64,000 bases of DNA from Coemansia sp. RSA 487 (Eukaryota > Kickxellomycota > Kickxellomycetes > Kickxellales > Kickxellaceae). Location of the stretch: positions 183,379 to 247,378 of the forward strand of contig JANBRJ010000015.1 of assembly GCA_027577595.1 (NCBI GenBank), in the 5' to 3' direction. The notes beneath the pieces are model-generated. The model had not been told where the DNA came from. It searched no databases and saw only the letters and a list, made by a program, of their open reading frames with translations. The position numbers and the translations under genes are program-made. Numbering within the stretch: the stretch's first letter is position 1; each line of letters opens with the position of its first letter. Shown in pieces: positions 1 to 64,000 of the stretch.

Positions 1-2
1 CA

Positions 3-485
3 CGCATCCTTGCGCACAACACGCGGATATCTGAGGATATGGGAGTTGCTGACGATCATAGCGACTGGGATGCAGAATCTGCAATATCGATTAACAGCAG
101 TGTAACACCAGTAATAAACGGGTACAAGCTTATCAGGGAACCAGGGAGCGTAAGGAGAGGTGGTACTGGTGTTCGGAAGATCCGTGGATTTGCGATTGGC
201 GAGACTACACCACGTGAGAGACTAGCTTTGCGATTATCCACACCCCCAGGAATTCGAAGAGGCACTGGGAAGCGCGAGTCATCGCGCTCTGGGAGCAGCA
301 GTGGAATAGCAGCACAGAGATCATTGATGTTATCGCCTGCGGCACAGCGACTACTTCATGGTTCGAACAAAAGAGGAAAAGGGGCAACCCAAAGCGTGGC
401 ACAGAGAAATGACGATGAAGAGCTTCAAAGGGCGTATAACTCGCCGTATGTGCGACGGGACTCTCCTGTTCGTCGTCGCTTATGA
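3..485 (+). CDS. C-terminal part of ESS2/DGCR14-like splicing factor (5' truncated by window edge)
   Basis: The reading frame is open from the first bases of the window to a TGA at 483-485, so the gene enters from the left and only its C-terminal ~160 residues are present. The ATG at 39 is probably internal. Visible motifs are a short NGYKLI stretch, then a GFAIGETTPRERLALRLS block, then SPAAQRLL and a basic tail ending in VRRRL. The block resembles the C-terminal part of the ESS2/DGCR14/Bis1 family of nuclear, spliceosome-associated proteins, where a proline-containing motif is followed by RE-LALRL. This is family resemblance from memory, and the conserved N-terminal half is outside the window. 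The gene is convergent with the ABC transporter; an AATAAA-like signal lies near 540, about 55 bp after the stop. Confidence 0.5.
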   Translation, partial: RILAHNTRISEDMGVADDHSDWDAESAISINSSVTPVINGYKLIREPGSVRRGGTGVRKIRGFAIGETTPRERLALRLSTPPGIRRGTGKRESSRSGSSSGIAAQRSLMLSPAAQRLLHGSNKRGKGATQSVAQRNDDEELQRAYNSPYVRRDSPVRRRL

Positions 486-585
486 ACAGATTATCATTTG
501 AAGCATTTGCCTTGTTCTATTTCAACGGATTTATGTTTTTAATAAAAAAAGCACTTTGAAACATGGTGTATACAAAATAAACAAG

Positions 586-3500
586 CTACTGTCCAAAATC
601 ATTTGCCTTGACCAACTCTGCAAAATGTCCGTTTTTTTCAAGTAGCTCTGCAGGCGGGCCTATTTCTGCTACTCTTCCGTCGTCCATAACAATAATTCGA
701 TCACTATTCATGATAGTTTCGAGACGATGAGCAATAGTAAGCACTGTGCAGCCTTTGAATTCAGAGCGAATAAGTCTTTGCATGTGCTGGTCTGTTTCCA
801 AATCAACGTTTGCTGTGGCTTCATCCAAAACAACAATCTTATGATTGCGCATCAATAACCTGCACAGACCAAACAACTGCTGTTGTCCATCGCTGAAACT
901 TTTACCTGCATACCTGTTAAGACCATGTGGTCGTACGTTCTGAGTAGCAGCTCTATCTAATCTAGGCTTTTCTATAAACAAATATAGGAATAAGCGCATA
1001 GGCCAGTCTGCCCCTTTCCACTCCTCATTCCAATTTCTAATTTCCTCAAGTGTGTCCTCATCAGTGTGGTTATCATCATCATCAGATCCACGAGCACATG
1101 TTGGCTGAACATTCTCAACAATCCCACATTTAATAATTGCCGACCACATATCTTCCACACTATGCTTGACAAGTGGGTCGAGGTTCTGTCTAAATGTCCC
1201 TTTAAACATCGTTGGTTCTTGTGGAATAATGCCTAGCTTTGGTCGCAGGTCGCCGATATTGAGCGAGAAAATATCTTGACCATCGATTACAATGGACCCT
1301 TTGCATGTGCTGCTGTCAATTAGCCGGAACAAAGCTCGGGTCATTGATGTTTTGCCAGCACCTGTTCTACCAACAATGCCAATCTTTTCGCCTGCATTTA
1401 TGGACAAATTGACATTATCTAGCACATGCTCTAGATCCTCCCGATATTTCATGCTGAAATTGCGGAATTCAATCCTACCAGCAGACGGCCAATGCTCTTC
1501 TGGCTTTGTTGAATTTTCAACAAACGTCTCTTCTCCATCCATATTGGTAAATTGCCTAAAAACTTCAACCTTGTTCTTGAAGTTCAAAGCTGATGCTTTG
1601 AAACCTATAATATCACTGACACTAACTGCCAACATGTCCACCAAATCTGCATATATATCAAACTCCACTGATGAGAGCCTGTGCTGAAATATATGGTTAT
1701 GAATTATAATAAATATTCTGCACAGTGATAAAACAATGCGATATGACAGGCTGTAGATAATTGCTAAGTAGCCATCGAATAATCGCTGTGGTAATGCAAC
1801 ACGGAGATTTTTGTCCTTTTCGTTCATGTATTTTGCTGTAAAGTGTTTCTCCACATCAAATATGCGAATAAGTCTCTTTCCGTCTGCAATAGTATTATCT
1901 ACCTTTTCTTGGTCAATCAACACTTGTGTTTCTATTTTTTCAAACGACGAAGCTACAGGTGCTCCAATTGAATCCCTCACAGCGCTTGCCCACGCAAACA
2001 TTGGAACAAATATCAGCAACTGCGGTGCATTTGTTCCAACTCTGTATATTGATAATATGGCATTCGTAATCTCAGTAATCTTTTGACTCGAAAAAATTGG
2101 TATATCTTCAGACATTGCTTTAGTGCCATTATTATATGCTGAGGATATCTCCTGTCTTGTAGTGCTGTCAAATAGTGCCAATGGTGCATGGATTAGCCCA
2201 TTAATAAACCTGCTTTTGATCTGAGAATTGAGGTACTTTCCTGAAACTATTTCACTGATGTAGTCATCAATTTCATGAATTATAAAAATGCAGCCTACTT
2301 TGATTATTTCAATAAATAGGTACCTTTGAATAGCGTTGCTGGATAAGTTATTAGTACTCTGTTGGTCTCTAAGTGCATCCATCTTATATCCCTCAAAAAT
2401 GAATTGTAAAATTGGCCCAAGCAGTGCTGAGAATAAAATTATCGCCAGAGAAGGTCCACCACACATCTTTAAAACATATTTTGCATGATCCCAGTCAGTC
2501 CAGTTCTTTCTAGCTATTTCTGGAATGGCTTCGCTATCTTTAATTTCATTATCTGTACCATCTTTTGAATCTAATTCCTGGCTAGCATTATTCTCATTAT
2601 CGAACTCAGAACAAGTATTGTCATTATCTAATGAATCATCTAAATTATCTGCTAATGGTTGATATTTCTGCGGTGTATTCTGAGCTACAGTCACTTTTCC
2701 ACTGTCATCAAGACTCAATACCTTGTCAAAGTATGGCAATAGGCTCTGCATATTAACAGACATTATGCGGATTTTGCCAGCAAGCAATCCAGAGTCCATG
2801 ATAACACGGTCAAGAATGTGTCGCTTCACATGTGCATCAACAGCAGATAGCGGGTCATCCAATATGTAGATATCAGCTCGTGAATAGATAGCTCTTGCAA
2901 GCGCAAGCCGTGCCTTTTGTCCGCCAGAGATGTTGATGCCACGCTCACCAATCAATGTCATATCTTTGTTAGCCCAGTTGCTAATGTCTTCAGTTAGAGC
3001 ACACACATAGATTACCTTGTTGTAATAATCTTCATCATACTCACGGCCAAACAGTATATTCTCGCGCAGTGTGCCACTTATAATCCAGGGCGTTTGTTCT
3101 ACCAGAGCCATTGAGCCAACAACAGCACCTGTTCCACCAGTCATTTCAATCTCGCCACAGATAGACAACAACAGTGATGACTTTCCTGATCCTGTCTTAC
3201 CAACTACCGCAGCAAGCTCTCCCTGTTCTACTGACAATGAAACACCAGTTAAAATTGGATAGTTTCTATACCAAGAAAATTCACCATTGTCAGTTTGCAT
3301 TGACGACTTTGAGTAATTAATAGAGGTTTCATGCTCATCATTTTGCGCCCTTGATGTATCTATCGGATAATGGGGCAAGGTATTAATATAGTTGCCCCTA
3401 AGTGCCTTTTCAACTCTGTGATTATTTTCTATAAAGCCACTTAGCGATCTGAGTCTATTTAAAAATATCTCAACATTCGATTGCATATTCTTGATAAGAC

Positions 3501-4968
3501 CATCCATCCAAAACGTATCTGCTGCTGGCATTGGGTTTGATGGTCTTGCGCTATGCTGAATGTATAGGTAGAACATCAGAAATGATGATACATGCTGGGA
3601 AGCTACATAAAATATTCTGTAAAAATAATAAGAAACCTTGGCAATTGGCGCATACCACGGAATCTTTTCCCTATGATCAAATCTTTCCCAATATTTTTGG
3701 ATCTTTGGGTCGACATACATCTTTTCCCAGCCAAACATCTTAATCGACTTTATGTTGTGGTAAATCTCATCAACCCTGCCATCATATTTATAGTAGTAAG
3801 AGGTCCATAAACGCTCGAAACCAAACATTTTCGGAATAATAATATTCAATAAGCAGTCTACCAAAGCGACACCCAAGGGAATCAATGCCAGCCATCCAAC
3901 GTGGATATATAGAGGCACAAATGCCGAAAATACACCAGCACCTGAAGAAATAATAAACTGTGTATTTTTTAAGTCAACTATCATATCTCCTATATTATTA
4001 TGAGCTCTGTTTATAAGGCTGTCCTTTTGGAGGCCCTTGTTTAGGAGTGGCAAGCGAAATAAGTGAAGCTTCAATGCGCTGATCACACGATTGACTTCTT
4101 CATCCATAAATAATTCAACCCTATATAGCTGCCTTGAGCCAGCTAGTAAAACAAATTCGAGAATCACATATATGTAGCCTGAATACCAGCTATGTTCTGC
4201 TGGCAAATCAATAAAATGCATGATACGGCTTTGTGCAACTGAGCTAGTAACGGATAGCATGCTTGCGATTGCCGAAAGTATATATAATGGAAGCATTGGG
4301 CGCCATATCATCCTGGCAATTGCACGTAGAAGAAATAGGGGCTCATTCACATCATATTCGAATTTGTCTGCAACATTAGACAAGCGCATTCTTTCTGGAA
4401 GTTTCTTCATATCGTCAAGAACAATATCACGAACCTTTTGGATGTTTGCCAGACGGAGCTCATCTGTGTAAAGCAGTATACTTTTTATATCTGCGAGAAA
4501 AGACAAGTTCTTCTTGTCATAACTAGTAAGTAAAAGGTATGCATGGATTGCAGTGGAGACGATGCTGTGGCCAACTCCAAAGTCGTTTCCGTTCATTGCA
4601 TTGTATATGCCAAATATGTTGGTCAGCTGGAATGGGTAGACTCCAGCAGAGTATTGGGTAAGAATTGGCAGTGCTGCAATAGACAGCAGAGAGTGGATCG
4701 CGACCCAACCAGTATGCTGTTGAGCAGCAAGAACAGAGAGAGCTGAATAACAAAGCAGGGCACGAGTGTTATTCAGACGAATAAAAGGAGATTTATTGCC
4801 TTTAATTGCAATAAAAAGCGCAATAAGTAAAATCACGAAGCTGCTTGTAAAATCCAACAAGGGCATGTTGCAGCTAAATAGCTGACTATGCTTTTCAATA
4901 AAATGAAACATGCTTAGCGTGAAATATATTCGGCTGTTTATACTTGTTGAGATGAATAAAGTGAACAA
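586..4968 (-). CDS. ABCC-type (MRP/Ycf1-like) full ABC transporter
   Basis: Single open frame of 1460 residues, arranged TMD0/L0-TMD1-NBD1-linker-TMD2-NBD2, the size and order of ABCC exporters that move conjugates and metals across vacuolar or plasma membranes. NBD1 (about 575-750) has Walker A GKTGSGKS (590-597), signature ISGGQ (680-684) and Walker B ILDDP (702-706). NBD2 (about 1165-1440) has Walker A GRTGAGKT (1200-1207), Walker B VVLDEA (1379-1384) and H-loop IAHR. As in many ABCCs, NBD1 has Asp at the catalytic Glu position; it also lacks the usual H-loop His (MSVNMQ region near 737). The NBD2 signature is FSDGQ instead of LSxGQ, and an acidic insertion of about 65 residues (1285-1350) precedes it. 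Substrate cannot be inferred. The gene is clearly more AT-rich than PEX1 next door. The first Met gives the normal family length; Met20 or Met35 are alternatives. Confidence 0.9.
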   Translation of the reverse strand: MFTLFISTSINSRIYFTLSMFHFIEKHSQLFSCNMPLLDFTSSFVILLIALFIAIKGNKSPFIRLNNTRALLCYSALSVLAAQQHTGWVAIHSLLSIAALPILTQYSAGVYPFQLTNIFGIYNAMNGNDFGVGHSIVSTAIHAYLLLTSYDKKNLSFLADIKSILLYTDELRLANIQKVRDIVLDDMKKLPERMRLSNVADKFEYDVNEPLFLLRAIARMIWRPMLPLYILSAIASMLSVTSSVAQSRIMHFIDLPAEHSWYSGYIYVILEFVLLAGSRQLYRVELFMDEEVNRVISALKLHLFRLPLLNKGLQKDSLINRAHNNIGDMIVDLKNTQFIISSGAGVFSAFVPLYIHVGWLALIPLGVALVDCLLNIIIPKMFGFERLWTSYYYKYDGRVDEIYHNIKSIKMFGWEKMYVDPKIQKYWERFDHREKIPWYAPIAKVSYYFYRIFYVASQHVSSFLMFYLYIQHSARPSNPMPAADTFWMDGLIKNMQSNVEIFLNRLRSLSGFIENNHRVEKALRGNYINTLPHYPIDTSRAQNDEHETSINYSKSSMQTDNGEFSWYRNYPILTGVSLSVEQGELAAVVGKTGSGKSSLLLSICGEIEMTGGTGAVVGSMALVEQTPWIISGTLRENILFGREYDEDYYNKVIYVCALTEDISNWANKDMTLIGERGINISGGQKARLALARAIYSRADIYILDDPLSAVDAHVKRHILDRVIMDSGLLAGKIRIMSVNMQSLLPYFDKVLSLDDSGKVTVAQNTPQKYQPLADNLDDSLDNDNTCSEFDNENNASQELDSKDGTDNEIKDSEAIPEIARKNWTDWDHAKYVLKMCGGPSLAIILFSALLGPILQFIFEGYKMDALRDQQSTNNLSSNAIQRYLFIEIIKVGCIFIIHEIDDYISEIVSGKYLNSQIKSRFINGLIHAPLALFDSTTRQEISSAYNNGTKAMSEDIPIFSSQKITEITNAILSIYRVGTNAPQLLIFVPMFAWASAVRDSIGAPVASSFEKIETQVLIDQEKVDNTIADGKRLIRIFDVEKHFTAKYMNEKDKNLRVALPQRLFDGYLAIIYSLSYRIVLSLCRIFIIIHNHIFQHRLSSVEFDIYADLVDMLAVSVSDIIGFKASALNFKNKVEVFRQFTNMDGEETFVENSTKPEEHWPSAGRIEFRNFSMKYREDLEHVLDNVNLSINAGEKIGIVGRTGAGKTSMTRALFRLIDSSTCKGSIVIDGQDIFSLNIGDLRPKLGIIPQEPTMFKGTFRQNLDPLVKHSVEDMWSAIIKCGIVENVQPTCARGSDDDDNHTDEDTLEEIRNWNEEWKGADWPMRLFLYLFIEKPRLDRAATQNVRPHGLNRYAGKSFSDGQQQLFGLCRLLMRNHKIVVLDEATANVDLETDQHMQRLIRSEFKGCTVLTIAHRLETIMNSDRIIVMDDGRVAEIGPPAELLEKNGHFAELVKANDFGQ

Positions 4969-5690
4969 GGATGCGAGATAGTAATAATAATAGTGGGGAG
5001 AAACATCAAAGAAAATGTGGCCAGCTTTTTTCCTTTACACACACTGAAGCTAAGATTTAGGTTTCAAAAATTAATAGCAGGCTTACTCTATAGCACAAAG
5101 GCTCGCTTATGTTCATATTTGTAAAGCAAAAATTGCCTACTAGCAATAAATATATATTAAAACTAGAAAGACAGTTGAATGCTGCGGCCGCTTTTTGCTA
5201 ATTTCTTGAACTGCAAACAATATACATTTTCATAGCTGAAGCAGCTTCAAATAGTGGTGTGTTAAAAAAAGCTTTTTCTCTGCTTGAATCCGTTGGTTAT
5301 TACTGTAGCGAGCAAAGGATGCTTCCGTACGAGCCAAAACGCTTTGACCGGGGATTACTGTGTGCAAAAGATATAGCTCCAGCAATAAAATACAACTAGC
5401 CAGTGTTAATGTTGTGGATACAATATTTTAATTTTATACTAGTGGAGTATATTTGGCATGATCTCAGCGAAATGCATTAAACTCACATGCTCCCCCCTTT
5501 TTTTTTATGAATAGGCTCTGCCTTGGGAGTGTTAAAATTAAAATGGCCGCGCATGAAAGTAATGGCATTTACTTTTCCTCTCTTGATTGTCTCAACTGCG
5601 TTATCTTTTTTTTCATTTCTAATTTTCATACACCTGTAGCTTTATCGTTTATTTTATTTTTTGTAGCTGAATTGCATTAGGTCGGAGAAA
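4969..5690. other. Divergent intergenic region between the ABC transporter and PEX1
   Basis: About 720 bp of AT-rich sequence between two divergent genes. No ORF in it looks coding. It should hold both promoters. The PEX1 side is T-rich (about 5605-5670) just before the PEX1 ATG. I see no recognisable named operator. Confidence 0.6.
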
Positions 5691-8600
5691 ATGTCGCAAA
5701 AGCTAGAGGTAGCGTTCAGGCCGCTACGGACGTGCCATGTCAACTTGCCCCCGCGCTGGGTGGCCGCGCTATCGGGGCAGCCAGCAAGCAAGGTAAGAAA
5801 GGAGCTAAAAGGGAGAGGGTGAAGAATGAGTGCATGTGAAAAAAGATCAAAGTGTGCACTAACTAGAAGCGTTAATGTGATAGGGGTACATGGTGCTTAA
5901 GCTAGGGTGGGGAGCGCAGAGCACAGTGTACGTGACGTGGGCGGGTGGATCATCGCGTGGTGACACGCAAGAGAAGCTCGAAATGGACAGCGTGTACGGC
6001 AAGCGACTTGGAATACCCGCCGAATCAAATATCAAAGTAACGGTGGAGTACGTGGCCAATGTAGGCACATGCACCGCAGCATCGGTGGAGCCTGCAGACT
6101 TTGATGACTGGGAGATCTTGGAGGCCAATGCTGGGGCGGTGGAGTCCAAGCTGTTGCGCCAAGCACGTGTGGTTGCGCCGGGCCAGCCGATCGTTTTCTG
6201 GCTGGATGCGTCGGCATCAGTTTGCTTGACGCCGTCGCAGATCACGCCCGACCCTGCCACGATGGGCGCCCACGCGTGTGCGGTGCTCGACAATGACACT
6301 GAGATTGTTGTGGCGCCCAAAGTGCGAGCTCACGCAAATGCTGAGAGGCACTTGATGGCTTCGGAGTCATCGCCTACAAATCGGCGTCGGGATCGCATTC
6401 ATTGCTTGCGCATGGCAGCGTTAGCGCCCACGGATGGTGAGGCGGAATTCGGTACGCTATACGCAGCCGCCGTGTCGGCGATCGCAAATGATGCAGAAAA
6501 GGAAGCGGGTGTAGTTCGAATTGGAAGGGCAACTATGAATAACACTAGAGACAGCGAAGGCAGCTCTGCTCTGGTACCGCCGTGGATGGGCCGTTTGGGT
6601 GTATCCGCCACTGTGCAGCCCGGCGTCTTATGCGCAACGGCAGCGACATTGCTGGCAGCTGGACTTGTGAGCGGCCAGATGGTGCGAGCGCAAATCGTTA
6701 GCAGTCCTGCGCAATCGCCGTCCATGCTGACGATAGGTGGAATCAGCCAGGACGTAACACCCACGACGGTGCGTAAGGCGTTGGCTGAAATTCTGGATAT
6801 GCAGCCAACTGTTGTCTTCAATGTCGGTTCATGTATCCCCGCATCGGCGGCACACGATGCGCAGCCCATGGCCAGACTCGTTGGGTACACAGTCGGTACT
6901 GCGTCAGCGGAGCGCTTGCGAGAGACGCCCCTGCGCATCGATAGCCTTTCGCTGCCTGCTTTGCAGATCGAGTGCGAAGATGGCGCGCCAGGAACTGATG
7001 GAGTAGACCACGTGGACACAAGGGGCGAACTAGCCGGTGTCGATGCTTTCCTCGAGACTGCATGGACCAGCGTCCTCGGAGCACTGAACACCGCTGGCAG
7101 TGGCGGCGTGTTGTTGTGTGGGCGACGTGGGTCGGGAAAATCCAGCATTGCGCGGTATTTAGCAGCGCGTGCGTCTGCGTATCGTGGTTGCCTAGTATAT
7201 TGCAGGCACGTCCACTGCGCAACACTGGCTATGGATGCGCGTGCCGACAGTGTGCGTGACGCGGTGCGTACGATTGCCGAGGATGCGCTGACGCACCAGC
7301 TGGCGCTCCTGGTACTCGACGACCTCGATGCCCTGGTGCCTGCGGAGACCGAACAAGGTGACCCACGACGGCTGCGCCGCATTATCGATACACTGGTCTC
7401 TGCTATTGATCCGCGCGACGGCCGACGTGTTGTGGTGCTGGCAACAGCTGCTGGCCGTCCCCACGTACATCCGCGCCTGTTCGATGCTGCGGTTGTGGCC
7501 GATGTTCTGGAGATCCCGGCTCCTGGTCGTGCCGAGCGCGAGCTGGTGCTTGCATCCATTGCGCGTGCTAGCGCAACACCACTCGACAGTGCGGATGCGA
7601 ACCTGGCAGCGATCTCGTACATGACTGAGGGCTACATGCCGGCCGATCTGAGTGCACTGTATGAACGTGCTGCGCATGAGGCGACGATGCGTGTGCTGTC
7701 TGCAGCACCGGACGACCCCGTCTACAGCGAAGTGTCTGTGCGGCACAGCGACATGGAGCGTGCAATCGCTGGGTTCCGGCCACGGTCGCTGCGTGGCGTG
7801 CAGCTGCAGGCGTCGCAAACGCGGTGGGCGGACATTGGCGGGCTGCAGGACACGCGGCGCCTTCTGCGCGAGACGCTGGAGCTTCCTGCGCGCTATGCGG
7901 CGGTGTTCGCAACCAGCCCCTTGCGGCTGCGCTCGGGAGTGCTATTGTACGGGTACCCTGGGTGCGGCAAAACGCTGCTGGCGTCGGCGGTGGCGCGCGA
8001 GTGCGGGCTGAACTTTATCGGATGCAAGGGCCCCGAGCTTCTGTCCAAATACATCGGTTCGTCAGAGCAGGCTGTGCGCGATCTATTCGGGCGCGCGGTG
8101 GCGGCTGCGCCATGCGTGCTGTTCTTCGACGAGTTCGAGTCGATTGCGCCGCGTCGCGGACATGACAACACAGGCGTTACCGACCGCGTAGTCAACCAGT
8201 TTCTGACCGAGATGGACGGTGCAGAGGGCCTGAGCGGCGTCTATGTGCTGGCTGCCACGAGCCGCCCCGACTTGATCGACCCTGCGCTGCTTCGCCCTGG
8301 CCGCCTGGACAAGGCCCTCTTGTGCGCGATGCCTGGTAAGGCAGACCGCGCTGACATCTTGCGCCGCTTGGCTCGGCGGCTGCGCGTGGCTGACAATGTC
8401 GACTGGGACGCGCTGGCTAGTGCCACCGATGGCTTCTCTGGCGCTGATCTGCAGGCCCTCGTGTACAATGCGTTTCTTGAGTCGGTCCATGCGATGCCTA
8501 CCGCTGTGGTCGAGGCCAAGGGCGATAAGGCGCACCCAGATTTTGAGGTCCTTGCACCATCGCTGGTGCAAACGCCTGTGTCTGCTGGCGAGCGTGCGCA

Positions 8601-8871
8601 GATCGCGGATCGGCTCATTCGGCTGGTTAATTCCTCTGCATGCAAGACTGATGACGGCTCTTCTGGATCATCGGCACCGCCAACACAGCCGCAGCCGGAG
8701 CAACCTACCGTCAGCATGCGGTTCTTTGAGGATGCCCTGGCTTATACGCACCCGTCGATGGCTGCTGCCGACCGTATCCGACTCGATTCTATATACCACA
8801 ACTTTGTCGATTCCAAGAAAGGCGGTGCTCGATCGCAAGCGCCCATTGAACAAAGAGCCACTATGGCCTAA
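5691..8871 (+). CDS. PEX1: PEX1, peroxisomal AAA+ ATPase (two exons, join 5691..5792, 5884..8871)
   Basis: Pex1 works with Pex6 in the hetero-hexamer that extracts ubiquitinated Pex5 from the peroxisomal membrane. The long frame from 5884 lacks the family N-terminus. A 34-codon exon starting at ATG 5691 supplies it (RPLRTCHVNLPPRWVAAL), ending at a GTAAGA donor (5793). A CTAAC branch site near 5860 and a TAG acceptor (5882-5883) define a 91-nt phase-0 intron, after which the frame continues into GYMVLKLGWG, as expected for the Pex1 N-domain. The total is 1029 residues. D1 has Walker A GRRGSGKS (~446) with VLDDLD at the Walker B position (no Glu, so probably a weak ATPase). D2 has Walker A GYPGCGKT (~723), Walker B LFFDEFES (~779) and the Pex1-diagnostic GVTDRVVNQFLTEMDG then TSRPDLIDPALLRPGRLDK. 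Identification is secure. Confidence 0.96.
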
Positions 8872-8959
8872 GCCAAGGGTTTCAAGCATTGCTGTATAAT
8901 TTTTTATTTATATTTGAGTAAGCATCTGAGGGGAGGGGAAAAAAGATACACAAGCAGAA

Positions 8960-9259
8960 TCATTTGCCATTTTCTCTCTGCAAACGAGTGACGTATGTTT
9001 GTGCCACGACGTCCCAGCTAGCCAAATACTTGTCTACGCACCGCGACATGCTGTCTTGCTCAGCCCTGGTGAACGAGGGACCCGGCGCTGGTACGCACAT
9101 TTTAAAGCAATTGTCGTTGACTCTACGTATAAGTTCTTGCGCATTAGCCATAGCAAGGTTGTGCTTGAACTCCTGCTTTGCTTGGTCTACAGCCTGTGCC
9201 GTGACGTTTCCCGGGCCGAGTTCCAGGGTCATTCCTCCTGGCGACGAAGATAGATTCAT
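8960..9259 (-). CDS. TIM13: Small Tim chaperone of the mitochondrial intermembrane space, Tim13-like, with one canonical Cys replaced
   Basis: 99 residues, the right size for a Tim8/9/10/13 family member. With Tim8, Tim13 forms a hexamer that escorts hydrophobic precursors across the intermembrane space. The region EFKHNLAMANAQELI, the first CX3C (Cys51-FKM-Cys55) and RCVDKYLASWDVV are Tim13-like. The second twin-cysteine motif should read C-x3-C but reads S-M-S-R-C: Ser70 (AGC) stands where Cys (TGC) is expected, and Cys74 is kept. In the family the inner Cys pair (here Cys55 and position 70) and the outer pair (51 and 74) form disulfides, so the inner bond would be missing. Start and stop are clean and no intron is needed. 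A sequencing error or true divergence could explain the change. The gene is convergent with PEX1, 88 bp away. Confidence 0.8.
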   Translation of the reverse strand: MNLSSSPGGMTLELGPGNVTAQAVDQAKQEFKHNLAMANAQELIRRVNDNCFKMCVPAPGPSFTRAEQDSMSRCVDKYLASWDVVAQTYVTRLQRENGK

Positions 9260-9748
9260 TTTTCTAAATGTTTTGAAGTGTTTAAATGTGTCTGTGTTGG
9301 AGAAAAAAAAAGAGAGCTGAAGAGGACATTATTTCATCTATCTTTTGGGCTTTGGAAGTGGAGGAGGTTTTGGCGTGATCCACATAGATCTGATGATCCC
9401 GAATCACCACATGATATGATTTCAGATGGACTCTGAAATCAATCCATCCCCAATAGGGAAACTTTTTAGCTGTGACGGTTTTATTGTGTGTTGAATTTGG
9501 TCCACTTCGGATATAGCTTAAACTCCGGGTGTGCCGAAAAGTAACTGGAAAAAAAATGAGAAACATCCCGCGTGTTGTGCCGTACATTTAATGTATTCTA
9601 ACCAGTGATTTTTTTTGTCTCCACGCATACTATGGCTTTTTTTTGCTTTCTTTTTTTTTTTCTCCACTTTTTCTTGACTTTATAAATCCTGCTCTTATTC
9701 TATATTATCCTTTTTTAATTTTTATTTACAAACTCGGACACTTGCGTA
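9260..9748. other. Divergent promoter region TIM13 / hydrolase
   Basis: About 490 bp between two divergent ORFs. The half next to the hydrolase is a strongly T-rich tract (about 9605-9720), typical of fungal promoters. The minus-strand frame through 9282-9587 has no recognisable motif and I do not treat it as a gene. Confidence 0.5.
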
Positions 9749-10954
9749 ATGAGTTTACTTAGTCCAAGCACGCTGGGCTTGGTGGCTCTAGGGCTATTTG
9801 GCGTTTACAAGTACCGGCGGTACATTGATGATTGCCGTGTCAAGATAGTGACAAGCGAATGCAAGACTTCAGCAATCGTGCGGCAAACAGATACCGAAGG
9901 GACGATAACGCTGCACGATATATTGTACACCGAATGCCCGACACTGACGGATCCTAGAGAGACGATGGTGCCAACGCCATATTTGGCAACAGGGTTACTG
10001 CAAACGATATATGCAACAATGATGATCAGGAAGCGCGATAACAGTAGCGACATAGTGTACAGGAGGCAACTTATAACAATGGAGGATGGCGCCACGATTT
10101 CGCTTGATTGGTGTACAAGTAGCAGCGATCTAAGTGAAGCTCCTGTGGTGATGATTATGTCAGGAGTTGGCGGGTCATCGCAGGAACACCATATCCGGGC
10201 GCTAGCCAAATCGTTGGCGCTTTCTTCTTTGCTGACGCCTCGTGTAGTAGTGGTCAACCACAGAGGCACCGCGCATACTCCTATCACTTCGTCGCGGCCC
10301 TACGATGTTGGATTCACCGATGATCTGCGCACAGTCGTCAACCACATAAGCAGCGAGTATCCTGGGTCGAAGATTGTTGGTGTGGGGTTCTCGATGGGCG
10401 CCAACATCCTGACAAAGTACATGGGCGAAGAAGGCCCCTTGTGTCCGCTGGCGTGCGCAGTGGCCGTGTGCTGCCCCTTCGATATCGAAGTATCGGGAGC
10501 GGCAATGAACGAAAGCAATGTACTGAACAACCATGTGTTCCAGCCCGCCGTCATGAGCACGCTGATGCGAGCGCTCAAGAGGGCCGAGCATTTGGAGCTG
10601 AATCCCGAATGGAACCTGGATATCACGCGGATCAGGAACGCTAAGCGGTTAAGCGAGCTGGAGGACGAACTGTTGGTCAAGATCAACGGGTACAGCGACA
10701 GGACCGAGTACTATAGAAAATCAAGCAGCGCCCGCTTTGTTGACCATATTACTGTGCCGCTCCTCGCCATCAATTCGTTGGATGACAGGATCACCCCGCC
10801 GCAAGGAATCCCTGTCCACAAGTTTACGGAAAACCCAAACATTGCGCTGGCCCTGGTTCCGCATGGTGGGCATCTAGGGTTCCTTACTGGTGTGCCGCCA
10901 AGGATTTGGTTCATCAAGCCGATAGAAGAATTCATCACCGCAATTCTCAGATAA
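9749..10954 (+). CDS. Alpha/beta hydrolase of the ABHD1/3 - EHT1/EEB1 family
   Basis: 401 residues in one exon. An N-terminal hydrophobic segment (about 4-20, LSPSTLGLVALGLFGVYK) would anchor it in a membrane. The catalytic triad is visible: nucleophile elbow G-F-S215-M-G, acid in SLDDRITPP (Asp345 or Asp346) and His375 in HGGHLGF. VVVNHRGTAHTPITS is the family's strand-turn after the core, and MSGVGGSSQEHHIR is the oxyanion region. Yeast members (Eht1, Eeb1, YMR210W) are medium-chain ethyl-ester synthases or monoacylglycerol lipases; mammalian ABHD3 is a phospholipase. Substrate cannot be chosen from sequence. The gene is convergent with the SDR, 115 bp away. Confidence 0.9.
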   Translation: MSLLSPSTLGLVALGLFGVYKYRRYIDDCRVKIVTSECKTSAIVRQTDTEGTITLHDILYTECPTLTDPRETMVPTPYLATGLLQTIYATMMIRKRDNSSDIVYRRQLITMEDGATISLDWCTSSSDLSEAPVVMIMSGVGGSSQEHHIRALAKSLALSSLLTPRVVVVNHRGTAHTPITSSRPYDVGFTDDLRTVVNHISSEYPGSKIVGVGFSMGANILTKYMGEEGPLCPLACAVAVCCPFDIEVSGAAMNESNVLNNHVFQPAVMSTLMRALKRAEHLELNPEWNLDITRIRNAKRLSELEDELLVKINGYSDRTEYYRKSSSARFVDHITVPLLAINSLDDRITPPQGIPVHKFTENPNIALALVPHGGHLGFLTGVPPRIWFIKPIEEFITAILR

Positions 10955-11069
10955 TTTTTTATTTTTATTTTTAAATAATACTTGATCATTCGTACGAGAG
11001 GGGAAGAGGGGGGGGGGAAGCAAGAAAGCAGCAGCAGCAACAGCAGCAGCGGGTTCGCGAAAACAAAAA

Positions 11070-12131
11070 TTACTTTGAAGCCTTGGTAATAAGGTTCTCG
11101 GTATACTCCCACAGCTTGTCTTGCTCGGCAACATCGCCAGCAATAGGATGGGACGCCATCGGCAATGCGCGCGCGTAGAATTCGCCCGACACGTCCTTTG
11201 CGTCGGGAGACAGGGCCAAGTAGATCGAAGACAGCGCGCCAGTCATCGGGTCGATAAGCAGGGCGTTTTCAAAAGCGTTCTTTATGCTGTTAGTGCTGAC
11301 ATGGCGGCTCAAGTTAGTCGCCACCCACCCTGGATGCATGGCATTGACAGAGATTCCAGGAGCCTTGCGCGCCAGTGCGGTAGTAAAAAGAACATTGGCC
11401 AGCTTCGAGTACGCGTAGTTCTCAGTGCGGCTGTACTTTGCCTCGTCAGCCACTGCATCATAGTCTATTTTTTGAACCATGAAAGCGCCCAAAGATGCAA
11501 CTATGACGACACGTGCATGCGGCGCTTCCTTCAGCTCGTCCAGCAGCCCTGTGGTCAGCGCAAAATGGCCCACATGGTTGGTCCCGAACTGCATCTCCAC
11601 GCCGTCCTTCGTCTTGCTGTAGGGGCACATCATTACACCAGCGTTGTTGACCAAAACATCGAGCGCCTTGCCGCGCGCCTTAAACTCGGCCACAAACTTG
11701 TGAACGCTTTGCAACGAAGCCAGATCAAGCTCCACAAACTCATACCGCCCCTCGTGTCCCGTCTGCCGCTGTAGCCGCTCCACTGCCTCTTGTCCGGCTT
11801 CGCTGTTCCTGCATGCAAGGATCGTATGGTACCCGGCGCGACCCAGTGCCTTGGCCGTCTCGAAGCCAATTCCGCTGTTGGCTCCAGTTACTATGGCCAT
11901 ACGTTCGTTTTCCACAAATTCATCCCCGTGGCTTCCGCGGCTGTCCATAACGATCCGGTCAACTCGGCTGCTGATCGATGGAACCGTGCGATCAATCTTG
12001 GATCCCAATCCGTAGATAAGCTCGCTGGTAAGCATCGTATAGAACCCCACGCGATTAATCAGCTTGCTCTTGGGCTGCGAAAAGGTGTGTACCTTCGCTT
12101 CAAACGAATTCATTGCTGATTCAAGACCCAT
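11070..12131 (-). CDS. Short-chain dehydrogenase/reductase, retinol dehydrogenase (RDH11-14)-like
   Basis: 353 residues in one exon. Classical SDR features in order: cofactor-binding TGANSGIG (82-89), an Arg-Asn pair after strand 2 (LACRNS) that suggests NADP(H), NNAGVM (162-167), GTNHVGHFALT, catalytic Ser in VASLGAF (213), and the Tyr239-x3-Lys243 pair in NYAYSKLANVLF, then NAMHPGWVAT. The arrangement is that of the RDH11-14/WWOX branch that reduces or oxidises retinoid-like and lipid aldehydes. The natural substrate in this fungus is unknown. The N-terminal ~75 residues before the Rossmann fold form an extension that could help membrane association. Confidence 0.9.
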   Translation of the reverse strand: MGLESAMNSFEAKVHTFSQPKSKLINRVGFYTMLTSELIYGLGSKIDRTVPSISSRVDRIVMDSRGSHGDEFVENERMAIVTGANSGIGFETAKALGRAGYHTILACRNSEAGQEAVERLQRQTGHEGRYEFVELDLASLQSVHKFVAEFKARGKALDVLVNNAGVMMCPYSKTKDGVEMQFGTNHVGHFALTTGLLDELKEAPHARVVIVASLGAFMVQKIDYDAVADEAKYSRTENYAYSKLANVLFTTALARKAPGISVNAMHPGWVATNLSRHVSTNSIKNAFENALLIDPMTGALSSIYLALSPDAKDVSGEFYARALPMASHPIAGDVAEQDKLWEYTENLITKASK

Positions 12132-12180
12132 TGTAAGAGAGTATGTTTCTTGACAGAAGCTATTAATATTTGAAGTCTAC

Positions 12181-12214
12181 TTATTTTATTTTATTTTATT
12201 TTATTTTATTTTTT
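12181..12214. repeat. (TTATT)n pentanucleotide microsatellite
   Basis: At least six perfect TTATT units followed by a T run and an A run, lying about 50 bp upstream of the SDR start. The rest of the 12132-12712 interval is SDR upstream sequence and AP180 3' flank, in which I see no further gene. Confidence 0.9.
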
Positions 12215-12712
12215 AAAAAAAAACCCAAGATCAAAGAGAAGACAAGGATGAGGATATATGTTTGGTACGAAAAATATTTTTGGTCTTTTTATTTCTACAA
12301 AATAAAAAGTTCTTCCCTCCCCTCCACCTTTTTAGCCGCTGCAGAAATAGTGTAGAAGTCTTTCCTCCCTCATGCTGTGAAACAAACAGAGTGAGCCTGG
12401 GCTGTAGCATTCGTCATTAAAAAAACAATCGGCGGAGCAATTTCGGTGTTTGTAAAAATTCTAGACCAGCGATTTTTTAGGATCAGTAAGTTATCGAATC
12501 CACATTGTCAATAACTGCTGACGCATGTAGCAAAACGGTCACATGTGATTTCTGGTACTATATGTAATGCAAAGCAGCGGAAAGCATAACCCAACCCAGT
12601 GAGAGAAAAAGTAAACAAACATGGTTGGTTGTATTACGGCCAAAAAAAACATTCAATGCCTAAAAAGAGGTAACAAAAAAAACGCCCCTCCCCTGCTTGC
12701 TGTTTCTTCAAC

Positions 12713-15202
12713 TTATTTGAACACGTCAAAGTTGGCAAAGTTGCCATTGTTGTTCATCGCAGAAGCTGCTTGGATGTTCTGGGAACCACCGCCAGCCTGG
12801 GGCTGTATGTGATGCATTTGTTGCTGTTGCTGAGGGAATCCTGTAAATGCACTTGCGTTAGTGTTGCTGATATTGTTGCTACCAAATGACATTGGAAAGT
12901 TTCCTGTGCTTGTCGCCGAAGACGATTCAAGATACATTGTCTGCCGTTGCGTAAACGGGTTGTACGATGCTTGCCGGACCTGGATATGCTGTACTTGTTG
13001 TTGTTGTTGCTGCTGCTGCTGCTGCTGCTGTGGCGCCTGGATGTTCAGCTGTGCCATTTGTCCTACCATCATCGCTTGCTGCGACATTGCATCAGATTGG
13101 GTCGGATACATCGATTGCCTAAATGGGTTGTTTGCCGATACATTCACGTATCCTCCTCCGGCATTGCTATTCTGCGTCGTCAGAGCCTGCAATGGCGACG
13201 CTGTTATATTGGCCGACGAAAATGGCATCGACGCTTGTGGCATAGCAGGGGCAGTGTTTACCGATGCAAATGGCGTGCTCATCGATGTTCCAGAAAACGT
13301 ATCAAACGGCTGCTGAACATTGTTTGCAGAGTAGTCATTGAATCCACTGCCGTTACCATTTGTTGTTGCAAATGGGTTACTGAGTGCTTGGAACATGGCA
13401 TCAAAGTCTGTCATTCCAGGTTGCTGCTGCTGCTGCTGCTGTTGTTGTATCTGCTGTATACCTGTAGCACTACTTCCGACCGTTGTTGTTGAAGCAAACG
13501 CGCCAGCACCAAATGGCGTTGCCATATCTAAATTGTTGTTGTTGCTGTTGCTGTTTTGGCTTGTCTGGTTGGCAGGGATCACAGCTGTTGTCTCGTCGTC
13601 AATGCTAGAGAAAAAGTCAATAAAGTCCATCTCCGCTGCTGCTGTTTCTGCTGTATCGTTCTTCGCAATCTCTTTTGTCGCAGTCAAGGATTCTGCTTTC
13701 GCGCCAGAAGAAGACATAGAAACAGGCGCCCTTTCGCTATCTGGCTTGATCCTCGTTGATGCTGATCGATCTGACGTTTTCGCTGCTGCTGCTGCTGCTG
13801 CTTGCGACGAAGGTGGCGGCGGTGTGTCGCCACTTATTGCCAGGATCTCCGGCTTTAGACGAAGCCCATAGTCAGGCTTGGTCCGCTTTGCCGTGCTATG
13901 CACCGTGTTTCCTCTACTGCTGTCACCCGCGGCCTGGTTTGCCGCCGACGGCGGAGGAGGGCTTGCCCTTTTGGCATTCCGCTTCATCTCGTTTATAGTG
14001 GGAAGCCGTTCCTCCGGCGACATGCTCAAAAAGCCTTCCAGCGCCTTTGACAGCGACAGCGGCGCATGGTTCAGACTGGGGATAGTAAAGCCAAATATCG
14101 ACTCGAATCGCCGGGCAATCTTCAAGTATTCATCGGCACGGTCGGTCAGCTTGACAAAGCGCTTATACAGATCAAGCGCTCGCCGCATGTCGTCTTCGTC
14201 CATTTCGAAATAGACCTTGAGCATCTTCATGACGCCCTGGTTCATCACCTGGAACAATTTGAGCATATCGCGCAGACAGTACCGGAATGCAGAGAACGTT
14301 GTTTCGTTATCAAGGGTATCGGAGTCAAAGCGGTTTTTCAGCACAGAGTGCAGTTGCTTCTGGACTGTCGAAACCTCGAGAAGCAGGAACCTGATGTCGT
14401 TAGGGTGTTTCATATAAATCTGCGATCCAACCGGGTTCTTTTGCGATACGTGGTCGATGCGGATGGCCTTGAAGGCGAGTACCTTGTCGCCCAGATACGC
14501 AGCATACGTCCGAACATTTTTGCTTTGCTCAAACTCGGATACTCCTATATTAGCCATAATAAAGCCCACGTATAGCCAAGCAATTAGCACAGTGGAAGGT
14601 GAGCATTCAGATCACAGCTGGCCCTTTGACAATCAAGCATCCTCCAGGCAAAGCATTGGATACGAGGGGAGGGCTGTGCGCATACCTTTTGTGTTGTGGC
14701 GGTCGCGGAACCGGCTCATGTCGAGAACATTTGGGTGGTGGATCAAGTAGTCGTAGATCACCTGTCCATTGCCTTCGTGCATCAGGATGTGAACGACAAT
14801 CAGTGCTTTGAATGATATCTACAGAACGAAATAAATATAAAAAAGACAAGGCTTCCATAGTGTTTAGGGCAGGAAAGAGGCATATGCTTTTCTCATAAGA
14901 ATCGGGCCAGAGCCAACAACAGAAAAGCTTCTTGCTTTTTTTTAGCTCCAACTTACCGCCCAGTTGGCTTCTGAAAACCTAGCCTGAAGAAGCATAAACA
15001 GTTCTTCCATCGAAACGCCAGACAAGGTCATCTGAATGAGCGCTACAACACAAAAGTCGAATAAATAAACAGCGTTAATGTCTAGAGTCCTTTGAATTTA
15101 ACGGTCGCTTAAATAAATGCGTTCTATATACGTACTGTCTACGTGTTTCTGTTTAGGATGGACGATATCCTTGCGCGTAGCTTTGAAAACAGCCTTTTCC
15201 AT
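12713..15202 (-). CDS. AP180/CALM clathrin assembly protein (YAP1801/1802-like), four exons
   Basis: Join on the minus strand: 15202..15136, 15042..14957, 14818..14686, 14544..12713, giving 705 residues. The introns (93, 138 and 141 nt) start GTACGT, GTAAGT, GTATGC and end TAG. The joins restore the ANTH-domain N-terminus: KAVFKATRKDIVHPKQKHVD, then ARFSEANWA, then ALIVVHILMHEGNG and MSRFRDR, then NVRTYAAYLGDK. KATRK and the KQKH lysines/histidine form the expected PtdIns(4,5)P2 patch. After ANTH (to about 290), the tail is disordered, with two long poly-Gln runs coded by CAA/CAG tracts (12994-13031, 13422-13449) and three NPF motifs (NPFATT, NPFRQS, NPFTQR) that bind EH-domain proteins such as Pan1/Ede1. 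The predicted role is cargo and coat recruitment in clathrin endocytosis. Confidence 0.93.
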
Positions 15203-15812
15203 TTTCAGAAGAGTGCGAATTGTTTTATGAGGCGCTTTCTACTATTATTGCTGTTTTTTTATAAAAACAAAAGGTTTAGAGTTAAGGTAGAGAAGAGTGC
15301 GGGAAAAAGGACCTTTTTCACTGGGTTGGTTCCTAAAGTGTCGGACGGAAAAAAAAAGCGTCGGAACGAAACAGGTACCAATAAGTTTCTGCTTCGATAG
15401 AAGCTGGAATAAAACGCAACAAGCGGAATCCCACTTTGTATTAAGAGGTAGTAGTAGCAGAAGAAAGAAAAAGAGATAAAAAAGAAGGTATAGAAAATAG
15501 CAAAAGGGAAAGAGTTTAAAAAAATCCGTTCCCAGAGACAAGAAAAAGGGGGGGAGGAAGAGAGAAAAGCACTAGAACCTCTAGGCACTTTCACTTTGTT
15601 CAGTTGGATCAAAGAAAACGAAAACATCAAGACAATCGAGTTTCAAAGTGCCAGCGAAAACTCCACGATAATGCTGGATTCCATTAGGACATAGCATTTG
15701 CATGTTTAGCAAAGGTGGGTTATAATCGCACACACAAAAAACTGGAAATATAGAGAAAAGCCCTCTTTGCTGCACTACTACTGCTGCTTCAGAAAAGAAA
15801 AGAAAAGAACAT
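15203..15812. other. Intergenic: AP180 5' flank and WD40 gene 3' flank
   Basis: 610 bp of purine-rich (GAAAA-type) sequence on the plus strand. No frame in it carries a recognisable motif. The low-complexity short frames here are rejected as genes. Confidence 0.5.
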
Positions 15813-18800
15813 TTACTGATCGGGCATGTCCTTGACGCGCTTGCAGTGCTTGCAAACCAGGAGAGTCGGGCCGCGGTGCTTCTGTTTGCTGTCTGCTTCA
15901 GCCGAACCCGCCACCGCAAACTCCAGAAACTGCGCATGGCCGCAATATTTGCAAACATCGCCGCCGGTCCTTGTGGCCAGGCCGCCTGCACCAGACGCTG
16001 GCAGCATAGCCAGCGGCGGGACGGTTGTTGCGGAGGCAGCGGGATCCTGCGGAAACACAAGAGGCATATGCGGCTGCTCATCGCCGCCGCCGCCGCCTCC
16101 TCCCGATACAGCTCTGGCACGCAACCGCAGCGATCCCGATCCGTCGTCGTTGGTCGACGCGGCACTCGAGATGCCGGCAAACGTGGAGGAGCTGCTTCGC
16201 TTCTGCGACATCCTGCGCCCAAGCCTGCCCCAGAACGATGACACCGGCCGAGCGCTGGCCGATCCGTTGAGAGCCTTGGGGCTTTCCGAGCCCTGCTGGG
16301 CGGCGAGAAGCGACCTCTGGAACTCGTCTGCCTGCTTCTGGCTCATCGTGCCTCGCCTGCTCTGCGACATCGAGTATCCGCTGAGATCGTCTGCGGCCAG
16401 ACCGCCGCTGTGCTTGCTAGCATGCCGGCTCAGTGAGCTAAGGCTCTCCTTGGCTTTCAGTAGCGATGTGCGCGATCCGCCGTGCACGCCCGCGCTATGC
16501 GCGCCATGGCGACGCCGCATGTTGATATCTTTGCGGAACACTCGGATGTTGCCAAACGTGTCGGCAGAGACAATGATGGCAGTCATGTCCTCGACCATCC
16601 TATCGGCCTCTTCGGCCTCTGCCGCCTGCGAAGAAGAGGCGTCGCCTCTAAATGTACCGTCGACAGAAGCACCGGGGATGTTTTCAACCTCGCCGTTCGC
16701 GCCGGTAAAGCGGGCCTTGGGCCGCGACAGGATCGGGTCCTCGTGGTCGGCCAGGTACTGAAGCGTTGCAGCCGGAGCAAACAGCGCCTGGGACACAGCC
16801 GCATCGTGTGCTGGAAAGTACTCGTAGATGGACTTTTCCTCGACCTTTCCATCCAGGCTTTCCCACTCGGCGCTATCATCCGGCTGGGGCAGCTTTTCAG
16901 CGTGGGGCGCTGCCTCCTTTCCGCCGCCCTGGTTGTTGCGCCGCTTTCCAAACAGCGTTGCAAGCAGCGGCTTCCGATCCATGATGCTGCTGCTGCTGCC
17001 GCCGCCGCCGCCGCCCGGGCCCTTGGGCAACGCTCTGGCCTCGGCAGCCGCCGTTGCGTTGCTTCTTGCCGCAACGCGGCCGACACGCCGGATGTGGTCG
17101 CTCTGCGGGTGTGTGGCGACGGTGGCCGCATTGTCCTGCGCAACAGACCATACGTAGATGTTGTGGTCCTCGGAGCCAGACACGATGTAGCGGGCGTCGG
17201 AGCTGAGCCGCGCATATGACTGGCTGGAGGCGTTGGCGTGGCCCTTGTACTTGCGCTGCACCTTGCGGTCCCTGGGCAAGAACATGCGTAGCCGCGAGTC
17301 GTTGCTTGACACCAGAAGCTGGTAGTTTTTGGACTCGAGGCTGGACAGCGTCTCCTGCGCGGCGGGCCCAAGCAGCCGGCGCGCCATTGCAGGCGGCAGC
17401 TGGCCTGTTGGCGCAAACGAGAAGCCGGTGATCTTGCTGCCCTTTGCATTGCGGCCGCGCGACGACCGAGCGTGCATCCGGCCCAGAACAGCCAGCCCGT
17501 CGGTTGAGTAGAAGACGCACATGCCGCGGTACGTGCCGGCAACAATGTGGTCGCCCCGGGGGCTGGTGAAGCCGACGGTCGTCACCATCTGGCCCTCGGG
17601 CAGCCCGGTCCACTGGCGCACGCCGCGCGCAGGAATGTCCCACAGCCGCAGGCGGCAGTCCAGTGATCCCGAGATAAACAGCCGGTCGTCGCGTGGGTTG
17701 AAGGCTACCGACGTGACGATGTCGCGGTGCCGGAACGTGCACAGGCACTCGGGGCGGTGCGGGTGCCACAGCCGCACAGTGCGGTCCATCGACGCTGACA
17801 GGAGGAACCCGTTCTTGGACCACGAGAGTGACAGGATGTCTGCCGCATGTCCGACATATGACCGGAACGGCACCGGCTCCAGCAGCTCATACGCGTGCAT
17901 CGGATGCAGCTGCGCCGCAACCAGAGCCGTGCACGCGTCGCCGCAGCTCTCGTCTGTCTGTTCGCCCAAGGGCGATTGCTTCTGCCTGGCCGAATCGAGT
18001 GGCACGTCCCCGGCGGGCTCAGTGCCTGCTGCGCACGCGATGTGCTCTGCGTCCTCGGAAACGGTGGCAGGGACGGGCACCTGCTGCAGGCCAGCAACAT
18101 GGCCATCTTGCTGCGCGTGCGGCAGCGGAATTCTATGCGCTGCAGAAGACGACGAAAGGTTTGACTGTCCAACAGAGAACGACCGGCCGTGGTGCTTGGC
18201 TCTAGCAATCGGCGCAGAGTTGGCAAACGGCATCATATCCGCGCCGTCGGCAGGAAGAATTGATTGCTGCCGCCCATGATGCATCTTGCCGACTGTCGCT
18301 GGGCCGCTATCTGGAACAACGCCCAGGCTGGTTGTCGCTGTCCGCGTGCGAGGCATTGCGGGAGGCGCCGCCTGTCCCTGCGCCTGCGTCTGTCCCTGCG
18401 CCTGCCCCTGTCCCTGCATCTGTGGCAACAGCTGTGCTGGAGAATGCTGCTTCTGCGGCGACGGCGATGCCGAGCCGGGCGATCGGGGGTTCTGCTTCTT
18501 CTCGCGATCCTGCTCGCGCGCAAACGGAGCAATGCGCCATATCCGAACAACGCCGTCCTGTCCGCCAGCAGCCAGATACTTGCCACACACGCTAAACTCC
18601 ATTGCCCAGATCGCGTTCTTCTGCGCGGTCGCGGATTCGTTCGAGTGTGCTCTGATGATTGATGAGGGAACCGAGCTATGCGATTCGACACTGTGTGCAA
18701 TGGACGGGGTGCGCTTTTTAAACATATCGGTGGGATCCTTGTGCTCGGCACCAGCGTTGTTGCTATTGCTGCGCATTGTTGCTGTTTCGAGCATGCGACG

Positions 18801-20429
18801 CCGAAGACTGCCTGTGTTTGAGACGTCGGCGCCAACGGCGCCCGAAGCGTCACGCTTTGGAGAGGCAGGCACACTGTGCTCTGAGATGCCAAGCTGGGTG
18901 TGTGCTGCTGCTGCTGCTGCTACTGCCAACGACCCTGTAGCAGCGCCGCTCCCTGCTTCGGGCCGCTGCTGCTGTGGCGATATGACTGGACTCGATGGCG
19001 TGCCGGCATTGGCCGGCCTGGCTTGCCCATTGGCCACAGTCTGTCTGCCGGCCATTTGCCTCTGCTTCTGGATCATCCGAGATGTGGCTTCGCTGTAAAC
19101 GCCAGGGGTTATCTCTTGTGCTAGAAACAGGCGCCACAGAACACGACGCTTGACACGCTTAACACGGGGCGAGATAAAGCGCCAAGCCTCAACAGCGCGT
19201 GTTTTGGACTCGGTGCGCTGCGTTGTGGCGGCGGCGTGGTAGAATTGTTCTACATCCGAGGGAAGAAAGTCCGCCTCATCGAGTGCAAGCTCGTCGTTGG
19301 AGTTGTCGTCGGATTCGCTTTCCTCTGACATTTCGGACTCGTCCGAGGACAGTGTACTTGACCTGGCTTTGGCGACCGCCTCTGCTTGTCCAGAAGCCGA
19401 GGCCGACGCCGATCGACGTCGATTTTGGCTGCTTGCTGAGCGACGTGCCGGCGACGTGGCCTCAGGGGCATCCAGCTGTGGAGCCTTGCTCAGACGCCGC
19501 ATGTACCTGCGCTTCTCCTCGCTACCTGGCTTGAAGCGCAGACCCGTGCGCTGCGACACATTTCGCGAAATGGGATCCTTCTGTACAGCCTGTTTGTACT
19601 CGGCGTTGCTGGCCTGCTTTGCGGGGTCTGTCACAGGTGCCGCCGGTAGCCGCAGCATTCGCGCAAACGCGCCCTTTGTCGGGGTTGGCGGGCGGTTGTG
19701 CTCGGGGTTGTTTGCGTTGGCGTCGGCAAGGCACTGCTCGTCAAGGTCAGCGGCGACAGAAGTGCCTCCCGAGGGAACCTGTAATACCATTCCGGCCGAT
19801 GGAGGCGAGTCGTTTTCATCGTCTTCGTTCTCGTTGTTTTTGGCTTTGGGCTTGGCGCCATTGTCGATAGAGTCTGGCGTGGGCGGCGTGACGGCACCGA
19901 TGCTGCCGGCGTCACCTCCCGCCGAACGTAGCGGCTCGTTTGCCTTTGTCCTTGTCCTTGCCCTTGCCCTGGCTGCTGCTTCGGCATCGGCTGCCGACTG
20001 CTGAAGAACGGCGTCTGGATGCTCTGAGGGCGGCGACTCTGCGGGGCTGGACGACGCCAGCGGATTCACGTAGCTGACAAAGCTGTAGACTCCGTCAACG
20101 ACGTTTGCCAGGCTGCCGCCGACAGCCTCGGCAACCTTTGACTTCATCGCGTTTGGGATAATGGTAAACTTGTTGAGAGCGGCTGTGTGCTGTGGGTCGG
20201 CCAGCTTGGGCTTCGTGGTGAAGGCACCTGGGAAATCGACGGCCGAAGGCGTTCTGGCGACAGCAAATCGTGATGGGTTGGGCAGAGTATCGCTAATAGC
20301 GGTTGGTGAATTAGGTGTATGGTAGATAGATAGGGAAGAGGCGTCGTTTGCTGATGGCGTGTTTACGTGCGAATCTGTTGCCTGCGAAGCAGTGCTTGCA
20401 AGCGGATCATGGCTGCTGCTTTGCGCCAT
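15813..20429 (-). CDS. Large WD40-repeat protein, WDR44/Dgr2-like, with C-terminal zinc ribbon
   Basis: 1538 residues in one exon. The N-terminal ~600 residues are disordered and rich in Ser/Pro/Ala, with acidic patches. The WD propeller starts near 606 (AIWAMEFSVCGKYLAAGGQDG), is interrupted by a ~230-residue low-complexity insert (Gly/Gln repeats), and resumes near 855 (YVGHAADILSLSWSKNGFLL, SASMDRTVRLWH, GSLDCRLRLWD), continuing to about 1110, with a last blade near 1291 (IIVSADTFGNIRVFRK). The insert between blade 1 and blade 2 and the order of motifs match WDR44 (a Rab11 effector) and its fungal relatives such as yeast Dgr2/YMR102C. At the extreme C-terminus two Cys pairs (CKYC about 1491, CKHC about 1526) form a likely zinc ribbon. 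A role in endosomal or secretory traffic is inferred from the family. Confidence 0.85.
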   Translation of the reverse strand: MAQSSSHDPLASTASQATDSHVNTPSANDASSLSIYHTPNSPTAISDTLPNPSRFAVARTPSAVDFPGAFTTKPKLADPQHTAALNKFTIIPNAMKSKVAEAVGGSLANVVDGVYSFVSYVNPLASSSPAESPPSEHPDAVLQQSAADAEAAARARARTRTKANEPLRSAGGDAGSIGAVTPPTPDSIDNGAKPKAKNNENEDDENDSPPSAGMVLQVPSGGTSVAADLDEQCLADANANNPEHNRPPTPTKGAFARMLRLPAAPVTDPAKQASNAEYKQAVQKDPISRNVSQRTGLRFKPGSEEKRRYMRRLSKAPQLDAPEATSPARRSASSQNRRRSASASASGQAEAVAKARSSTLSSDESEMSEESESDDNSNDELALDEADFLPSDVEQFYHAAATTQRTESKTRAVEAWRFISPRVKRVKRRVLWRLFLAQEITPGVYSEATSRMIQKQRQMAGRQTVANGQARPANAGTPSSPVISPQQQRPEAGSGAATGSLAVAAAAAAHTQLGISEHSVPASPKRDASGAVGADVSNTGSLRRRMLETATMRSNSNNAGAEHKDPTDMFKKRTPSIAHSVESHSSVPSSIIRAHSNESATAQKNAIWAMEFSVCGKYLAAGGQDGVVRIWRIAPFAREQDREKKQNPRSPGSASPSPQKQHSPAQLLPQMQGQGQAQGQTQAQGQAAPPAMPRTRTATTSLGVVPDSGPATVGKMHHGRQQSILPADGADMMPFANSAPIARAKHHGRSFSVGQSNLSSSSAAHRIPLPHAQQDGHVAGLQQVPVPATVSEDAEHIACAAGTEPAGDVPLDSARQKQSPLGEQTDESCGDACTALVAAQLHPMHAYELLEPVPFRSYVGHAADILSLSWSKNGFLLSASMDRTVRLWHPHRPECLCTFRHRDIVTSVAFNPRDDRLFISGSLDCRLRLWDIPARGVRQWTGLPEGQMVTTVGFTSPRGDHIVAGTYRGMCVFYSTDGLAVLGRMHARSSRGRNAKGSKITGFSFAPTGQLPPAMARRLLGPAAQETLSSLESKNYQLLVSSNDSRLRMFLPRDRKVQRKYKGHANASSQSYARLSSDARYIVSGSEDHNIYVWSVAQDNAATVATHPQSDHIRRVGRVAARSNATAAAEARALPKGPGGGGGGSSSSIMDRKPLLATLFGKRRNNQGGGKEAAPHAEKLPQPDDSAEWESLDGKVEEKSIYEYFPAHDAAVSQALFAPAATLQYLADHEDPILSRPKARFTGANGEVENIPGASVDGTFRGDASSSQAAEAEEADRMVEDMTAIIVSADTFGNIRVFRKDINMRRRHGAHSAGVHGGSRTSLLKAKESLSSLSRHASKHSGGLAADDLSGYSMSQSRRGTMSQKQADEFQRSLLAAQQGSESPKALNGSASARPVSSFWGRLGRRMSQKRSSSSTFAGISSAASTNDDGSGSLRLRARAVSGGGGGGGDEQPHMPLVFPQDPAASATTVPPLAMLPASGAGGLATRTGGDVCKYCGHAQFLEFAVAGSAEADSKQKHRGPTLLVCKHCKRVKDMPDQ

Positions 20430-20505
20430 TTGCTGGAAGGCGGGATTTTCACGCTTTTGCTTTGTGGACCTTGTTGCAGCTGCTTTGCTGATAAAGACGC
20501 CAATC

Positions 20506-20600
20506 TTCTTGATGTTGTTGTTGTTGTTGTTGTCGTTGCTGCTGCTGCTGCCGTTGCTGCTGCTGCTGCTGCTGCTACTGCTTGCACTGCTGTCCTTTTG
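20506..20600. repeat. Trinucleotide microsatellite (GTT)n / (CTG)n in the WD40 gene 5' flank
   Basis: Consecutive TTG and CTG units with few interruptions, ~80 bp upstream of the WD40 start codon. On the gene strand this reads (CAG)n and (CAA)n. A long GC-rich CAG tract in a leader can form hairpins. No ORF evidence links it to the coding sequence. Confidence 0.8.
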
Positions 20601-21966
20601 TGCATGCGCTGCCGAAGAGACCGCTTTGCTTCAGAGGCAAGAACAGGCTCTCTCTGACCACAAAGAGGCGTATGTTCCTGGAGCCAAGCACGATATATGC
20701 AATTGTTTGCGAGAGTCTGACTGTTGGCCGCGTAGGATAAGCAGGTATATGAGCGACCGATGCACGAATATCAAAAATAAGCTATTAGTAGTATCACAAA
20801 AACAATATAAAATGCCAGCAGATAAAAAGAAAAAAAAAAGAGAAATAATTACAAGAGCTTCTGGCCACGAAGAAACAAAGAAGGCTTGTTCGCGTGCGCG
20901 TGAGTGCCTATTTGGAACGAACCTTTCATCCCTCATCCCTAATTTCTGAATAACTTCTTGTGGGTGGTTCAGATGCCAAGGCTCTGGAGGATGGGGTGTT
21001 TTTTTTTCCATTGCTGGGTTACTGTACAAGATCTCCGACAGCGCTCCGAAGGACCATAGGCACTTCCAAATATAGGCAGGCTCGGGCAGACGCTAGGAGC
21101 CGAGCGCAGTCTTACGTAGTATCTTGGCAAATTGTGTTGGTTCTTGGCGAGTTGTACTGGTTCTCGGAAAGTCGAGCATCCGTTTTCTTGTTACACCACG
21201 AGCGCTTATTCTTTTCAGCCTGCATGCATGCCAGGTTTTCCAGGGAATTTGGCATCAAGGCTGCAAGCAGGCCCTCCTTTTTTTTCCTTGTCGAGCTGAA
21301 TACACACATATTATGGTAATTCCTCTATCGAGGCGTTGAGCTGGAGCCCAGGCCCCAGAGCTTGTTTTTCTCAGTTTCTAAATCTAGATAGCAGAAATAG
21401 CTCCTTTTCACAACGGATTGTTTTTTTTGTTCTTTTCAAGAGGCATGCGGATTTTTCTCGGGTTGTGGAAGCTGATTTCACCAAATTGTCATGCTTCCCA
21501 CTGCCAATTTTCCGGCAGATTCGTGCATATGCCTGTCATCACCAAAAAAAATTATTAGCGTATGCTATGTTTGTCGTGAGAAATCATGCAATACAACAGA
21601 AAAAATCTGCTGAAGCCAAATCGCTTGAAACCCCAACTGCAATGATATGCCAGCAACCATCTATCTAAGCACAATACTGCCTGGAAAGAATGGAGTGCGA
21701 AAGGTAAACACTTTGCACCAAAGTTTGAATTTTTCTGGAAGTGGCGGTGGATTAACGCATTGAACTGATTTCTTGATCGATCATAGCTTCTCTTTTTGTT
21801 TGTGGCTTTTTTTTTTGGCTTGTATAAGCAAACAAGAGGAGGGCAAGCACATGCTCTTTTTCCCTTTTTTTTTGTTAACTCTACGCTTTTTGTTATTATT
21901 TGCGCCCTTTACACCATATTATTATATCTTTATTGCAATTCATCGTACCTCAAAAACATCACAGCT
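20601..21966. other. Divergent intergenic region WD40 gene / coiled-coil gene
   Basis: About 1.4 kb without a convincing gene. It contains an imperfect 20-bp tandem pair at 21124-21163 (TTGGCAAATTGTGTTGGTTC and TTGGCGAGTTGTACTGGTTC) and several A- and T-runs. The T-rich tract at 21790-21960 is probably the promoter of the coiled-coil gene. Confidence 0.5.
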
Positions 21967-23633
21967 ATGGCTAGCTCAGCAATGGACATTTCTGAAAGTA
22001 AGTTTCTGCTCTTTTTTTAAACCCAGCAGCTCTTCCACTTTCCAGTAGGAGCGTATCCCACTAACAACAAGCTTTTAAACTGGTAGGAGACATTGACAGC
22101 ATCGCAGACGTCGAGGTTCTGCGCGCATATTTGCACGAAACAACGCGACGCCTGCAAACGGCCGCCCAAATGGGTCTAGAGCTAGCACAGCAAAACGTCG
22201 CTCTGCAGGAGCGTCTGCACTCTCTAGAGGCCGGCCAGAGCGACATGCAGCAGCGGATGGCTCTAATGGAGAGAGACAGACGGTGGATGCAAGAGCAATC
22301 ACTCCGGGTCGATCAAGTGCGAGCATCGCTCAGTGAGCTCACAGCAAAGACTGACGGGTCGAGGAGCCGCCGCGAGTCCAGCGACCAAAAGGTCGATCGC
22401 CTGGACTATATTGTGGAAAAGCTGAAAGAGGACGTGGATTCATTGAGGCAGGCAATGGATTCTTCCGTCACTGTGCGCAAGTGGACTGCTGAAACAACTA
22501 CCACGCAGCGAGCTATCAACGACGTGTTCGATAAAGTGGCTATGCTGGATGCACGACTGACGGAAATGCAGGACCAGGTGGTTGTCAGCGATGGCCGCCA
22601 CCGGTCGCACACAGCAGAGCTGTCACGGACCATCGGCGACGCCATACGGCAGGTGCAGGGGATTGCTGAAGAGAGGAGCGAGGCGCAGGCGCAGATAGAC
22701 AGCGTGGCGTCGAACCAGCGTGAAATCGAGCGGTCCCTGCAGTCCGTTATACACGAGTACAACGCCATGCTCAACGACCACGAACAAGCTATCCGCTCGC
22801 TGGGCGAGAGCCAGTCTGTTCTCGAGGCCCAATCGGTGCTGGACAGCGATGCCCACCAGTGCGCTGGGCTGCCGCCTTTGCCTATGCGAAACACAAGCGC
22901 TTCCAGGCGGACTAGAGTTGCTGCTGCTTCTCCATCGCGTGGCGCTGCATACTGTTCCTCCAACGCGACGGGGATCGAGGGACTGTCAAGCAGGCGGCAA
23001 TCGCACTTTCAAAAGGCAAATCCGAATCCAGCACGTCCATCGCTGCAGCAGTGCGAAAGCCTTGACGACATTTTTGCAAACGACCGCATCGACTCGTATA
23101 CCGATACACCAAGGAGATCTGATCCAAGCGGTGGTGGTGGTGGTGCTGCTGAGCTTGGCGCACTTCCGTCGCCGCCGCTATCCACATCGTCGTCGTCGGC
23201 AGAGCAGTCGTCGCTGGCTTTGCACACAGCGATAGAGTCGATGATGCTTGAGCGCACACCTTTGCGTAAGGCCGCATCGGTGGTAGGAACATCCAACGAG
23301 CCGCGGCCACGCCTCCGTCCGCGTGTAAGCAGCTTCTCCAAACTGGCGGATTTTAGCGACAAGACGCAGCAAAACACATCGCTTGCACAGATCCTCGTGT
23401 CGCCAACAAGACTGTCGTCGGGATTCAGCAACATCATTTCCACCACGTCGCACGTTGGCGTTGGGTGGGGGAACTACTGGGAGGCCCGTAGACATCGCCT
23501 GCAATTCGACATCCAGAAGCGCCTTGGCTTGTCGGCGTCAGCAGCAGCAGCAGTGATCAGCACCGGCGCTCGCAAGAATCCAGCAGACCAGCAAGCAAAT
23601 GACGCTGAGGCCGGGCTGGATGCCCAGGACTAG
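21967..23633 (+). CDS. Coiled-coil protein with N-terminal CC1-box-like AAxxG motif (two exons, join 21967..21997, 22087..23633)
   Basis: 525 residues. A 31-nt first exon (MASSAMDISE) ends at GTAAGT (21998). A CTAAC branch site near 22060 and TAG at 22084-22086 close an 89-nt intron, and the frame then reads RDIDSIADVEVLRAYLHETT. Residues 22-60 run LRAYLHETTRRLQTAAQMGL then LAQQNVALQERLHSLE: the spacing of the (E)TTR-x4-AAxxG-L core and following heptads resembles the CC1 box of dynein-activating adaptors BICD and Spindly. Coiled coil continues to about 250. The rest is disordered, with a conserved-looking C-terminal patch GVGWGNYWEARRHRLQF (~465). No LFxE-type Spindly motif was found. A dynein or light-intermediate-chain adaptor role is inference; a generic coiled-coil protein is the alternative. 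Confidence 0.7.
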
Positions 23634-23692
23634 GCGTTTGCATTGTTTTTCTTCTTTTTCTCTCCGTCTGTCTAAAGATGATTTATTCGTGT

Positions 23693-24643
23693 TTATTTCA
23701 GAAGCATGCATTCCGTGGAATACAGCTTGCCTACCTCTTTGAACCCAATGTTTTTGTAGAGCGCGATCGCATGTCTTTCAAACGCCTCCAGATAGACGAG
23801 TGTGCCGGCAGGCAGCTGCTCCAGCGCATGCTGGAGAACGGCACTTGCCAGTCCGCGGCGTCTATGCTTGGGGGCTGTGCCAACAACCTGAACAAACGCC
23901 AGATCCGGCACCTTTTCCGCAGGTCTGTAGATAACTGCAAACGCCAGAACCTTGCTGCCGCTACCCGGCGTATTATCCATTGCGGCGTATACCGAGAACA
24001 CCTTGGGCTGGCTGATTTGTCTGGCGAGCTTTGTGCGGAGCCATGCTGTGTCGCCCATTGCGTCGTACCCAAAGGCCTTGGCATTGCACTCGGCCAGCGG
24101 GTCCAGCACAGAGTAATCGGTGATCCTGCGGATCGCAACGCTTGGGCACACGCTGCTAATGCGGCTGCGTGCAGAACGCACAGCGTCTTCGGTCACCTTT
24201 AAACACATGGCTATGTCCTCCAGCCCTCGCTCGCACTTGTACCCGGCGCTATCGAACTGCTCGACGATGGCACTAACAAGCTTGCTGTCGCGCTGCACCG
24301 TGTAGTCGACCACGCATCTTGCCAGCACGCTTCCTTCTTTTACGCCACCGTCCTCAGGCGGCTGGTTCTGCCACGAGGCCTTGTACATCGTGGACACCGT
24401 CTGTGCTATGTTGTCGGGCGGCTCTGCCAGACAGCAGCCGTTGCAGTCGTAGGGGAACTCGAGGTGGCAAAAGTTTATCCGCAGGTGGTTGCCGTCTCTG
24501 TATGTTCTGTTGCTGGGTGTCTTGTACATGCGGCCAAATATGAAGCTGTGTGTTGTGTCTGAGGTTGCGCTGATCGCCTCGCTCTCGAGGAACTTCACCT
24601 CATTGTACCATTTTGGCAAAATGCTGCGTGAAGAATGGACCAT
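23693..24643 (-). CDS. GNAT-family N-acetyltransferase
   Basis: 316 residues. The C-terminal part carries the GNAT fold signature: KVLAFAVIYRPAEKVPDLAF (strand 4), VVGTAPKHRRRGLASAVL (acetyl-CoA pyrophosphate-binding R/Q-x-x-G-x-A), and LYKNIGFKEVGK near the end. The N-terminal ~150 residues include a Cys-rich patch (CNGCC) and have no domain I recognise. The substrate is unknown. The start at 24643 follows a putative CAG acceptor (…ttcacgCAG), so an additional upstream exon is possible. It ends 60 bp from the coiled-coil gene, convergent. Confidence 0.75.
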   Translation of the reverse strand: MVHSSRSILPKWYNEVKFLESEAISATSDTTHSFIFGRMYKTPSNRTYRDGNHLRINFCHLEFPYDCNGCCLAEPPDNIAQTVSTMYKASWQNQPPEDGGVKEGSVLARCVVDYTVQRDSKLVSAIVEQFDSAGYKCERGLEDIAMCLKVTEDAVRSARSRISSVCPSVAIRRITDYSVLDPLAECNAKAFGYDAMGDTAWLRTKLARQISQPKVFSVYAAMDNTPGSGSKVLAFAVIYRPAEKVPDLAFVQVVGTAPKHRRRGLASAVLQHALEQLPAGTLVYLEAFERHAIALYKNIGFKEVGKLYSTECMLLK

Positions 24644-24919
24644 TTATTAACACGATCGATGGCCTTAATAATATAGTAGCAGTATTTAAAAACGATAAAA
24701 ATATAATGGAGAACAAGGAAAAAGCCAGATACTCAATCTCTCCACCCTCTTTCTCTGATATATAAACACCAAAGCAGTAGCAGCAGACACGGTTCTTTCG
24801 CTTCTTATCTCCTGATTTTTGCACGATCCAATCCTCTTTCGGAGATTTGGACTTTCATTGATCATCCGTTTTTTTCTGCACACTCATTTGCGGCATCCTC
24901 CTCAGTCCAGCTAATGGAT

Positions 24920-26548
24920 CTAAATGTCGATCAAGTAGTCGTCATCGCTTGCGCCAACCTCAACGATCTTGACATGCGGGCATTTTATTGTAAGCAGGTT
25001 GGTGCACGTATCCAACAAGGCCTCGTCTATATTGCTAGCCTGGTAGATCTGCCATTCCTTGAGGTTGGGATGCACTGGCCCCATTGACTGCACGTACTTT
25101 GGCAACAGCTCTTCTGGTACGTGACTTAGCATGTGCCCCAGCTCGGATACCCCGCTTTCAAAGACCCTCAGCAGCGGAAGTATATTCAGCATCGGCAAAA
25201 CCTCTTGAACCGAAATAGGGTACATTTTCAGTCGCAGCACCTGCATCTGAGTAAACCAAGTCTGCCTTGAGATAAGATCCAAAAATATACCCGATAAATC
25301 AATGTCTGCAATGGTCATCGATTTCACATGCGGGAGAAAATTTGCCGAAATCGCGTAGGCATAATCGCTGGCTTCTTCATCGTCAGCCACGACCTCATTG
25401 ACATTGCCGTTGATTTCGAGCTTGTAGAGCGCCTTGTAGTTGGCAAGCACGGCCGGGTTGTCTCTTTGGTTTCCAGCCAGAACGACTGCCAAATTGTTGT
25501 CCAGAGGCATGCCTACGTGCTCTAGCGTCGCTTTATTTCCACGGAACAGCGTATCATCGCCAAAAGGATATGCAATTTGCGTAAAATCCGCTCTTTTCAG
25601 CTTTGGAAACGGAATGTATTCTTTGTCAAACGTAAGCCGTTTTGTCGGCTGGTCTTCCGGCGATGACATCACCACCAGCTCGTTCAGTTGTGCATATGTA
25701 ATAAGCTGACCTTTACTACTGTCTCTTACAAATGGCTCGAATCCTGTATACTCATCCATACGTACTTTCAAGAACTGCAGTGAACTGGCGTTGGAATGAA
25801 CAAGTGCAAACGCATTATCCTCGCTGTTTGGTAAAGCAAGATCAAGCTTGCATAGGTCTTTGAACGAAGAATAGTCGACTTTATCGACAAAATACGAATC
25901 TGCTACCAAAGCCTTTAACAGCAACTTGGATTCCAAAAGCAAGAATACAGCTTTGGAGAGTACGCTGCACTGCGTTTCAGACAGCTTCAACTCTGAAAGC
26001 TCTGCAATGTGTATTTCCAAATGCTGATTTTCCCCAGCAAACGTTGCAATAAACTGTGCAAGCTGGTCAAGAACACTGCTCTGGTGGTCCTCAGACGTAT
26101 CATGTGGGGCATTGTTTGCCTTAGCATTTCTTGTGATGGAAACAATAACAGATAGATGGTTCTTTGAAATAGCACGCAGAACAGGCATTTCTACGAGCTT
26201 CTGCATGTCACCTTTGCCAAAGAGGCAATCAATGTCTATGCTTATATGAACATTTCTTGTGTACTGGCTTACCGCCTGTTTGCTTATATCCGTGTGCTTG
26301 TTTTCTCTGTATATGGATTGCACTACCTGCTCAGAATGGCTCTTTAGGTGCAGAAACAAATGTCTGTACATTTCCGACTGTGTTGTTTCTCTCCATGTCT
26401 GACATACGGATAAAAACGTTGCGTATGACGCAAGGAGTTCGTCTTCGCTACCGTCATTGGGTTTATTATAGTAAATATAGTATTTCCATATATTGAGTAG
26501 TAGAGGATAGGGCAGCGTTTGTGCTGGTGCGTGTTTAGTTGTATTCAT
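24920..26548 (-). CDS. F-box/LRR-like protein, lineage-specific family (member 1)
   Basis: 542 residues in one exon. The N-terminus (LPYPLLLNIWKYYIYY … FLSVCQTWRETT…YRHLFLHL) has the F-box pattern: LP-x2-L, a helix, then a Val/Cys-x2-W-R pair. The rest is irregular leucine-rich repeats of ~25-30 residues, ending in LRVFESGVSELGHML and LKEWQIYQASN. F-box proteins link SCF ubiquitin ligases to substrates, but such divergent fungal families are mostly uncharacterised. Codon use is AT-rich relative to PEX1 or the WD40 gene. Members 2 and 3 follow within 5 kb. Confidence 0.65.
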   Translation of the reverse strand: MNTTKHAPAQTLPYPLLLNIWKYYIYYNKPNDGSEDELLASYATFLSVCQTWRETTQSEMYRHLFLHLKSHSEQVVQSIYRENKHTDISKQAVSQYTRNVHISIDIDCLFGKGDMQKLVEMPVLRAISKNHLSVIVSITRNAKANNAPHDTSEDHQSSVLDQLAQFIATFAGENQHLEIHIAELSELKLSETQCSVLSKAVFLLLESKLLLKALVADSYFVDKVDYSSFKDLCKLDLALPNSEDNAFALVHSNASSLQFLKVRMDEYTGFEPFVRDSSKGQLITYAQLNELVVMSSPEDQPTKRLTFDKEYIPFPKLKRADFTQIAYPFGDDTLFRGNKATLEHVGMPLDNNLAVVLAGNQRDNPAVLANYKALYKLEINGNVNEVVADDEEASDYAYAISANFLPHVKSMTIADIDLSGIFLDLISRQTWFTQMQVLRLKMYPISVQEVLPMLNILPLLRVFESGVSELGHMLSHVPEELLPKYVQSMGPVHPNLKEWQIYQASNIDEALLDTCTNLLTIKCPHVKIVEVGASDDDYLIDI

Positions 26549-27432
26549 TTCTTTATAGCAGATGACGATGAGCGAGGTTATTATACAGAGTTTGATGCAA
26601 ATTATACAAATATAGATAGCCTCTAATCAAAAATAGAATAGCAAATATTGTAAGAATAAACCAGCAGGAAGGGAAAAACATAATGCTTGCTTCTCTTTTT
26701 TTGTTCTTTGACAGCAGCGAGGGTTAACCGGACTTTATATTTTCTTTATGGATTAAGCTTGTGTACAATGGTTATAATATATAATGAACTTTTGTGCAAC
26801 AAGCTTTAGAAAACTGTAGGGGCGAATGAAGCACAGTATTTTATAAAGGTAAAAATCCTGTGAAAGGAAAGCGTTCTGTTTTTTGCCCCCTTTCCTCTGT
26901 TTTAGCTTGCGTGTGTAGACGGAGGCTGCTCAGCTAACACATACAAAGTCAATTGAATATTGTTTTTCTCAATGTGCAATGAGAGAATTGTTAGATAGCT
27001 ATGCAAACGATGGCCAAATACACGCCAGGTAGATTATGAATCTATTTTTTTTTACTTTCGCCACTCTGTAGCAGGCATGTTTTAAATAATCGAACGCCTT
27101 TTCGCTTGGTATGCTGATCATTTTTGAAAATTTTGCAAACATTCTGATATATGGCAAATCTATTAGCATGATACCAAAGACATTTTCATATTTGCAACAA
27201 GCAAAGAAACGATGCAGAGTAAAAAAAAACTCACAGTGCACCTGCACATTCCCGCAAGTGAGTTCTCAGTTGGATGGTCATTATGACCGTGCAAAGAAAA
27301 TTACTGCTGTTTGTGCTTTTTTTTACTTATTGAAAAATAAACGCCTTCACCTTCTTTCCACTTTGGCTCCTTTTCTTTCCCTAAAGTGTAGATTTACAAC
27401 TTGAGCATTTGCTTATATTTTATCACGCAGAT
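26549..27432. other. Intergenic between F-box-like members 1 and 2
   Basis: About 880 bp, very AT-rich. The frames at 26999-27404 on both strands are low-complexity and overlap each other, so I do not call them. The acceptor-like TTTTATCACGCAG just before the ATG at 27433 leaves open a small upstream exon for member 2. Confidence 0.45.
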
Positions 27433-28821
27433 ATGCATGTCAACACGCTACCTGGGCTAATTCATGTTTCCATCTTTAATGCTTTCTGCAAAGAATACGA
27501 GACATCGTGCGATACCTATCATTGTGTGGATAAGTGGAAAAACAACCTACCTATTCTCGCAGTGTGTCAAAAATGGAGGATTCTAGCGCTTCCAATCGTG
27601 CATAAAAACTCGTTTATCGCCTGCAACTACATCAAAGGCATTATCGGGAATGCGTCTCCTGACTCGGAAGCGGCGCGAAGTAAAATAACTGTCGATTCGA
27701 ATCTGGATATAATTGCAAAGAACGAGAGTTCATGCTTTCCGAGACAACTGATGGTTTGCCTAATGTGTCCTGACATACCAGTGAATACTCTTAGTACATT
27801 TATTGAGCATATACGACCCAACTCTGTAATTCTCCAACGAGTACAGCATATCGAGATGGGGTTTTTCTTAGAGCCTTACGGCAGACTCATTTGGAGGGCA
27901 GTTCCAATCGGTGATAAAGAGGCAAGGCTCCTGGGAAAGGAGCTAGCGGAGCTACTCCCAGGCGTTACCCAATTCACATGGTTGCCACCGCACAACAACG
28001 AAATCCCACAAGCCTTTTCAAATGAAGCACTAAAGTGCTACTCGCAGAAGCTAACAAAGCTTGTGACTTCCGACAGAGCGCTCTTGGATATCCACTGTTT
28101 GTCAAAGCAACTAAAACACCTGTTGCTTGCATTTGTTCCCAAACAGCCAAAGACCATCCCGCATATCTGCTCAGAAGGCCTCGAGACGCTGCATCTGGAC
28201 GAAGTTGATGGTCAGTTTCCTTGGATTTCTTTTGCAGATACGCCTGATTCCGAGACACTAAACTTTGCTAACCTCCAACGAGCCACGCTGGGGTGCGCGG
28301 TTACGGAAACGGAAGATGAAAACGGCGACGATGTGTGGGATGCGCCTGCAGACTCGTTCCCGTTCAAAATATCAGCACCAAAGCTAAGGTATATAAGGAT
28401 CCAGCTCTGTCCGTACCTTCTGTCGCTTGTATCTTCCATCCATGATCTAGATGTTATCGGCGAATTGGAGATTGAAACACGAGGCTCGTCTATTAATCTA
28501 ACCAACTTTAGACTAGACATGTCCAGGAAGATGTTTTCAGACTATGCGCAAGCCAGCTTGAACAGCTACGAGATGATTGACTGGTACAGATATCTAAACG
28601 ACATTTTGAGTACTCCCGGAATTGCAAAGACATACAAGGCTAGCATTGGGCTCTATGATGAATTTATCGAAATTGAGCGGGTGCAATGGTCCTGTCTGAC
28701 AAGTCTAAAAATTTGCTGCCCAATGAGCTACCCAGACCTGCAAAGGCTTGTTGCCCGCTTGCCGAAACTATCTGAGCTCTCAGTATCAAATGTAATGGTT
28801 AGTCAAGAGAATGAGACGTAA
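27433..28821 (+). CDS. F-box/LRR-like protein, lineage-specific family (member 2), possibly shortened
   Basis: 462 residues from the first ATG (27433); the frame extends upstream only through a TTG. The N-terminus (LPGLIHVSIFNAFCKEY … LPILAVCQKWRILALPIVHK) has the same F-box-like plan as the other two members, including the W-R pair and the alanine/isoleucine-Pro-Ile-Val that follows. Leucine-rich segments continue to LPKLSELSVSNVMVSQ, where the frame ends. The member-1 and member-3 proteins carry further LRR after the equivalent point, so this copy looks shortened by about 60 residues. The function is unknown. Confidence 0.6.
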   Translation: MHVNTLPGLIHVSIFNAFCKEYETSCDTYHCVDKWKNNLPILAVCQKWRILALPIVHKNSFIACNYIKGIIGNASPDSEAARSKITVDSNLDIIAKNESSCFPRQLMVCLMCPDIPVNTLSTFIEHIRPNSVILQRVQHIEMGFFLEPYGRLIWRAVPIGDKEARLLGKELAELLPGVTQFTWLPPHNNEIPQAFSNEALKCYSQKLTKLVTSDRALLDIHCLSKQLKHLLLAFVPKQPKTIPHICSEGLETLHLDEVDGQFPWISFADTPDSETLNFANLQRATLGCAVTETEDENGDDVWDAPADSFPFKISAPKLRYIRIQLCPYLLSLVSSIHDLDVIGELEIETRGSSINLTNFRLDMSRKMFSDYAQASLNSYEMIDWYRYLNDILSTPGIAKTYKASIGLYDEFIEIERVQWSCLTSLKICCPMSYPDLQRLVARLPKLSELSVSNVMVSQENET

Positions 28822-29104
28822 ATAAGCAAGACGCTTTTATTATCTATTATATAAGCTTTTTAACGATGTATGTATTAAACCAAGCCTACTATTTTTTTTA
28901 CTAATTAGTGGCTGTTAGGCTTTATATATAAAGGATAAATAGGGCAAAATTGGCAGCGCCCATTCCTGGATACCGGCTGCTCTTTATTCCCTAAGGAGAA
29001 TAAATATTATAATACACCCTTTGCAAAAACAGCATCTAATTTGGAATTCTGACCAACCCGAGAAATTGTACTTGTCTTAAATTACAAATTTACAAAAAAA
29101 AAAA

Positions 29105-30697
29105 CTAAAAAGTACTCTTCCGAATGTCAATCAGCTTGATACTAGACAAGTGCGGGTATTCACTTTGCCATTTGCTTTTACATTTTTCAAACTCATTAAA
29201 ATAATCATCAGATATGATCATTTCCTTGAGATTTGGCAAACGAATCGCGATATACACATAAAATGCTGCCATCAAAGCACCGCGGGCAGTTCCGGCACAA
29301 AGGACCAGTTTGTTAATGTTTGTGTTGTACGGTGTTAATCCAGACCATTCCCTGCAGCGCAGCATGTTTGCAATGCTACAAATTGCCAAGTTATTAGTCC
29401 GTAGTCTATCAAACTGTAGTTGTGTGATGGACGGAAATTTTTGGAATATACTAAAAGTATTTTCTGGTTGAACCGCCCCAGTAATACATATCTTTCGCAA
29501 GTTGGGCCACATGAATTCGTGGTTTCTTTCAATAAAATGAATACTATTTATATCTGCTTTAATATTCTGTGCAATGTCGTCTATGCCAAAAGCCATTTGG
29601 GCGGTAATGAAGCTGCAGCCTTGGTTATTGATTGGGTTTAATGCAGCATGGAGACGATTACAAGTATTTGTATTAAGTGTAATGTCCTTGCAAATAATGC
29701 GCATATCATCATCAATGTCAATTCTAAACAGCTTTAGCTTCTGCGGTAGCGTGGCTGACTTCAACATTACTGCACTGGCAACACAAGCGTTTACCTCTAG
29801 TGATTCCAATTTAGGAAAAGACACACGTGAAAGCTGAGCAATGTTGTCTTTCCATAGATCTAGTCGAGGCTGTGACAATAAAGAGTTGTTCATATTAAAG
29901 CAAATGGCCAGATCCTTTAGGCATGAAAATACAATAGGTTCTGCGCTTCTGGTACCAGCAAAAAAGTCCCACGAAAACCCACACGGAACCAGGCAAAGGC
30001 TGATTTTGGTTATAAGGCTAGCATCTACCTGCAACGCGCACAGCTGTTTGTCAGGATGCCAAAAGAAATCTAGATGGCGGATAGAGTGCATATACAATGG
30101 TTCTTCTGAGCAGCCAGGTGATATGCCCTGTAAATATGTCAGCTGTTTTGCATAGTTGGCTACAAATTCACCTGCACACAAGCTATCCAGCTTCCTATCA
30201 GATATGAGTCTAATATCCAATTTCACAACATTTGGGACAAGCATGGAAAAATGGTTGATATGTCGGCATAGCTCATCAAGCATTGTATCATATGGTGATA
30301 GCCCTTCTACATATGGAATATTAGACAAGCCAACATGTACATGGAGTTTGCGTATAGTTTTCCAATTGCCGCGGTTGTTTGTAATTAGGTCATTACAAAC
30401 TGCCTGCATCACCTTTGTTATATCCATGCATCTTCCAAAACAAAGTATTGCCGTTTTTGCTACCGTCTCATCATTTATACCGGCAATAAAACTTGCATTG
30501 CTTCTGATAGTGTTATCTTGCCGGTCGTTCACATAAAGATATTTGTATACTATTGGTATCCCCACCATCCTCCAGTAACGACAGCACTGTATGACTGGAA
30601 ACGCATATTTCCACATAATCGCAAACTCTTGTATATGGAAAAGAGCGAATTTCATAATACGGTAAATCAGGTCAACGGGCAACTGGTTAATTTTCAT
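29105..30697 (-). CDS. F-box/LRR-like protein, lineage-specific family (member 3)
   Basis: 530 residues if started at the ATG at 30697 (MKINQLPVDLIYRIMKFALF); an upstream in-frame Met at 30808 would add a hydrophobic leader that looks like untranslated sequence. The F-box-like N-terminus contains VIQCCRYWRMVGIPIVYKYLYV, closely following the W-R and I-P-I-V-Y/H-K pattern of member 2. The leucine-rich remainder ends LPNLKEMIISDDYFNEFEK. It is tail-to-tail with member 2 (283 bp). The AT content resembles the other two members. Function unrecognised beyond the F-box-like inference. Confidence 0.6.
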   Translation of the reverse strand: MKINQLPVDLIYRIMKFALFHIQEFAIMWKYAFPVIQCCRYWRMVGIPIVYKYLYVNDRQDNTIRSNASFIAGINDETVAKTAILCFGRCMDITKVMQAVCNDLITNNRGNWKTIRKLHVHVGLSNIPYVEGLSPYDTMLDELCRHINHFSMLVPNVVKLDIRLISDRKLDSLCAGEFVANYAKQLTYLQGISPGCSEEPLYMHSIRHLDFFWHPDKQLCALQVDASLITKISLCLVPCGFSWDFFAGTRSAEPIVFSCLKDLAICFNMNNSLLSQPRLDLWKDNIAQLSRVSFPKLESLEVNACVASAVMLKSATLPQKLKLFRIDIDDDMRIICKDITLNTNTCNRLHAALNPINNQGCSFITAQMAFGIDDIAQNIKADINSIHFIERNHEFMWPNLRKICITGAVQPENTFSIFQKFPSITQLQFDRLRTNNLAICSIANMLRCREWSGLTPYNTNINKLVLCAGTARGALMAAFYVYIAIRLPNLKEMIISDDYFNEFEKCKSKWQSEYPHLSSIKLIDIRKSTF

Positions 30698-31055
30698 TGC
30701 TATTGTATGGAAAAGCTTCAAGAAAGTGCATAAAAACCAATCAAACAAGAACAAAAATAAAAATAAAGCAAGGTCAACAAAGTGTCCGCGCTTGCATGCC
30801 AGTCCCACGTTTGGTTTTTTTTATTTCTTTTCTTTTATGAGCAAGTAAGCGAGTATATACAAAGCTCCCTTTTGCGCATCGAGATTGGCTAATCCTTTCT
30901 AGAAAAGACATTCTTTTAATAGCAAGCTATACAAGCAGTACAGCTAGTTCAATGAAATTTGCTTTGCAATCTAGCAAGTATGTAGAAGAGAAAAAAAAAA
31001 GAAATTTTGGCTGATTAAAAAAAAAAAAGACAAAGATGTTGCAAAATAATTAAAC
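30698..31055. other. Intergenic F-box member 3 / SEY1 3' end
   Basis: About 360 bp with several long A-runs (about 30989-31030). No gene seen. Confidence 0.5.
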
Positions 31056-33923
31056 TCAAAACCTGTCACCTGACTCGCCGCTATCTACAGACATTGGCGA
31101 TGCCGAGAGCCCACCGCCACCAACGCTACCAGTGTCGCCCAATGGCTCCATCTCGATACCCTCATTTACAGAAACGCGAGAAGAAGACCTATTTCCAGCA
31201 ACCAAGCGGCTCGACTTGCGTCTTTTCAGTGTCTTTGGCACATCACCCGCAGATGACGATTCGCCGGCAGAAGAAGAAGACGCAGTAGGTGACGTTTTGT
31301 TCTGGCGACCAGGAGGCTCAGTGCGGTTGACAGCTTCGACTAGTAATTCGTGTACATGGTCGTTAGCCATGGATGCCAAGCCGTTTGCGCTTCGTAGCAC
31401 AGGGCCCCAGAGGCCCAAGTTGTGAATAACCACGGCGGCACCACCCACAAGCGCCGTTAGAATCAAATACAGCGGATTGAACAGAATGGTCATCGCCTCG
31501 TTCCACCCAAGGAGGACAAGCAAAACCATCACCCATATAGGAACATGGTTCTGCGTAGTGACCATGGCGCGCTTGGCTTCCAAGTAGAGCGCATCAGCTT
31601 CGCGACCAAACCGCTTGGCCAGTTCGCGCTGCCTTGCCGGCGATATAAGCGTCAGAGTACTGTCGATCTCGAAGCCTGGCGGGAAGAACTGCAACGACCC
31701 CCAGCCACTCATTCTAGGGGATTTGGATAGTGAGGAAGGATCCATTTTGCTGTACTTTGGAAGAAGCGCCTGGGCAACCCCACGCGCCATCGCAAACTGT
31801 GCATCGATGTCATCTGACGGCTTCCACACACGTGGCAGGCCATTCTCGTCATACCGGAATCTGTCCTCCAGCACGTTGCGGAGCTTCAGCAACACCATCT
31901 GGTCGCCGACTTCCTCACGCAGCAATCCCACCATGTCTTCCCAAATGCCCTTGTGTAGCTTCTTCATGAGCTGCGCACGCTGCTTCTGCTGTTCAGCGTT
32001 GCCCGCGTCCAAGACGAGCCCAGTAGAGTCCATTCTGTGCTCCAGCGCCTGCTCTGCCTTTCCGTTGGCCACCTCAAAGCCGTCGCGCATGACGCCAGCC
32101 CACATATCGCCCTCCGTCGGGTTGTTCAGCTTCTCGGCAACAACGTCACTCATAATAGTCTTTGCCGTGCGGCGGATCTGGTCAATGGCGCGCTCCATCT
32201 CTGCGATACGCAGCTTCTCTGTTGCTGCATCCAACTGCGTTTCAAGGTACCGTGTCTCTGTATTAAATGTCCACGACGCACCGTCGACTGTCAGACTATC
32301 GGCGATGGACTTGAACCATCGGGTCACACGCCTCCGCACATCGCCGACAACGGTAGAGAAATCCGCCTCATTATCGTCGATCGAGTCCTCCAGTTCCCGT
32401 TGGCAATCGTTAGCAAACGTAGCCGCTGCCTTTGACGAAGCGTTCTTGACTTGGTTGAGGAACAGCGAGTACAGCTCGCCATCGAGGGTCTGGACGAAAG
32501 CCGCCCGCTTTTTCGCATACACTTCGCTGTGGTAGCGGACTGCTTGCACGTCAAAGGTATCAAGAGCGCTAGCACGCTCCGCCAGCACACGTTTGCCCAG
32601 GTCGTCAACGATATTTCCATCCTCGACACGGGGCCGCATTGCCTCCAAGCATTCGCGGAACGGGATTAGAGCAGTTGCTGCAATCTCGTCGCATCGGTAT
32701 TGGGCCAGAAGCTCCTGCTGCGTGGGCAGATCAAGGTCCTTGTTGCTAACAACTTTCTCCCAGATAGCTTCGGCGTAGTGGGGGAACCCGTCTGCAGGCA
32801 CTCTGCGCTTGTACTCTGTCTTGAATACGTAGTTTGCAGACTGGCGGTCCGTAAACTGCGCACGCAGCTGCAATGCGCATTTTTCAAAGTGCTCGGGCTG
32901 CAGAGTCTTGTGCGGCAGCGATGTAAACTTGAGGTCAAAGTAATCGGCCAGTCGGGCGTCTTGCAGCTCGGACGGTTTGCTCAGCGAATCCCAAATCCTC
33001 TCCATGTCCTGCTTCAGCGTACGAGCTAGGTTTTCAAGCGGCGTTTGGCTTACATGATCGCGAACCACAAAATACAGCAGCGTCTTGCTCTCCCGGTTGC
33101 TGCCAAACAGCTGGAGATTGACTTCCATGACAGTCTTGAGTAACCCCATGTTGGCGCCGTTGTAAAGCCCCACGGTATGTTCCCACATGTTGACCAAGAG
33201 CACTTCGGAAACAGCCAACGAGAAGAGCGCGCTCTTGCGCTCAAAGTCCTGATTCTCTCCGCGTTCGCGTCCGTCGGTTCCTTCGACATCCATGATAAGC
33301 ACCCGCATACCGTCGGTGCCACGGTCGGCCCAGATTCCGCGTGTCGTTTGCTGCCGCTGCGAGTCATCCATAACGTCGAACCGCGTACCAAATAGCCGGT
33401 TCAGCAGGGTACCTACATAACAGCAAAGCGGAATTGGTACATGTCCCGTTTAGTGCACCGATATAAGCGTGCTTGCAGACAGCTGTGGATAAGCAAAATG
33501 GCCACTTACTTTTGCCAGTGCTCTGGGACCCAAACACCGCGACCACGTTGTAGTCAAAGCCAGCATCGGCCAGCTCCCACCTGTCCTTCATATAGCCCGA
33601 CACCTTATCGCTACACATTCACATAAGTCATAATTCACAATTCGTAATTCATAATTCGAATTAATAAAGCTTTAGCGGCCTGTTGCTTGGGAAATGTACA
33701 AGCTTTTCAAACAGAAGCCGGATTGCATTAGGATTTCACGAGCGGAGATTACTTACGTGAACCGCTGCTCGTCGTCGATAACTTGCAGGCGCGTAGAGTT
33801 GGTGGAAGAGTGTCGCGGAATGGATTGTCTATGTCTGCTGAATCGGCTGCCTGGAACCGCCAAGCCTGTAGCAGTGGGACCGCTATCGTCCAGGCTTGGA
33901 ACTTGCTGATTGCTCAAGTTCAT
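31056..33923 (-). CDS. SEY1: Sey1/RHD3/atlastin-type ER-fusion GTPase, three exons
   Basis: Join on the minus strand: 33923..33757, 33610..33510, 33412..31056, giving 874 residues. Introns of 146 and 97 nt begin GTAAGT and end TAG. The joins produce [15 protein letters not shown], then the P-loop [12 protein letters not shown] (about 82-92; its Ser codon is split by intron 2), [17 protein letters not shown] (switch I region with T), [15 protein letters not shown] (switch II) and FVVRDH. These are RHD3-family hallmarks. Two hydrophobic segments near 713-760 ([31 protein letters not shown]) form the ER membrane hairpin, followed by a Ser-rich cytosolic tail. The predicted role is homotypic fusion of ER tubules and peripheral ER network maintenance. 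Confidence 0.95.
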
Positions 33924-34374
33924 TTTACTCGCGTGGGAATAAGAGCTAAAAAGATAAGAGGTATGGAAATTAAAATGATCAAAAACACTTCTTTAGTAGA
34001 ACGAAAGTGAAGAAAGAGGGGGAAAGATAAAGTTGTGAAACACCCTTACGACTTTTTAAACTTCCAAAGCAAGCCCCCCGCGCGCTTGCCTTTAACCACA
34101 TGCACAGCCAAATGCAAAATGAAAGAGCAAGGCTTTCTTACGTTTTACTGCATGTGCCATCGTCCAGCTGATCTGGTAATTAAACGCACATGCACTTATC
34201 AAGCGGAACCAAGGAGTGCTGTGGGGGAGGTGGTTTTTGGAAGCTCACTCTTGTATCTGTGTTAAACACAAACTAAAAAAGTAAAAGAAAAGGCATATTA
34301 GATACACAGACAAAAAGTAAACAGCTTGGCAAAAATGATATCAACGTTGAAAAGTGGAAAAAGAAGGGGAGAAA
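33924..34374. other. Intergenic SEY1 / UNC93-like
   Basis: About 450 bp: SEY1 5' flank and the 3' flank of the transporter. No gene recognised. Confidence 0.5.
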
Positions 34375-35745
34375 TTAGGCGGCGTGCGAGGCGTCGGCAG
34401 CAGTGGTGGCAGCAGCAACGGCCTTCTCGTCATACTCAATCTCGGAGCCATCGGCAGCCTTGGCTTCCTCGGAGTGGTCCTTGATGGACCAGATGACATA
34501 GAGCATGAAGGGCGCCGAGCCGACGATAAGAACCCAGTTGGCAATCAGCTGGTTGCGCGGAATGACCTTGACGTCGAGCTGCCAGGCGATGGCTGCACCA
34601 AACGACTGCATGCCCTTGTAGAAGCCGGCGTAGCGCGACAGCTTCTGGTTGTCGTTTGTCAGCGCACCAATGATCCAGTAGGCCAGCGACTGGTACAGCG
34701 CATCGCCGATACCGCACAGCAGGTACAGGATGATGTAGCCGGACGCGCGCTTGCTCTCCTTAAAGTCCATGCGATCCGCCTCGGGAAGGCCGGCGGGGTG
34801 CTTGAGATAGACGCCAAGAGTTCCGCCCCAGAGTGCGTTGAAGAAGACAAAGACGATGGAGAAGGCAATGAAGCCGCGTCTTCTGCGCGAGAGACGCTTG
34901 GCATCGAGCAGAAGCGAGATCGCGTAGGCGCCGAGCATCTGGAAGCCCCAGTAGAAGATGTTGTTGAAGCCGCGGGTGCGCATGTTGAACAGCGAGGCGT
35001 TGAGATGGTTGAACTGGTACGTGTAGAAGAAGTTGGAGGTGAAGCACATGGGCAGCAGACCAAGCATCATCGGGTTCAAAAACAGCTTGACGATCTCGAT
35101 TCCCTCGCGTCCGACGTTGGTGTACTTGACAAGAACAACAGAGGAGCCGTCGCTGCGCGTCACCTTGTTTGGCGGCGCAAGGGCCAGCCCCAGACACGCA
35201 CCGATGCACTCGAGGACGACAAAGCCGATGTACACGCCGTCAGCGTTCTGGGTCTGCGTAGTGTTGTAGTTGATGGCAAACGGAAGGATACCGCCAAGCA
35301 TGCCACCCAGGTTGAAGATAATCCAGAAGACTGCAATGTACTTTGCCTTCTCGTCCTCGCGCGGATACGACACCATGATCATCCCTTGGGCCGCCCACAG
35401 GATACCGGCACCAACACCAAGAAGCGCACCAGCGGCGATGGTAAAAGAGGCATTGCTCGGATGGTGGTTCAGGAAGAGATATGAGGCAGAGTAGAGGGCA
35501 TACATGAATCCAGAGCAAAAGATGGTGTAGCGCACACCGCAGAGATTGACCACGGCACCGCCGAGGACACCAAAGACGACAAAGGTACTGTAGAGCGCAG
35601 TGTTTGCGTTGTTTCCAGCAGTTGCGTCCATCTGGCCACCAGCACCCAGGCCGTTCACGGCATTGAACATACCGGGGCAGAGGAAGCAGACGAAGCCGAC
35701 CAGGACGACCTGCGTCATAGCGCTATAGTAGCGAATCCCAAACAT
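34375..35745 (-). CDS. UNC93-like / DUF895 major-facilitator membrane protein
   Basis: 456 residues in one exon with about 11-12 hydrophobic segments. The start FGIRYYSAMTQVVLVGFVCF then CPGMFNAVNGLGAGGQ is the typical first helix and loop of fungal UNC93-like proteins. AAGALLGVGAGILWAAQG is the conserved helix 4 motif. The tail is short, charged and Ala-rich. UNC93 relatives include a nematode potassium channel regulator and animal TLR chaperones, but fungal members have no settled substrate and are often described only as putative transporters. The codon use is GC-rich and biased, suggesting good expression. Confidence 0.85.
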   Translation of the reverse strand: MFGIRYYSAMTQVVLVGFVCFLCPGMFNAVNGLGAGGQMDATAGNNANTALYSTFVVFGVLGGAVVNLCGVRYTIFCSGFMYALYSASYLFLNHHPSNASFTIAAGALLGVGAGILWAAQGMIMVSYPREDEKAKYIAVFWIIFNLGGMLGGILPFAINYNTTQTQNADGVYIGFVVLECIGACLGLALAPPNKVTRSDGSSVVLVKYTNVGREGIEIVKLFLNPMMLGLLPMCFTSNFFYTYQFNHLNASLFNMRTRGFNNIFYWGFQMLGAYAISLLLDAKRLSRRRRGFIAFSIVFVFFNALWGGTLGVYLKHPAGLPEADRMDFKESKRASGYIILYLLCGIGDALYQSLAYWIIGALTNDNQKLSRYAGFYKGMQSFGAAIAWQLDVKVIPRNQLIANWVLIVGSAPFMLYVIWSIKDHSEEAKAADGSEIEYDEKAVAAATTAADASHAA

Positions 35746-38215
35746 CCCTTTTTATTTTTCAGATACGATTTTTCAGGATCTTTGGGAGAGGGGGAGAGAA
35801 TATTAGATTAGATAAAGTTGTTTAACAAGAATATAACACTTGCAGACCAGGAAACGCCGTGGTATACGAATAGAAAAAAGGTTCCCCCAGCTGTACTGCA
35901 GAATGTATTTATAAAGGGTTAATACAGGAGAAACAAGAGTTTGTAAAGCGTGGAATGTTGACTTTAGAAAAAAAGTGGCAGGATGTCTAAGGGGAGAAAT
36001 CGCCTTCCCAGGAAGATGAAGAGGGCTGCTGCTCTTGCCTATTTATGTGAGCTGGAGAAGGGCGCTCCTCGCGTCCATATTTTGAAAAGGAGCCGCCGGC
36101 CCTTTTTCAGATTGCTGGGAAAGCGCGTGCTTTTTCGGCAGGAAAAGAAACTCGCAGTCGTCGAATAAGGAAGCTCATGAGCTTGGGGCAATGCATGAGA
36201 AATCCCCTTCTCCTCCCAGACTCATTCGTCCTTCTGGCAGAGCGTCCCGTATAATTGCCCACTGCATGTCGCTGCAACTTTTGCAAGATGTGTGGATGTT
36301 GATCGTCTTGCTTCTTCTCCATTAATAGAGCCACAGAAGGACGCTTCCATTGTTTACTATTTTTTGACAGGCACTTTATGTTCAGCTGATTCACCCCGCC
36401 TTCCGTGTTGCAATGTATGTAAATGGGATGGGTGTGTCAATCCAAATGCTGTGAGTGGACGCCCAGGCTGTGCTTGCTTTTTTTCGGCAGCCAAGATTAC
36501 TCTACGCGCCGTGACCGATCGCAGACAATGGCACTATTGTATTACGGGGTTCTTATGATTGAGGATAAACAAGCAAGGCCCTTTGTGGTCGAAATTCTGC
36601 CATTCCTGCTTCTTTTTTCTGGCGCCTGGTTCCACAGCCAAAGAATATTTCCTGTATCGAGAAAATCGAAAATCCTGTTTGTCAGATTTGGCTCAAATCT
36701 GGTAAATCAGCGGCCAAATACCTCCAAAATAATGATTTGCAAGCTGTTGTAAATCCCAAGCACATGCTCCTCTTCCTTCTTCTCCATGACGCTTCTTTTT
36801 CCTTTTGCCTTTTACCTTTTTACATTTTGCCTGTAATGTCATGCCGCCAGGTATAGTGGTTTTGGCAGCAAGCATCAAAGCAGATACAGGGGCTTCTGTT
36901 GTTGTGTTTGCAGGTAAGACGTCGTTATGCCATATTAAAAACCTGATTTACCGGATCTCTGAAGCATTCAAAAAATACACACTTTTGTCCCCGGGCTGCA
37001 AAAAAATAAAAAAAATAAAAGTGCACCAACCAACAAACCACTTTCCATTTGCAGACAAGCATGCCGTGTTTATTGACCGCGTGTTTGCATCAATTTCAAA
37101 GACATTCCTGACAACCACTGGAAATCCAGGACGCAAAACAGGAGGAGAGTACAAAAGTTGAGATTCAAGCGCTTTTTGTGGATGGTAAATCTCGCTATGT
37201 ACATGCAATGACAATCGCGCTCCATTTCACGGCCCTTTTCCCTTGTTCGTTTTCAGCATTTGATACCTGCTGCCTTATCAGTTGTACGGCTTATTGGTGC
37301 AAGCTGTGCTTCTTCTCATCATGCTCCTCTGTTTTATCCCGCTTTTGTGGCCGCTTTTCTTTCCGTGCTTTATCTGCGCATGTCAATCTTGAATTATAAG
37401 CAGCACATATGATATTCCTTTTCCACATCGGACCTGTTTTGCTGCCGGTGCGCACATGACAGTGGGGTGTGCAAGAAAGAATGCGCATAAGCGCATATCG
37501 ATTATTACTCTCTATCAAAGCAAATGGTTCCTCACCCCCCACACCACATGATAGCTGGCACATGTCAGAGAATAACAAATTTGCCGCTGTTCCCACTTTA
37601 GACACATCAAAAGCAAATCTTGTTTTTTTCTCCGGACAACATGGACGATCTTATCTTGGAGATTTCCTGCATTTGGTCCGAACTGTTGACCGATAACTTG
37701 TTTGTGATAAATAAAATGATCCATGCTTTTCTCTGTGATAAGCGCGTTTGCCTTTGCCTGTCAGCGGCGTTTATATCGGCATTCCTTGGCATGTCGTTAT
37801 TGGGTTCAGTGCATCTGTTATCGTTCCATCGACGCTTGTTTTTTGTGCAATTAGATTACGTATTGCTGGAAATGGATCCAGATCACTGTTCGCTTTCAAG
37901 ATTTGCGCTATTTCACAATATTTCCGTCCTTGTTCTTCTTTGGATTGAAATATGATTTAATAGCCTGTTGATCTGTGAAATTGAAAAATAAAACCCTACT
38001 ACATGGGTGCGAGTGAAAGGTGCTAATTTGCTATAAATACTGTGCTAACTGACAAGGGCTCATCCATCCTTCTCACAAGATAATACCCGTAGCATTTGTG
38101 TGTACCATCCAAGAAAGGAAAAGACAAGCAATTAGGCATATGCTACATTGCTTGGTCCTCAGACTTGCTACGATTATCATCCGCTATTAGTCTCTCGACT
38201 ACACATCACGCATAT

Positions 38216-38368
38216 TTAACTATTAGGGGTATTACCTGGGTTACTTCCAGTGGGTCTTCCTGTTCTATCGGTTGCTATTTGGCTTTTCCCAACTGGCTTT
38301 ATATTGTCGTTTTCTTGACCAGGTGGTTTCTCCCTATTCTCTCCTCCCTTATCTAGCCCCTTGCCCAT
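38216..38368 (-). CDS. Micro-ORF A, 50-residue hydrophilic Gly/Pro/Asn-rich protein (candidate)
   Basis: ATG at 38368, TAA at 38216-38218. The composition is far from random AT-rich DNA: 9 Gly, 6 Pro, 6 Asn and 5 Lys in 50 residues, with no Cys, Trp, Phe or Tyr. It contains NDNIKPVGKSQIATDRTGRP and ends in NPGNTPNS. The IATD tetrapeptide recurs in micro-ORF C, and an IKP followed by TGS recurs in micro-ORF B. No signal peptide or membrane segment. An upstream CATAAA-N10-TTGCCA element supports it as a gene. I do not recognise the product; by composition (Gly 18%, very hydrophilic) it would meet the hydrophilin definition. Chance ORF remains possible. Confidence 0.45.
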   Translation of the reverse strand: MGKGLDKGGENREKPPGQENDNIKPVGKSQIATDRTGRPTGSNPGNTPNS

Positions 38369-38521
38369 CTTGAAATACTATAAATCGAGATAAAATAGTA
38401 GGGAAAAACAAAAAATTGATGCTCAAAGCGTGAGTAGTGAAAAATGCAAAAACAGTTGATTGGCAGTTATTCAACGTAAGGAGGAAAACGAAAAATAAAA
38501 TAAAACAATTGAAGGTTCTTG

Positions 38522-38543
38522 TGGCAATTTTTAGCTTTTTATG
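38522..38543 (-). promoter_or_regulatory. TATA-like box plus TTGCCA upstream of micro-ORF A
   Basis: On the minus strand CATAAA (38543-38538) is followed after 10 nt by TTGCCA (38527-38522), 154 nt upstream of the ATG. The 16-nt start-to-start spacing equals that at micro-ORFs D and E. Confidence 0.4.
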
Positions 38544-39686
38544 AGAGCAGTGTAAATGACTGGGAAATTTTTACACTAGCGGAAAAGAATGCAGAATGGT
38601 GAGGATTTGGCCCGTTGACTGGAAGCAATATAATAGTGTTCATTAGGAAATAGCTAACCCGCTTTTGCACTTTTTTTATTTTCCTTTTTCCTTTTTGTGC
38701 AAATGCTTGGACAAAGAGGATTGGGTAAATAGTAAAAATAAGTGTCTCTGTCTTTTAGGAGCTATCCCTACATCAGCAGCACAGCCTTCCTCCCACTCTG
38801 ACATGTTTAAAAACTATACTTGGCTCTGATTCTTTGATAGCACTGCCTTGCCTGGAAGATTTCCAAGTTAAATGTATGATGATGGCCGCAAAAAGATGAC
38901 ATCGTATCCGAAAAAACATTAGAGATTCCATTTTTGCAAAATATAATATAGCTAAAGTCATATTCTTCATTGAATTCTCGACAAAAGAAAATAAAACGGG
39001 AGCAAAGCAGCAGTAGCAAAGAAGCAAATATCGGAAACATTTCGCACATCCATCAAAAATAAATGTTCACAGCCATATGTGGAAACGAAATTAATACACG
39101 GCAAACATACGCATGTGTTGACATTCTCTTCCTCTCCCCGCTTCCTCCAACAGGACAACTTGTTAGTTTCCCCTGAACCAGCTACAAGTCGGTGAATATC
39201 AAAAACAAATGGCCGCTTCCGAACTTTTGCAATCAAGCACGATTTTATTCGTATATTGCGGACGTATTTCTAGCCTATTCTATGCTTCCTCATCTGCTTT
39301 ACAATTTGAAACACTTCCGATAAGCTAATCTAGTCAGATAGAAGATATATTATTATGATACAGAGCTTGTCGTTTATAGCGCTATTTTATTTTTGTGCAA
39401 ACATATTTTTTATATTTATGATTACAATTATATTTCTGGAATACTATTGCTTAAGCTTGCAGTATATTAGAACGAGAATGCAAAAAACATACTACTAGAT
39501 TCAAATCGCAACATTTGTGGCAAACAAACATTACTAGCTGTTAACCATAACGTACCAGTTCAGCCTTGGCCCGATTAACGCTAATAAAAGCAAAAGAAGC
39601 TACTTCCATCAAAATGTTGCAAGCGGAAGTAACACATAGCCGCATTTAACTAGCCTGCTACGTTGTTTTCATAATTCCTGGGCGTG

Positions 39687-39809
39687 CTAACCTCTAGTCT
39701 CTCCGCTACTACCCGTGTTTAATTGGGTAGGCCCGTCAGTTGGTCTGATTGGTTTTATTTGCTTTACCGGTTGGTCTGGGTTATCGAAGTCCTTTTTAAG
39801 AATTGCCAT
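39687..39809 (-). CDS. Micro-ORF B, 40-residue hydrophilic protein (candidate)
   Basis: ATG at 39809, TAG at 39687-39689. 40 residues, rich in Pro, Gly, Thr and charged residues; the middle reads QPVKQIKPIRPTDGPTQL and the end GSSGETRG. No Cys or Trp, no signal peptide. Pattern similarity to micro-ORF A is weak but visible (IKP, then TGS near the end). An upstream ATATTT-N10-TTGCCA element and a T-rich leader resembling that of A (CTTCA … ATTGTTT … TATTTTTC) support expression. No known family recognised; chance ORF is the alternative. Confidence 0.42.
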   Translation of the reverse strand: MAILKKDFDNPDQPVKQIKPIRPTDGPTQLNTGSSGETRG

Positions 39810-39925
39810 CGTTACTTAAAAATGGAGTAAGTTTAAGGTTGTAAAATAAATGAAGCAAGTAGTTAGCTGCTTATCGTGAAAAATAAACAATGAGTGAAGA
39901 GTTGGTAAAATAGCTGCTGATGGTA

Positions 39926-39947
39926 TGGCAACGAAAAAGGGAAATAT
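39926..39947 (-). promoter_or_regulatory. TA-rich box plus TTGCCA upstream of micro-ORF B
   Basis: ATATTT (39947-39942) and TTGCCA (39931-39926) on the minus strand with 16-nt start-to-start spacing, followed by TTACCAACTCTT about 20 nt further on, a 12-mer also present downstream of the element at micro-ORF E. The box is a weaker TATA match than at D and E. Confidence 0.35.
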
Positions 39948-41125
39948 CAAAAGCCACGCGTGATTTTTTGGGGTTTATATGAACAAGAGATAAACGATGC
40001 TTTTTGGATTCCAAGTCTAGCTAGTAAACAGGCATTATCCATTGCATTGACTGAAGAGGCGGATATATTTGTCAATTTTCCTATTTATAATCCATATATA
40101 TACACGCATATATATTTGTATTCTATTTGTATCGCTATATATGCTAACATGGTTGTAGGAAGGTTCGAAAAATAAATAGAAATAACGGATTTCTTGTTGT
40201 AAGCAAAAACAACCACATGTTAACCTCGTGAGATCGATTTTCATTTCATTGCCGCACTAAGCTATCGTCTTTTTTGGAGCATGGACAAATTATATAATTG
40301 GTTTGCACAACGAATTAGGATATCAAGAAATGTTGCCATATAAAAAGACCAGAAATATGGAATGCTAAAAAAGGGGTGGCCTTTTTTTAGCTGGAAGCTA
40401 GGCTAAAGTTGTATCTTTCTTTTTTGGGGAGACGTGGACTTGCACCCCTCTAAAAGTAGAACGACATAGTGGACATAAAGAAAATGCATATGAAACAAAC
40501 GATAGGAGTGGTGCGATTCCTCATCTTGTAAATAAAAAAAAGCTAGCTGATGTATACGCCGAACGTAAGGGTTTCCTACATATGCTGTGTTTGGAAATAA
40601 ATGTGCGTAAATATAACTTTGGTCATAATATATAATGCAAGTAGCTGATGGCCGATACGCCTGCTCGTCTCAGCTTATTTCTTTATACATGAGACTGACA
40701 TATTTCCCTTCTAAAATTTAAATGCTATAGATATATGTATGGTTTTTATGAAAAGCCAGTTCCGCATCAAACACCTACACCTACATAGCGGACATGTTTC
40801 TATCTTTTCTATATATTTTAAATTATGTTCTACAAGCTCCCAGACTTGATGCTCACTGATTTCCATTTGCAATATTCTTTATTGTCACAATAGATACTGC
40901 TGCATCCAAACATGCAATCTAACTAGTGTTACGATTTGAACAGGCTTATTGATATGATATTGTCACAATATGGGTTAAATAAAACTAGAAACAGAACAAG
41001 TACATGGGATATAGCTTGCTACATGGCTAGTCGCTAAATGCAATCGATAAATGTGGCGAGAATCAGGGAGGCGTTTCAGCCTTCCCTCCAATCCTATACA
41101 TTGTGCTCTCTGGATTGTTAAACTA

Positions 41126-41251
41126 TTAGGTTTTCCCCCCCTTGGAATCTGTGGCAATGGTTGTACCGCCAGATGTTTGAGATTTAATACTCGCAGGGCT
41201 ATCTTTTGGATCCTTTTCATTGGATACCTGTGGTTGTGTACCTCTGGCCAT
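41126..41251 (-). CDS. Micro-ORF C, 41-residue hydrophilic protein (candidate)
   Basis: ATG at 41251, TAA at 41126-41128. 41 residues with Lys, Ser, Thr and Gly dominating, no aromatic residue and no Cys: MARGTQPQVSNEKDPKDSPA followed by a Ser/Thr/Gly-rich half ending DSKGGKT. It shares IATD with micro-ORF A at a similar distance from the C-terminus. A TATAAA box at 41407-41402 lies 151 nt upstream, with TTTCC in place of TTGCC at 14-nt spacing. Composition meets the hydrophilin-like pattern (Gly 12%). Unrecognised; chance ORF possible. Confidence 0.42.
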   Translation of the reverse strand: MARGTQPQVSNEKDPKDSPASIKSQTSGGTTIATDSKGGKT

Positions 41252-41388
41252 ATTCGAATATAGATGGGGGGATGTTAATTACCTTAAAGGCAGCGAGTAA
41301 TTGGATGCAGTTGGAAATATATGCAAATGGACAACAAGAAAAATGTTGATAATCTAGCGATGAATAAAATAGAAAAGCAAGAGGGGGA

Positions 41389-41407
41389 GGAAACTTTCAG
41401 TTTTATA
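41389..41407 (-). promoter_or_regulatory. TATAAA box upstream of micro-ORF C
   Basis: Perfect TATAAA (41407-41402) on the minus strand, then TTTCC at 41393-41389. This is only an approximate match to the TTGCC element of the other micro-ORFs. Confidence 0.35.
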
Positions 41408-41528
41408 TGGGGGATGGGGAAGTAAAAAAATCGTTGCTATTTACGAAAATTCAGTAGAAAATGGGCGGAAACTATCTAATCGGATATGCTTGTTGGCAAA
41501 GTGGCAAGTAAATCCTGTGGTTTATTGT

Positions 41529-41684
41529 CTTTTTTAAACCTTTGTGTGTCGTTGCAAGCGGAGAAAGGGAGGACTGTAAAGTGTGCAGGCAAAAAAGGAA
41601 TGTTTCCTTTTTTAAACCTTTGTGCGTCGTTGCAAGCGGAGAAAGGGAGGACTGTAAAGTGTGCAGGCAAAAAAGGAATGTTTC
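41529..41684. repeat. 78-bp direct tandem duplication (two copies)
   Basis: Copy 1 is 41529-41606 and copy 2 is 41607-41684. They differ at a single position (TTTGTGTGTCG versus TTTGTGCGTCG). A third copy starts (CTTTTT) but diverges at once. The unit length is a multiple of three, so the plus and minus frames stay open through both copies. I read those frames as a by-product and not as a gene. The near identity points to a recent duplication. Confidence 0.95.
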
Positions 41685-42351
41685 CTTTTTGAAATCGTTT
41701 GGGCACTGGCTGCCTCATTGTGTGTTTATGTTTATTCTGCACACACTCTGTTCTACAGAAACGACCGCTTCCGATGCATAACCTATTTCATAATAAAGCC
41801 AATAGTTTTTTTTATCGATATTACACAGCCATTGTAAGCTTGTTTCGAATCCCTGTTTAAAGAAAATACAAAGGTCTCTTTCATATCCATCCTTTTAACA
41901 TGGTGGCAATCTTTCTAGAGGCAATTGTGAAAGGGTTTGAATTTTTTAGCTGAAGTGGTAAAAAGGTGTTGTAAGCAGAAAGACACCCTCGCAAAGTAAA
42001 AATATCGTTTAGAAATACCACGTGAAATGGAAACGCACTTTGTTTCCACATGACAAACACGCAGATTTTGAGGAATGCGGGTTTCCACTGGTATTCCCAG
42101 TCATTAGCACATGTGAGCTAGGTCCTCTTTTTTTGAACTTTCCACGTCAACCAGATAAACACCTACCTGGAAAATACACCGGGATATTAGCGATTATATA
42201 GATTAGTCTCCAAAATAAAAAACAAAACAGGAACAAACTGCACATCATTCAATTCAAACGCTTGAATTTATACACCATCTACATACGTATCTCGCATTAA
42301 GAATAGCAGAATCGTAAGAACAGTATTCTATAGTGTCAGGAGGCTATAGTG

Positions 42352-42855
42352 TCAAGTAAATCCTCTACGAAACGAACCAAGACCCAGCCTACTAGACTCG
42401 TTAGGAGGCTTGGCCAGCTTCTTGGCCTCATTGACGGCCCTGGAGATTTCGGTTAGATTGACTTCTGACACCATACCGGCCGTAACGATTTCGGACAAGA
42501 TGTAATGAACTTGGTCAAAGTTGAAAATAACATCGAGCTCCGATACGTTTTCGAACGCCCTGTCCAGTGCCTCAACAAACACTTGAATCAGATCGTAGAT
42601 ACCCAGTTCGCTTTCCGATTGGTCGACAACAAATACAAAAAACAACGTTGCGTAGCGCCGGTAAATAATGCGATGCCCGGTGCCTACCACCGACTGACTA
42701 CCGTCTACGAATTTGCACAGGTTGTCGGGTCTCTTGGATATGACGCCGTATATGTCACGGAATATGGCTTGCTGTGTGGCGGTATCTATTTCCTCGTAGA
42801 ACTTTAGTAACCGCGGCTTGCCGAGCTGGTTGAATATCATAACCGAGTGAATCAT
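42352..42855 (-). CDS. APS3: AP-3 adaptor complex sigma subunit
   Basis: 167 residues, one exon. The whole protein is a clathrin-adaptor small chain: MIHSVMIFNQLGKPRLLKFY at the start, YRRYATLFFVFVVDQSESEL in the middle, then LDLIQVFVEALDR-type (here YDLIQVFVEALDRAFENVSE) and IFNFDQVHYILSEIV. Phe-Asn-Phe-Asp-Gln-Val-His and the GMVSEVN ending are closer to sigma-3 (GMVLETN) than to sigma-1 or sigma-2. AP-3 carries cargo from Golgi/endosome to the vacuole. Two to three residues around HRIIYRR vary from metazoan sigma-3. Identification is secure at family level and good at sigma-3 level. Confidence 0.92.
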   Translation of the reverse strand: MIHSVMIFNQLGKPRLLKFYEEIDTATQQAIFRDIYGVISKRPDNLCKFVDGSQSVVGTGHRIIYRRYATLFFVFVVDQSESELGIYDLIQVFVEALDRAFENVSELDVIFNFDQVHYILSEIVTAGMVSEVNLTEISRAVNEAKKLAKPPNESSRLGLGSFRRGFT

Positions 42856-43510
42856 TGCTGCTGTTTAATGTATATACGGGCGTTTCTAACGAGGTGGGAG
42901 AGAGGGAGGTGGGATAGTACAGAGGTTTGATTTGGGGCAGTTGTTGGTGAGGGACAGCGTATAACCGCCGGAAAAAGATCGAATTATGGAGTTGGTTGAT
43001 GGCTGAAGGGGAGGAATGGGGTGGCATCACGTGGAATGAAGAAGAAAGTTGTTTACGATAAAAAAAATGCGATTACTGCACGAGAGGCGGAGCTTTATTC
43101 TTGAAAGGCCAAAACAAGAAACGGGGGACAGGGTACAAGAGATGCAAGTTCATAACGGGGATTGCGTGCGACACAGATTGACCAAAAGTGCTTCAGAGTG
43201 TTATTATTTTTTGTTTCGATTGTACCCTATATGCAGTTTAAAGAAAAGCGCAGATGCCAAAAAAGTAAATACAAAGAGCGCTCAATCACTGGCTTTCTCT
43301 TCCTTTTTTTCTTTCTTTTTTTCTTTCGGTTTACAAATCAGTCTTGTTATTTTTCTCTCAGCTATTTCGAAAAGTTTATTTTTCTATCTACGCGTTTATT
43401 TATATTCAGTACATTGGCAAGCCACCAAGTTTTCTAAAAAGACAAGCAATTAGCAACAGCAGGTTTTTTTTCTTTGCTTATACAAAGAATAATTAGAGAC
43501 AAGAGCGGGA
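42856..43510. other. Divergent intergenic AP-3 sigma / spindle-pole gene
   Basis: 655 bp. The right half is T-rich (CTTTTTTTCTTTC around 43300-43330), typical of a fungal promoter. No gene seen. Confidence 0.5.
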
Positions 43511-46500
43511 ATGAGCAGAGCCAGCAGAGCCAGCACAGCTAGAGCCAGCGAACGCATGTCTGTAGCATCGTCCAGCGCAGGCGCCAGAGACATGGACAAC
43601 CAGGCGACAGAGGAGCTGACGGGGTTTCAGTGGGACGAAGGCACCGGGGCGATGCAGGAATTTGCAGGAACTGACGCGCTCTCTGAGATCGGAGGCGTGG
43701 TGTCGCAAGTGGAGGCCAATATGGATTTTACCACCAACTTGGACACGGCCATGGAGGGTGTGCAAAAGCGTCAGCTACCTCCAGAGAAGCCTCGTGGCGC
43801 ATATGCAAACTTTGACGACATATCAATGTCCCGCTTTGCGGATAGCTACTGGAAGGTTTCGGACGATGCGGCGGGAGAAGTCAGTGACCTTGGACTTGAG
43901 GCAATGGTAAGTTTCGAGGTTTTCTTGTGCCAAGAGCAAATAACCGTTTAATGAATGAGGGATGTGCCCTTTATTGTCACTTGCTTGGTTCTTACAGACA
44001 CAATCGATCTTGTTTTTTTTGCGGATTGTTTATCTATGCTTTGATATGTAGGAGTTTTCGACGCAGACCGCTGAGACGACCAATGGAAACCAAGTAAGGG
44101 CCGACGGTCCCAGCAGCAGTAGTCATTTGGAGTTGCCTGGAAACCGGGGCTCTGCAGTACTAGATGGAAGCGCAGAAAATGACGACTCGTTTCTGGCGCG
44201 TGCGACCGATGCACTTCGTGTTGGATCGCGAGCAAGCAGCCGCCACACAGCGCAACAGCGACCCGGCAGCCAACACTCGGCTGTCAGCTATCGAGAAACA
44301 GCAGCCCAACCAACATACGCTCCACGATCGGTGGCAACAACACCGGGCGTTAGTGACGCTGACAACGAAGAAGATGACGAGGAAGAGGAGAACCAGCGGT
44401 TGCCTACGTTCAGCTCACCGCGCCAGAATGCAACAGCAGTGCGACCTCCTCCTGCTCTCAACATGATGCCGTCGATGATGTCGATCGATTTGACACGGCC
44501 GCCGCTCCTAGCAGCTGACTCGGCAAGCACCGTCAACGATGGAGCTGAAAACAGGTATGCGCGTTTGGTGGCTCGGTACTCTGGGGCGCCGCTCCAGCAG
44601 CGGCTGCATCCGACGGCTACCGGACGAATCATGGCAGACCATCTGGCCGATGACTTGAGCTCCGAGGCACTGTCGCTGGACGCATTGCCTGACACGCCAG
44701 GAATGAATGCAACGGCCGGATTCAGCAGCGACCAAATGTCGCCTGGCTCGTCTCCAGGAATGAAAGATCGCGCAGGAGAGCGCGTCATCAACAACGCGCC
44801 ACGCCAACCCGTTGGTTTCTCGCCCAGAAGGGACCATTTGCATCGGGAGCCATCCAAGTTCGGTGCAAAGTCCTCCTCGTACTATGATGCGGCAGATAAC
44901 GACTCGTTTGAGTCGCTTGAGCATCCGAATATGGGCAGCCAGGGGTCGCCGCCACCGCCACAGCTTCCCCAGACTGTGCGATCCATGGGGTCCCTTATGG
45001 ACCATGGATACTACGACAACGAGCAGCGCGATGCATTCGACCTGGGTGTGCTTAGCGAGGACGACACCGACGAGTTCGGCGATGGGCGTATCAACAGCTT
45101 TGGCGGCACCGGCACCCTTCCGCGCATCGACGACGCGTTCCGGTCCATTGCAGATGCAGACGACATGTTTGGCGACCGGCGAACGAGCAGCGACCCCGAT
45201 ATGTCGTCTATAATAAGGGACCACGAGCGCGTATTCAATGATCTGTTCGATAGCGACGGCCCCACCGAGGATCTGGATGGGATGCAGCCCCCGGACTCCT
45301 TATTCGCATCCAGTACCTCAATCGCTGCGGAGCTCAGCCGCCGGCGCCAGCAACGACAAAGGCAACAGCAGCAGCAGCATCAGCAGCAACAGCAACCCCA
45401 GCAACAAAACAGCCAGCGCGTATCGACATGGGATGGGAGAGAAGCCACAGCTGATGCGTTGCTGCTACAGGAGGCCCAGTTCAGCAGTGTGCATCGCAAC
45501 CCAATCGAGATGCTGGAGAAAACCAACAGCCTGGGCATGGCAACAGAGGACGACAGCGATGTCAGTGGATTGTTACCAGAGTCAGCCATATCGCCTGCAT
45601 CGGTCGGACGACCCATGCATCACCAGCATCAGACAGGGGCGCAGGATGATGATAGTGTTGCGGCGGCCCGTGCGCCTCCTTCGCGCATTCGCAGCAACAC
45701 GGGGATGCAGCCGTTCACTGGGCTGTTGCGCCAGCGTAGGCAGCGCGAGCAGATGCAGATCGCCACGGGGCTGGTGGGCGGGATGCCAACCACGCCGCAG
45801 TCGGCTCCTCCGGGCGGCCCATTCGCTGCACACGAGGCGCCACCGCCAACAACGCCTACCACGTTCATTATGCGCGACACGCGGCACCGTCCAGCATCAC
45901 GCGTCCTGCGCCAAGTCTCGCCACTCAACGACGAATTCAGCGATGGGCCCAGCAACCCACCACCCCCACAACGGGCAAATGGGCTTGGGCTGCTACGGCT
46001 CCCCCGCTCAATGGCCAAGCGACCCGCGGGTCCCCGCGCACCACCCGTTGATTACTCGCAGAAACAACGCGTGCCGAGCAACAACACGGATGCTACGAGT
46101 TCGGTGGGGCTCGGTTCGCTGCTCCACGACTCGTCGATGGTGCCAGCCGAGTTGACCCGCACGTCATTTGCAACCACAATGGCCACAACTCCACGGAACC
46201 TGCCATTCAGCCGCAAAATCAATGGAGATTCGCCCATGTCTGCAGCGTCGAACAACACGACGGCCCATTACGTGCCGTTCCAAGAGCCCACAGTCGATGT
46301 CTCGCGGCTTCCGGATTACCGTGACATTGGTGTTGGCCACATTGCTATGGGGTCTGGCGGCAAGAAGCCGGGCGCAAGTCCGCTATTCGCGCAAGCCAAT
46401 GTGCATTCTAGTCTGTCGCCTAGCGTTGGATCCGACACTGTTCCAACTACAGCAACCAACGAGCCGGCCCAGAATGGCCCATCGCTCCGTGATATCTATG

Positions 46501-48617
46501 ACCTGCTGCAGCGCACGGTCAGCACAATAGAGCCCCAGCAAGAACAGCAGCCGGTGGGCGAGTACGATGCAATCGATGAGAAGCGCACGTCGTTTGGCGA
46601 TCTTATGGTGCCGCGCCAGCTGCAGTCGTCGTTTGTTGACACGAGACCCTCGGCACCCACCCCGCGCCGTAGCCGCCGCATCCCGTGGTATACTAGCGAT
46701 GCGGATGAATCCGACGACAACAACAGGCCTGTGGATGGCCGTCCGCGCGGGAACACTGGCCAGTCGCGGGTGCGTGCATACTTGCACCGGTATGCCAGCG
46801 AGCCCATTGGTTTTGGATCCGGAGAGTATGCGCATGAACCAGCTAGGGATACCATGGCTAACACCTCGGCTGCTGCTGCTGCTGCTGCTGCCGCTGCGAT
46901 TCCACCGACAACGGCTGCAACTGTTATTCCGTCACCGCTTGCAGAAAAACTGGTCGAATTGGCGGCAATGCTTGCCAAGAATGGATTGCCCAAGAGCCCC
47001 ACCACTCGCTCTGCCTCGCAGCGCGAGTTGCATAACTCGGAGGATGGCAAGAAGAACGAGCTCCTGCGTCGCGAGATCTTGCACCTGCATCGCCAAATAC
47101 TGACGCGAATTGACGGCTACCATGCGGATGTCGATATGCTGCGCGCTGAGGTGCGGCACGCGTCGACTGCACCGTCAACTGCAGCACATAGGATGTCCTC
47201 TGTGTTGGTGGCGCCCCACGACAGCGTCTCTGCTGAAAACAGTAACCGTGGCGGCTCCAACGGCCTAAACTCCCATGGCCATGATGCAGATGATGTGTTT
47301 TCATCAGAGTCGCCGTCTGCTTCCCAAAGACCGCTGATGCAAATGCCGCCGACTGCAAGGAACAAGCAGCGCCATATGGTGCAATGGCTCAGCTCGCAGC
47401 ACCAAGGCAATTCAGCAGCAGGTGAGCCGCGGCGCACGACGGTTGAGGATATTGATGACGAGGCAGCGTACGAGCCGTCGCGTGCCTGCGTTTACGGCGG
47501 ATCCGACAATAGCCAGAATGCTATCGACGAAGAGTATGCGTCGGACGCAGCGCTCTCCGATGCATCGACTACGGTTCCTGACCCAGCCGACCGACGCATG
47601 TCCATGCGCAACCCTATCGGACCCTATATTGGCGGTGTGCCGTCTGTGACCCCGCCGCCTAAGCGCGCAGAGCACCGCGATCTGCTCGAAATGCGCGAGC
47701 TCTTGCACTCGGTGCGGCGGAGAAGCATCCATAGGCACGGGAAGAAGTATGGTGGTGCTAGGGACGATGGCGAGGAAGGCAAAATGCTGTACAGCAAGCA
47801 GATGGCGCAGCAGCTGGCCGATACGTTGGCTGAGCTGCAGCACGTGCATGTCCGCCATTTCCACAGCCATGGAGAACCCCAGAAACAGCGCCCTCGGTCC
47901 AGACACGCGCCGTGCGCAGTGTGTGCAGCTCTGGATGCACAGAACCACGATCCGTATCTGTATGGGAGGAATGCGGTGGCGTACAGGTCGATGACTACAC
48001 GGCAGCTCCAGGGGCTACTCAATGCATACGTGGCTGCAATGGAGGACGAGTTTGGCAGCTCTTCCTGGGACGACGCTTTTGATGAGCCGGTGGTGCGGCT
48101 GGATCCGGCGAAACCCGTGCGCCACGTGTTTACGCCGTCGCGGTCGTCCAAGCTGAAGCCAGCCCAGCACAAGGACAGCCCATCCTCTGAGCACTCGACC
48201 ACCACGCGTGTGGTCATTGGGCTTCTGCGTGAGGAGCTGGATGCGCTGAGCCGCAGGTACCACCGCCTGGTCGACGAGTTCCATGCCCTGGACCCGTCGA
48301 ATGGGGGCCACCAGCGCAGGCGCCGCACAATGACCCGCGAGCTCAAGGATCTGGTCGACATGCTTGATGTCAAGGGCGAGCAGATCGCCATGCTCTCTGC
48401 GCTGCACCCTGCAGATGCGCTTATTTCTGGCAAAGCTCGTGGCGGCGATAAACTGGAAGCTGCTGCAAAGGGGTATAGGGGCGGCGCAATGGATGAAGCA
48501 GATGCCCTGAACGGTGCCAGCAACAAGGCAACGGGGGTCAGTGCTGCAAGACTGAGTGCAGAGCGTGCATATCGATCGGCTCGTGCATTGCAGCAGGCTT
48601 TGGGAGAGCTGTACTGA
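43511..48617 (+). CDS. Spindle-pole-body protein with Cep57 microtubule-binding domain (Ppc89-like), two exons
   Basis: Join 43511..43906, 44052..48617; 1653 residues. The 145-nt intron starts GTAAGT and ends TAG, phase 0, giving …LGLEAM then EFSTQTAETT. An early motif GAYANFDDISMSRFADSYWK is probably a conserved N-terminal peptide. Most of the chain is disordered (Ser/Pro/Asn-rich, poly-Gln near 565, poly-Ala near 940). A helical stretch lies near 1133 (LLRREILHLHRQILTRID). Near 1420 HAPCAVCAALDAQ resembles the Cys-x2-Cys patch of fungal Cep57-like SPB proteins, and 1517-1580 is a Cep57_MT_bd domain (LLREELDALSRRYHRLVDEF, HALDP, ELKDLVDMLDVKGEQI). S. pombe Ppc89 shares this domain and anchors the SPB core; the same role is inferred here. 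Confidence 0.8.
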
Positions 48618-49163
48618 ATGCAATGCATGCCCTTCTTGCTTTCTGCTGACACGATGGTGCATATGCCATCTTTGATCTTTCCCCACGTGAACATGTTCTG
48701 CTTTGTTCTTTGGGTATAGCCAATCAGAGATCCTGAGCATGGAGTGGATTTTTTTTTTCTTTTTTGTGTTTGGTGCTTTTCCATTTTTTTCGATTCTGTT
48801 CGAGAAAACCTTTAAAAGGGGCTGCTGCCCTTTTTCCTCCGCCTGACTCATCTTTTTTCTTTAAATAAATCACTTTTTTTGCTTTTCTCCCCACTTTTTT
48901 TTCGCGTAGCTTTGAAATTCGTTTCTAGATCGAATCCAAATCCTCACACTTTTCCACTTTAAATTCTTGGTGCCTTTCTTTTACACACAAGAAAGCCGAA
49001 AAAGACAAACATTCTAAAGCTGGCTAACATACTAGTGCTCTTTCTCTTTTCCTCAGCCTCACTGTTTTCCAAACCATCAAAAGCCAAATCGGTTTAACAC
49101 CACACCCCTTTTAAAAAAACTCCCCCGACTTTTTTTTTCTTTCTTTCGCAGACTTTTTGGACA
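48618..49163. other. Intergenic spindle-pole gene / antizyme
   Basis: About 545 bp, with a pyrimidine-rich leader (C and T runs, 48840-49150) right before the antizyme ATG. No gene seen. Confidence 0.5.
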
Positions 49164-50253
49164 ATGTTAATGTTTAGCACCAGTAGTAGTAGTATGTCAA
49201 GTACTGGCTCCAATGGCAGTGGCAGCGGTACTATCATTGGATCCGAGGGTAGTTCATCCGAAGATGTGCAACCGAATAGTCTCTACGGCGGCAGCGCCGT
49301 TGCTACAGAGGATGACGGAGTGACCGTGTCTCTGCGCAGTGAGCTGTCGCCGATGATGGACGAGCTCGAGGAAGATAGCTCGTTGCTGATCAACGGCCCC
49401 ATTGCTGCTAAATGCGTGGTCGAGCGCTCCTCGTCGCGTAGGCGTGAAAACTACTACTTTATGATGGGTAAGAAGTCTGGGTGGTGCGTTTGACGGCCCT
49501 TCAGTCCAGCAGCATTCGGGAGGGCCCAACGGTGGTGGCAGCACCGTTGGGACATTGAGCCAAGGGGAGGAAAGCGAGTGCGACTCTTCCTCGTTCTTTG
49601 GCTACGGTTCTAGGTCCAGGTACCCACCACCACCCTTTGTGGCTAGAACCACTGCTCCAGCGTCGACCCAAACTACCCCGATGACGGTCATGAGGCGCGG
49701 AAGCAGCACAAGCAGCAGCGTGGTGTCAGTCAGCAGCAGCAGCAGCAGCAGCGATGGGAGCGACACTGATGCACCAGTAGCTCCTTCTTTGCTCCCTCGT
49801 AGCCGCCATAGCTCTCGTGCGGCTGCGCTGAGGTCGGCTGCAGACTTACAGAGAGAGATTTTCCCGCATGGCGTGGCGTCGCAGGGAGTCATGAAGTCCG
49901 GGCAGCAGTGTATTGCAGCCGACGTCAAGTTCTCTGCATACGGCAAGGATATGTGGCATGGGTTTATCATTGACGATGTTCTGTACATGTACGCGTCTGG
50001 CTTTAGTGGCACTGACCGCGACTTCCGCATTGCGGTCACTGCGCTGGTGGAGCTGGCCGAAGACACGCTGGGTTGCTTCTCTGTGCTCGTTGCGCTGCCC
50101 AAAGTTCTTCATGGTTCTTTGCAGCAGTGCTTGGATCCGGTGACCGCTGCAAGCCTTGTGCGTGCCTTTATGTACTCAGGCTTCGAACTGGTTTCTCCCT
50201 TGCTCTACCAGCCTAGCGCTTCGTATATCCTTGTCGGCTACGACACTATGTAA
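49164..50253 (+). CDS. OAZ: Ornithine decarboxylase antizyme, expressed by programmed +1 frameshift (49164..49490 then 49492..50250, stop 50251..50253)
   Basis: Antizyme binds ornithine decarboxylase, sends it to the 26S proteasome without ubiquitin and lowers polyamine uptake. ORF1 (109 codons, ATG 49164) stops at TGA 49491-49493. Skipping one base there joins it to a frame with no ATG that carries the antizyme domain: GKDMWHGFIIDDVLYMYAS, LVELAEDTLGCFSVLVALPK, and the C-terminal ending FELVSPLLYQPSASYILVGY. The total is 362 residues. Polyamines would promote the shift, as in all studied antizymes. The N-terminal part is Ser/Gly-rich and the middle carries a long Ser run. It is convergent with U1-C (101 bp apart). 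The frame assignment is direct from sequence, and the domain match is strong. Confidence 0.95.
49482..49493 (+). promoter_or_regulatory. +1 ribosomal frameshift site TGG-TGC-GTT-TGA
   Basis: The last ORF1 codons are TGG TGC GTT and the stop TGA at 49491-49493. Mammalian antizyme mRNA has UGG UGC UCC UGA at the same place. The shift would read GUU, skip U and decode GAC, entering the antizyme frame. GUU replaces the more common UCC as the P-site codon. Confidence 0.85.
49495..49551 (+). promoter_or_regulatory. Predicted 3' frameshift stimulator: two stacked stem-loops
   Basis: One nt after the UGA, GGCCCT (49495-49500) can pair perfectly with AGGGCC (49521-49526), with a 20-nt loop. Directly next to it CCCAACGGTG (49525-49534) pairs perfectly with CACCGTTGGG (49542-49551), with a 7-nt loop GTGGCAG. 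The two stems share 2 nt, so one loses up to two pairs. The placement and adjacency resemble the 3' stimulators of other antizyme genes, but the exact fold was not computed. Confidence 0.65.
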
Positions 50254-50354
50254 GGCGTGTGTGCTTTGTTTTTTCTTTTTAAACTTTTGGAGGGTAGCTT
50301 TTTTCGCCCTTTCTTATATTGCATACTATAAATTGAATCTTTTGCTACTATACA

Positions 50355-50870
50355 TTATCGCATGTACTGGGACGAAGGTGGCGGCGGGTAGTCGCGTCTG
50401 GGCATTCCGCCGCTATCAGGGCCACCACCACCATATCTTCCAGACGAAGGCGACCGACCTCCTCCGTAAGGTCTGCTATTCGTTCTGCCACCTCTCGACC
50501 CATGGAAATCTCTTCTACCACCGTCTCTACGATTCTGCTGATCGCCACCATACCTACTATTGCCACGTCTCTGCGGACCACCACCGCGTCTACCATGCTG
50601 ATAATGACCTCCACCACGGCCATCAGGTCCTGAGTAATATGGATCCGGTTCCATAGGCATCGTTCGTACTTGCTGTGGCACTGGCAGTTGGTGCTCGGCG
50701 TATGCTTGGGCTATTCTGTTGGCTACGTCTTGCATCTTTTCGGCATCCACTTCCCTGTAATACGCAATCACCTGGTTAATGTGCTTCCATCCAGTATTGT
50801 GTGCTTTGCGCACTGACACGGAGTCGTGGGTCAGGAAAATGTCACAGTAATCACAATAATATTTAGGCAT
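50355..50870 (-). CDS. SNRPC: U1 snRNP protein C (U1-C)
   Basis: 171 residues. The N-terminus [20 protein letters not shown] carries the U1-C zinc finger: Cys6 and Cys9 followed by the His pair in [10 protein letters not shown]1-C contacts the U1 snRNA/5' splice-site duplex. A helix ([20 protein letters not shown]) follows, then a Gly/Arg/Pro-rich low-complexity tail (RGG and PPPP runs). The second His position of the canonical NSGRKH motif is kept while Arg is replaced by Trp (NTGWKH). Family length is typical. It is convergent with the antizyme gene. Presence of this factor fits the short, regular introns in the window. Confidence 0.95.
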
Positions 50871-51160
50871 TTCTCTCCTTGCTTATCGGTTTTGCTTTAT
50901 TGTAGAATGAATGAATTAATGAATGAGTAAATAAAATGGCACCTTTTTTTTACTTGCGGCTCCAAAATTAGCGAGTTTGTGGTTCTAGCATTTGCAGCTG
51001 TTTGATTGGGACCTGGCTATGGGAAGCTGGTCATGTGCTTGATATTTAAAAAAAAAGGCAAAGGATCCTCAGAGAATAGCAGTGATTTGTAAAGATGTTA
51101 TTTCATCAATGAAAGATATAAAAAGTAGGGTTGGATGGGAGGAGGGGAATTCGAAACTCT

Positions 51161-52206
51161 CTAGTCAAAGTTGGTCTGTGTAGTAGACTCCTGGTGACGT
51201 TTATCGAGCAGCTTTTTCTGAGTCTCGTCCTCCAAAGCACGCAGCTGCTCGATGGTCATATCGCACCACTCGTCGGTATCGCAAAACAGCTGACGATGGA
51301 GCACAAGCATGGCTTTGCGCATCCATGACACAATGATGGGCTCAACGACCGATTGGAAGGGCCACCATTTGAATTCAACGGTAACTAGCTTGTAGCACGT
51401 CATCACAGGGTCGCACGTAAGGGCCCAGTCGCCTGTCAGCGGACCACGGCCCGTCTTCGTGGATTTGTACAGCTTTGGATCCTCTTCCTTCTTGTATGCC
51501 GATTTGATCTCGTCGTCGTGGCTGACGTCCAGGTACACGATCTCGCGCTGGTTCAGGACGTCCTGCGGGGCGTTTAATGCGTTCTCGGCGTCTCCGCGGT
51601 CCGAACGGTGCATCGTTTCAGTGATAATCTTGAAGCTTTCTTTCATCCAAGGCGACGTAGTGACTAGCAGATTAGATGGTGACGAGGGACAGTTGTTAGT
51701 TACTGTGTAAGAAAGCTGTTTTTTTTATTTTTGGCTTTGGTAAATGGGTTTGAGGAAATATCCTTTCTCTCGTAGTCACAAAGGAATGAAAGTGGCGTTT
51801 TTCTAACTTACTTGTTTTACAGTGTGGATATCCGTTCCACGCCTCCTCGTGAAGAATCAAGGCATCCTTTGGCATGATAGCACGGATGGCAGCAGGCACA
51901 CGACTACAAGTAGGATAAAAGTAGGCAAACATGCTTCATTAGTAAAGATTGGCATTGATGAGCTTTTTCTTTTTCTGCATTAGCTATCAATTGACTTTTG
52001 GAAACGTACTTTGCGCAGTGGTAAATCTTGAATGTGTACTGGCCCTTGCCTTTTTCGTTATCGTAAGGCTCATTCTTTATCACCTCGACACCTTCGCCGC
52101 TTCCAGTCTCATTGAGAGACATTTGGGCAACGGCATACAGCTGGGCAATCTTGTACTCGTCCAAGGTGCAGTTGTTCCTAATTCTGTATTCCTTGACCTG
52201 CACCAT
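51161..52206 (-). CDS. Class I phosphatidylinositol transfer protein (PITP), three exons
   Basis: Join on the minus strand: 52206..52010, 51903..51812, 51663..51161; 263 residues, normal for a PITP-alpha/beta type. Introns (106 and 148 nt) start GTACGT and GTAAGT and end TAG. The joins give MVQVKEYRI … EVIKNEPYDNEKGKGQYTFK, then KIYHCANRVPAAIRAIMP, then HEEAWNGYPHCKT, then TTSPWMKESFKI. NEPY, K-IYH, E-AWN-YP-C-T and KWWPFQ are START-like PITP hallmarks. The protein shuttles PtdIns and PtdCho between membranes and feeds PI kinases. Unlike the Sec14-type proteins common in yeasts, this fold is shared with animals and early-diverging fungi. Confidence 0.93.
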
Positions 52207-53423
52207 TTTGAACTAAAGTAATGTATACGAAACCTAGAGAGAAAAAAAGGAATTTAGATGAAAAGAAAAAAGGTAATGCAACTTTTTGATAAAAAAATAA
52301 GATTGAAGCGAAAAAGCACAGCTTTTAGACAACCGAAAATGCTGTTTTCCTCCGCAAAAGCATGGAATAAGTGAGAAAAGAGTGGAAAAAAATAACAGCT
52401 TGCCAAGAACAGATGGGGAGCCAATCACTTTGTTCTAGCTCGACCCAATAACAAAGGGTGTTGATTTCTGTGGGGCTATAAAAATTAATCGCTTAATCGA
52501 GATCGCTCGAACATCTTGATATGCTGCATTTTGCAAAACTAACTGCGTTGAATAGGAAGGATGTATGCTAGGCTCAATTTGAACAGCAGAAGAAGTATAG
52601 AAGACTTGTATAAAATATGCTACTGGGCGCTGAACGCTGGCTCTGAGTCTGGCCAGTTTCATTAGTTCTTATTTTCATTGCTTTTTTTAAAACAGTGCTA
52701 GAAAAGAAAGCAGTTTTATAGACGCCAAACATAGCATATGCCTGTCATCATTGCCAGCACCAACAATAGATGGATATCCATAAATATCTCTAAAAGTTAA
52801 AGAAATTCAGAGATATAGTTGGCACGTATGACCTAAAAGCAAAGAAAAATAGAAATTCATATGACAGAGCAGGCGATACTGGAATGACAGAAACAAGATG
52901 AGGGAGGGTAGCAGGATCCTGTTCGAAAGGAAATAGAATATCCATGGATGGCCAAGACAATGTATGCCTATTGTAATTCCTTATAGTAAGTTTAAAAGAA
53001 GATTCAGGCTCTCTTTTGTCTTTTTACGCAATCTATGAAAGGGGGAGTACTGGTATGGAATGGTGCACAATATCGTCGCTTGGCAAAAAAGGTAAAAGAG
53101 GAGATGCAATAGGGCTCCCCTTTCTATAGCATTTCCCCTTCCCACCTGCATCTCTCTATTTTTATTGTAAAAAGGAGATTTTATTTATTGTCTTTTGCAA
53201 CGTGGTATTTGACAGAAAAGCAAAAAAAACAAAAATTTGAAAATAATTGTATAAAACATGTGCACTCTTGTCGGTTCTACGCTGGTCAAATGATATTTAT
53301 CTTCTAACTATATCCAAAAATGTCTAATAGATTCGTTGATATTTCTGCATCCGTCTGACGGTTATTTCCTCATTTTTTTCCTCCATTCATTTTGCGTTTA
53401 TTTACTTATTCGCCTATTTAATA
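52207..53423. other. Intergenic PITP / CSC1-like
   Basis: About 1.2 kb, AT-rich. A minus-strand frame at 52435-52662 (75 codons) has a TATAAA-like box 55 nt upstream but no recognisable motif; I leave it uncalled. Nothing else seen. Confidence 0.5.
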
Positions 53424-56204
53424 ATGACTTCCTTCCAAGACCTGCTCGGCGGCGGGCAAGACACCAACACCAACACCGACGCTAATGACACATCCAACTC
53501 CATCAAGACATTCGTATCCTCAGTATGCATCAACATCGCCATTGCTCTCTTACTTTTCCTTGCATTCTGCATCCTGCGACCGCGGTTTCGGCGCGTGTAT
53601 GCACCACGCACATATGCAGTCGAGAAGGCGCGACGGTCCGAGCCAGTAGGAACCGGGCTGTTTTCGTGGATCCCCGCAGCGCTCCGCGTGCCGGACCGCG
53701 AGATAATCAAGCGTGTCGGCCTGGACACGTACATGTTTCTGCGCACCATCCGCACAATGTTCATCATGTTTCTTGCTATAAGCGTGCTGTCGGCAGGCAC
53801 CATGCTGCCGGTCAATATACTGGGCACGAAGGGCCAGACCGGGCTAAACGCTCTGTCGATGGGTAACGTGGACGAAAAGAGCCCGTGGCTGTGGGTGCAC
53901 GTGGGCTTCTTTGCGATTTCGGTCCTCTGGACGCTGCGGTGCATTGTAGGCGAGCTCCGGATCTATACGCAGCTCCGTATGTGGTGGCTCACGCACCCGG
54001 AGAACGCAGCCAAGGCCGGGGCGTCGACCATTCTGGTTTCGCACGTGCCCGAAACGCTGACCCGCAAGGAGCACAGGCTGCGCGAGCTATTTGACGAGTT
54101 CCCAGGCGGCGTGCGGCAGGTGTTTGTCAACAGGTCGTCCAAGGAGCTGGCAGCCAGCGTCAAGAAGCGCGACAAGCTGGCCAAGAAGCTCGAGAAAACA
54201 CTGACCGCCTATGCGGTGCAATGCACCAAAGCATTCGAGAGAGCCGCAGAGCACAGACAAGAGTATGTGCAGCCGCCACGCCCCATGCTGCGCAAGAAGC
54301 TTCTGGGCGTGGTGCCGTGTGTGGGCACAAAGGTTGAGGCCATCGAGTACTATGCGTCGGAGATGGCCATGTGCAACCACTTTATCGCGCAAAGCAGCAA
54401 GGATCTGGACCACTTCGTGAGGGAGCCGTCGGCGCTAGTGATGTTCAACAAGCCCGTGGCTGCGCACATGGCGGCGCAGACGGTGCTCGACTATCGGCCG
54501 TTCTCAATGAGCCACGTGTCGGTGGATGTGCACCCAGACGACATCCTGTGGAGCAACCTGAAGATGAGCCCTTGGGACAAGCGCATCCGTGGCTACGTGT
54601 CGTTCATTATCACTGTAGGCCTGACGGCGGTCTGGACCCTGATAACGGCGTTCCTCAGCGGTCTCGTGCAGGTGAAGAACCTGGCGCAGCTGAAGGCATT
54701 TTCGTGGCTGCAGGGCAATGCGTGGGCGTTTGGCGTGTTCAGCGGCATCGTGCCGTCGGCGGTGCTGGCGTTGCTGATGCTGGTGCTGCCGTCGGTGTTG
54801 CGGCTGCTGCTGCGGTTGGAAGGCACGCCCCGGCGGAGCCTGATCAACCTGAGGCTGCTGCACCGGCTGTACTTTTTCCAGGTGTGGAACGTGTACCTGG
54901 TGACGATCTTCTCGTCATCGATTCTGGTGATTGTGGCGAACTCGATCGACAAGCCAGACAATATCATCAGTCTCCTGCAAACGCAGGTTCCGCAGTCCGC
55001 CACCAACATCCTGACGTACGTGGTGCTGCTTGCCTTCATTGGCGCCGCCAAGGAGATCACCCAGGGCGTGCGCCTGGCTGTCCGGTACCTTGTGCCGCTT
55101 CTTTTTGCCAAGACGCCGCGTGCGCTGTACAAGGCGGAGCTGCCCAAGGCGTTCGACTGGGGCGAGCAGATCCCCACGCACTCGCTGGTGTTTCTGATGG
55201 GCTTCTCGTACTCGCTAATTGCACCCATCGTCGCTTGGTTCGTCATGGTGTACTTTGGACTGTTCTACGTGATCTACAGGTACCAGTTCCTGTACGTGTA
55301 CAACGACAAGCATTGGGTCACCGGCGGCCTGTCGTTCCCCAAGGCTGTCAAGCAGATGCTCGTGGCTGTGTACATCTCCGAGGTCTACATGGTGCTGATG
55401 ATGGTGTCAAAGCTCACCGGCAACGTCAGCTCCATTCTGCGCATCGCTGTGTCAGCGGCTGTGCTTGCGCTGACGATTGTTGTCCACCTGTACATCAACG
55501 ACGTGTACATGCCTTCTATCAACTACCTGCCTGTGAAGAAGGCGAAGGACGTCGAGCGCAATCCGCGCCGAGCCACCGATTTCCCAGACGTCATGGGCGG
55601 ATACCACAGGAAGGGACAGAGGGACTCGGGGGCCCGCGAATCGGACCCGCTGGCAGCAGAGAAGGGCAGGGCGCGCAACCACATATACGCGATGTACAGC
55701 TCCCTTGTCCCAGTGTGCATAATCGACCTGTTCCTATGGATGTTCCCCTGCGCACTGCAGCCAAAGAGCCACCAGCCCAGCACTAACAATACCAATGGCT
55801 GGGATCTGCCTGATGTCGAAGAAGGAATAAAAGAGACACGTGGATTCGCTTGCAACCCGCAGATGTCCCAGCGGCGGTCGCGGATCAGCAGCATGGTTGA
55901 CAGGCGGCCCCAGGCTTCCATGGCTGACAACGAGCTGGCGTGCGAGTTCTCAAACCCAGCGGTCCGCGCCAAGCCTGTTTGCAACCTGTGGGTGCCGCTG
56001 GCAAACGCCCGCCTGTTTGCGCGGCTCCTGTGGGAAGTCGAGTACTACGGCCAAGGAACGATTCTTGTCATCACCCACGGCACGTGGATCGACCAGAAGA
56101 GCCTCAAGGTCAAAGCCGATTTGGATTTCGTCATTGAAGATCATGAAGTCTCGGACAAGACCGAGCTGGTCCAGGCGCAGCAAAGCAGACCGCATCACTC
56201 GTAG
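53424..56204 (+). CDS. CSC1/RSN1 (DUF221, TMEM63/OSCA) mechanosensitive cation channel
   Basis: 926 residues in one exon. The first helix (CINIAIALLLFLAFCILRPR), then MLPVNILG and the second/third helices match the RSN1_TM region. A cytosolic domain of ~200 residues starts at RKEHRLRELFDEFPGG (PHM7_cyt, RNA-recognition-like fold). Seven further helices follow, with typical RSN1_7TM motifs: LPSVLRLLLRLEG then VPQSATNILTYVVLLAF, and VYFGLFYVIYRYQFLYVYND. These proteins open in response to membrane tension or hyperosmotic shock. The C-terminal tail includes another conserved patch (FANPAVRAKPVCNLWVP-like, here EFSNPAVRAKPVCNLWVPLA) seen in fungal members. Highly GC-rich codon use. Identification is secure at family level; ion selectivity is unknown. 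Confidence 0.95.
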   Translation: MTSFQDLLGGGQDTNTNTDANDTSNSIKTFVSSVCINIAIALLLFLAFCILRPRFRRVYAPRTYAVEKARRSEPVGTGLFSWIPAALRVPDREIIKRVGLDTYMFLRTIRTMFIMFLAISVLSAGTMLPVNILGTKGQTGLNALSMGNVDEKSPWLWVHVGFFAISVLWTLRCIVGELRIYTQLRMWWLTHPENAAKAGASTILVSHVPETLTRKEHRLRELFDEFPGGVRQVFVNRSSKELAASVKKRDKLAKKLEKTLTAYAVQCTKAFERAAEHRQEYVQPPRPMLRKKLLGVVPCVGTKVEAIEYYASEMAMCNHFIAQSSKDLDHFVREPSALVMFNKPVAAHMAAQTVLDYRPFSMSHVSVDVHPDDILWSNLKMSPWDKRIRGYVSFIITVGLTAVWTLITAFLSGLVQVKNLAQLKAFSWLQGNAWAFGVFSGIVPSAVLALLMLVLPSVLRLLLRLEGTPRRSLINLRLLHRLYFFQVWNVYLVTIFSSSILVIVANSIDKPDNIISLLQTQVPQSATNILTYVVLLAFIGAAKEITQGVRLAVRYLVPLLFAKTPRALYKAELPKAFDWGEQIPTHSLVFLMGFSYSLIAPIVAWFVMVYFGLFYVIYRYQFLYVYNDKHWVTGGLSFPKAVKQMLVAVYISEVYMVLMMVSKLTGNVSSILRIAVSAAVLALTIVVHLYINDVYMPSINYLPVKKAKDVERNPRRATDFPDVMGGYHRKGQRDSGARESDPLAAEKGRARNHIYAMYSSLVPVCIIDLFLWMFPCALQPKSHQPSTNNTNGWDLPDVEEGIKETRGFACNPQMSQRRSRISSMVDRRPQASMADNELACEFSNPAVRAKPVCNLWVPLANARLFARLLWEVEYYGQGTILVITHGTWIDQKSLKVKADLDFVIEDHEVSDKTELVQAQQSRPHHS

Positions 56205-56318
56205 CTGCTCTGAGAAAAAGGGCGGCTATTAATTAAACTTTATACTTTATATACTTGTTTTTATGGATATGAAAAAAAAAGGAAATATGAAAGCTATAGC
56301 TTTTGTATAAAAGCTCGC

Positions 56319-59120
56319 TTACTTCTTGGTCTTCTTGGTCTTTCTTGCTGGCTTTCTGGCCGTGGAAGCAGCCAGGTCGTATCCTCCCGCCTGCTGAGCA
56401 CCAAGGAAGCTGGCAGGATTGCTTGGATCTTCAACACGCATATCAACATCAACATCAGCATCAGCATCAGCATCAGCATCAGCGTCAGCATCCGCCAGCC
56501 CGCCACTGCTGGTGCTGGCACTTGAGGAGTACATGGTGTCGCTAGTAGCAGGCATTGCGTGTCCGCTGCGGATCTTGAGGTTGCGCAGCGCATTGAACAG
56601 GGCGTTGCTCTGCGGTCTGTAGCGCGGGGTGCCGACCTCCGAGATAAACACAGGAATGGGTCCCGGCGTGGTGGCAGGCGAGTGCGACGGAGTACCATCG
56701 ATTTTCCAATTAGCCTTCCTGAAGAACACGTCAGGCGGGGTCAGCGTGCCCAGCGCACGGCGCATATGCGAAGTTAAATAAGTCAGGCCCACCTGGTACG
56801 AGGCGTTCATCCAGCCAAAGCCCTCACGGACAACCTTCTTGAAGTCAGAGCCTACGTTTCCGTACTCCACATCGAACCGGTGCGTCATGTTGACCACATC
56901 GAACTTCTCAGGCACGCAGCCGTTGAAGTCGACAAAGGCTTGCGTGATAGTGAACAGCCAGCGATACGCGAATCGCCGTGCAACATCGACAAACCCATAG
57001 TTGTACAGCCCGTACCATGCCATGATCTGATGCGGCGCCCATCCGAACGGGAAATCCCACTGCCGGTTAGGCCGTTGCAGCGAGATCTTCCCTCGCGACT
57101 CCTCGGTTCCGCTGACCAGCCCACCGCTGACCTCAAACTTGCGGCACCCGATCTCGACAAGCCTCCGTGCCTGCGCCGGCGTTGCACACCCGGCCCACAG
57201 CGCCCAAAGCGAAGTGACGGTCTCGTACACGGATTGTTCACCCAGAGAAACATCGTAGTCAAAGTACAGACCCTTTTGTTCATTCCACATGTACTTGTTG
57301 ATGCTCAGGCGGCGGGTCTCCGAGCGCACACGCCATTCGGCAGCCGTCATCTCGCGGCCACCAGTCCACTCGAATTGACCGCCAAAGTGCTCATCCAGAG
57401 TATCGGCAATATCGACCTCGTATTTGTACAAAAGGCAGTTAAGGTCGATGGTAGCCAAGTTGGCGCACCTGCGCTCAAGCCTATACGACGTATCGTGGCC
57501 CGACTCGCGCACTGCACGGTCGTGCACGAAGAATTCGTCGAGCTCGGGTTCGTTGATTTCGTCGCTGCTGTACATTTTCTTGTACTCTTCAACGGACACG
57601 CCGAGCCGCTTGGCGAATGGTTCGACGATGTGGTCGAAATGCGTGCTCTCCGTCTCCGGCGGCATTCCTATCCCCGTGGTATGGTAGCAGCTCAAGCCTG
57701 TTTTACGATCAAACCGCGGCTCGCTGGTCCATACATCCATGTACTCTGTGATTGCGGCATCAAAGGATTTGCGCAACCATTCGTGGTTTCTTGCCTTCTC
57801 ATCTTCTGTGTTTGCCGGAAGCGCCTCAAACACTTTGAGAATCATGTCGGTCAAAAAGGGTGGCTGCGATCGAGTCAGGTAGTATGATCTGTTGGCGTTG
57901 AGGATCTTTCCGTAGTGCTTGATTTCGTATACAAAGTTGTCAATCATGTTCTTTCCCAGCTGGTACCTTCCATCGACAAGCAAGCCAAGGGCTTCGAAGT
58001 AGCTGTCCCATCCGTATTGCTCGTTGAACCGGCCACCGGGGACAACAAAGGGCAAGGGGCGGTACACCAACCCACCGTTGGCGTCATACGAGACGTCAGC
58101 AGCCAGCGATAGCACACCAAACTTCTCGTTGATCGAGTTGACGTACCGCGGAGTGATGTCCTGCGGTAGCTTGACGACCTTGATGCTCAGCTGGCTCAGG
58201 TCGCGTGCCATCTTTGTGTAGTATTCAAACGCAGGGTGATCATCAAAGGGCACATAAATGATAGGGCTTGCTCCGGGTTTGGCGTTCTTCGGATCAGCGC
58301 ATATTGCCTGGATCCCGGATTCATCCATGCACCGCACAAGTCCGTTCCAGAACACCGTGCGAATCATCCGCGAAAGCCGGTCGACGGGGTTCTCGTTCAG
58401 CCGTTCCTCGTCTATCACCACCTGGTTCATTCCATAATCGCGAGCCAACGCCATTTCTTGCAGTAGGTTGGACAACATGTATGTGCCACGGACCTCGAAT
58501 GTACGGAACCCTCCGCTGCTCTCCGTAGGCACTTTGAGTACCTTGGGGCCTGAATCCTCCACCGTGATTTGGAAATCCTTGTTCGAATCCTCTTGGTCAA
58601 GGAGTGCCTTTTCTATCACGTCAATGTCTACCAGGAACCGTCTTGGGTGCACTGACCTGACGTCTAACGATCCGCGACGGCGTAAAGTGCGGTTCCGCGC
58701 TCTCCCGCTGCCATTGTTTTCGCTGCCGCTGGTGCTGCTGCTGGTGCTGTCATCGTCGTTTTCCTCGGCATGCGGGATGTACTGCTGGTACGCTCTCTAT
58801 TTTGGACAAGAAGAATGGAAATAAAAGTTAGTTATTTTTCTTTCCTTTTGTTGCTAAAAATAGGCCCTTTCTAACGGAAATGCCACAAAGAAGAATGTGG
58901 GGACGCTCTTTTGTGCGGGAGCAGTAAGCAAACAATAATTCCTGGAGCTAGACTGTGCGCACGGGCCATCGTCTAAATTTAAAAGTCAAAATTAAGGATA
59001 GGTTACCTGGTATGAACGGGAACGGGACCTGCCTACGGCTACCGACTTTAGGGCAGCTGATCCGCTGTAATACTCTTTAGGTGGGGCGTGCACATCAACC
59101 TTTGGGACTGTGTTAGCCAT
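56319..59120 (-). CDS. NTH1: Neutral (cytosolic) trehalase, GH37, two exons
   Basis: Join on the minus strand: 59120..59007, 58796..56319; 863 residues. The 210-nt intron (GTAACC…TAG) is phase 0 and supplies the start MANTVPKVDVHAPPKEYYSG. The regulatory head has RRGS (Ser81), a PKA/14-3-3 site, and a calcium-binding EF-like loop (about 105-119, LDQEDSNKDFQITVEDSGPK), as in fungal Nth1. Trehalase signatures are PGGRFNEQYGWDSYF (about 290) and QWDFPFGWAPHQ (about 616). The enzyme hydrolyses trehalose to glucose on release from stress or dormancy. The C-terminus is extended beyond usual Nth1: an (Asp-Ala)n run and a basic tail ending RKTKKTKK. Confidence 0.95.
56442..56493. repeat. (GCATCA)n minisatellite coding for an (Asp-Ala)n run in trehalase
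   Basis: About eight ATCAGC/ATCAAC-type hexamer units in tandem. On the gene strand they encode alternating Asp-Ala then Asp-Val, near the trehalase C-terminus. The reading frame stays open because the unit is 6 nt. Length variation would change the acidic run only. Confidence 0.9.
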
Positions 59121-61483
59121 GGTATTAAAGCCCAGAAGAATTGGGGGGAGTGGTGGGTGGAGATCGAATGTTTGCAAGCTGTTGAGGAAAACGCTAGGCG
59201 ACCCAAAGTCGGTGGATTTATATAGTACTGAAAGTCTGGTTAACCAAAGTATAAATCACGTATTGTATAAAGAATGGGAAGTGAGGATAAATGAAATATT
59301 GAAGTATATTTAGGTCAGGAAACTGAAAGTGGAAAGCCAAAAAAAAGATTTATTTTTGTGTACCGACAGAAGGAAGAAAAGACAGAAAAGAAGAAAAAAG
59401 TAAAACGGGAAGGCTTTCAGGTTGTCTTGCGGAATATTTATAAGCTTATACCCAACTATGACGAATTTTGTTTGCTTTGATTCAGTTTTTGCCTGTTTAT
59501 TTTGAAAGCGCACCCAACCAACAAAAAATAAATTGCAACGTCGATTTTTCCCCAGTTGAGAGGAGATCAGCAAATGAGAATGCACCCTCCAACAAAATTT
59601 CATGTCTGATGCAGGCGGCGCACGAGTGTGACGGATATTGCTGGCCACGCTACATCACAAGCATTTGCAAGAAAAAAAATCCCAGGCAAAAGACAGTAAC
59701 GAAAATTTTCCTTCTGGCCCATGTGGAGGAAGAAAATGATGGAGGAGAATAAACATACTTTTTCCAATCGGATATGAGTCACTCGGGCGATCTGTTGCGC
59801 AAGCCTTCAGACCTGTGCCATGCACGTGCAGGGCGCCTCTTGTTTTCTTTTGTTCCTCGCTTTGCACAGCAGTAGCACTTTTTTCTTCCCTAAACACGGT
59901 CTGACACGGAGAAATAAGTGGTATCCTCTCAGCAAGAGTGGCTTTACTACTTTGCTCTTTTTTGAAAGACAAGGCTCTCAGAACACGTTCTTTTTACAAT
60001 AAAACGTTATTGTTCATGTGGTGCGACGTGGCCGTTTTCTTCAAGAGACATTCAGATATAAAAAATGTCGCCGCTTTGGCCAGCTTTTGTGTACTGCATT
60101 CACACGGTTATTGTTTGTGCTGCCCATGCACGCTTTGGCACAGTATCCGAAATGATTTGAAATTGCGCCTCTCATTGTTGAAGCGGGAATTTTTCGTCTT
60201 TTTGCTTCTTTTTCTCCGACTTTTATTGTACAGTTCAATTTCAGCGACATCAATTCTGCAACCACAAATACAACCTGCTTTCTTGCCCGTTTTTCTGTAT
60301 CCGATTAACCACGTAATGCAGAAATCCCTTACTAGAAAAAGCATCATACATCTACCATCCACCACTTTGTTTTCTCATGTTCATCATACGAGTGATCCCA
60401 CTAACAATATATGTACCAACTGATCTAATCATCATGTGTCATGTATCTAATCATAACCAAATAAACAGATCGCCTTATTCCTCTTTCTTTTCATGACAAT
60501 CCGCAAATTGTAAAAATAAATAAAAACATGAGCATGCTTCCGACATTGCATAGATATCCGTTCATTCATGTATCCCAAGCGCATCTGCATTGTATACACT
60601 GCATGCGCCCTGCCTGCATCATGTTCTGTTTATTGTTATTTATGCCGGTTTACCATCATTCACATGCAGGACATGCTCAACTGTTTATCGAATGCTCAAT
60701 GAAAAATAAAGTGGAAAGGAACGTGCTTTTGGATGATGCTGGTGATAATAATAATTTATGTGCAGCAACGAAAAATTCTGGATTATTATCACACTTGCAA
60801 TCTTAATATAGCTCACTTCTTGGCAAATATTTAATTATTTGCTCCTGATTTCGAAGAGTGAAAGTTTTTGCAGATTAATATTAGCTCCAATCATCGAATA
60901 GAATCAATGATAATGCCCAGCAGCAAACTAAAGTCGCAGATATAAAAAAAAGTTCAAAAACACGTAATAAAGTTTATAAATAAATACAATCGTCACAAGC
61001 ACTTCGCCTTGTTGAAAGGTTGAATAAAGCTTGTGACTATTTAAGAAACTGGCTTTGTCCTTTTATTTATTGAGGAATTGCAGTTTAATCACGCCGTACA
61101 CCTCTTTCACCAGGTGCTTTCTGTTTAGTTCTGTAGCATATTATTAATTCATACGCGCTAAACATGCCATACATTTACAAAACAAAAGCTGGACATTCAA
61201 AAACCCTTATGCTGCTTTCCAGACAATATACGACCAGCAGAAATACTTGCTCTAGTAAATAAATATCAATCCTTCCGATTCGGAAAATATAATTATAAAA
61301 GGTGTCACCAGCATACATAATATATTTAAAGAAAAGCTTTCTGATTTGTACTTCAATTTGGGCGGGCAAGGGAGCAAAAGCGGCTGATTAAATATAGAAC
61401 ACAAGTGCATTTGCCAATTTAATATGATTGCATATATAAATACATTTTGAAGCTGTGTTTGAATGAGACATGTTTGGCAGAAA
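59121..61483. other. Gene-poor AT-rich region right of trehalase
   Basis: About 2.4 kb. It begins with the trehalase promoter (a TATATAA box near 59216 on the minus strand). Frames at 59468-59752, 59938-60423 and 60528-60806 have no recognisable motif, and their codon use looks random. No RNA gene seen. Confidence 0.5.
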
Positions 61484-61506
61484 TATAAATGAAGACATAT
61501 TGCCCA
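61484..61506 (+). promoter_or_regulatory. TATAAA-N10-TTGCCCA upstream of micro-ORF D
   Basis: TATAAA (61484-61489) and TTGCCCA (61500-61506), 16 nt start to start, 115 nt upstream of the ATG. The same words at the same spacing stand before micro-ORF E. A later CATCATTTA is also shared with E. Confidence 0.5.
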
Positions 61507-61620
61507 TTTTCCACTTTTCCATTTCATTCTTTATCATCATTTATTTCTACTTTCAGCTCTTTTGTTCTCAGACATACGGATTAGCATCAACATAGGCACA
61601 AAACAATAATAAAATTTACC

Positions 61621-61749
61621 ATGGCCAGCAGAATCAAAGAGCTGGACTATAATCCAAATGATGAAAAGTATTTAAGCCTTGTGGGCATCGTTAGTAGAGT
61701 TATTAGTGCTAGAAGAGGCCCTAACAAATCTTTTTCAGCAAAAGAGTAA
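61621..61749 (+). CDS. Micro-ORF D, 42-residue protein (candidate)
   Basis: ATG at 61621 in a good context (TTTACCATGG), TAA at 61747-61749. The protein starts MASRIKELDYNPNDEKYLSL, has a short aliphatic middle (VGIVSRVISARR) and ends FSAKE. The upstream TATAAA-N10-TTGCCCA element and the identical length to micro-ORF E (42 residues) support it. No known domain recognised. It may also be the first exon of a larger gene or a chance ORF. Confidence 0.45.
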   Translation: MASRIKELDYNPNDEKYLSLVGIVSRVISARRGPNKSFSAKE

Positions 61750-62055
61750 AGATAGAGCCTTATCTACTGGTTTGGCAAGATTTTTGTCTTCCAATTGTTG
61801 CATTATGTGACGGATTTGCCATGGACCCAGGATAAAATAACACAGAGTAATTATTCGATATCTTGTTCCTCAAACTAGATATAAGAAGAAAAATCCTTGC
61901 CTTCCCCCGAAGACAATGACCCACGGGAAACGCTGCTCTTATATGTAATAGGGGGCCATTACATGTAGTGAACTATTTCATTGTTAGCGCTTAGTGGCTG
62001 TGCAAACCCATTGTCATGGGTTTTCCTTGCATACGACACTCACACTAGCGTGACA

Positions 62056-62570
62056 CATTATCAAAAACAACACAAAATTTCTAAAAGATGGTGTAGAAAA
62101 GTTTGCCTTCTCAAATGGTATTGTAAATCTGAATTTTTCTATTTGAGAGATGCCATTGATTCAATTGGCCATTTTATTGACAAAGGGTTGATGCCTAGTC
62201 AGTTGGTGGCCGGTGCAAGAAAAATTTCCAAAGCACAAACATATACCTTTAGCAATTAACCAAATTTTATCATTTTATATTATTTTGGCCCCAATAAATA
62301 CCTTTATTCATGATTTAATGCCAGAAATTTTGTTACAAATAAAAGTCTTGACGGAACTAAAGTTCCTTGTCTTTATTTTTCATAAAAACTGGCTTTTGTA
62401 GCCATAAAAACACTACAACAATTAAACTTGGGATTGTGACTCAGCTTGCGAATTGCAAGCTGATTATTATCACAAACTTGCACTTTCTTAAATTTATCCA
62501 CAGCATACACTCAAAAATCTTTAGGCTTCAGGCAGCACTGCATGGCAAAGTGCAACTAACAAAGTAGTGT
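62056..62570 (+). pseudogene. Possible decayed coding remnant, family not recognised
   Basis: Three overlapping plus-strand frames in succession read like pieces of one protein broken by frameshifts: RKVCLLKWYCKSEFFYLRDA then IGHFIDKGLMPSQLV (frame starting at 61981), then FIHDLMPEILLQIKVLTELK (frame at 62213), then KLGIVTQLANCKLIIITNLH (frame at 62367). The last two have a leucine-rich look. No domain could be named and there is no intact start. Chance frames in AT-rich DNA are a real alternative. Confidence 0.25.
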
Positions 62571-62682
62571 ACCCTTGTGAATACACCAAAGCTGAAAATC
62601 CAGAAATGGGAATTTATATTTTGGGAACATTTTTTTTATCTGCGCAGGCGCTCATTTCTAAATACAAAATTATATTTTGTAT

Positions 62683-62723
62683 AAATATATATGTGTATAT
62701 ATATACATATATATATATATATA
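62683..62723. repeat. (TA)n dinucleotide microsatellite
   Basis: An alternating TA tract with a few GT/CA interruptions, able to form cruciforms. It lies 80 bp upstream of the micro-ORF E TATA box. Confidence 0.9.
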
Positions 62724-62804
62724 ATTGGTAGAGGAATGGGAAACAATTCCCTAATTTAAATATCTTGCAGAGTATTAGCTTAACTGGGTCTGGCTAGCAA
62801 ATAA

Positions 62805-62827
62805 TATAAAAGGAATATTGTTGCCCA
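62805..62827 (+). promoter_or_regulatory. TATAAA-N10-TTGCCCA upstream of micro-ORF E
   Basis: TATAAA (62805-62810) and TTGCCCA (62821-62827), 16 nt start to start. Further on, TTACCAACTCTT (62848 region) matches a 12-mer upstream of micro-ORF B, and CATCATTTA matches one upstream of micro-ORF D. Confidence 0.5.
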
Positions 62828-62923
62828 CTTTTTTTAAGCAAACATATTACCAACTCTTATTTATCCTTCCCATTATTTTCATCATTTACAAAAGGTAATA
62901 TCATAATTGCAAATAATTAAAAA

Positions 62924-63052
62924 ATGCCCAATACCGGTCCGATTGAGCAGAACTATACTCTAGCAGAGGCAAGTGCCCAAAGCCTTGATGCAGCAATCAA
63001 TACTAGGGATAATGGCAATAAGCGCCGTACTCCTGCGCTAAAAAAGAAATAA
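62924..63052 (+). CDS. Micro-ORF E, 42-residue hydrophilic basic-tailed protein (candidate)
   Basis: ATG at 62924, TAA at 63050-63052. It begins MPNTGPIEQNYTLAEASAQS and ends in a basic tail (NKRRTPALKKK), with no Cys or Trp and no membrane segment. Same length as micro-ORF D. The TATAAA-N10-TTGCCCA element is 97-119 nt upstream. It lies between the two inverted repeats. No known family; the basic tail could be a nuclear targeting signal, which is speculation. Chance ORF possible. Confidence 0.45.
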   Translation: MPNTGPIEQNYTLAEASAQSLDAAINTRDNGNKRRTPALKKK

Positions 63053-64000
63053 ACCATCATTTACTGGCCTAGTACATTTTCTCACATTCATATTGCTGTA
63101 ATGTGGAAATAACATAATAAGTGGCAAAGATATCTATGGAAAATGCTTTGAGTATTAGGCAACAAACTTGCATCTCTGTTTGTGGTAGCATTATCAGGTT
63201 GTCATGCCAGCTTTGCATACAATAACAAGATATATGGTGTCATGTTCTTGATGGGTAATTCCTGAATGGTGTCATGATTCTTGGCGGTTTACGGCTATAA
63301 AATAGCCTAATGCTTATACCATTTCTTCATATCATCCTCGGTCTCTGTTTAATATATATATTATACTCTTACGTAACAGCCCTAGCGTCTGTAACGTAAC
63401 ACAGAGCAACACGGCCCTTGTTTTGATGATAGGCAAATACATATCCTATTATTACCTAACAAAACAATACATTTACCAAGTTATCACTTTTGCTTCTCTC
63501 AATATAAACTGCCCTGTTCGGAACTGTGAAAATTTAAGGTATAATTTTTATAGCTTTATATGTTCAAATATTATTTGACCAGAAAGTAATAGTTTAGTGT
63601 TTGTCATCTCAGGTTTACAAAACATATACTGTCAAGCTATAGACTTGCCATAATGGGGATATACATGCAATTCATATTCTACATCATGATCTGCAAGGTC
63701 AAAAACTACTACACATCCACTTATAAAGGGATTGTCTCTGTTATATGTTAAAGGAGTTCTTTAGCTTCACTCTTATCAGTTTTGTTTTAGTCGATGAAAT
63801 ATATATCTAAGTATTTGCTTGCTTCTTATTACGTTTGTCAACCATAAACAAATAATGGCCCCATGATCTCAATGGCACTCCATCGTGGTGTATGCTTAAA
63901 ACTATAACAAAGAAAACAAAATTTTTGTCACGCTAGTGTGTTGTCATATGCAGGGCTGATTTCCATACAGATGGGTTGGGGCAACCACTGGTTGTGGACA
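63053..64000. other. AT-rich end of window, no gene seen
   Basis: About 950 bp. Contains a partial direct repeat (ATGGTGTCATG at 63234 and 63266, each followed by a similar TTCTTG stretch), the right inverted-repeat arm (63926-63952) and, at the edge, a small palindrome CAACCACTGGTTG. No ORF with recognisable content. Confidence 0.5.

Follow-up and report, generated by a model that had tools for sequence, protein, structure and literature searches.

Five short open reading frames behind TATA or TATA-like boxes, in two local groups, as candidate micro-genes of Coemansia sp. RSA 487

Fungal open reading frames (ORFs) of 80 residues or fewer are missed by annotation, and the available text of PMC7394265 reports 1986 conserved ones, defined across 31 fungal genomes. 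The five ORFs described here (A to E) match them in size, with 40–50 codons and so inside the limit of 80 codons or fewer, in intergenic location and in likely annotation fate; however, the reported set is defined by cross-genome conservation, whereas A–E are known from one window and D and E are not conserved as proteins. The gene for an adaptor small chain in the window, taken as a control, has no relative in viral contigs, and a negative result from such contigs is therefore uninformative about conservation. A–E are also short, belong to no recognised family and show no codon adaptation, features in which they resemble the fungal orphan and de novo genes treated in the available text of PMC12684174, but they occur as two local groups, not as isolated loci, and the likeness is drawn from one window. 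Hydrophilins, a third point of comparison, are defined in the accessible part of PMC11277543 by a glycine content above 6% and a hydrophilicity index above 1.0. Nothing on loci A–E themselves was found among the literature matches listed, and the statement is confined to those matches.

The window is the whole stretch of DNA that was analysed, 64 kb in length. A–E were picked from its sequence post hoc in the initial annotation, and the TATA window and thresholds used below were likewise set after A–E were known. All five have an ATG start and a stop codon at the ends originally proposed:

38216..38368, minus strand: micro-ORF A, 50 codons, its ATG the first after its TATA-like box; glycine 18%, GRAVY -1.59
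39687..39809, minus strand: micro-ORF B, 40 codons; glycine 10%, GRAVY -1.04
41126..41251, minus strand: micro-ORF C, 41 codons; glycine 12% (12.2), GRAVY -1.15
61621..61749, plus strand: micro-ORF D, 42 codons
62924..63052, plus strand: micro-ORF E, 42 codons; among the 76 ORFs of the two blocks it ranks first in coding-likeness with the AT-rich gene table and second with the all-gene table

The ORFs are arranged as two small local clusters, A–C and D/E. The explanation preferred here, with moderate confidence, is that they are genuine small protein-coding genes with their own TATA boxes and ATG-free leaders in two local groups, whose likeliest products, for A–C above all, would be hydrophilin-like protectants. 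Length is no proof of this, since chance ORFs of such length are common in AT-rich blocks: ORFs of 30 or more codons number 76 in the two AT-rich blocks, and 49 of them have at least 40. That count favours an origin by chance, in which five ORFs were picked by eye from about 100 and promoter-like words were found later. Chance is nevertheless considered very unlikely, as several features coincide on the same five ORFs and the homology of D and E lies well beyond decoys.

The boxes upstream of the five ORFs are as follows:

38538..38543, minus strand: CATAAA at -175, the TATA-like box of A, with TTGCC 16 nt downstream
39974..39979, minus strand: TATAAA at -170, the TATA box of B, with TTGCC 48 nt downstream rather than 16
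41402..41407, minus strand: TATAAA at -156, the TATA box of C, with TTTCC 14 nt downstream
61484..61504, plus strand: exact TATAAA-N10-TTGCC of D, with the TATA box at -137
62805..62825, plus strand: exact TATAAA-N10-TTGCC of E, with the TATA box at -119

A common TATA-N10-TTGCC element had been proposed. It is exact in D and E, the only such occurrences among the 70 TATAAA sites on the two strands of the 64 kb, where it extends to TATAAA-N10-TTGCCCA, and it is present with one mismatch in A (CATAAA-N10-TTGCCA), but it is absent from B and C, an absence that counts towards chance. The sequence ATATTT-N10-TTGCC ascribed to B is no TATA variant; the true TATAAA of B, at -170, aligns with the CATAAA of A and the TATAAA of C. 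In C the TATAAA and TTTCC exist as described, but their spacing is 14 nt and not the 16 nt claimed. The feature common to all five is therefore a TATA or TATA-like box 119–175 nt before the ATG, not TATA-N10-TTGCC. With up to one mismatch allowed, the element has six sites against 1.69 expected, and none of 100 shuffles reaches six; this excess is weakened because D and E are paralogous and three of the six sites lie away from A–E. The words said to be shared are present in the DNA, TTACCAACTCTT in B and E and CATCATTTA in D and E. A 12-mer common to B and E arises in 19 of 1500 shuffles, which is not significant across pairs and again leaves room for chance; among the six A–C by D–E pairs, one or more have such a common word in 128 of 1500, also not significant. 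The same layout is used by ordinary genes, with TATAAA at -174 to -68 in four of the 14 gene starts checked, some of which are uncertain gene models. The four are UNC-93-like, RSN1/CSC1-like, trehalase and alpha/beta hydrolase genes; a fifth start has TATAAA at -191 and -9.

The leaders and start contexts separate A–E from other ORFs. A TATA box lies 100–185 nt upstream of 10 of the 101 intergenic ORFs of 35 or more codons, and A–E account for five of these ten; each is hydrophilic, carries A at -3 and has a leader free of ATG. An A at -3 is missing from the remaining five, which are hydrophobic; one of them (63426) also has an ATG-free leader. The five A–E leaders, 607 nt together, contain no ATG against 4.38 expected, and zero was reached in 11 of 2000 shuffles. 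An A at -3 occurs in 5/5 of A–E and 23/87 of other ORFs (p 0.002), a G at +4 in 4/5 and 17/87 (p 0.009), and a -100 region without ATG in 5/5 and 13/87 (p 0.0002). When GRAVY below -0.9, aromatic residues plus cysteine of 8% or less and a TATA box were combined in the two large blocks, four ORFs (A, B, C and E) were observed against a shuffle mean of 0.04, and none of 200 local dinucleotide shuffles reached four; D lies outside this filter by its GRAVY. AUG-dense leaders are possible in other fungi, according to the available text of PMC7049704, and this was counted against reading A–E as genes. The description of A–E as tiny, individually promoted genes is thus borne out in part, by the A at -3 in all five, by the ATG-free leaders and by their share of the TATA-preceded ORFs, five of ten, which takes in every hydrophilic one.

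Comparison of D and E by nhmmer delimited two homologous stretches:

61458..61806, plus strand: D stretch homologous to E, running from the promoter through leader and ORF to about 55 nt beyond the stop
62778..63104, plus strand: E stretch homologous to D

The E-values are 2.8e-5 to 1.1e-4, with the best decoy at 0.23, and D and E are DNA paralogues over a region reaching from the TATA box to some 55 nt beyond the stop. Their proteins show no similarity (p 0.73 to 0.81), and protein searches over the six frames of the window gave no D–E link. In the best ungapped stretch of the two ORFs, codon position 2 is the least conserved (6/14, against 10/14 each at positions 1 and 3), and the reading frame has no advantage over frame +1 by BLOSUM62 (4 vs 4). 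Conservation by segment is 0.71 in the promoter, 0.55 and 0.63 in the leader, and 0.50, 0.58 and 0.41 in the ORF, which thus falls below the promoter and has no advantage over the leader. This distribution, the weakly conserved second codon position and the unrelated proteins favour non-coding transcripts, short and polyadenylated, in which the ORFs are incidental; their promoters would be real and their peptides non-functional. Synonymous codon choice in A–E points the same way, being at or under the local null and not gene-like. Against a non-coding origin stand the ATG-free leaders, the A at -3 in all five and a hydrophilic composition that the five other ORFs behind a TATA box lack; in addition, there is no RNA-structure signal (fold z-scores -1.04 to +1.39), and Rfam at gathering thresholds gave no family within the window. 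Such transcripts are considered unlikely, though deserving of some weight.

Coding-likeness was scored with two codon tables, one built from the window's AT-rich genes and one from all its genes. With the AT-rich gene table E is followed by B (rank 2), D (5), A (7) and C (20), and with the all-gene table by B (5), A (11), C (13) and D (19). Of the six frames, frame 0 scores highest for four of the five ORFs with the former table (for A by only 0.01; C is the exception) and for two, D and E, with the latter. As protein-coding genes, A–E are probably young or fast-evolving.

The similarity of D and E running about 55 nt beyond the stops would also suit ORFs that are decayed remnants of genes or that open longer, spliced genes as their first exons. 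Two-feature filters without TATA additionally yield ORF 33753–33923, presumably the first exon of the adjoining Sey1-like gene, so that a hydrophilic first exon can partly mimic the pattern; a same-strand ORF of 30 codons with a positive score, 0.124 per codon, occurs at 36175–36267, roughly 2 kb beyond A. In the first 1 kb downstream, however, no same-strand ORF of 30 or more codons, the size range covered, scores as coding; of the 17 downstream ORFs listed, the highest reaches 0.003 per codon under the AT-rich table, and under the all-gene table every one is negative. Exons or remnants are regarded as very unlikely.

Among A–C the likeness is weak. Their joint peptide similarity has p-values of 0.0020, 0.0077 and 0.0023 under three alignment settings, with pairwise values of 0.015–0.11, and phmmer among the three gave E-values of 6 to 9.5. 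At the DNA level the E-values are 0.04–0.36, which is decoy level, and query A recovered neither B nor C. Among 365–366 AT-rich background windows, alignments of B/C and D/E rank 1–2, A/B 2 and 6, and A/C 17 and 34, ranks that share sequence composition and were not taken as proof of homology. The ATG-to-ATG spacings of A/B/C, 1441 and 1442 nt, were not counted as proof. No clear peak emerged when k-mer offsets were scanned for a unit of 1.44 kb; of the ten best bins given for each setting, those at 1360–1600 are only mildly raised (z 1.0–2.5). The strongest bin, 3800–3840 (z 4.8–5.8), was rejected as a repeat unit and held, at k=8, only a few short separate words. Where a single family had been envisaged, D and E are clear DNA paralogues and A–C weakly supported protein relatives, but no test links the two groups.

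A and C contain no Phe, Tyr, Trp or Cys and B has one Phe; the words IATD (A and C) and IKP (A and B) are shared, all as initially described. The hydrophilicity index was taken as minus GRAVY. It exceeds 1.0 in A (1.59), B (1.04), C (1.15) and E (1.09) and is 0.60 in D. Glycine is above the hydrophilin limit in A (18.0%), B (10.0%) and C (12.2%) and below it in D and E (4.8% each). A, B and C thus reach both compositional limits, and the label hydrophilin-like suits them by composition alone, but not D and E, on account of glycine. Induction by osmotic or water stress is a further mark of hydrophilins; no Pfam family matches A–E at E-values up to 10. CaaX-type mating pheromone precursors, which carry a C-terminal CaaX, were considered and rejected, the C-termini being TPNS, ETRG, GGKT, SAKE and LKKK.

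If A–E are genes, RNA polymerase II would transcribe each from its own TATA box, about 120–175 nt before the start codon. The leaders, mostly pyrimidine-rich and without upstream AUG, would lead to translation from the first AUG, in a context with A at -3. That D and E are products of a duplication is shown by their DNA, and A–C probably originated in the same way, as their peptide similarity weakly suggests. The products would have 40–50 residues and be mostly strongly hydrophilic, slightly basic and probably disordered. Their likeliest activity, judged from composition, would be that of small hydrophilin-like protectants in stress or spores, A–C above all.

A broader proposition is quite unlikely: that the AT-rich, gene-poor islands of this fungal lineage carry lineage-specific arrays of genes for fast-evolving disordered micro-proteins, enlarged by local duplication that keeps the promoter and leaves the peptide free, with TATA-N10-TTGCC marking at least one subfamily. 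If A–E are real, they would escape annotation through length cut-offs, and the combination of TATA box, ATG-free leader, start context and composition contrast offers a cheap route to similar genes. D and E, with the promoter better conserved and the peptide diverged, would then make it testable whether selection acts on sequence, on bulk composition or on neither.

All five micro-ORFs reported in the initial annotation exist, and they lie in two large AT-rich, gene-poor blocks:

38216–38368, minus strand, micro-ORF A (50 codons)
39687–39809, minus strand, micro-ORF B (40 codons)
41126–41251, minus strand, micro-ORF C (41 codons)
61621–61749, plus strand, micro-ORF D (42 codons)
62924–63052, plus strand, micro-ORF E (42 codons)

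They are probably something real, for reasons stronger than those originally given. Their length is ordinary: the blocks hold 76 ORFs of at least 30 codons (49 of at least 40), and the 59 of at least 35 codons are a modest excess over local shuffles (44.0±5.8). However, A, C, E and B top the hydrophilicity ranking of the 101 ORFs of at least 35 codons (longest ATG per stop) tallied over 22,152 nt taken as intergenic. TATAAA or CATAAAA is found at −185 to −100 from the ATG in ten of these 101, and the ten split cleanly, with GRAVY hydropathy of −1.59 to −0.60 and A at −3 in all of A–E, versus +0.12 to +1.41 and no A at −3 in the other five. Because the TATA window was chosen with A–E already known, the shuffle-based figures err on the optimistic side, but that choice does not account for how the ten divide. 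Ranked among the 76 by codon-likeness against block trinucleotides, E, B, D, A and C are 1, 2, 5, 7 and 20 with the AT-rich-gene table, and 2, 5, 19, 11 and 13 with the all-gene table.

A purine or A at −3 is favored at the starts of highly translated or ribosomal-protein genes in the fungi treated in PMC7049704; G at +4 was given less weight because post-AUG enrichment there is weak. The five leaders, measured from 30 nt past the TATA-box start (an offset of our choosing; the TATA box of D itself runs into an ATG ahead of it) up to the ATG, total 607 nt and contain no ATG, against 4.38 expected from dinucleotide shuffles, of which 11 in 2000 had none. The −100 region of ORF 63426, one of the other five TATA-preceded ORFs, likewise lacks ATG. 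Just upstream of D (60941–61262), a 32-codon ORF at 61164 (plus strand, A at −3) follows TATAAA boxes at 60941 and 60975, with a leader free of ATG from 30 nt on, and is a weaker sixth candidate.

A 56-codon hydrophilic ORF at 33753–33923 (minus strand; A at −3, no ATG in the −100 region) passed the two-feature filters and has no TATA box; it resembles the first exon of the Sey1-like gene. The proteins encoded in the window fit a fungus, possibly one of the Kickxellales:

trehalase with a neutral-trehalase Ca-binding domain
Sey1/RHD3
UNC-93-like transporter
clathrin-adaptor small chain
RSN1/CSC1-like channel
U1 zinc-finger protein
phosphatidylinositol transfer protein
49164–50253, plus strand, ODC antizyme gene (Pfam ODC_AZ, 1.8e-6)

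GTT TGA C closes the first antizyme ORF (49164–49493, 109 codons); from 49492 the +1 frame stays open for 253 codons, to a stop at 50251–50253, and carries the ODC_AZ match, a layout that fits a programmed +1 frameshift.

Relationships were sought blindly with nhmmer, using 88 AT-rich 1-kb windows as queries against the whole 64-kb window and reversed decoys as control (best decoy E 0.23). Five windows containing D or E matched the other ORF with E-values between 2.8e-5 and 1.1e-4; for two more the values were 0.0079 and 0.11. The similarity starts just 5′ of the TATA box and ends about 55 nt beyond the stop. B and C matched reciprocally (E 0.04–0.36, mostly at decoy level), and B matched A at about decoy level (0.24), in each case in the correct strand and register; A as query recovered neither B nor C. 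The A–C peptides are jointly more similar than composition-matched shuffles (p 0.0020, 0.0077 and 0.0023 in three settings), unlike A–C versus D–E (joint p 0.26 to 0.90) or D versus E (p 0.73 to 0.81). One unrelated pair, 61751 versus 63924 (opposite strand), reached E 0.027. A perfect 15-nt inverted repeat, CACACTAGCGTGACA (62041–62055 and 63926–63940), flanks ORF E; the longer match has an nhmmer E of 0.027, and the repeat is not collinear with a second pair nearby. A 78-bp direct tandem duplication (41529–41694, 99% identical) lies ~280–440 nt upstream of the start of C.

The promoter element claimed for all five, TATAAA-N10-TTGCC, was overstated. It occurs exactly at two sites in the 64 kb, those of D and E, where it falls within the best-conserved part of their alignment (24/34 positions, versus 24/55 immediately upstream). 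If one mismatch is tolerated, A also matches, as do three sites elsewhere in the window; B and C lack it, as do the listed TATA-bearing promoters of ordinary genes. The most fitting view is therefore that D and E inherited it as part of their promoter, and that A possibly has it in common with them.

Other observations count against a protein function. The best ungapped stretch of the D and E ORFs keeps frame (27/43 identical), with conservation of 10/14, 6/14 and 10/14 at codon positions 1, 2 and 3, lowest at position 2, and the D and E peptides are unrelated. Conservation of the ORF does not exceed that of the leader. With the all-gene table, synonymous codon use in A–E does not rise above the local null; with the AT-rich table it lies between −0.12 and +0.08 bits. 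Frame 0 ranks first of six in two and four of the five ORFs, respectively. Such signals fit young, relaxed or fast-changing genes, or else a transcript with an incidental ORF.

The suggested hydrophilin-like character suits A, B and C, which fall within the published compositional definition, but not D and E, which fall outside it on glycine, and D also on hydrophilicity. The ORFs, TATA boxes, ATG-free leaders, start context and D/E homology are established; building on them, A–E would be transcribed and translated from the first AUG, and their proteins, probably disordered, may have a hydrophilin-like protective role.
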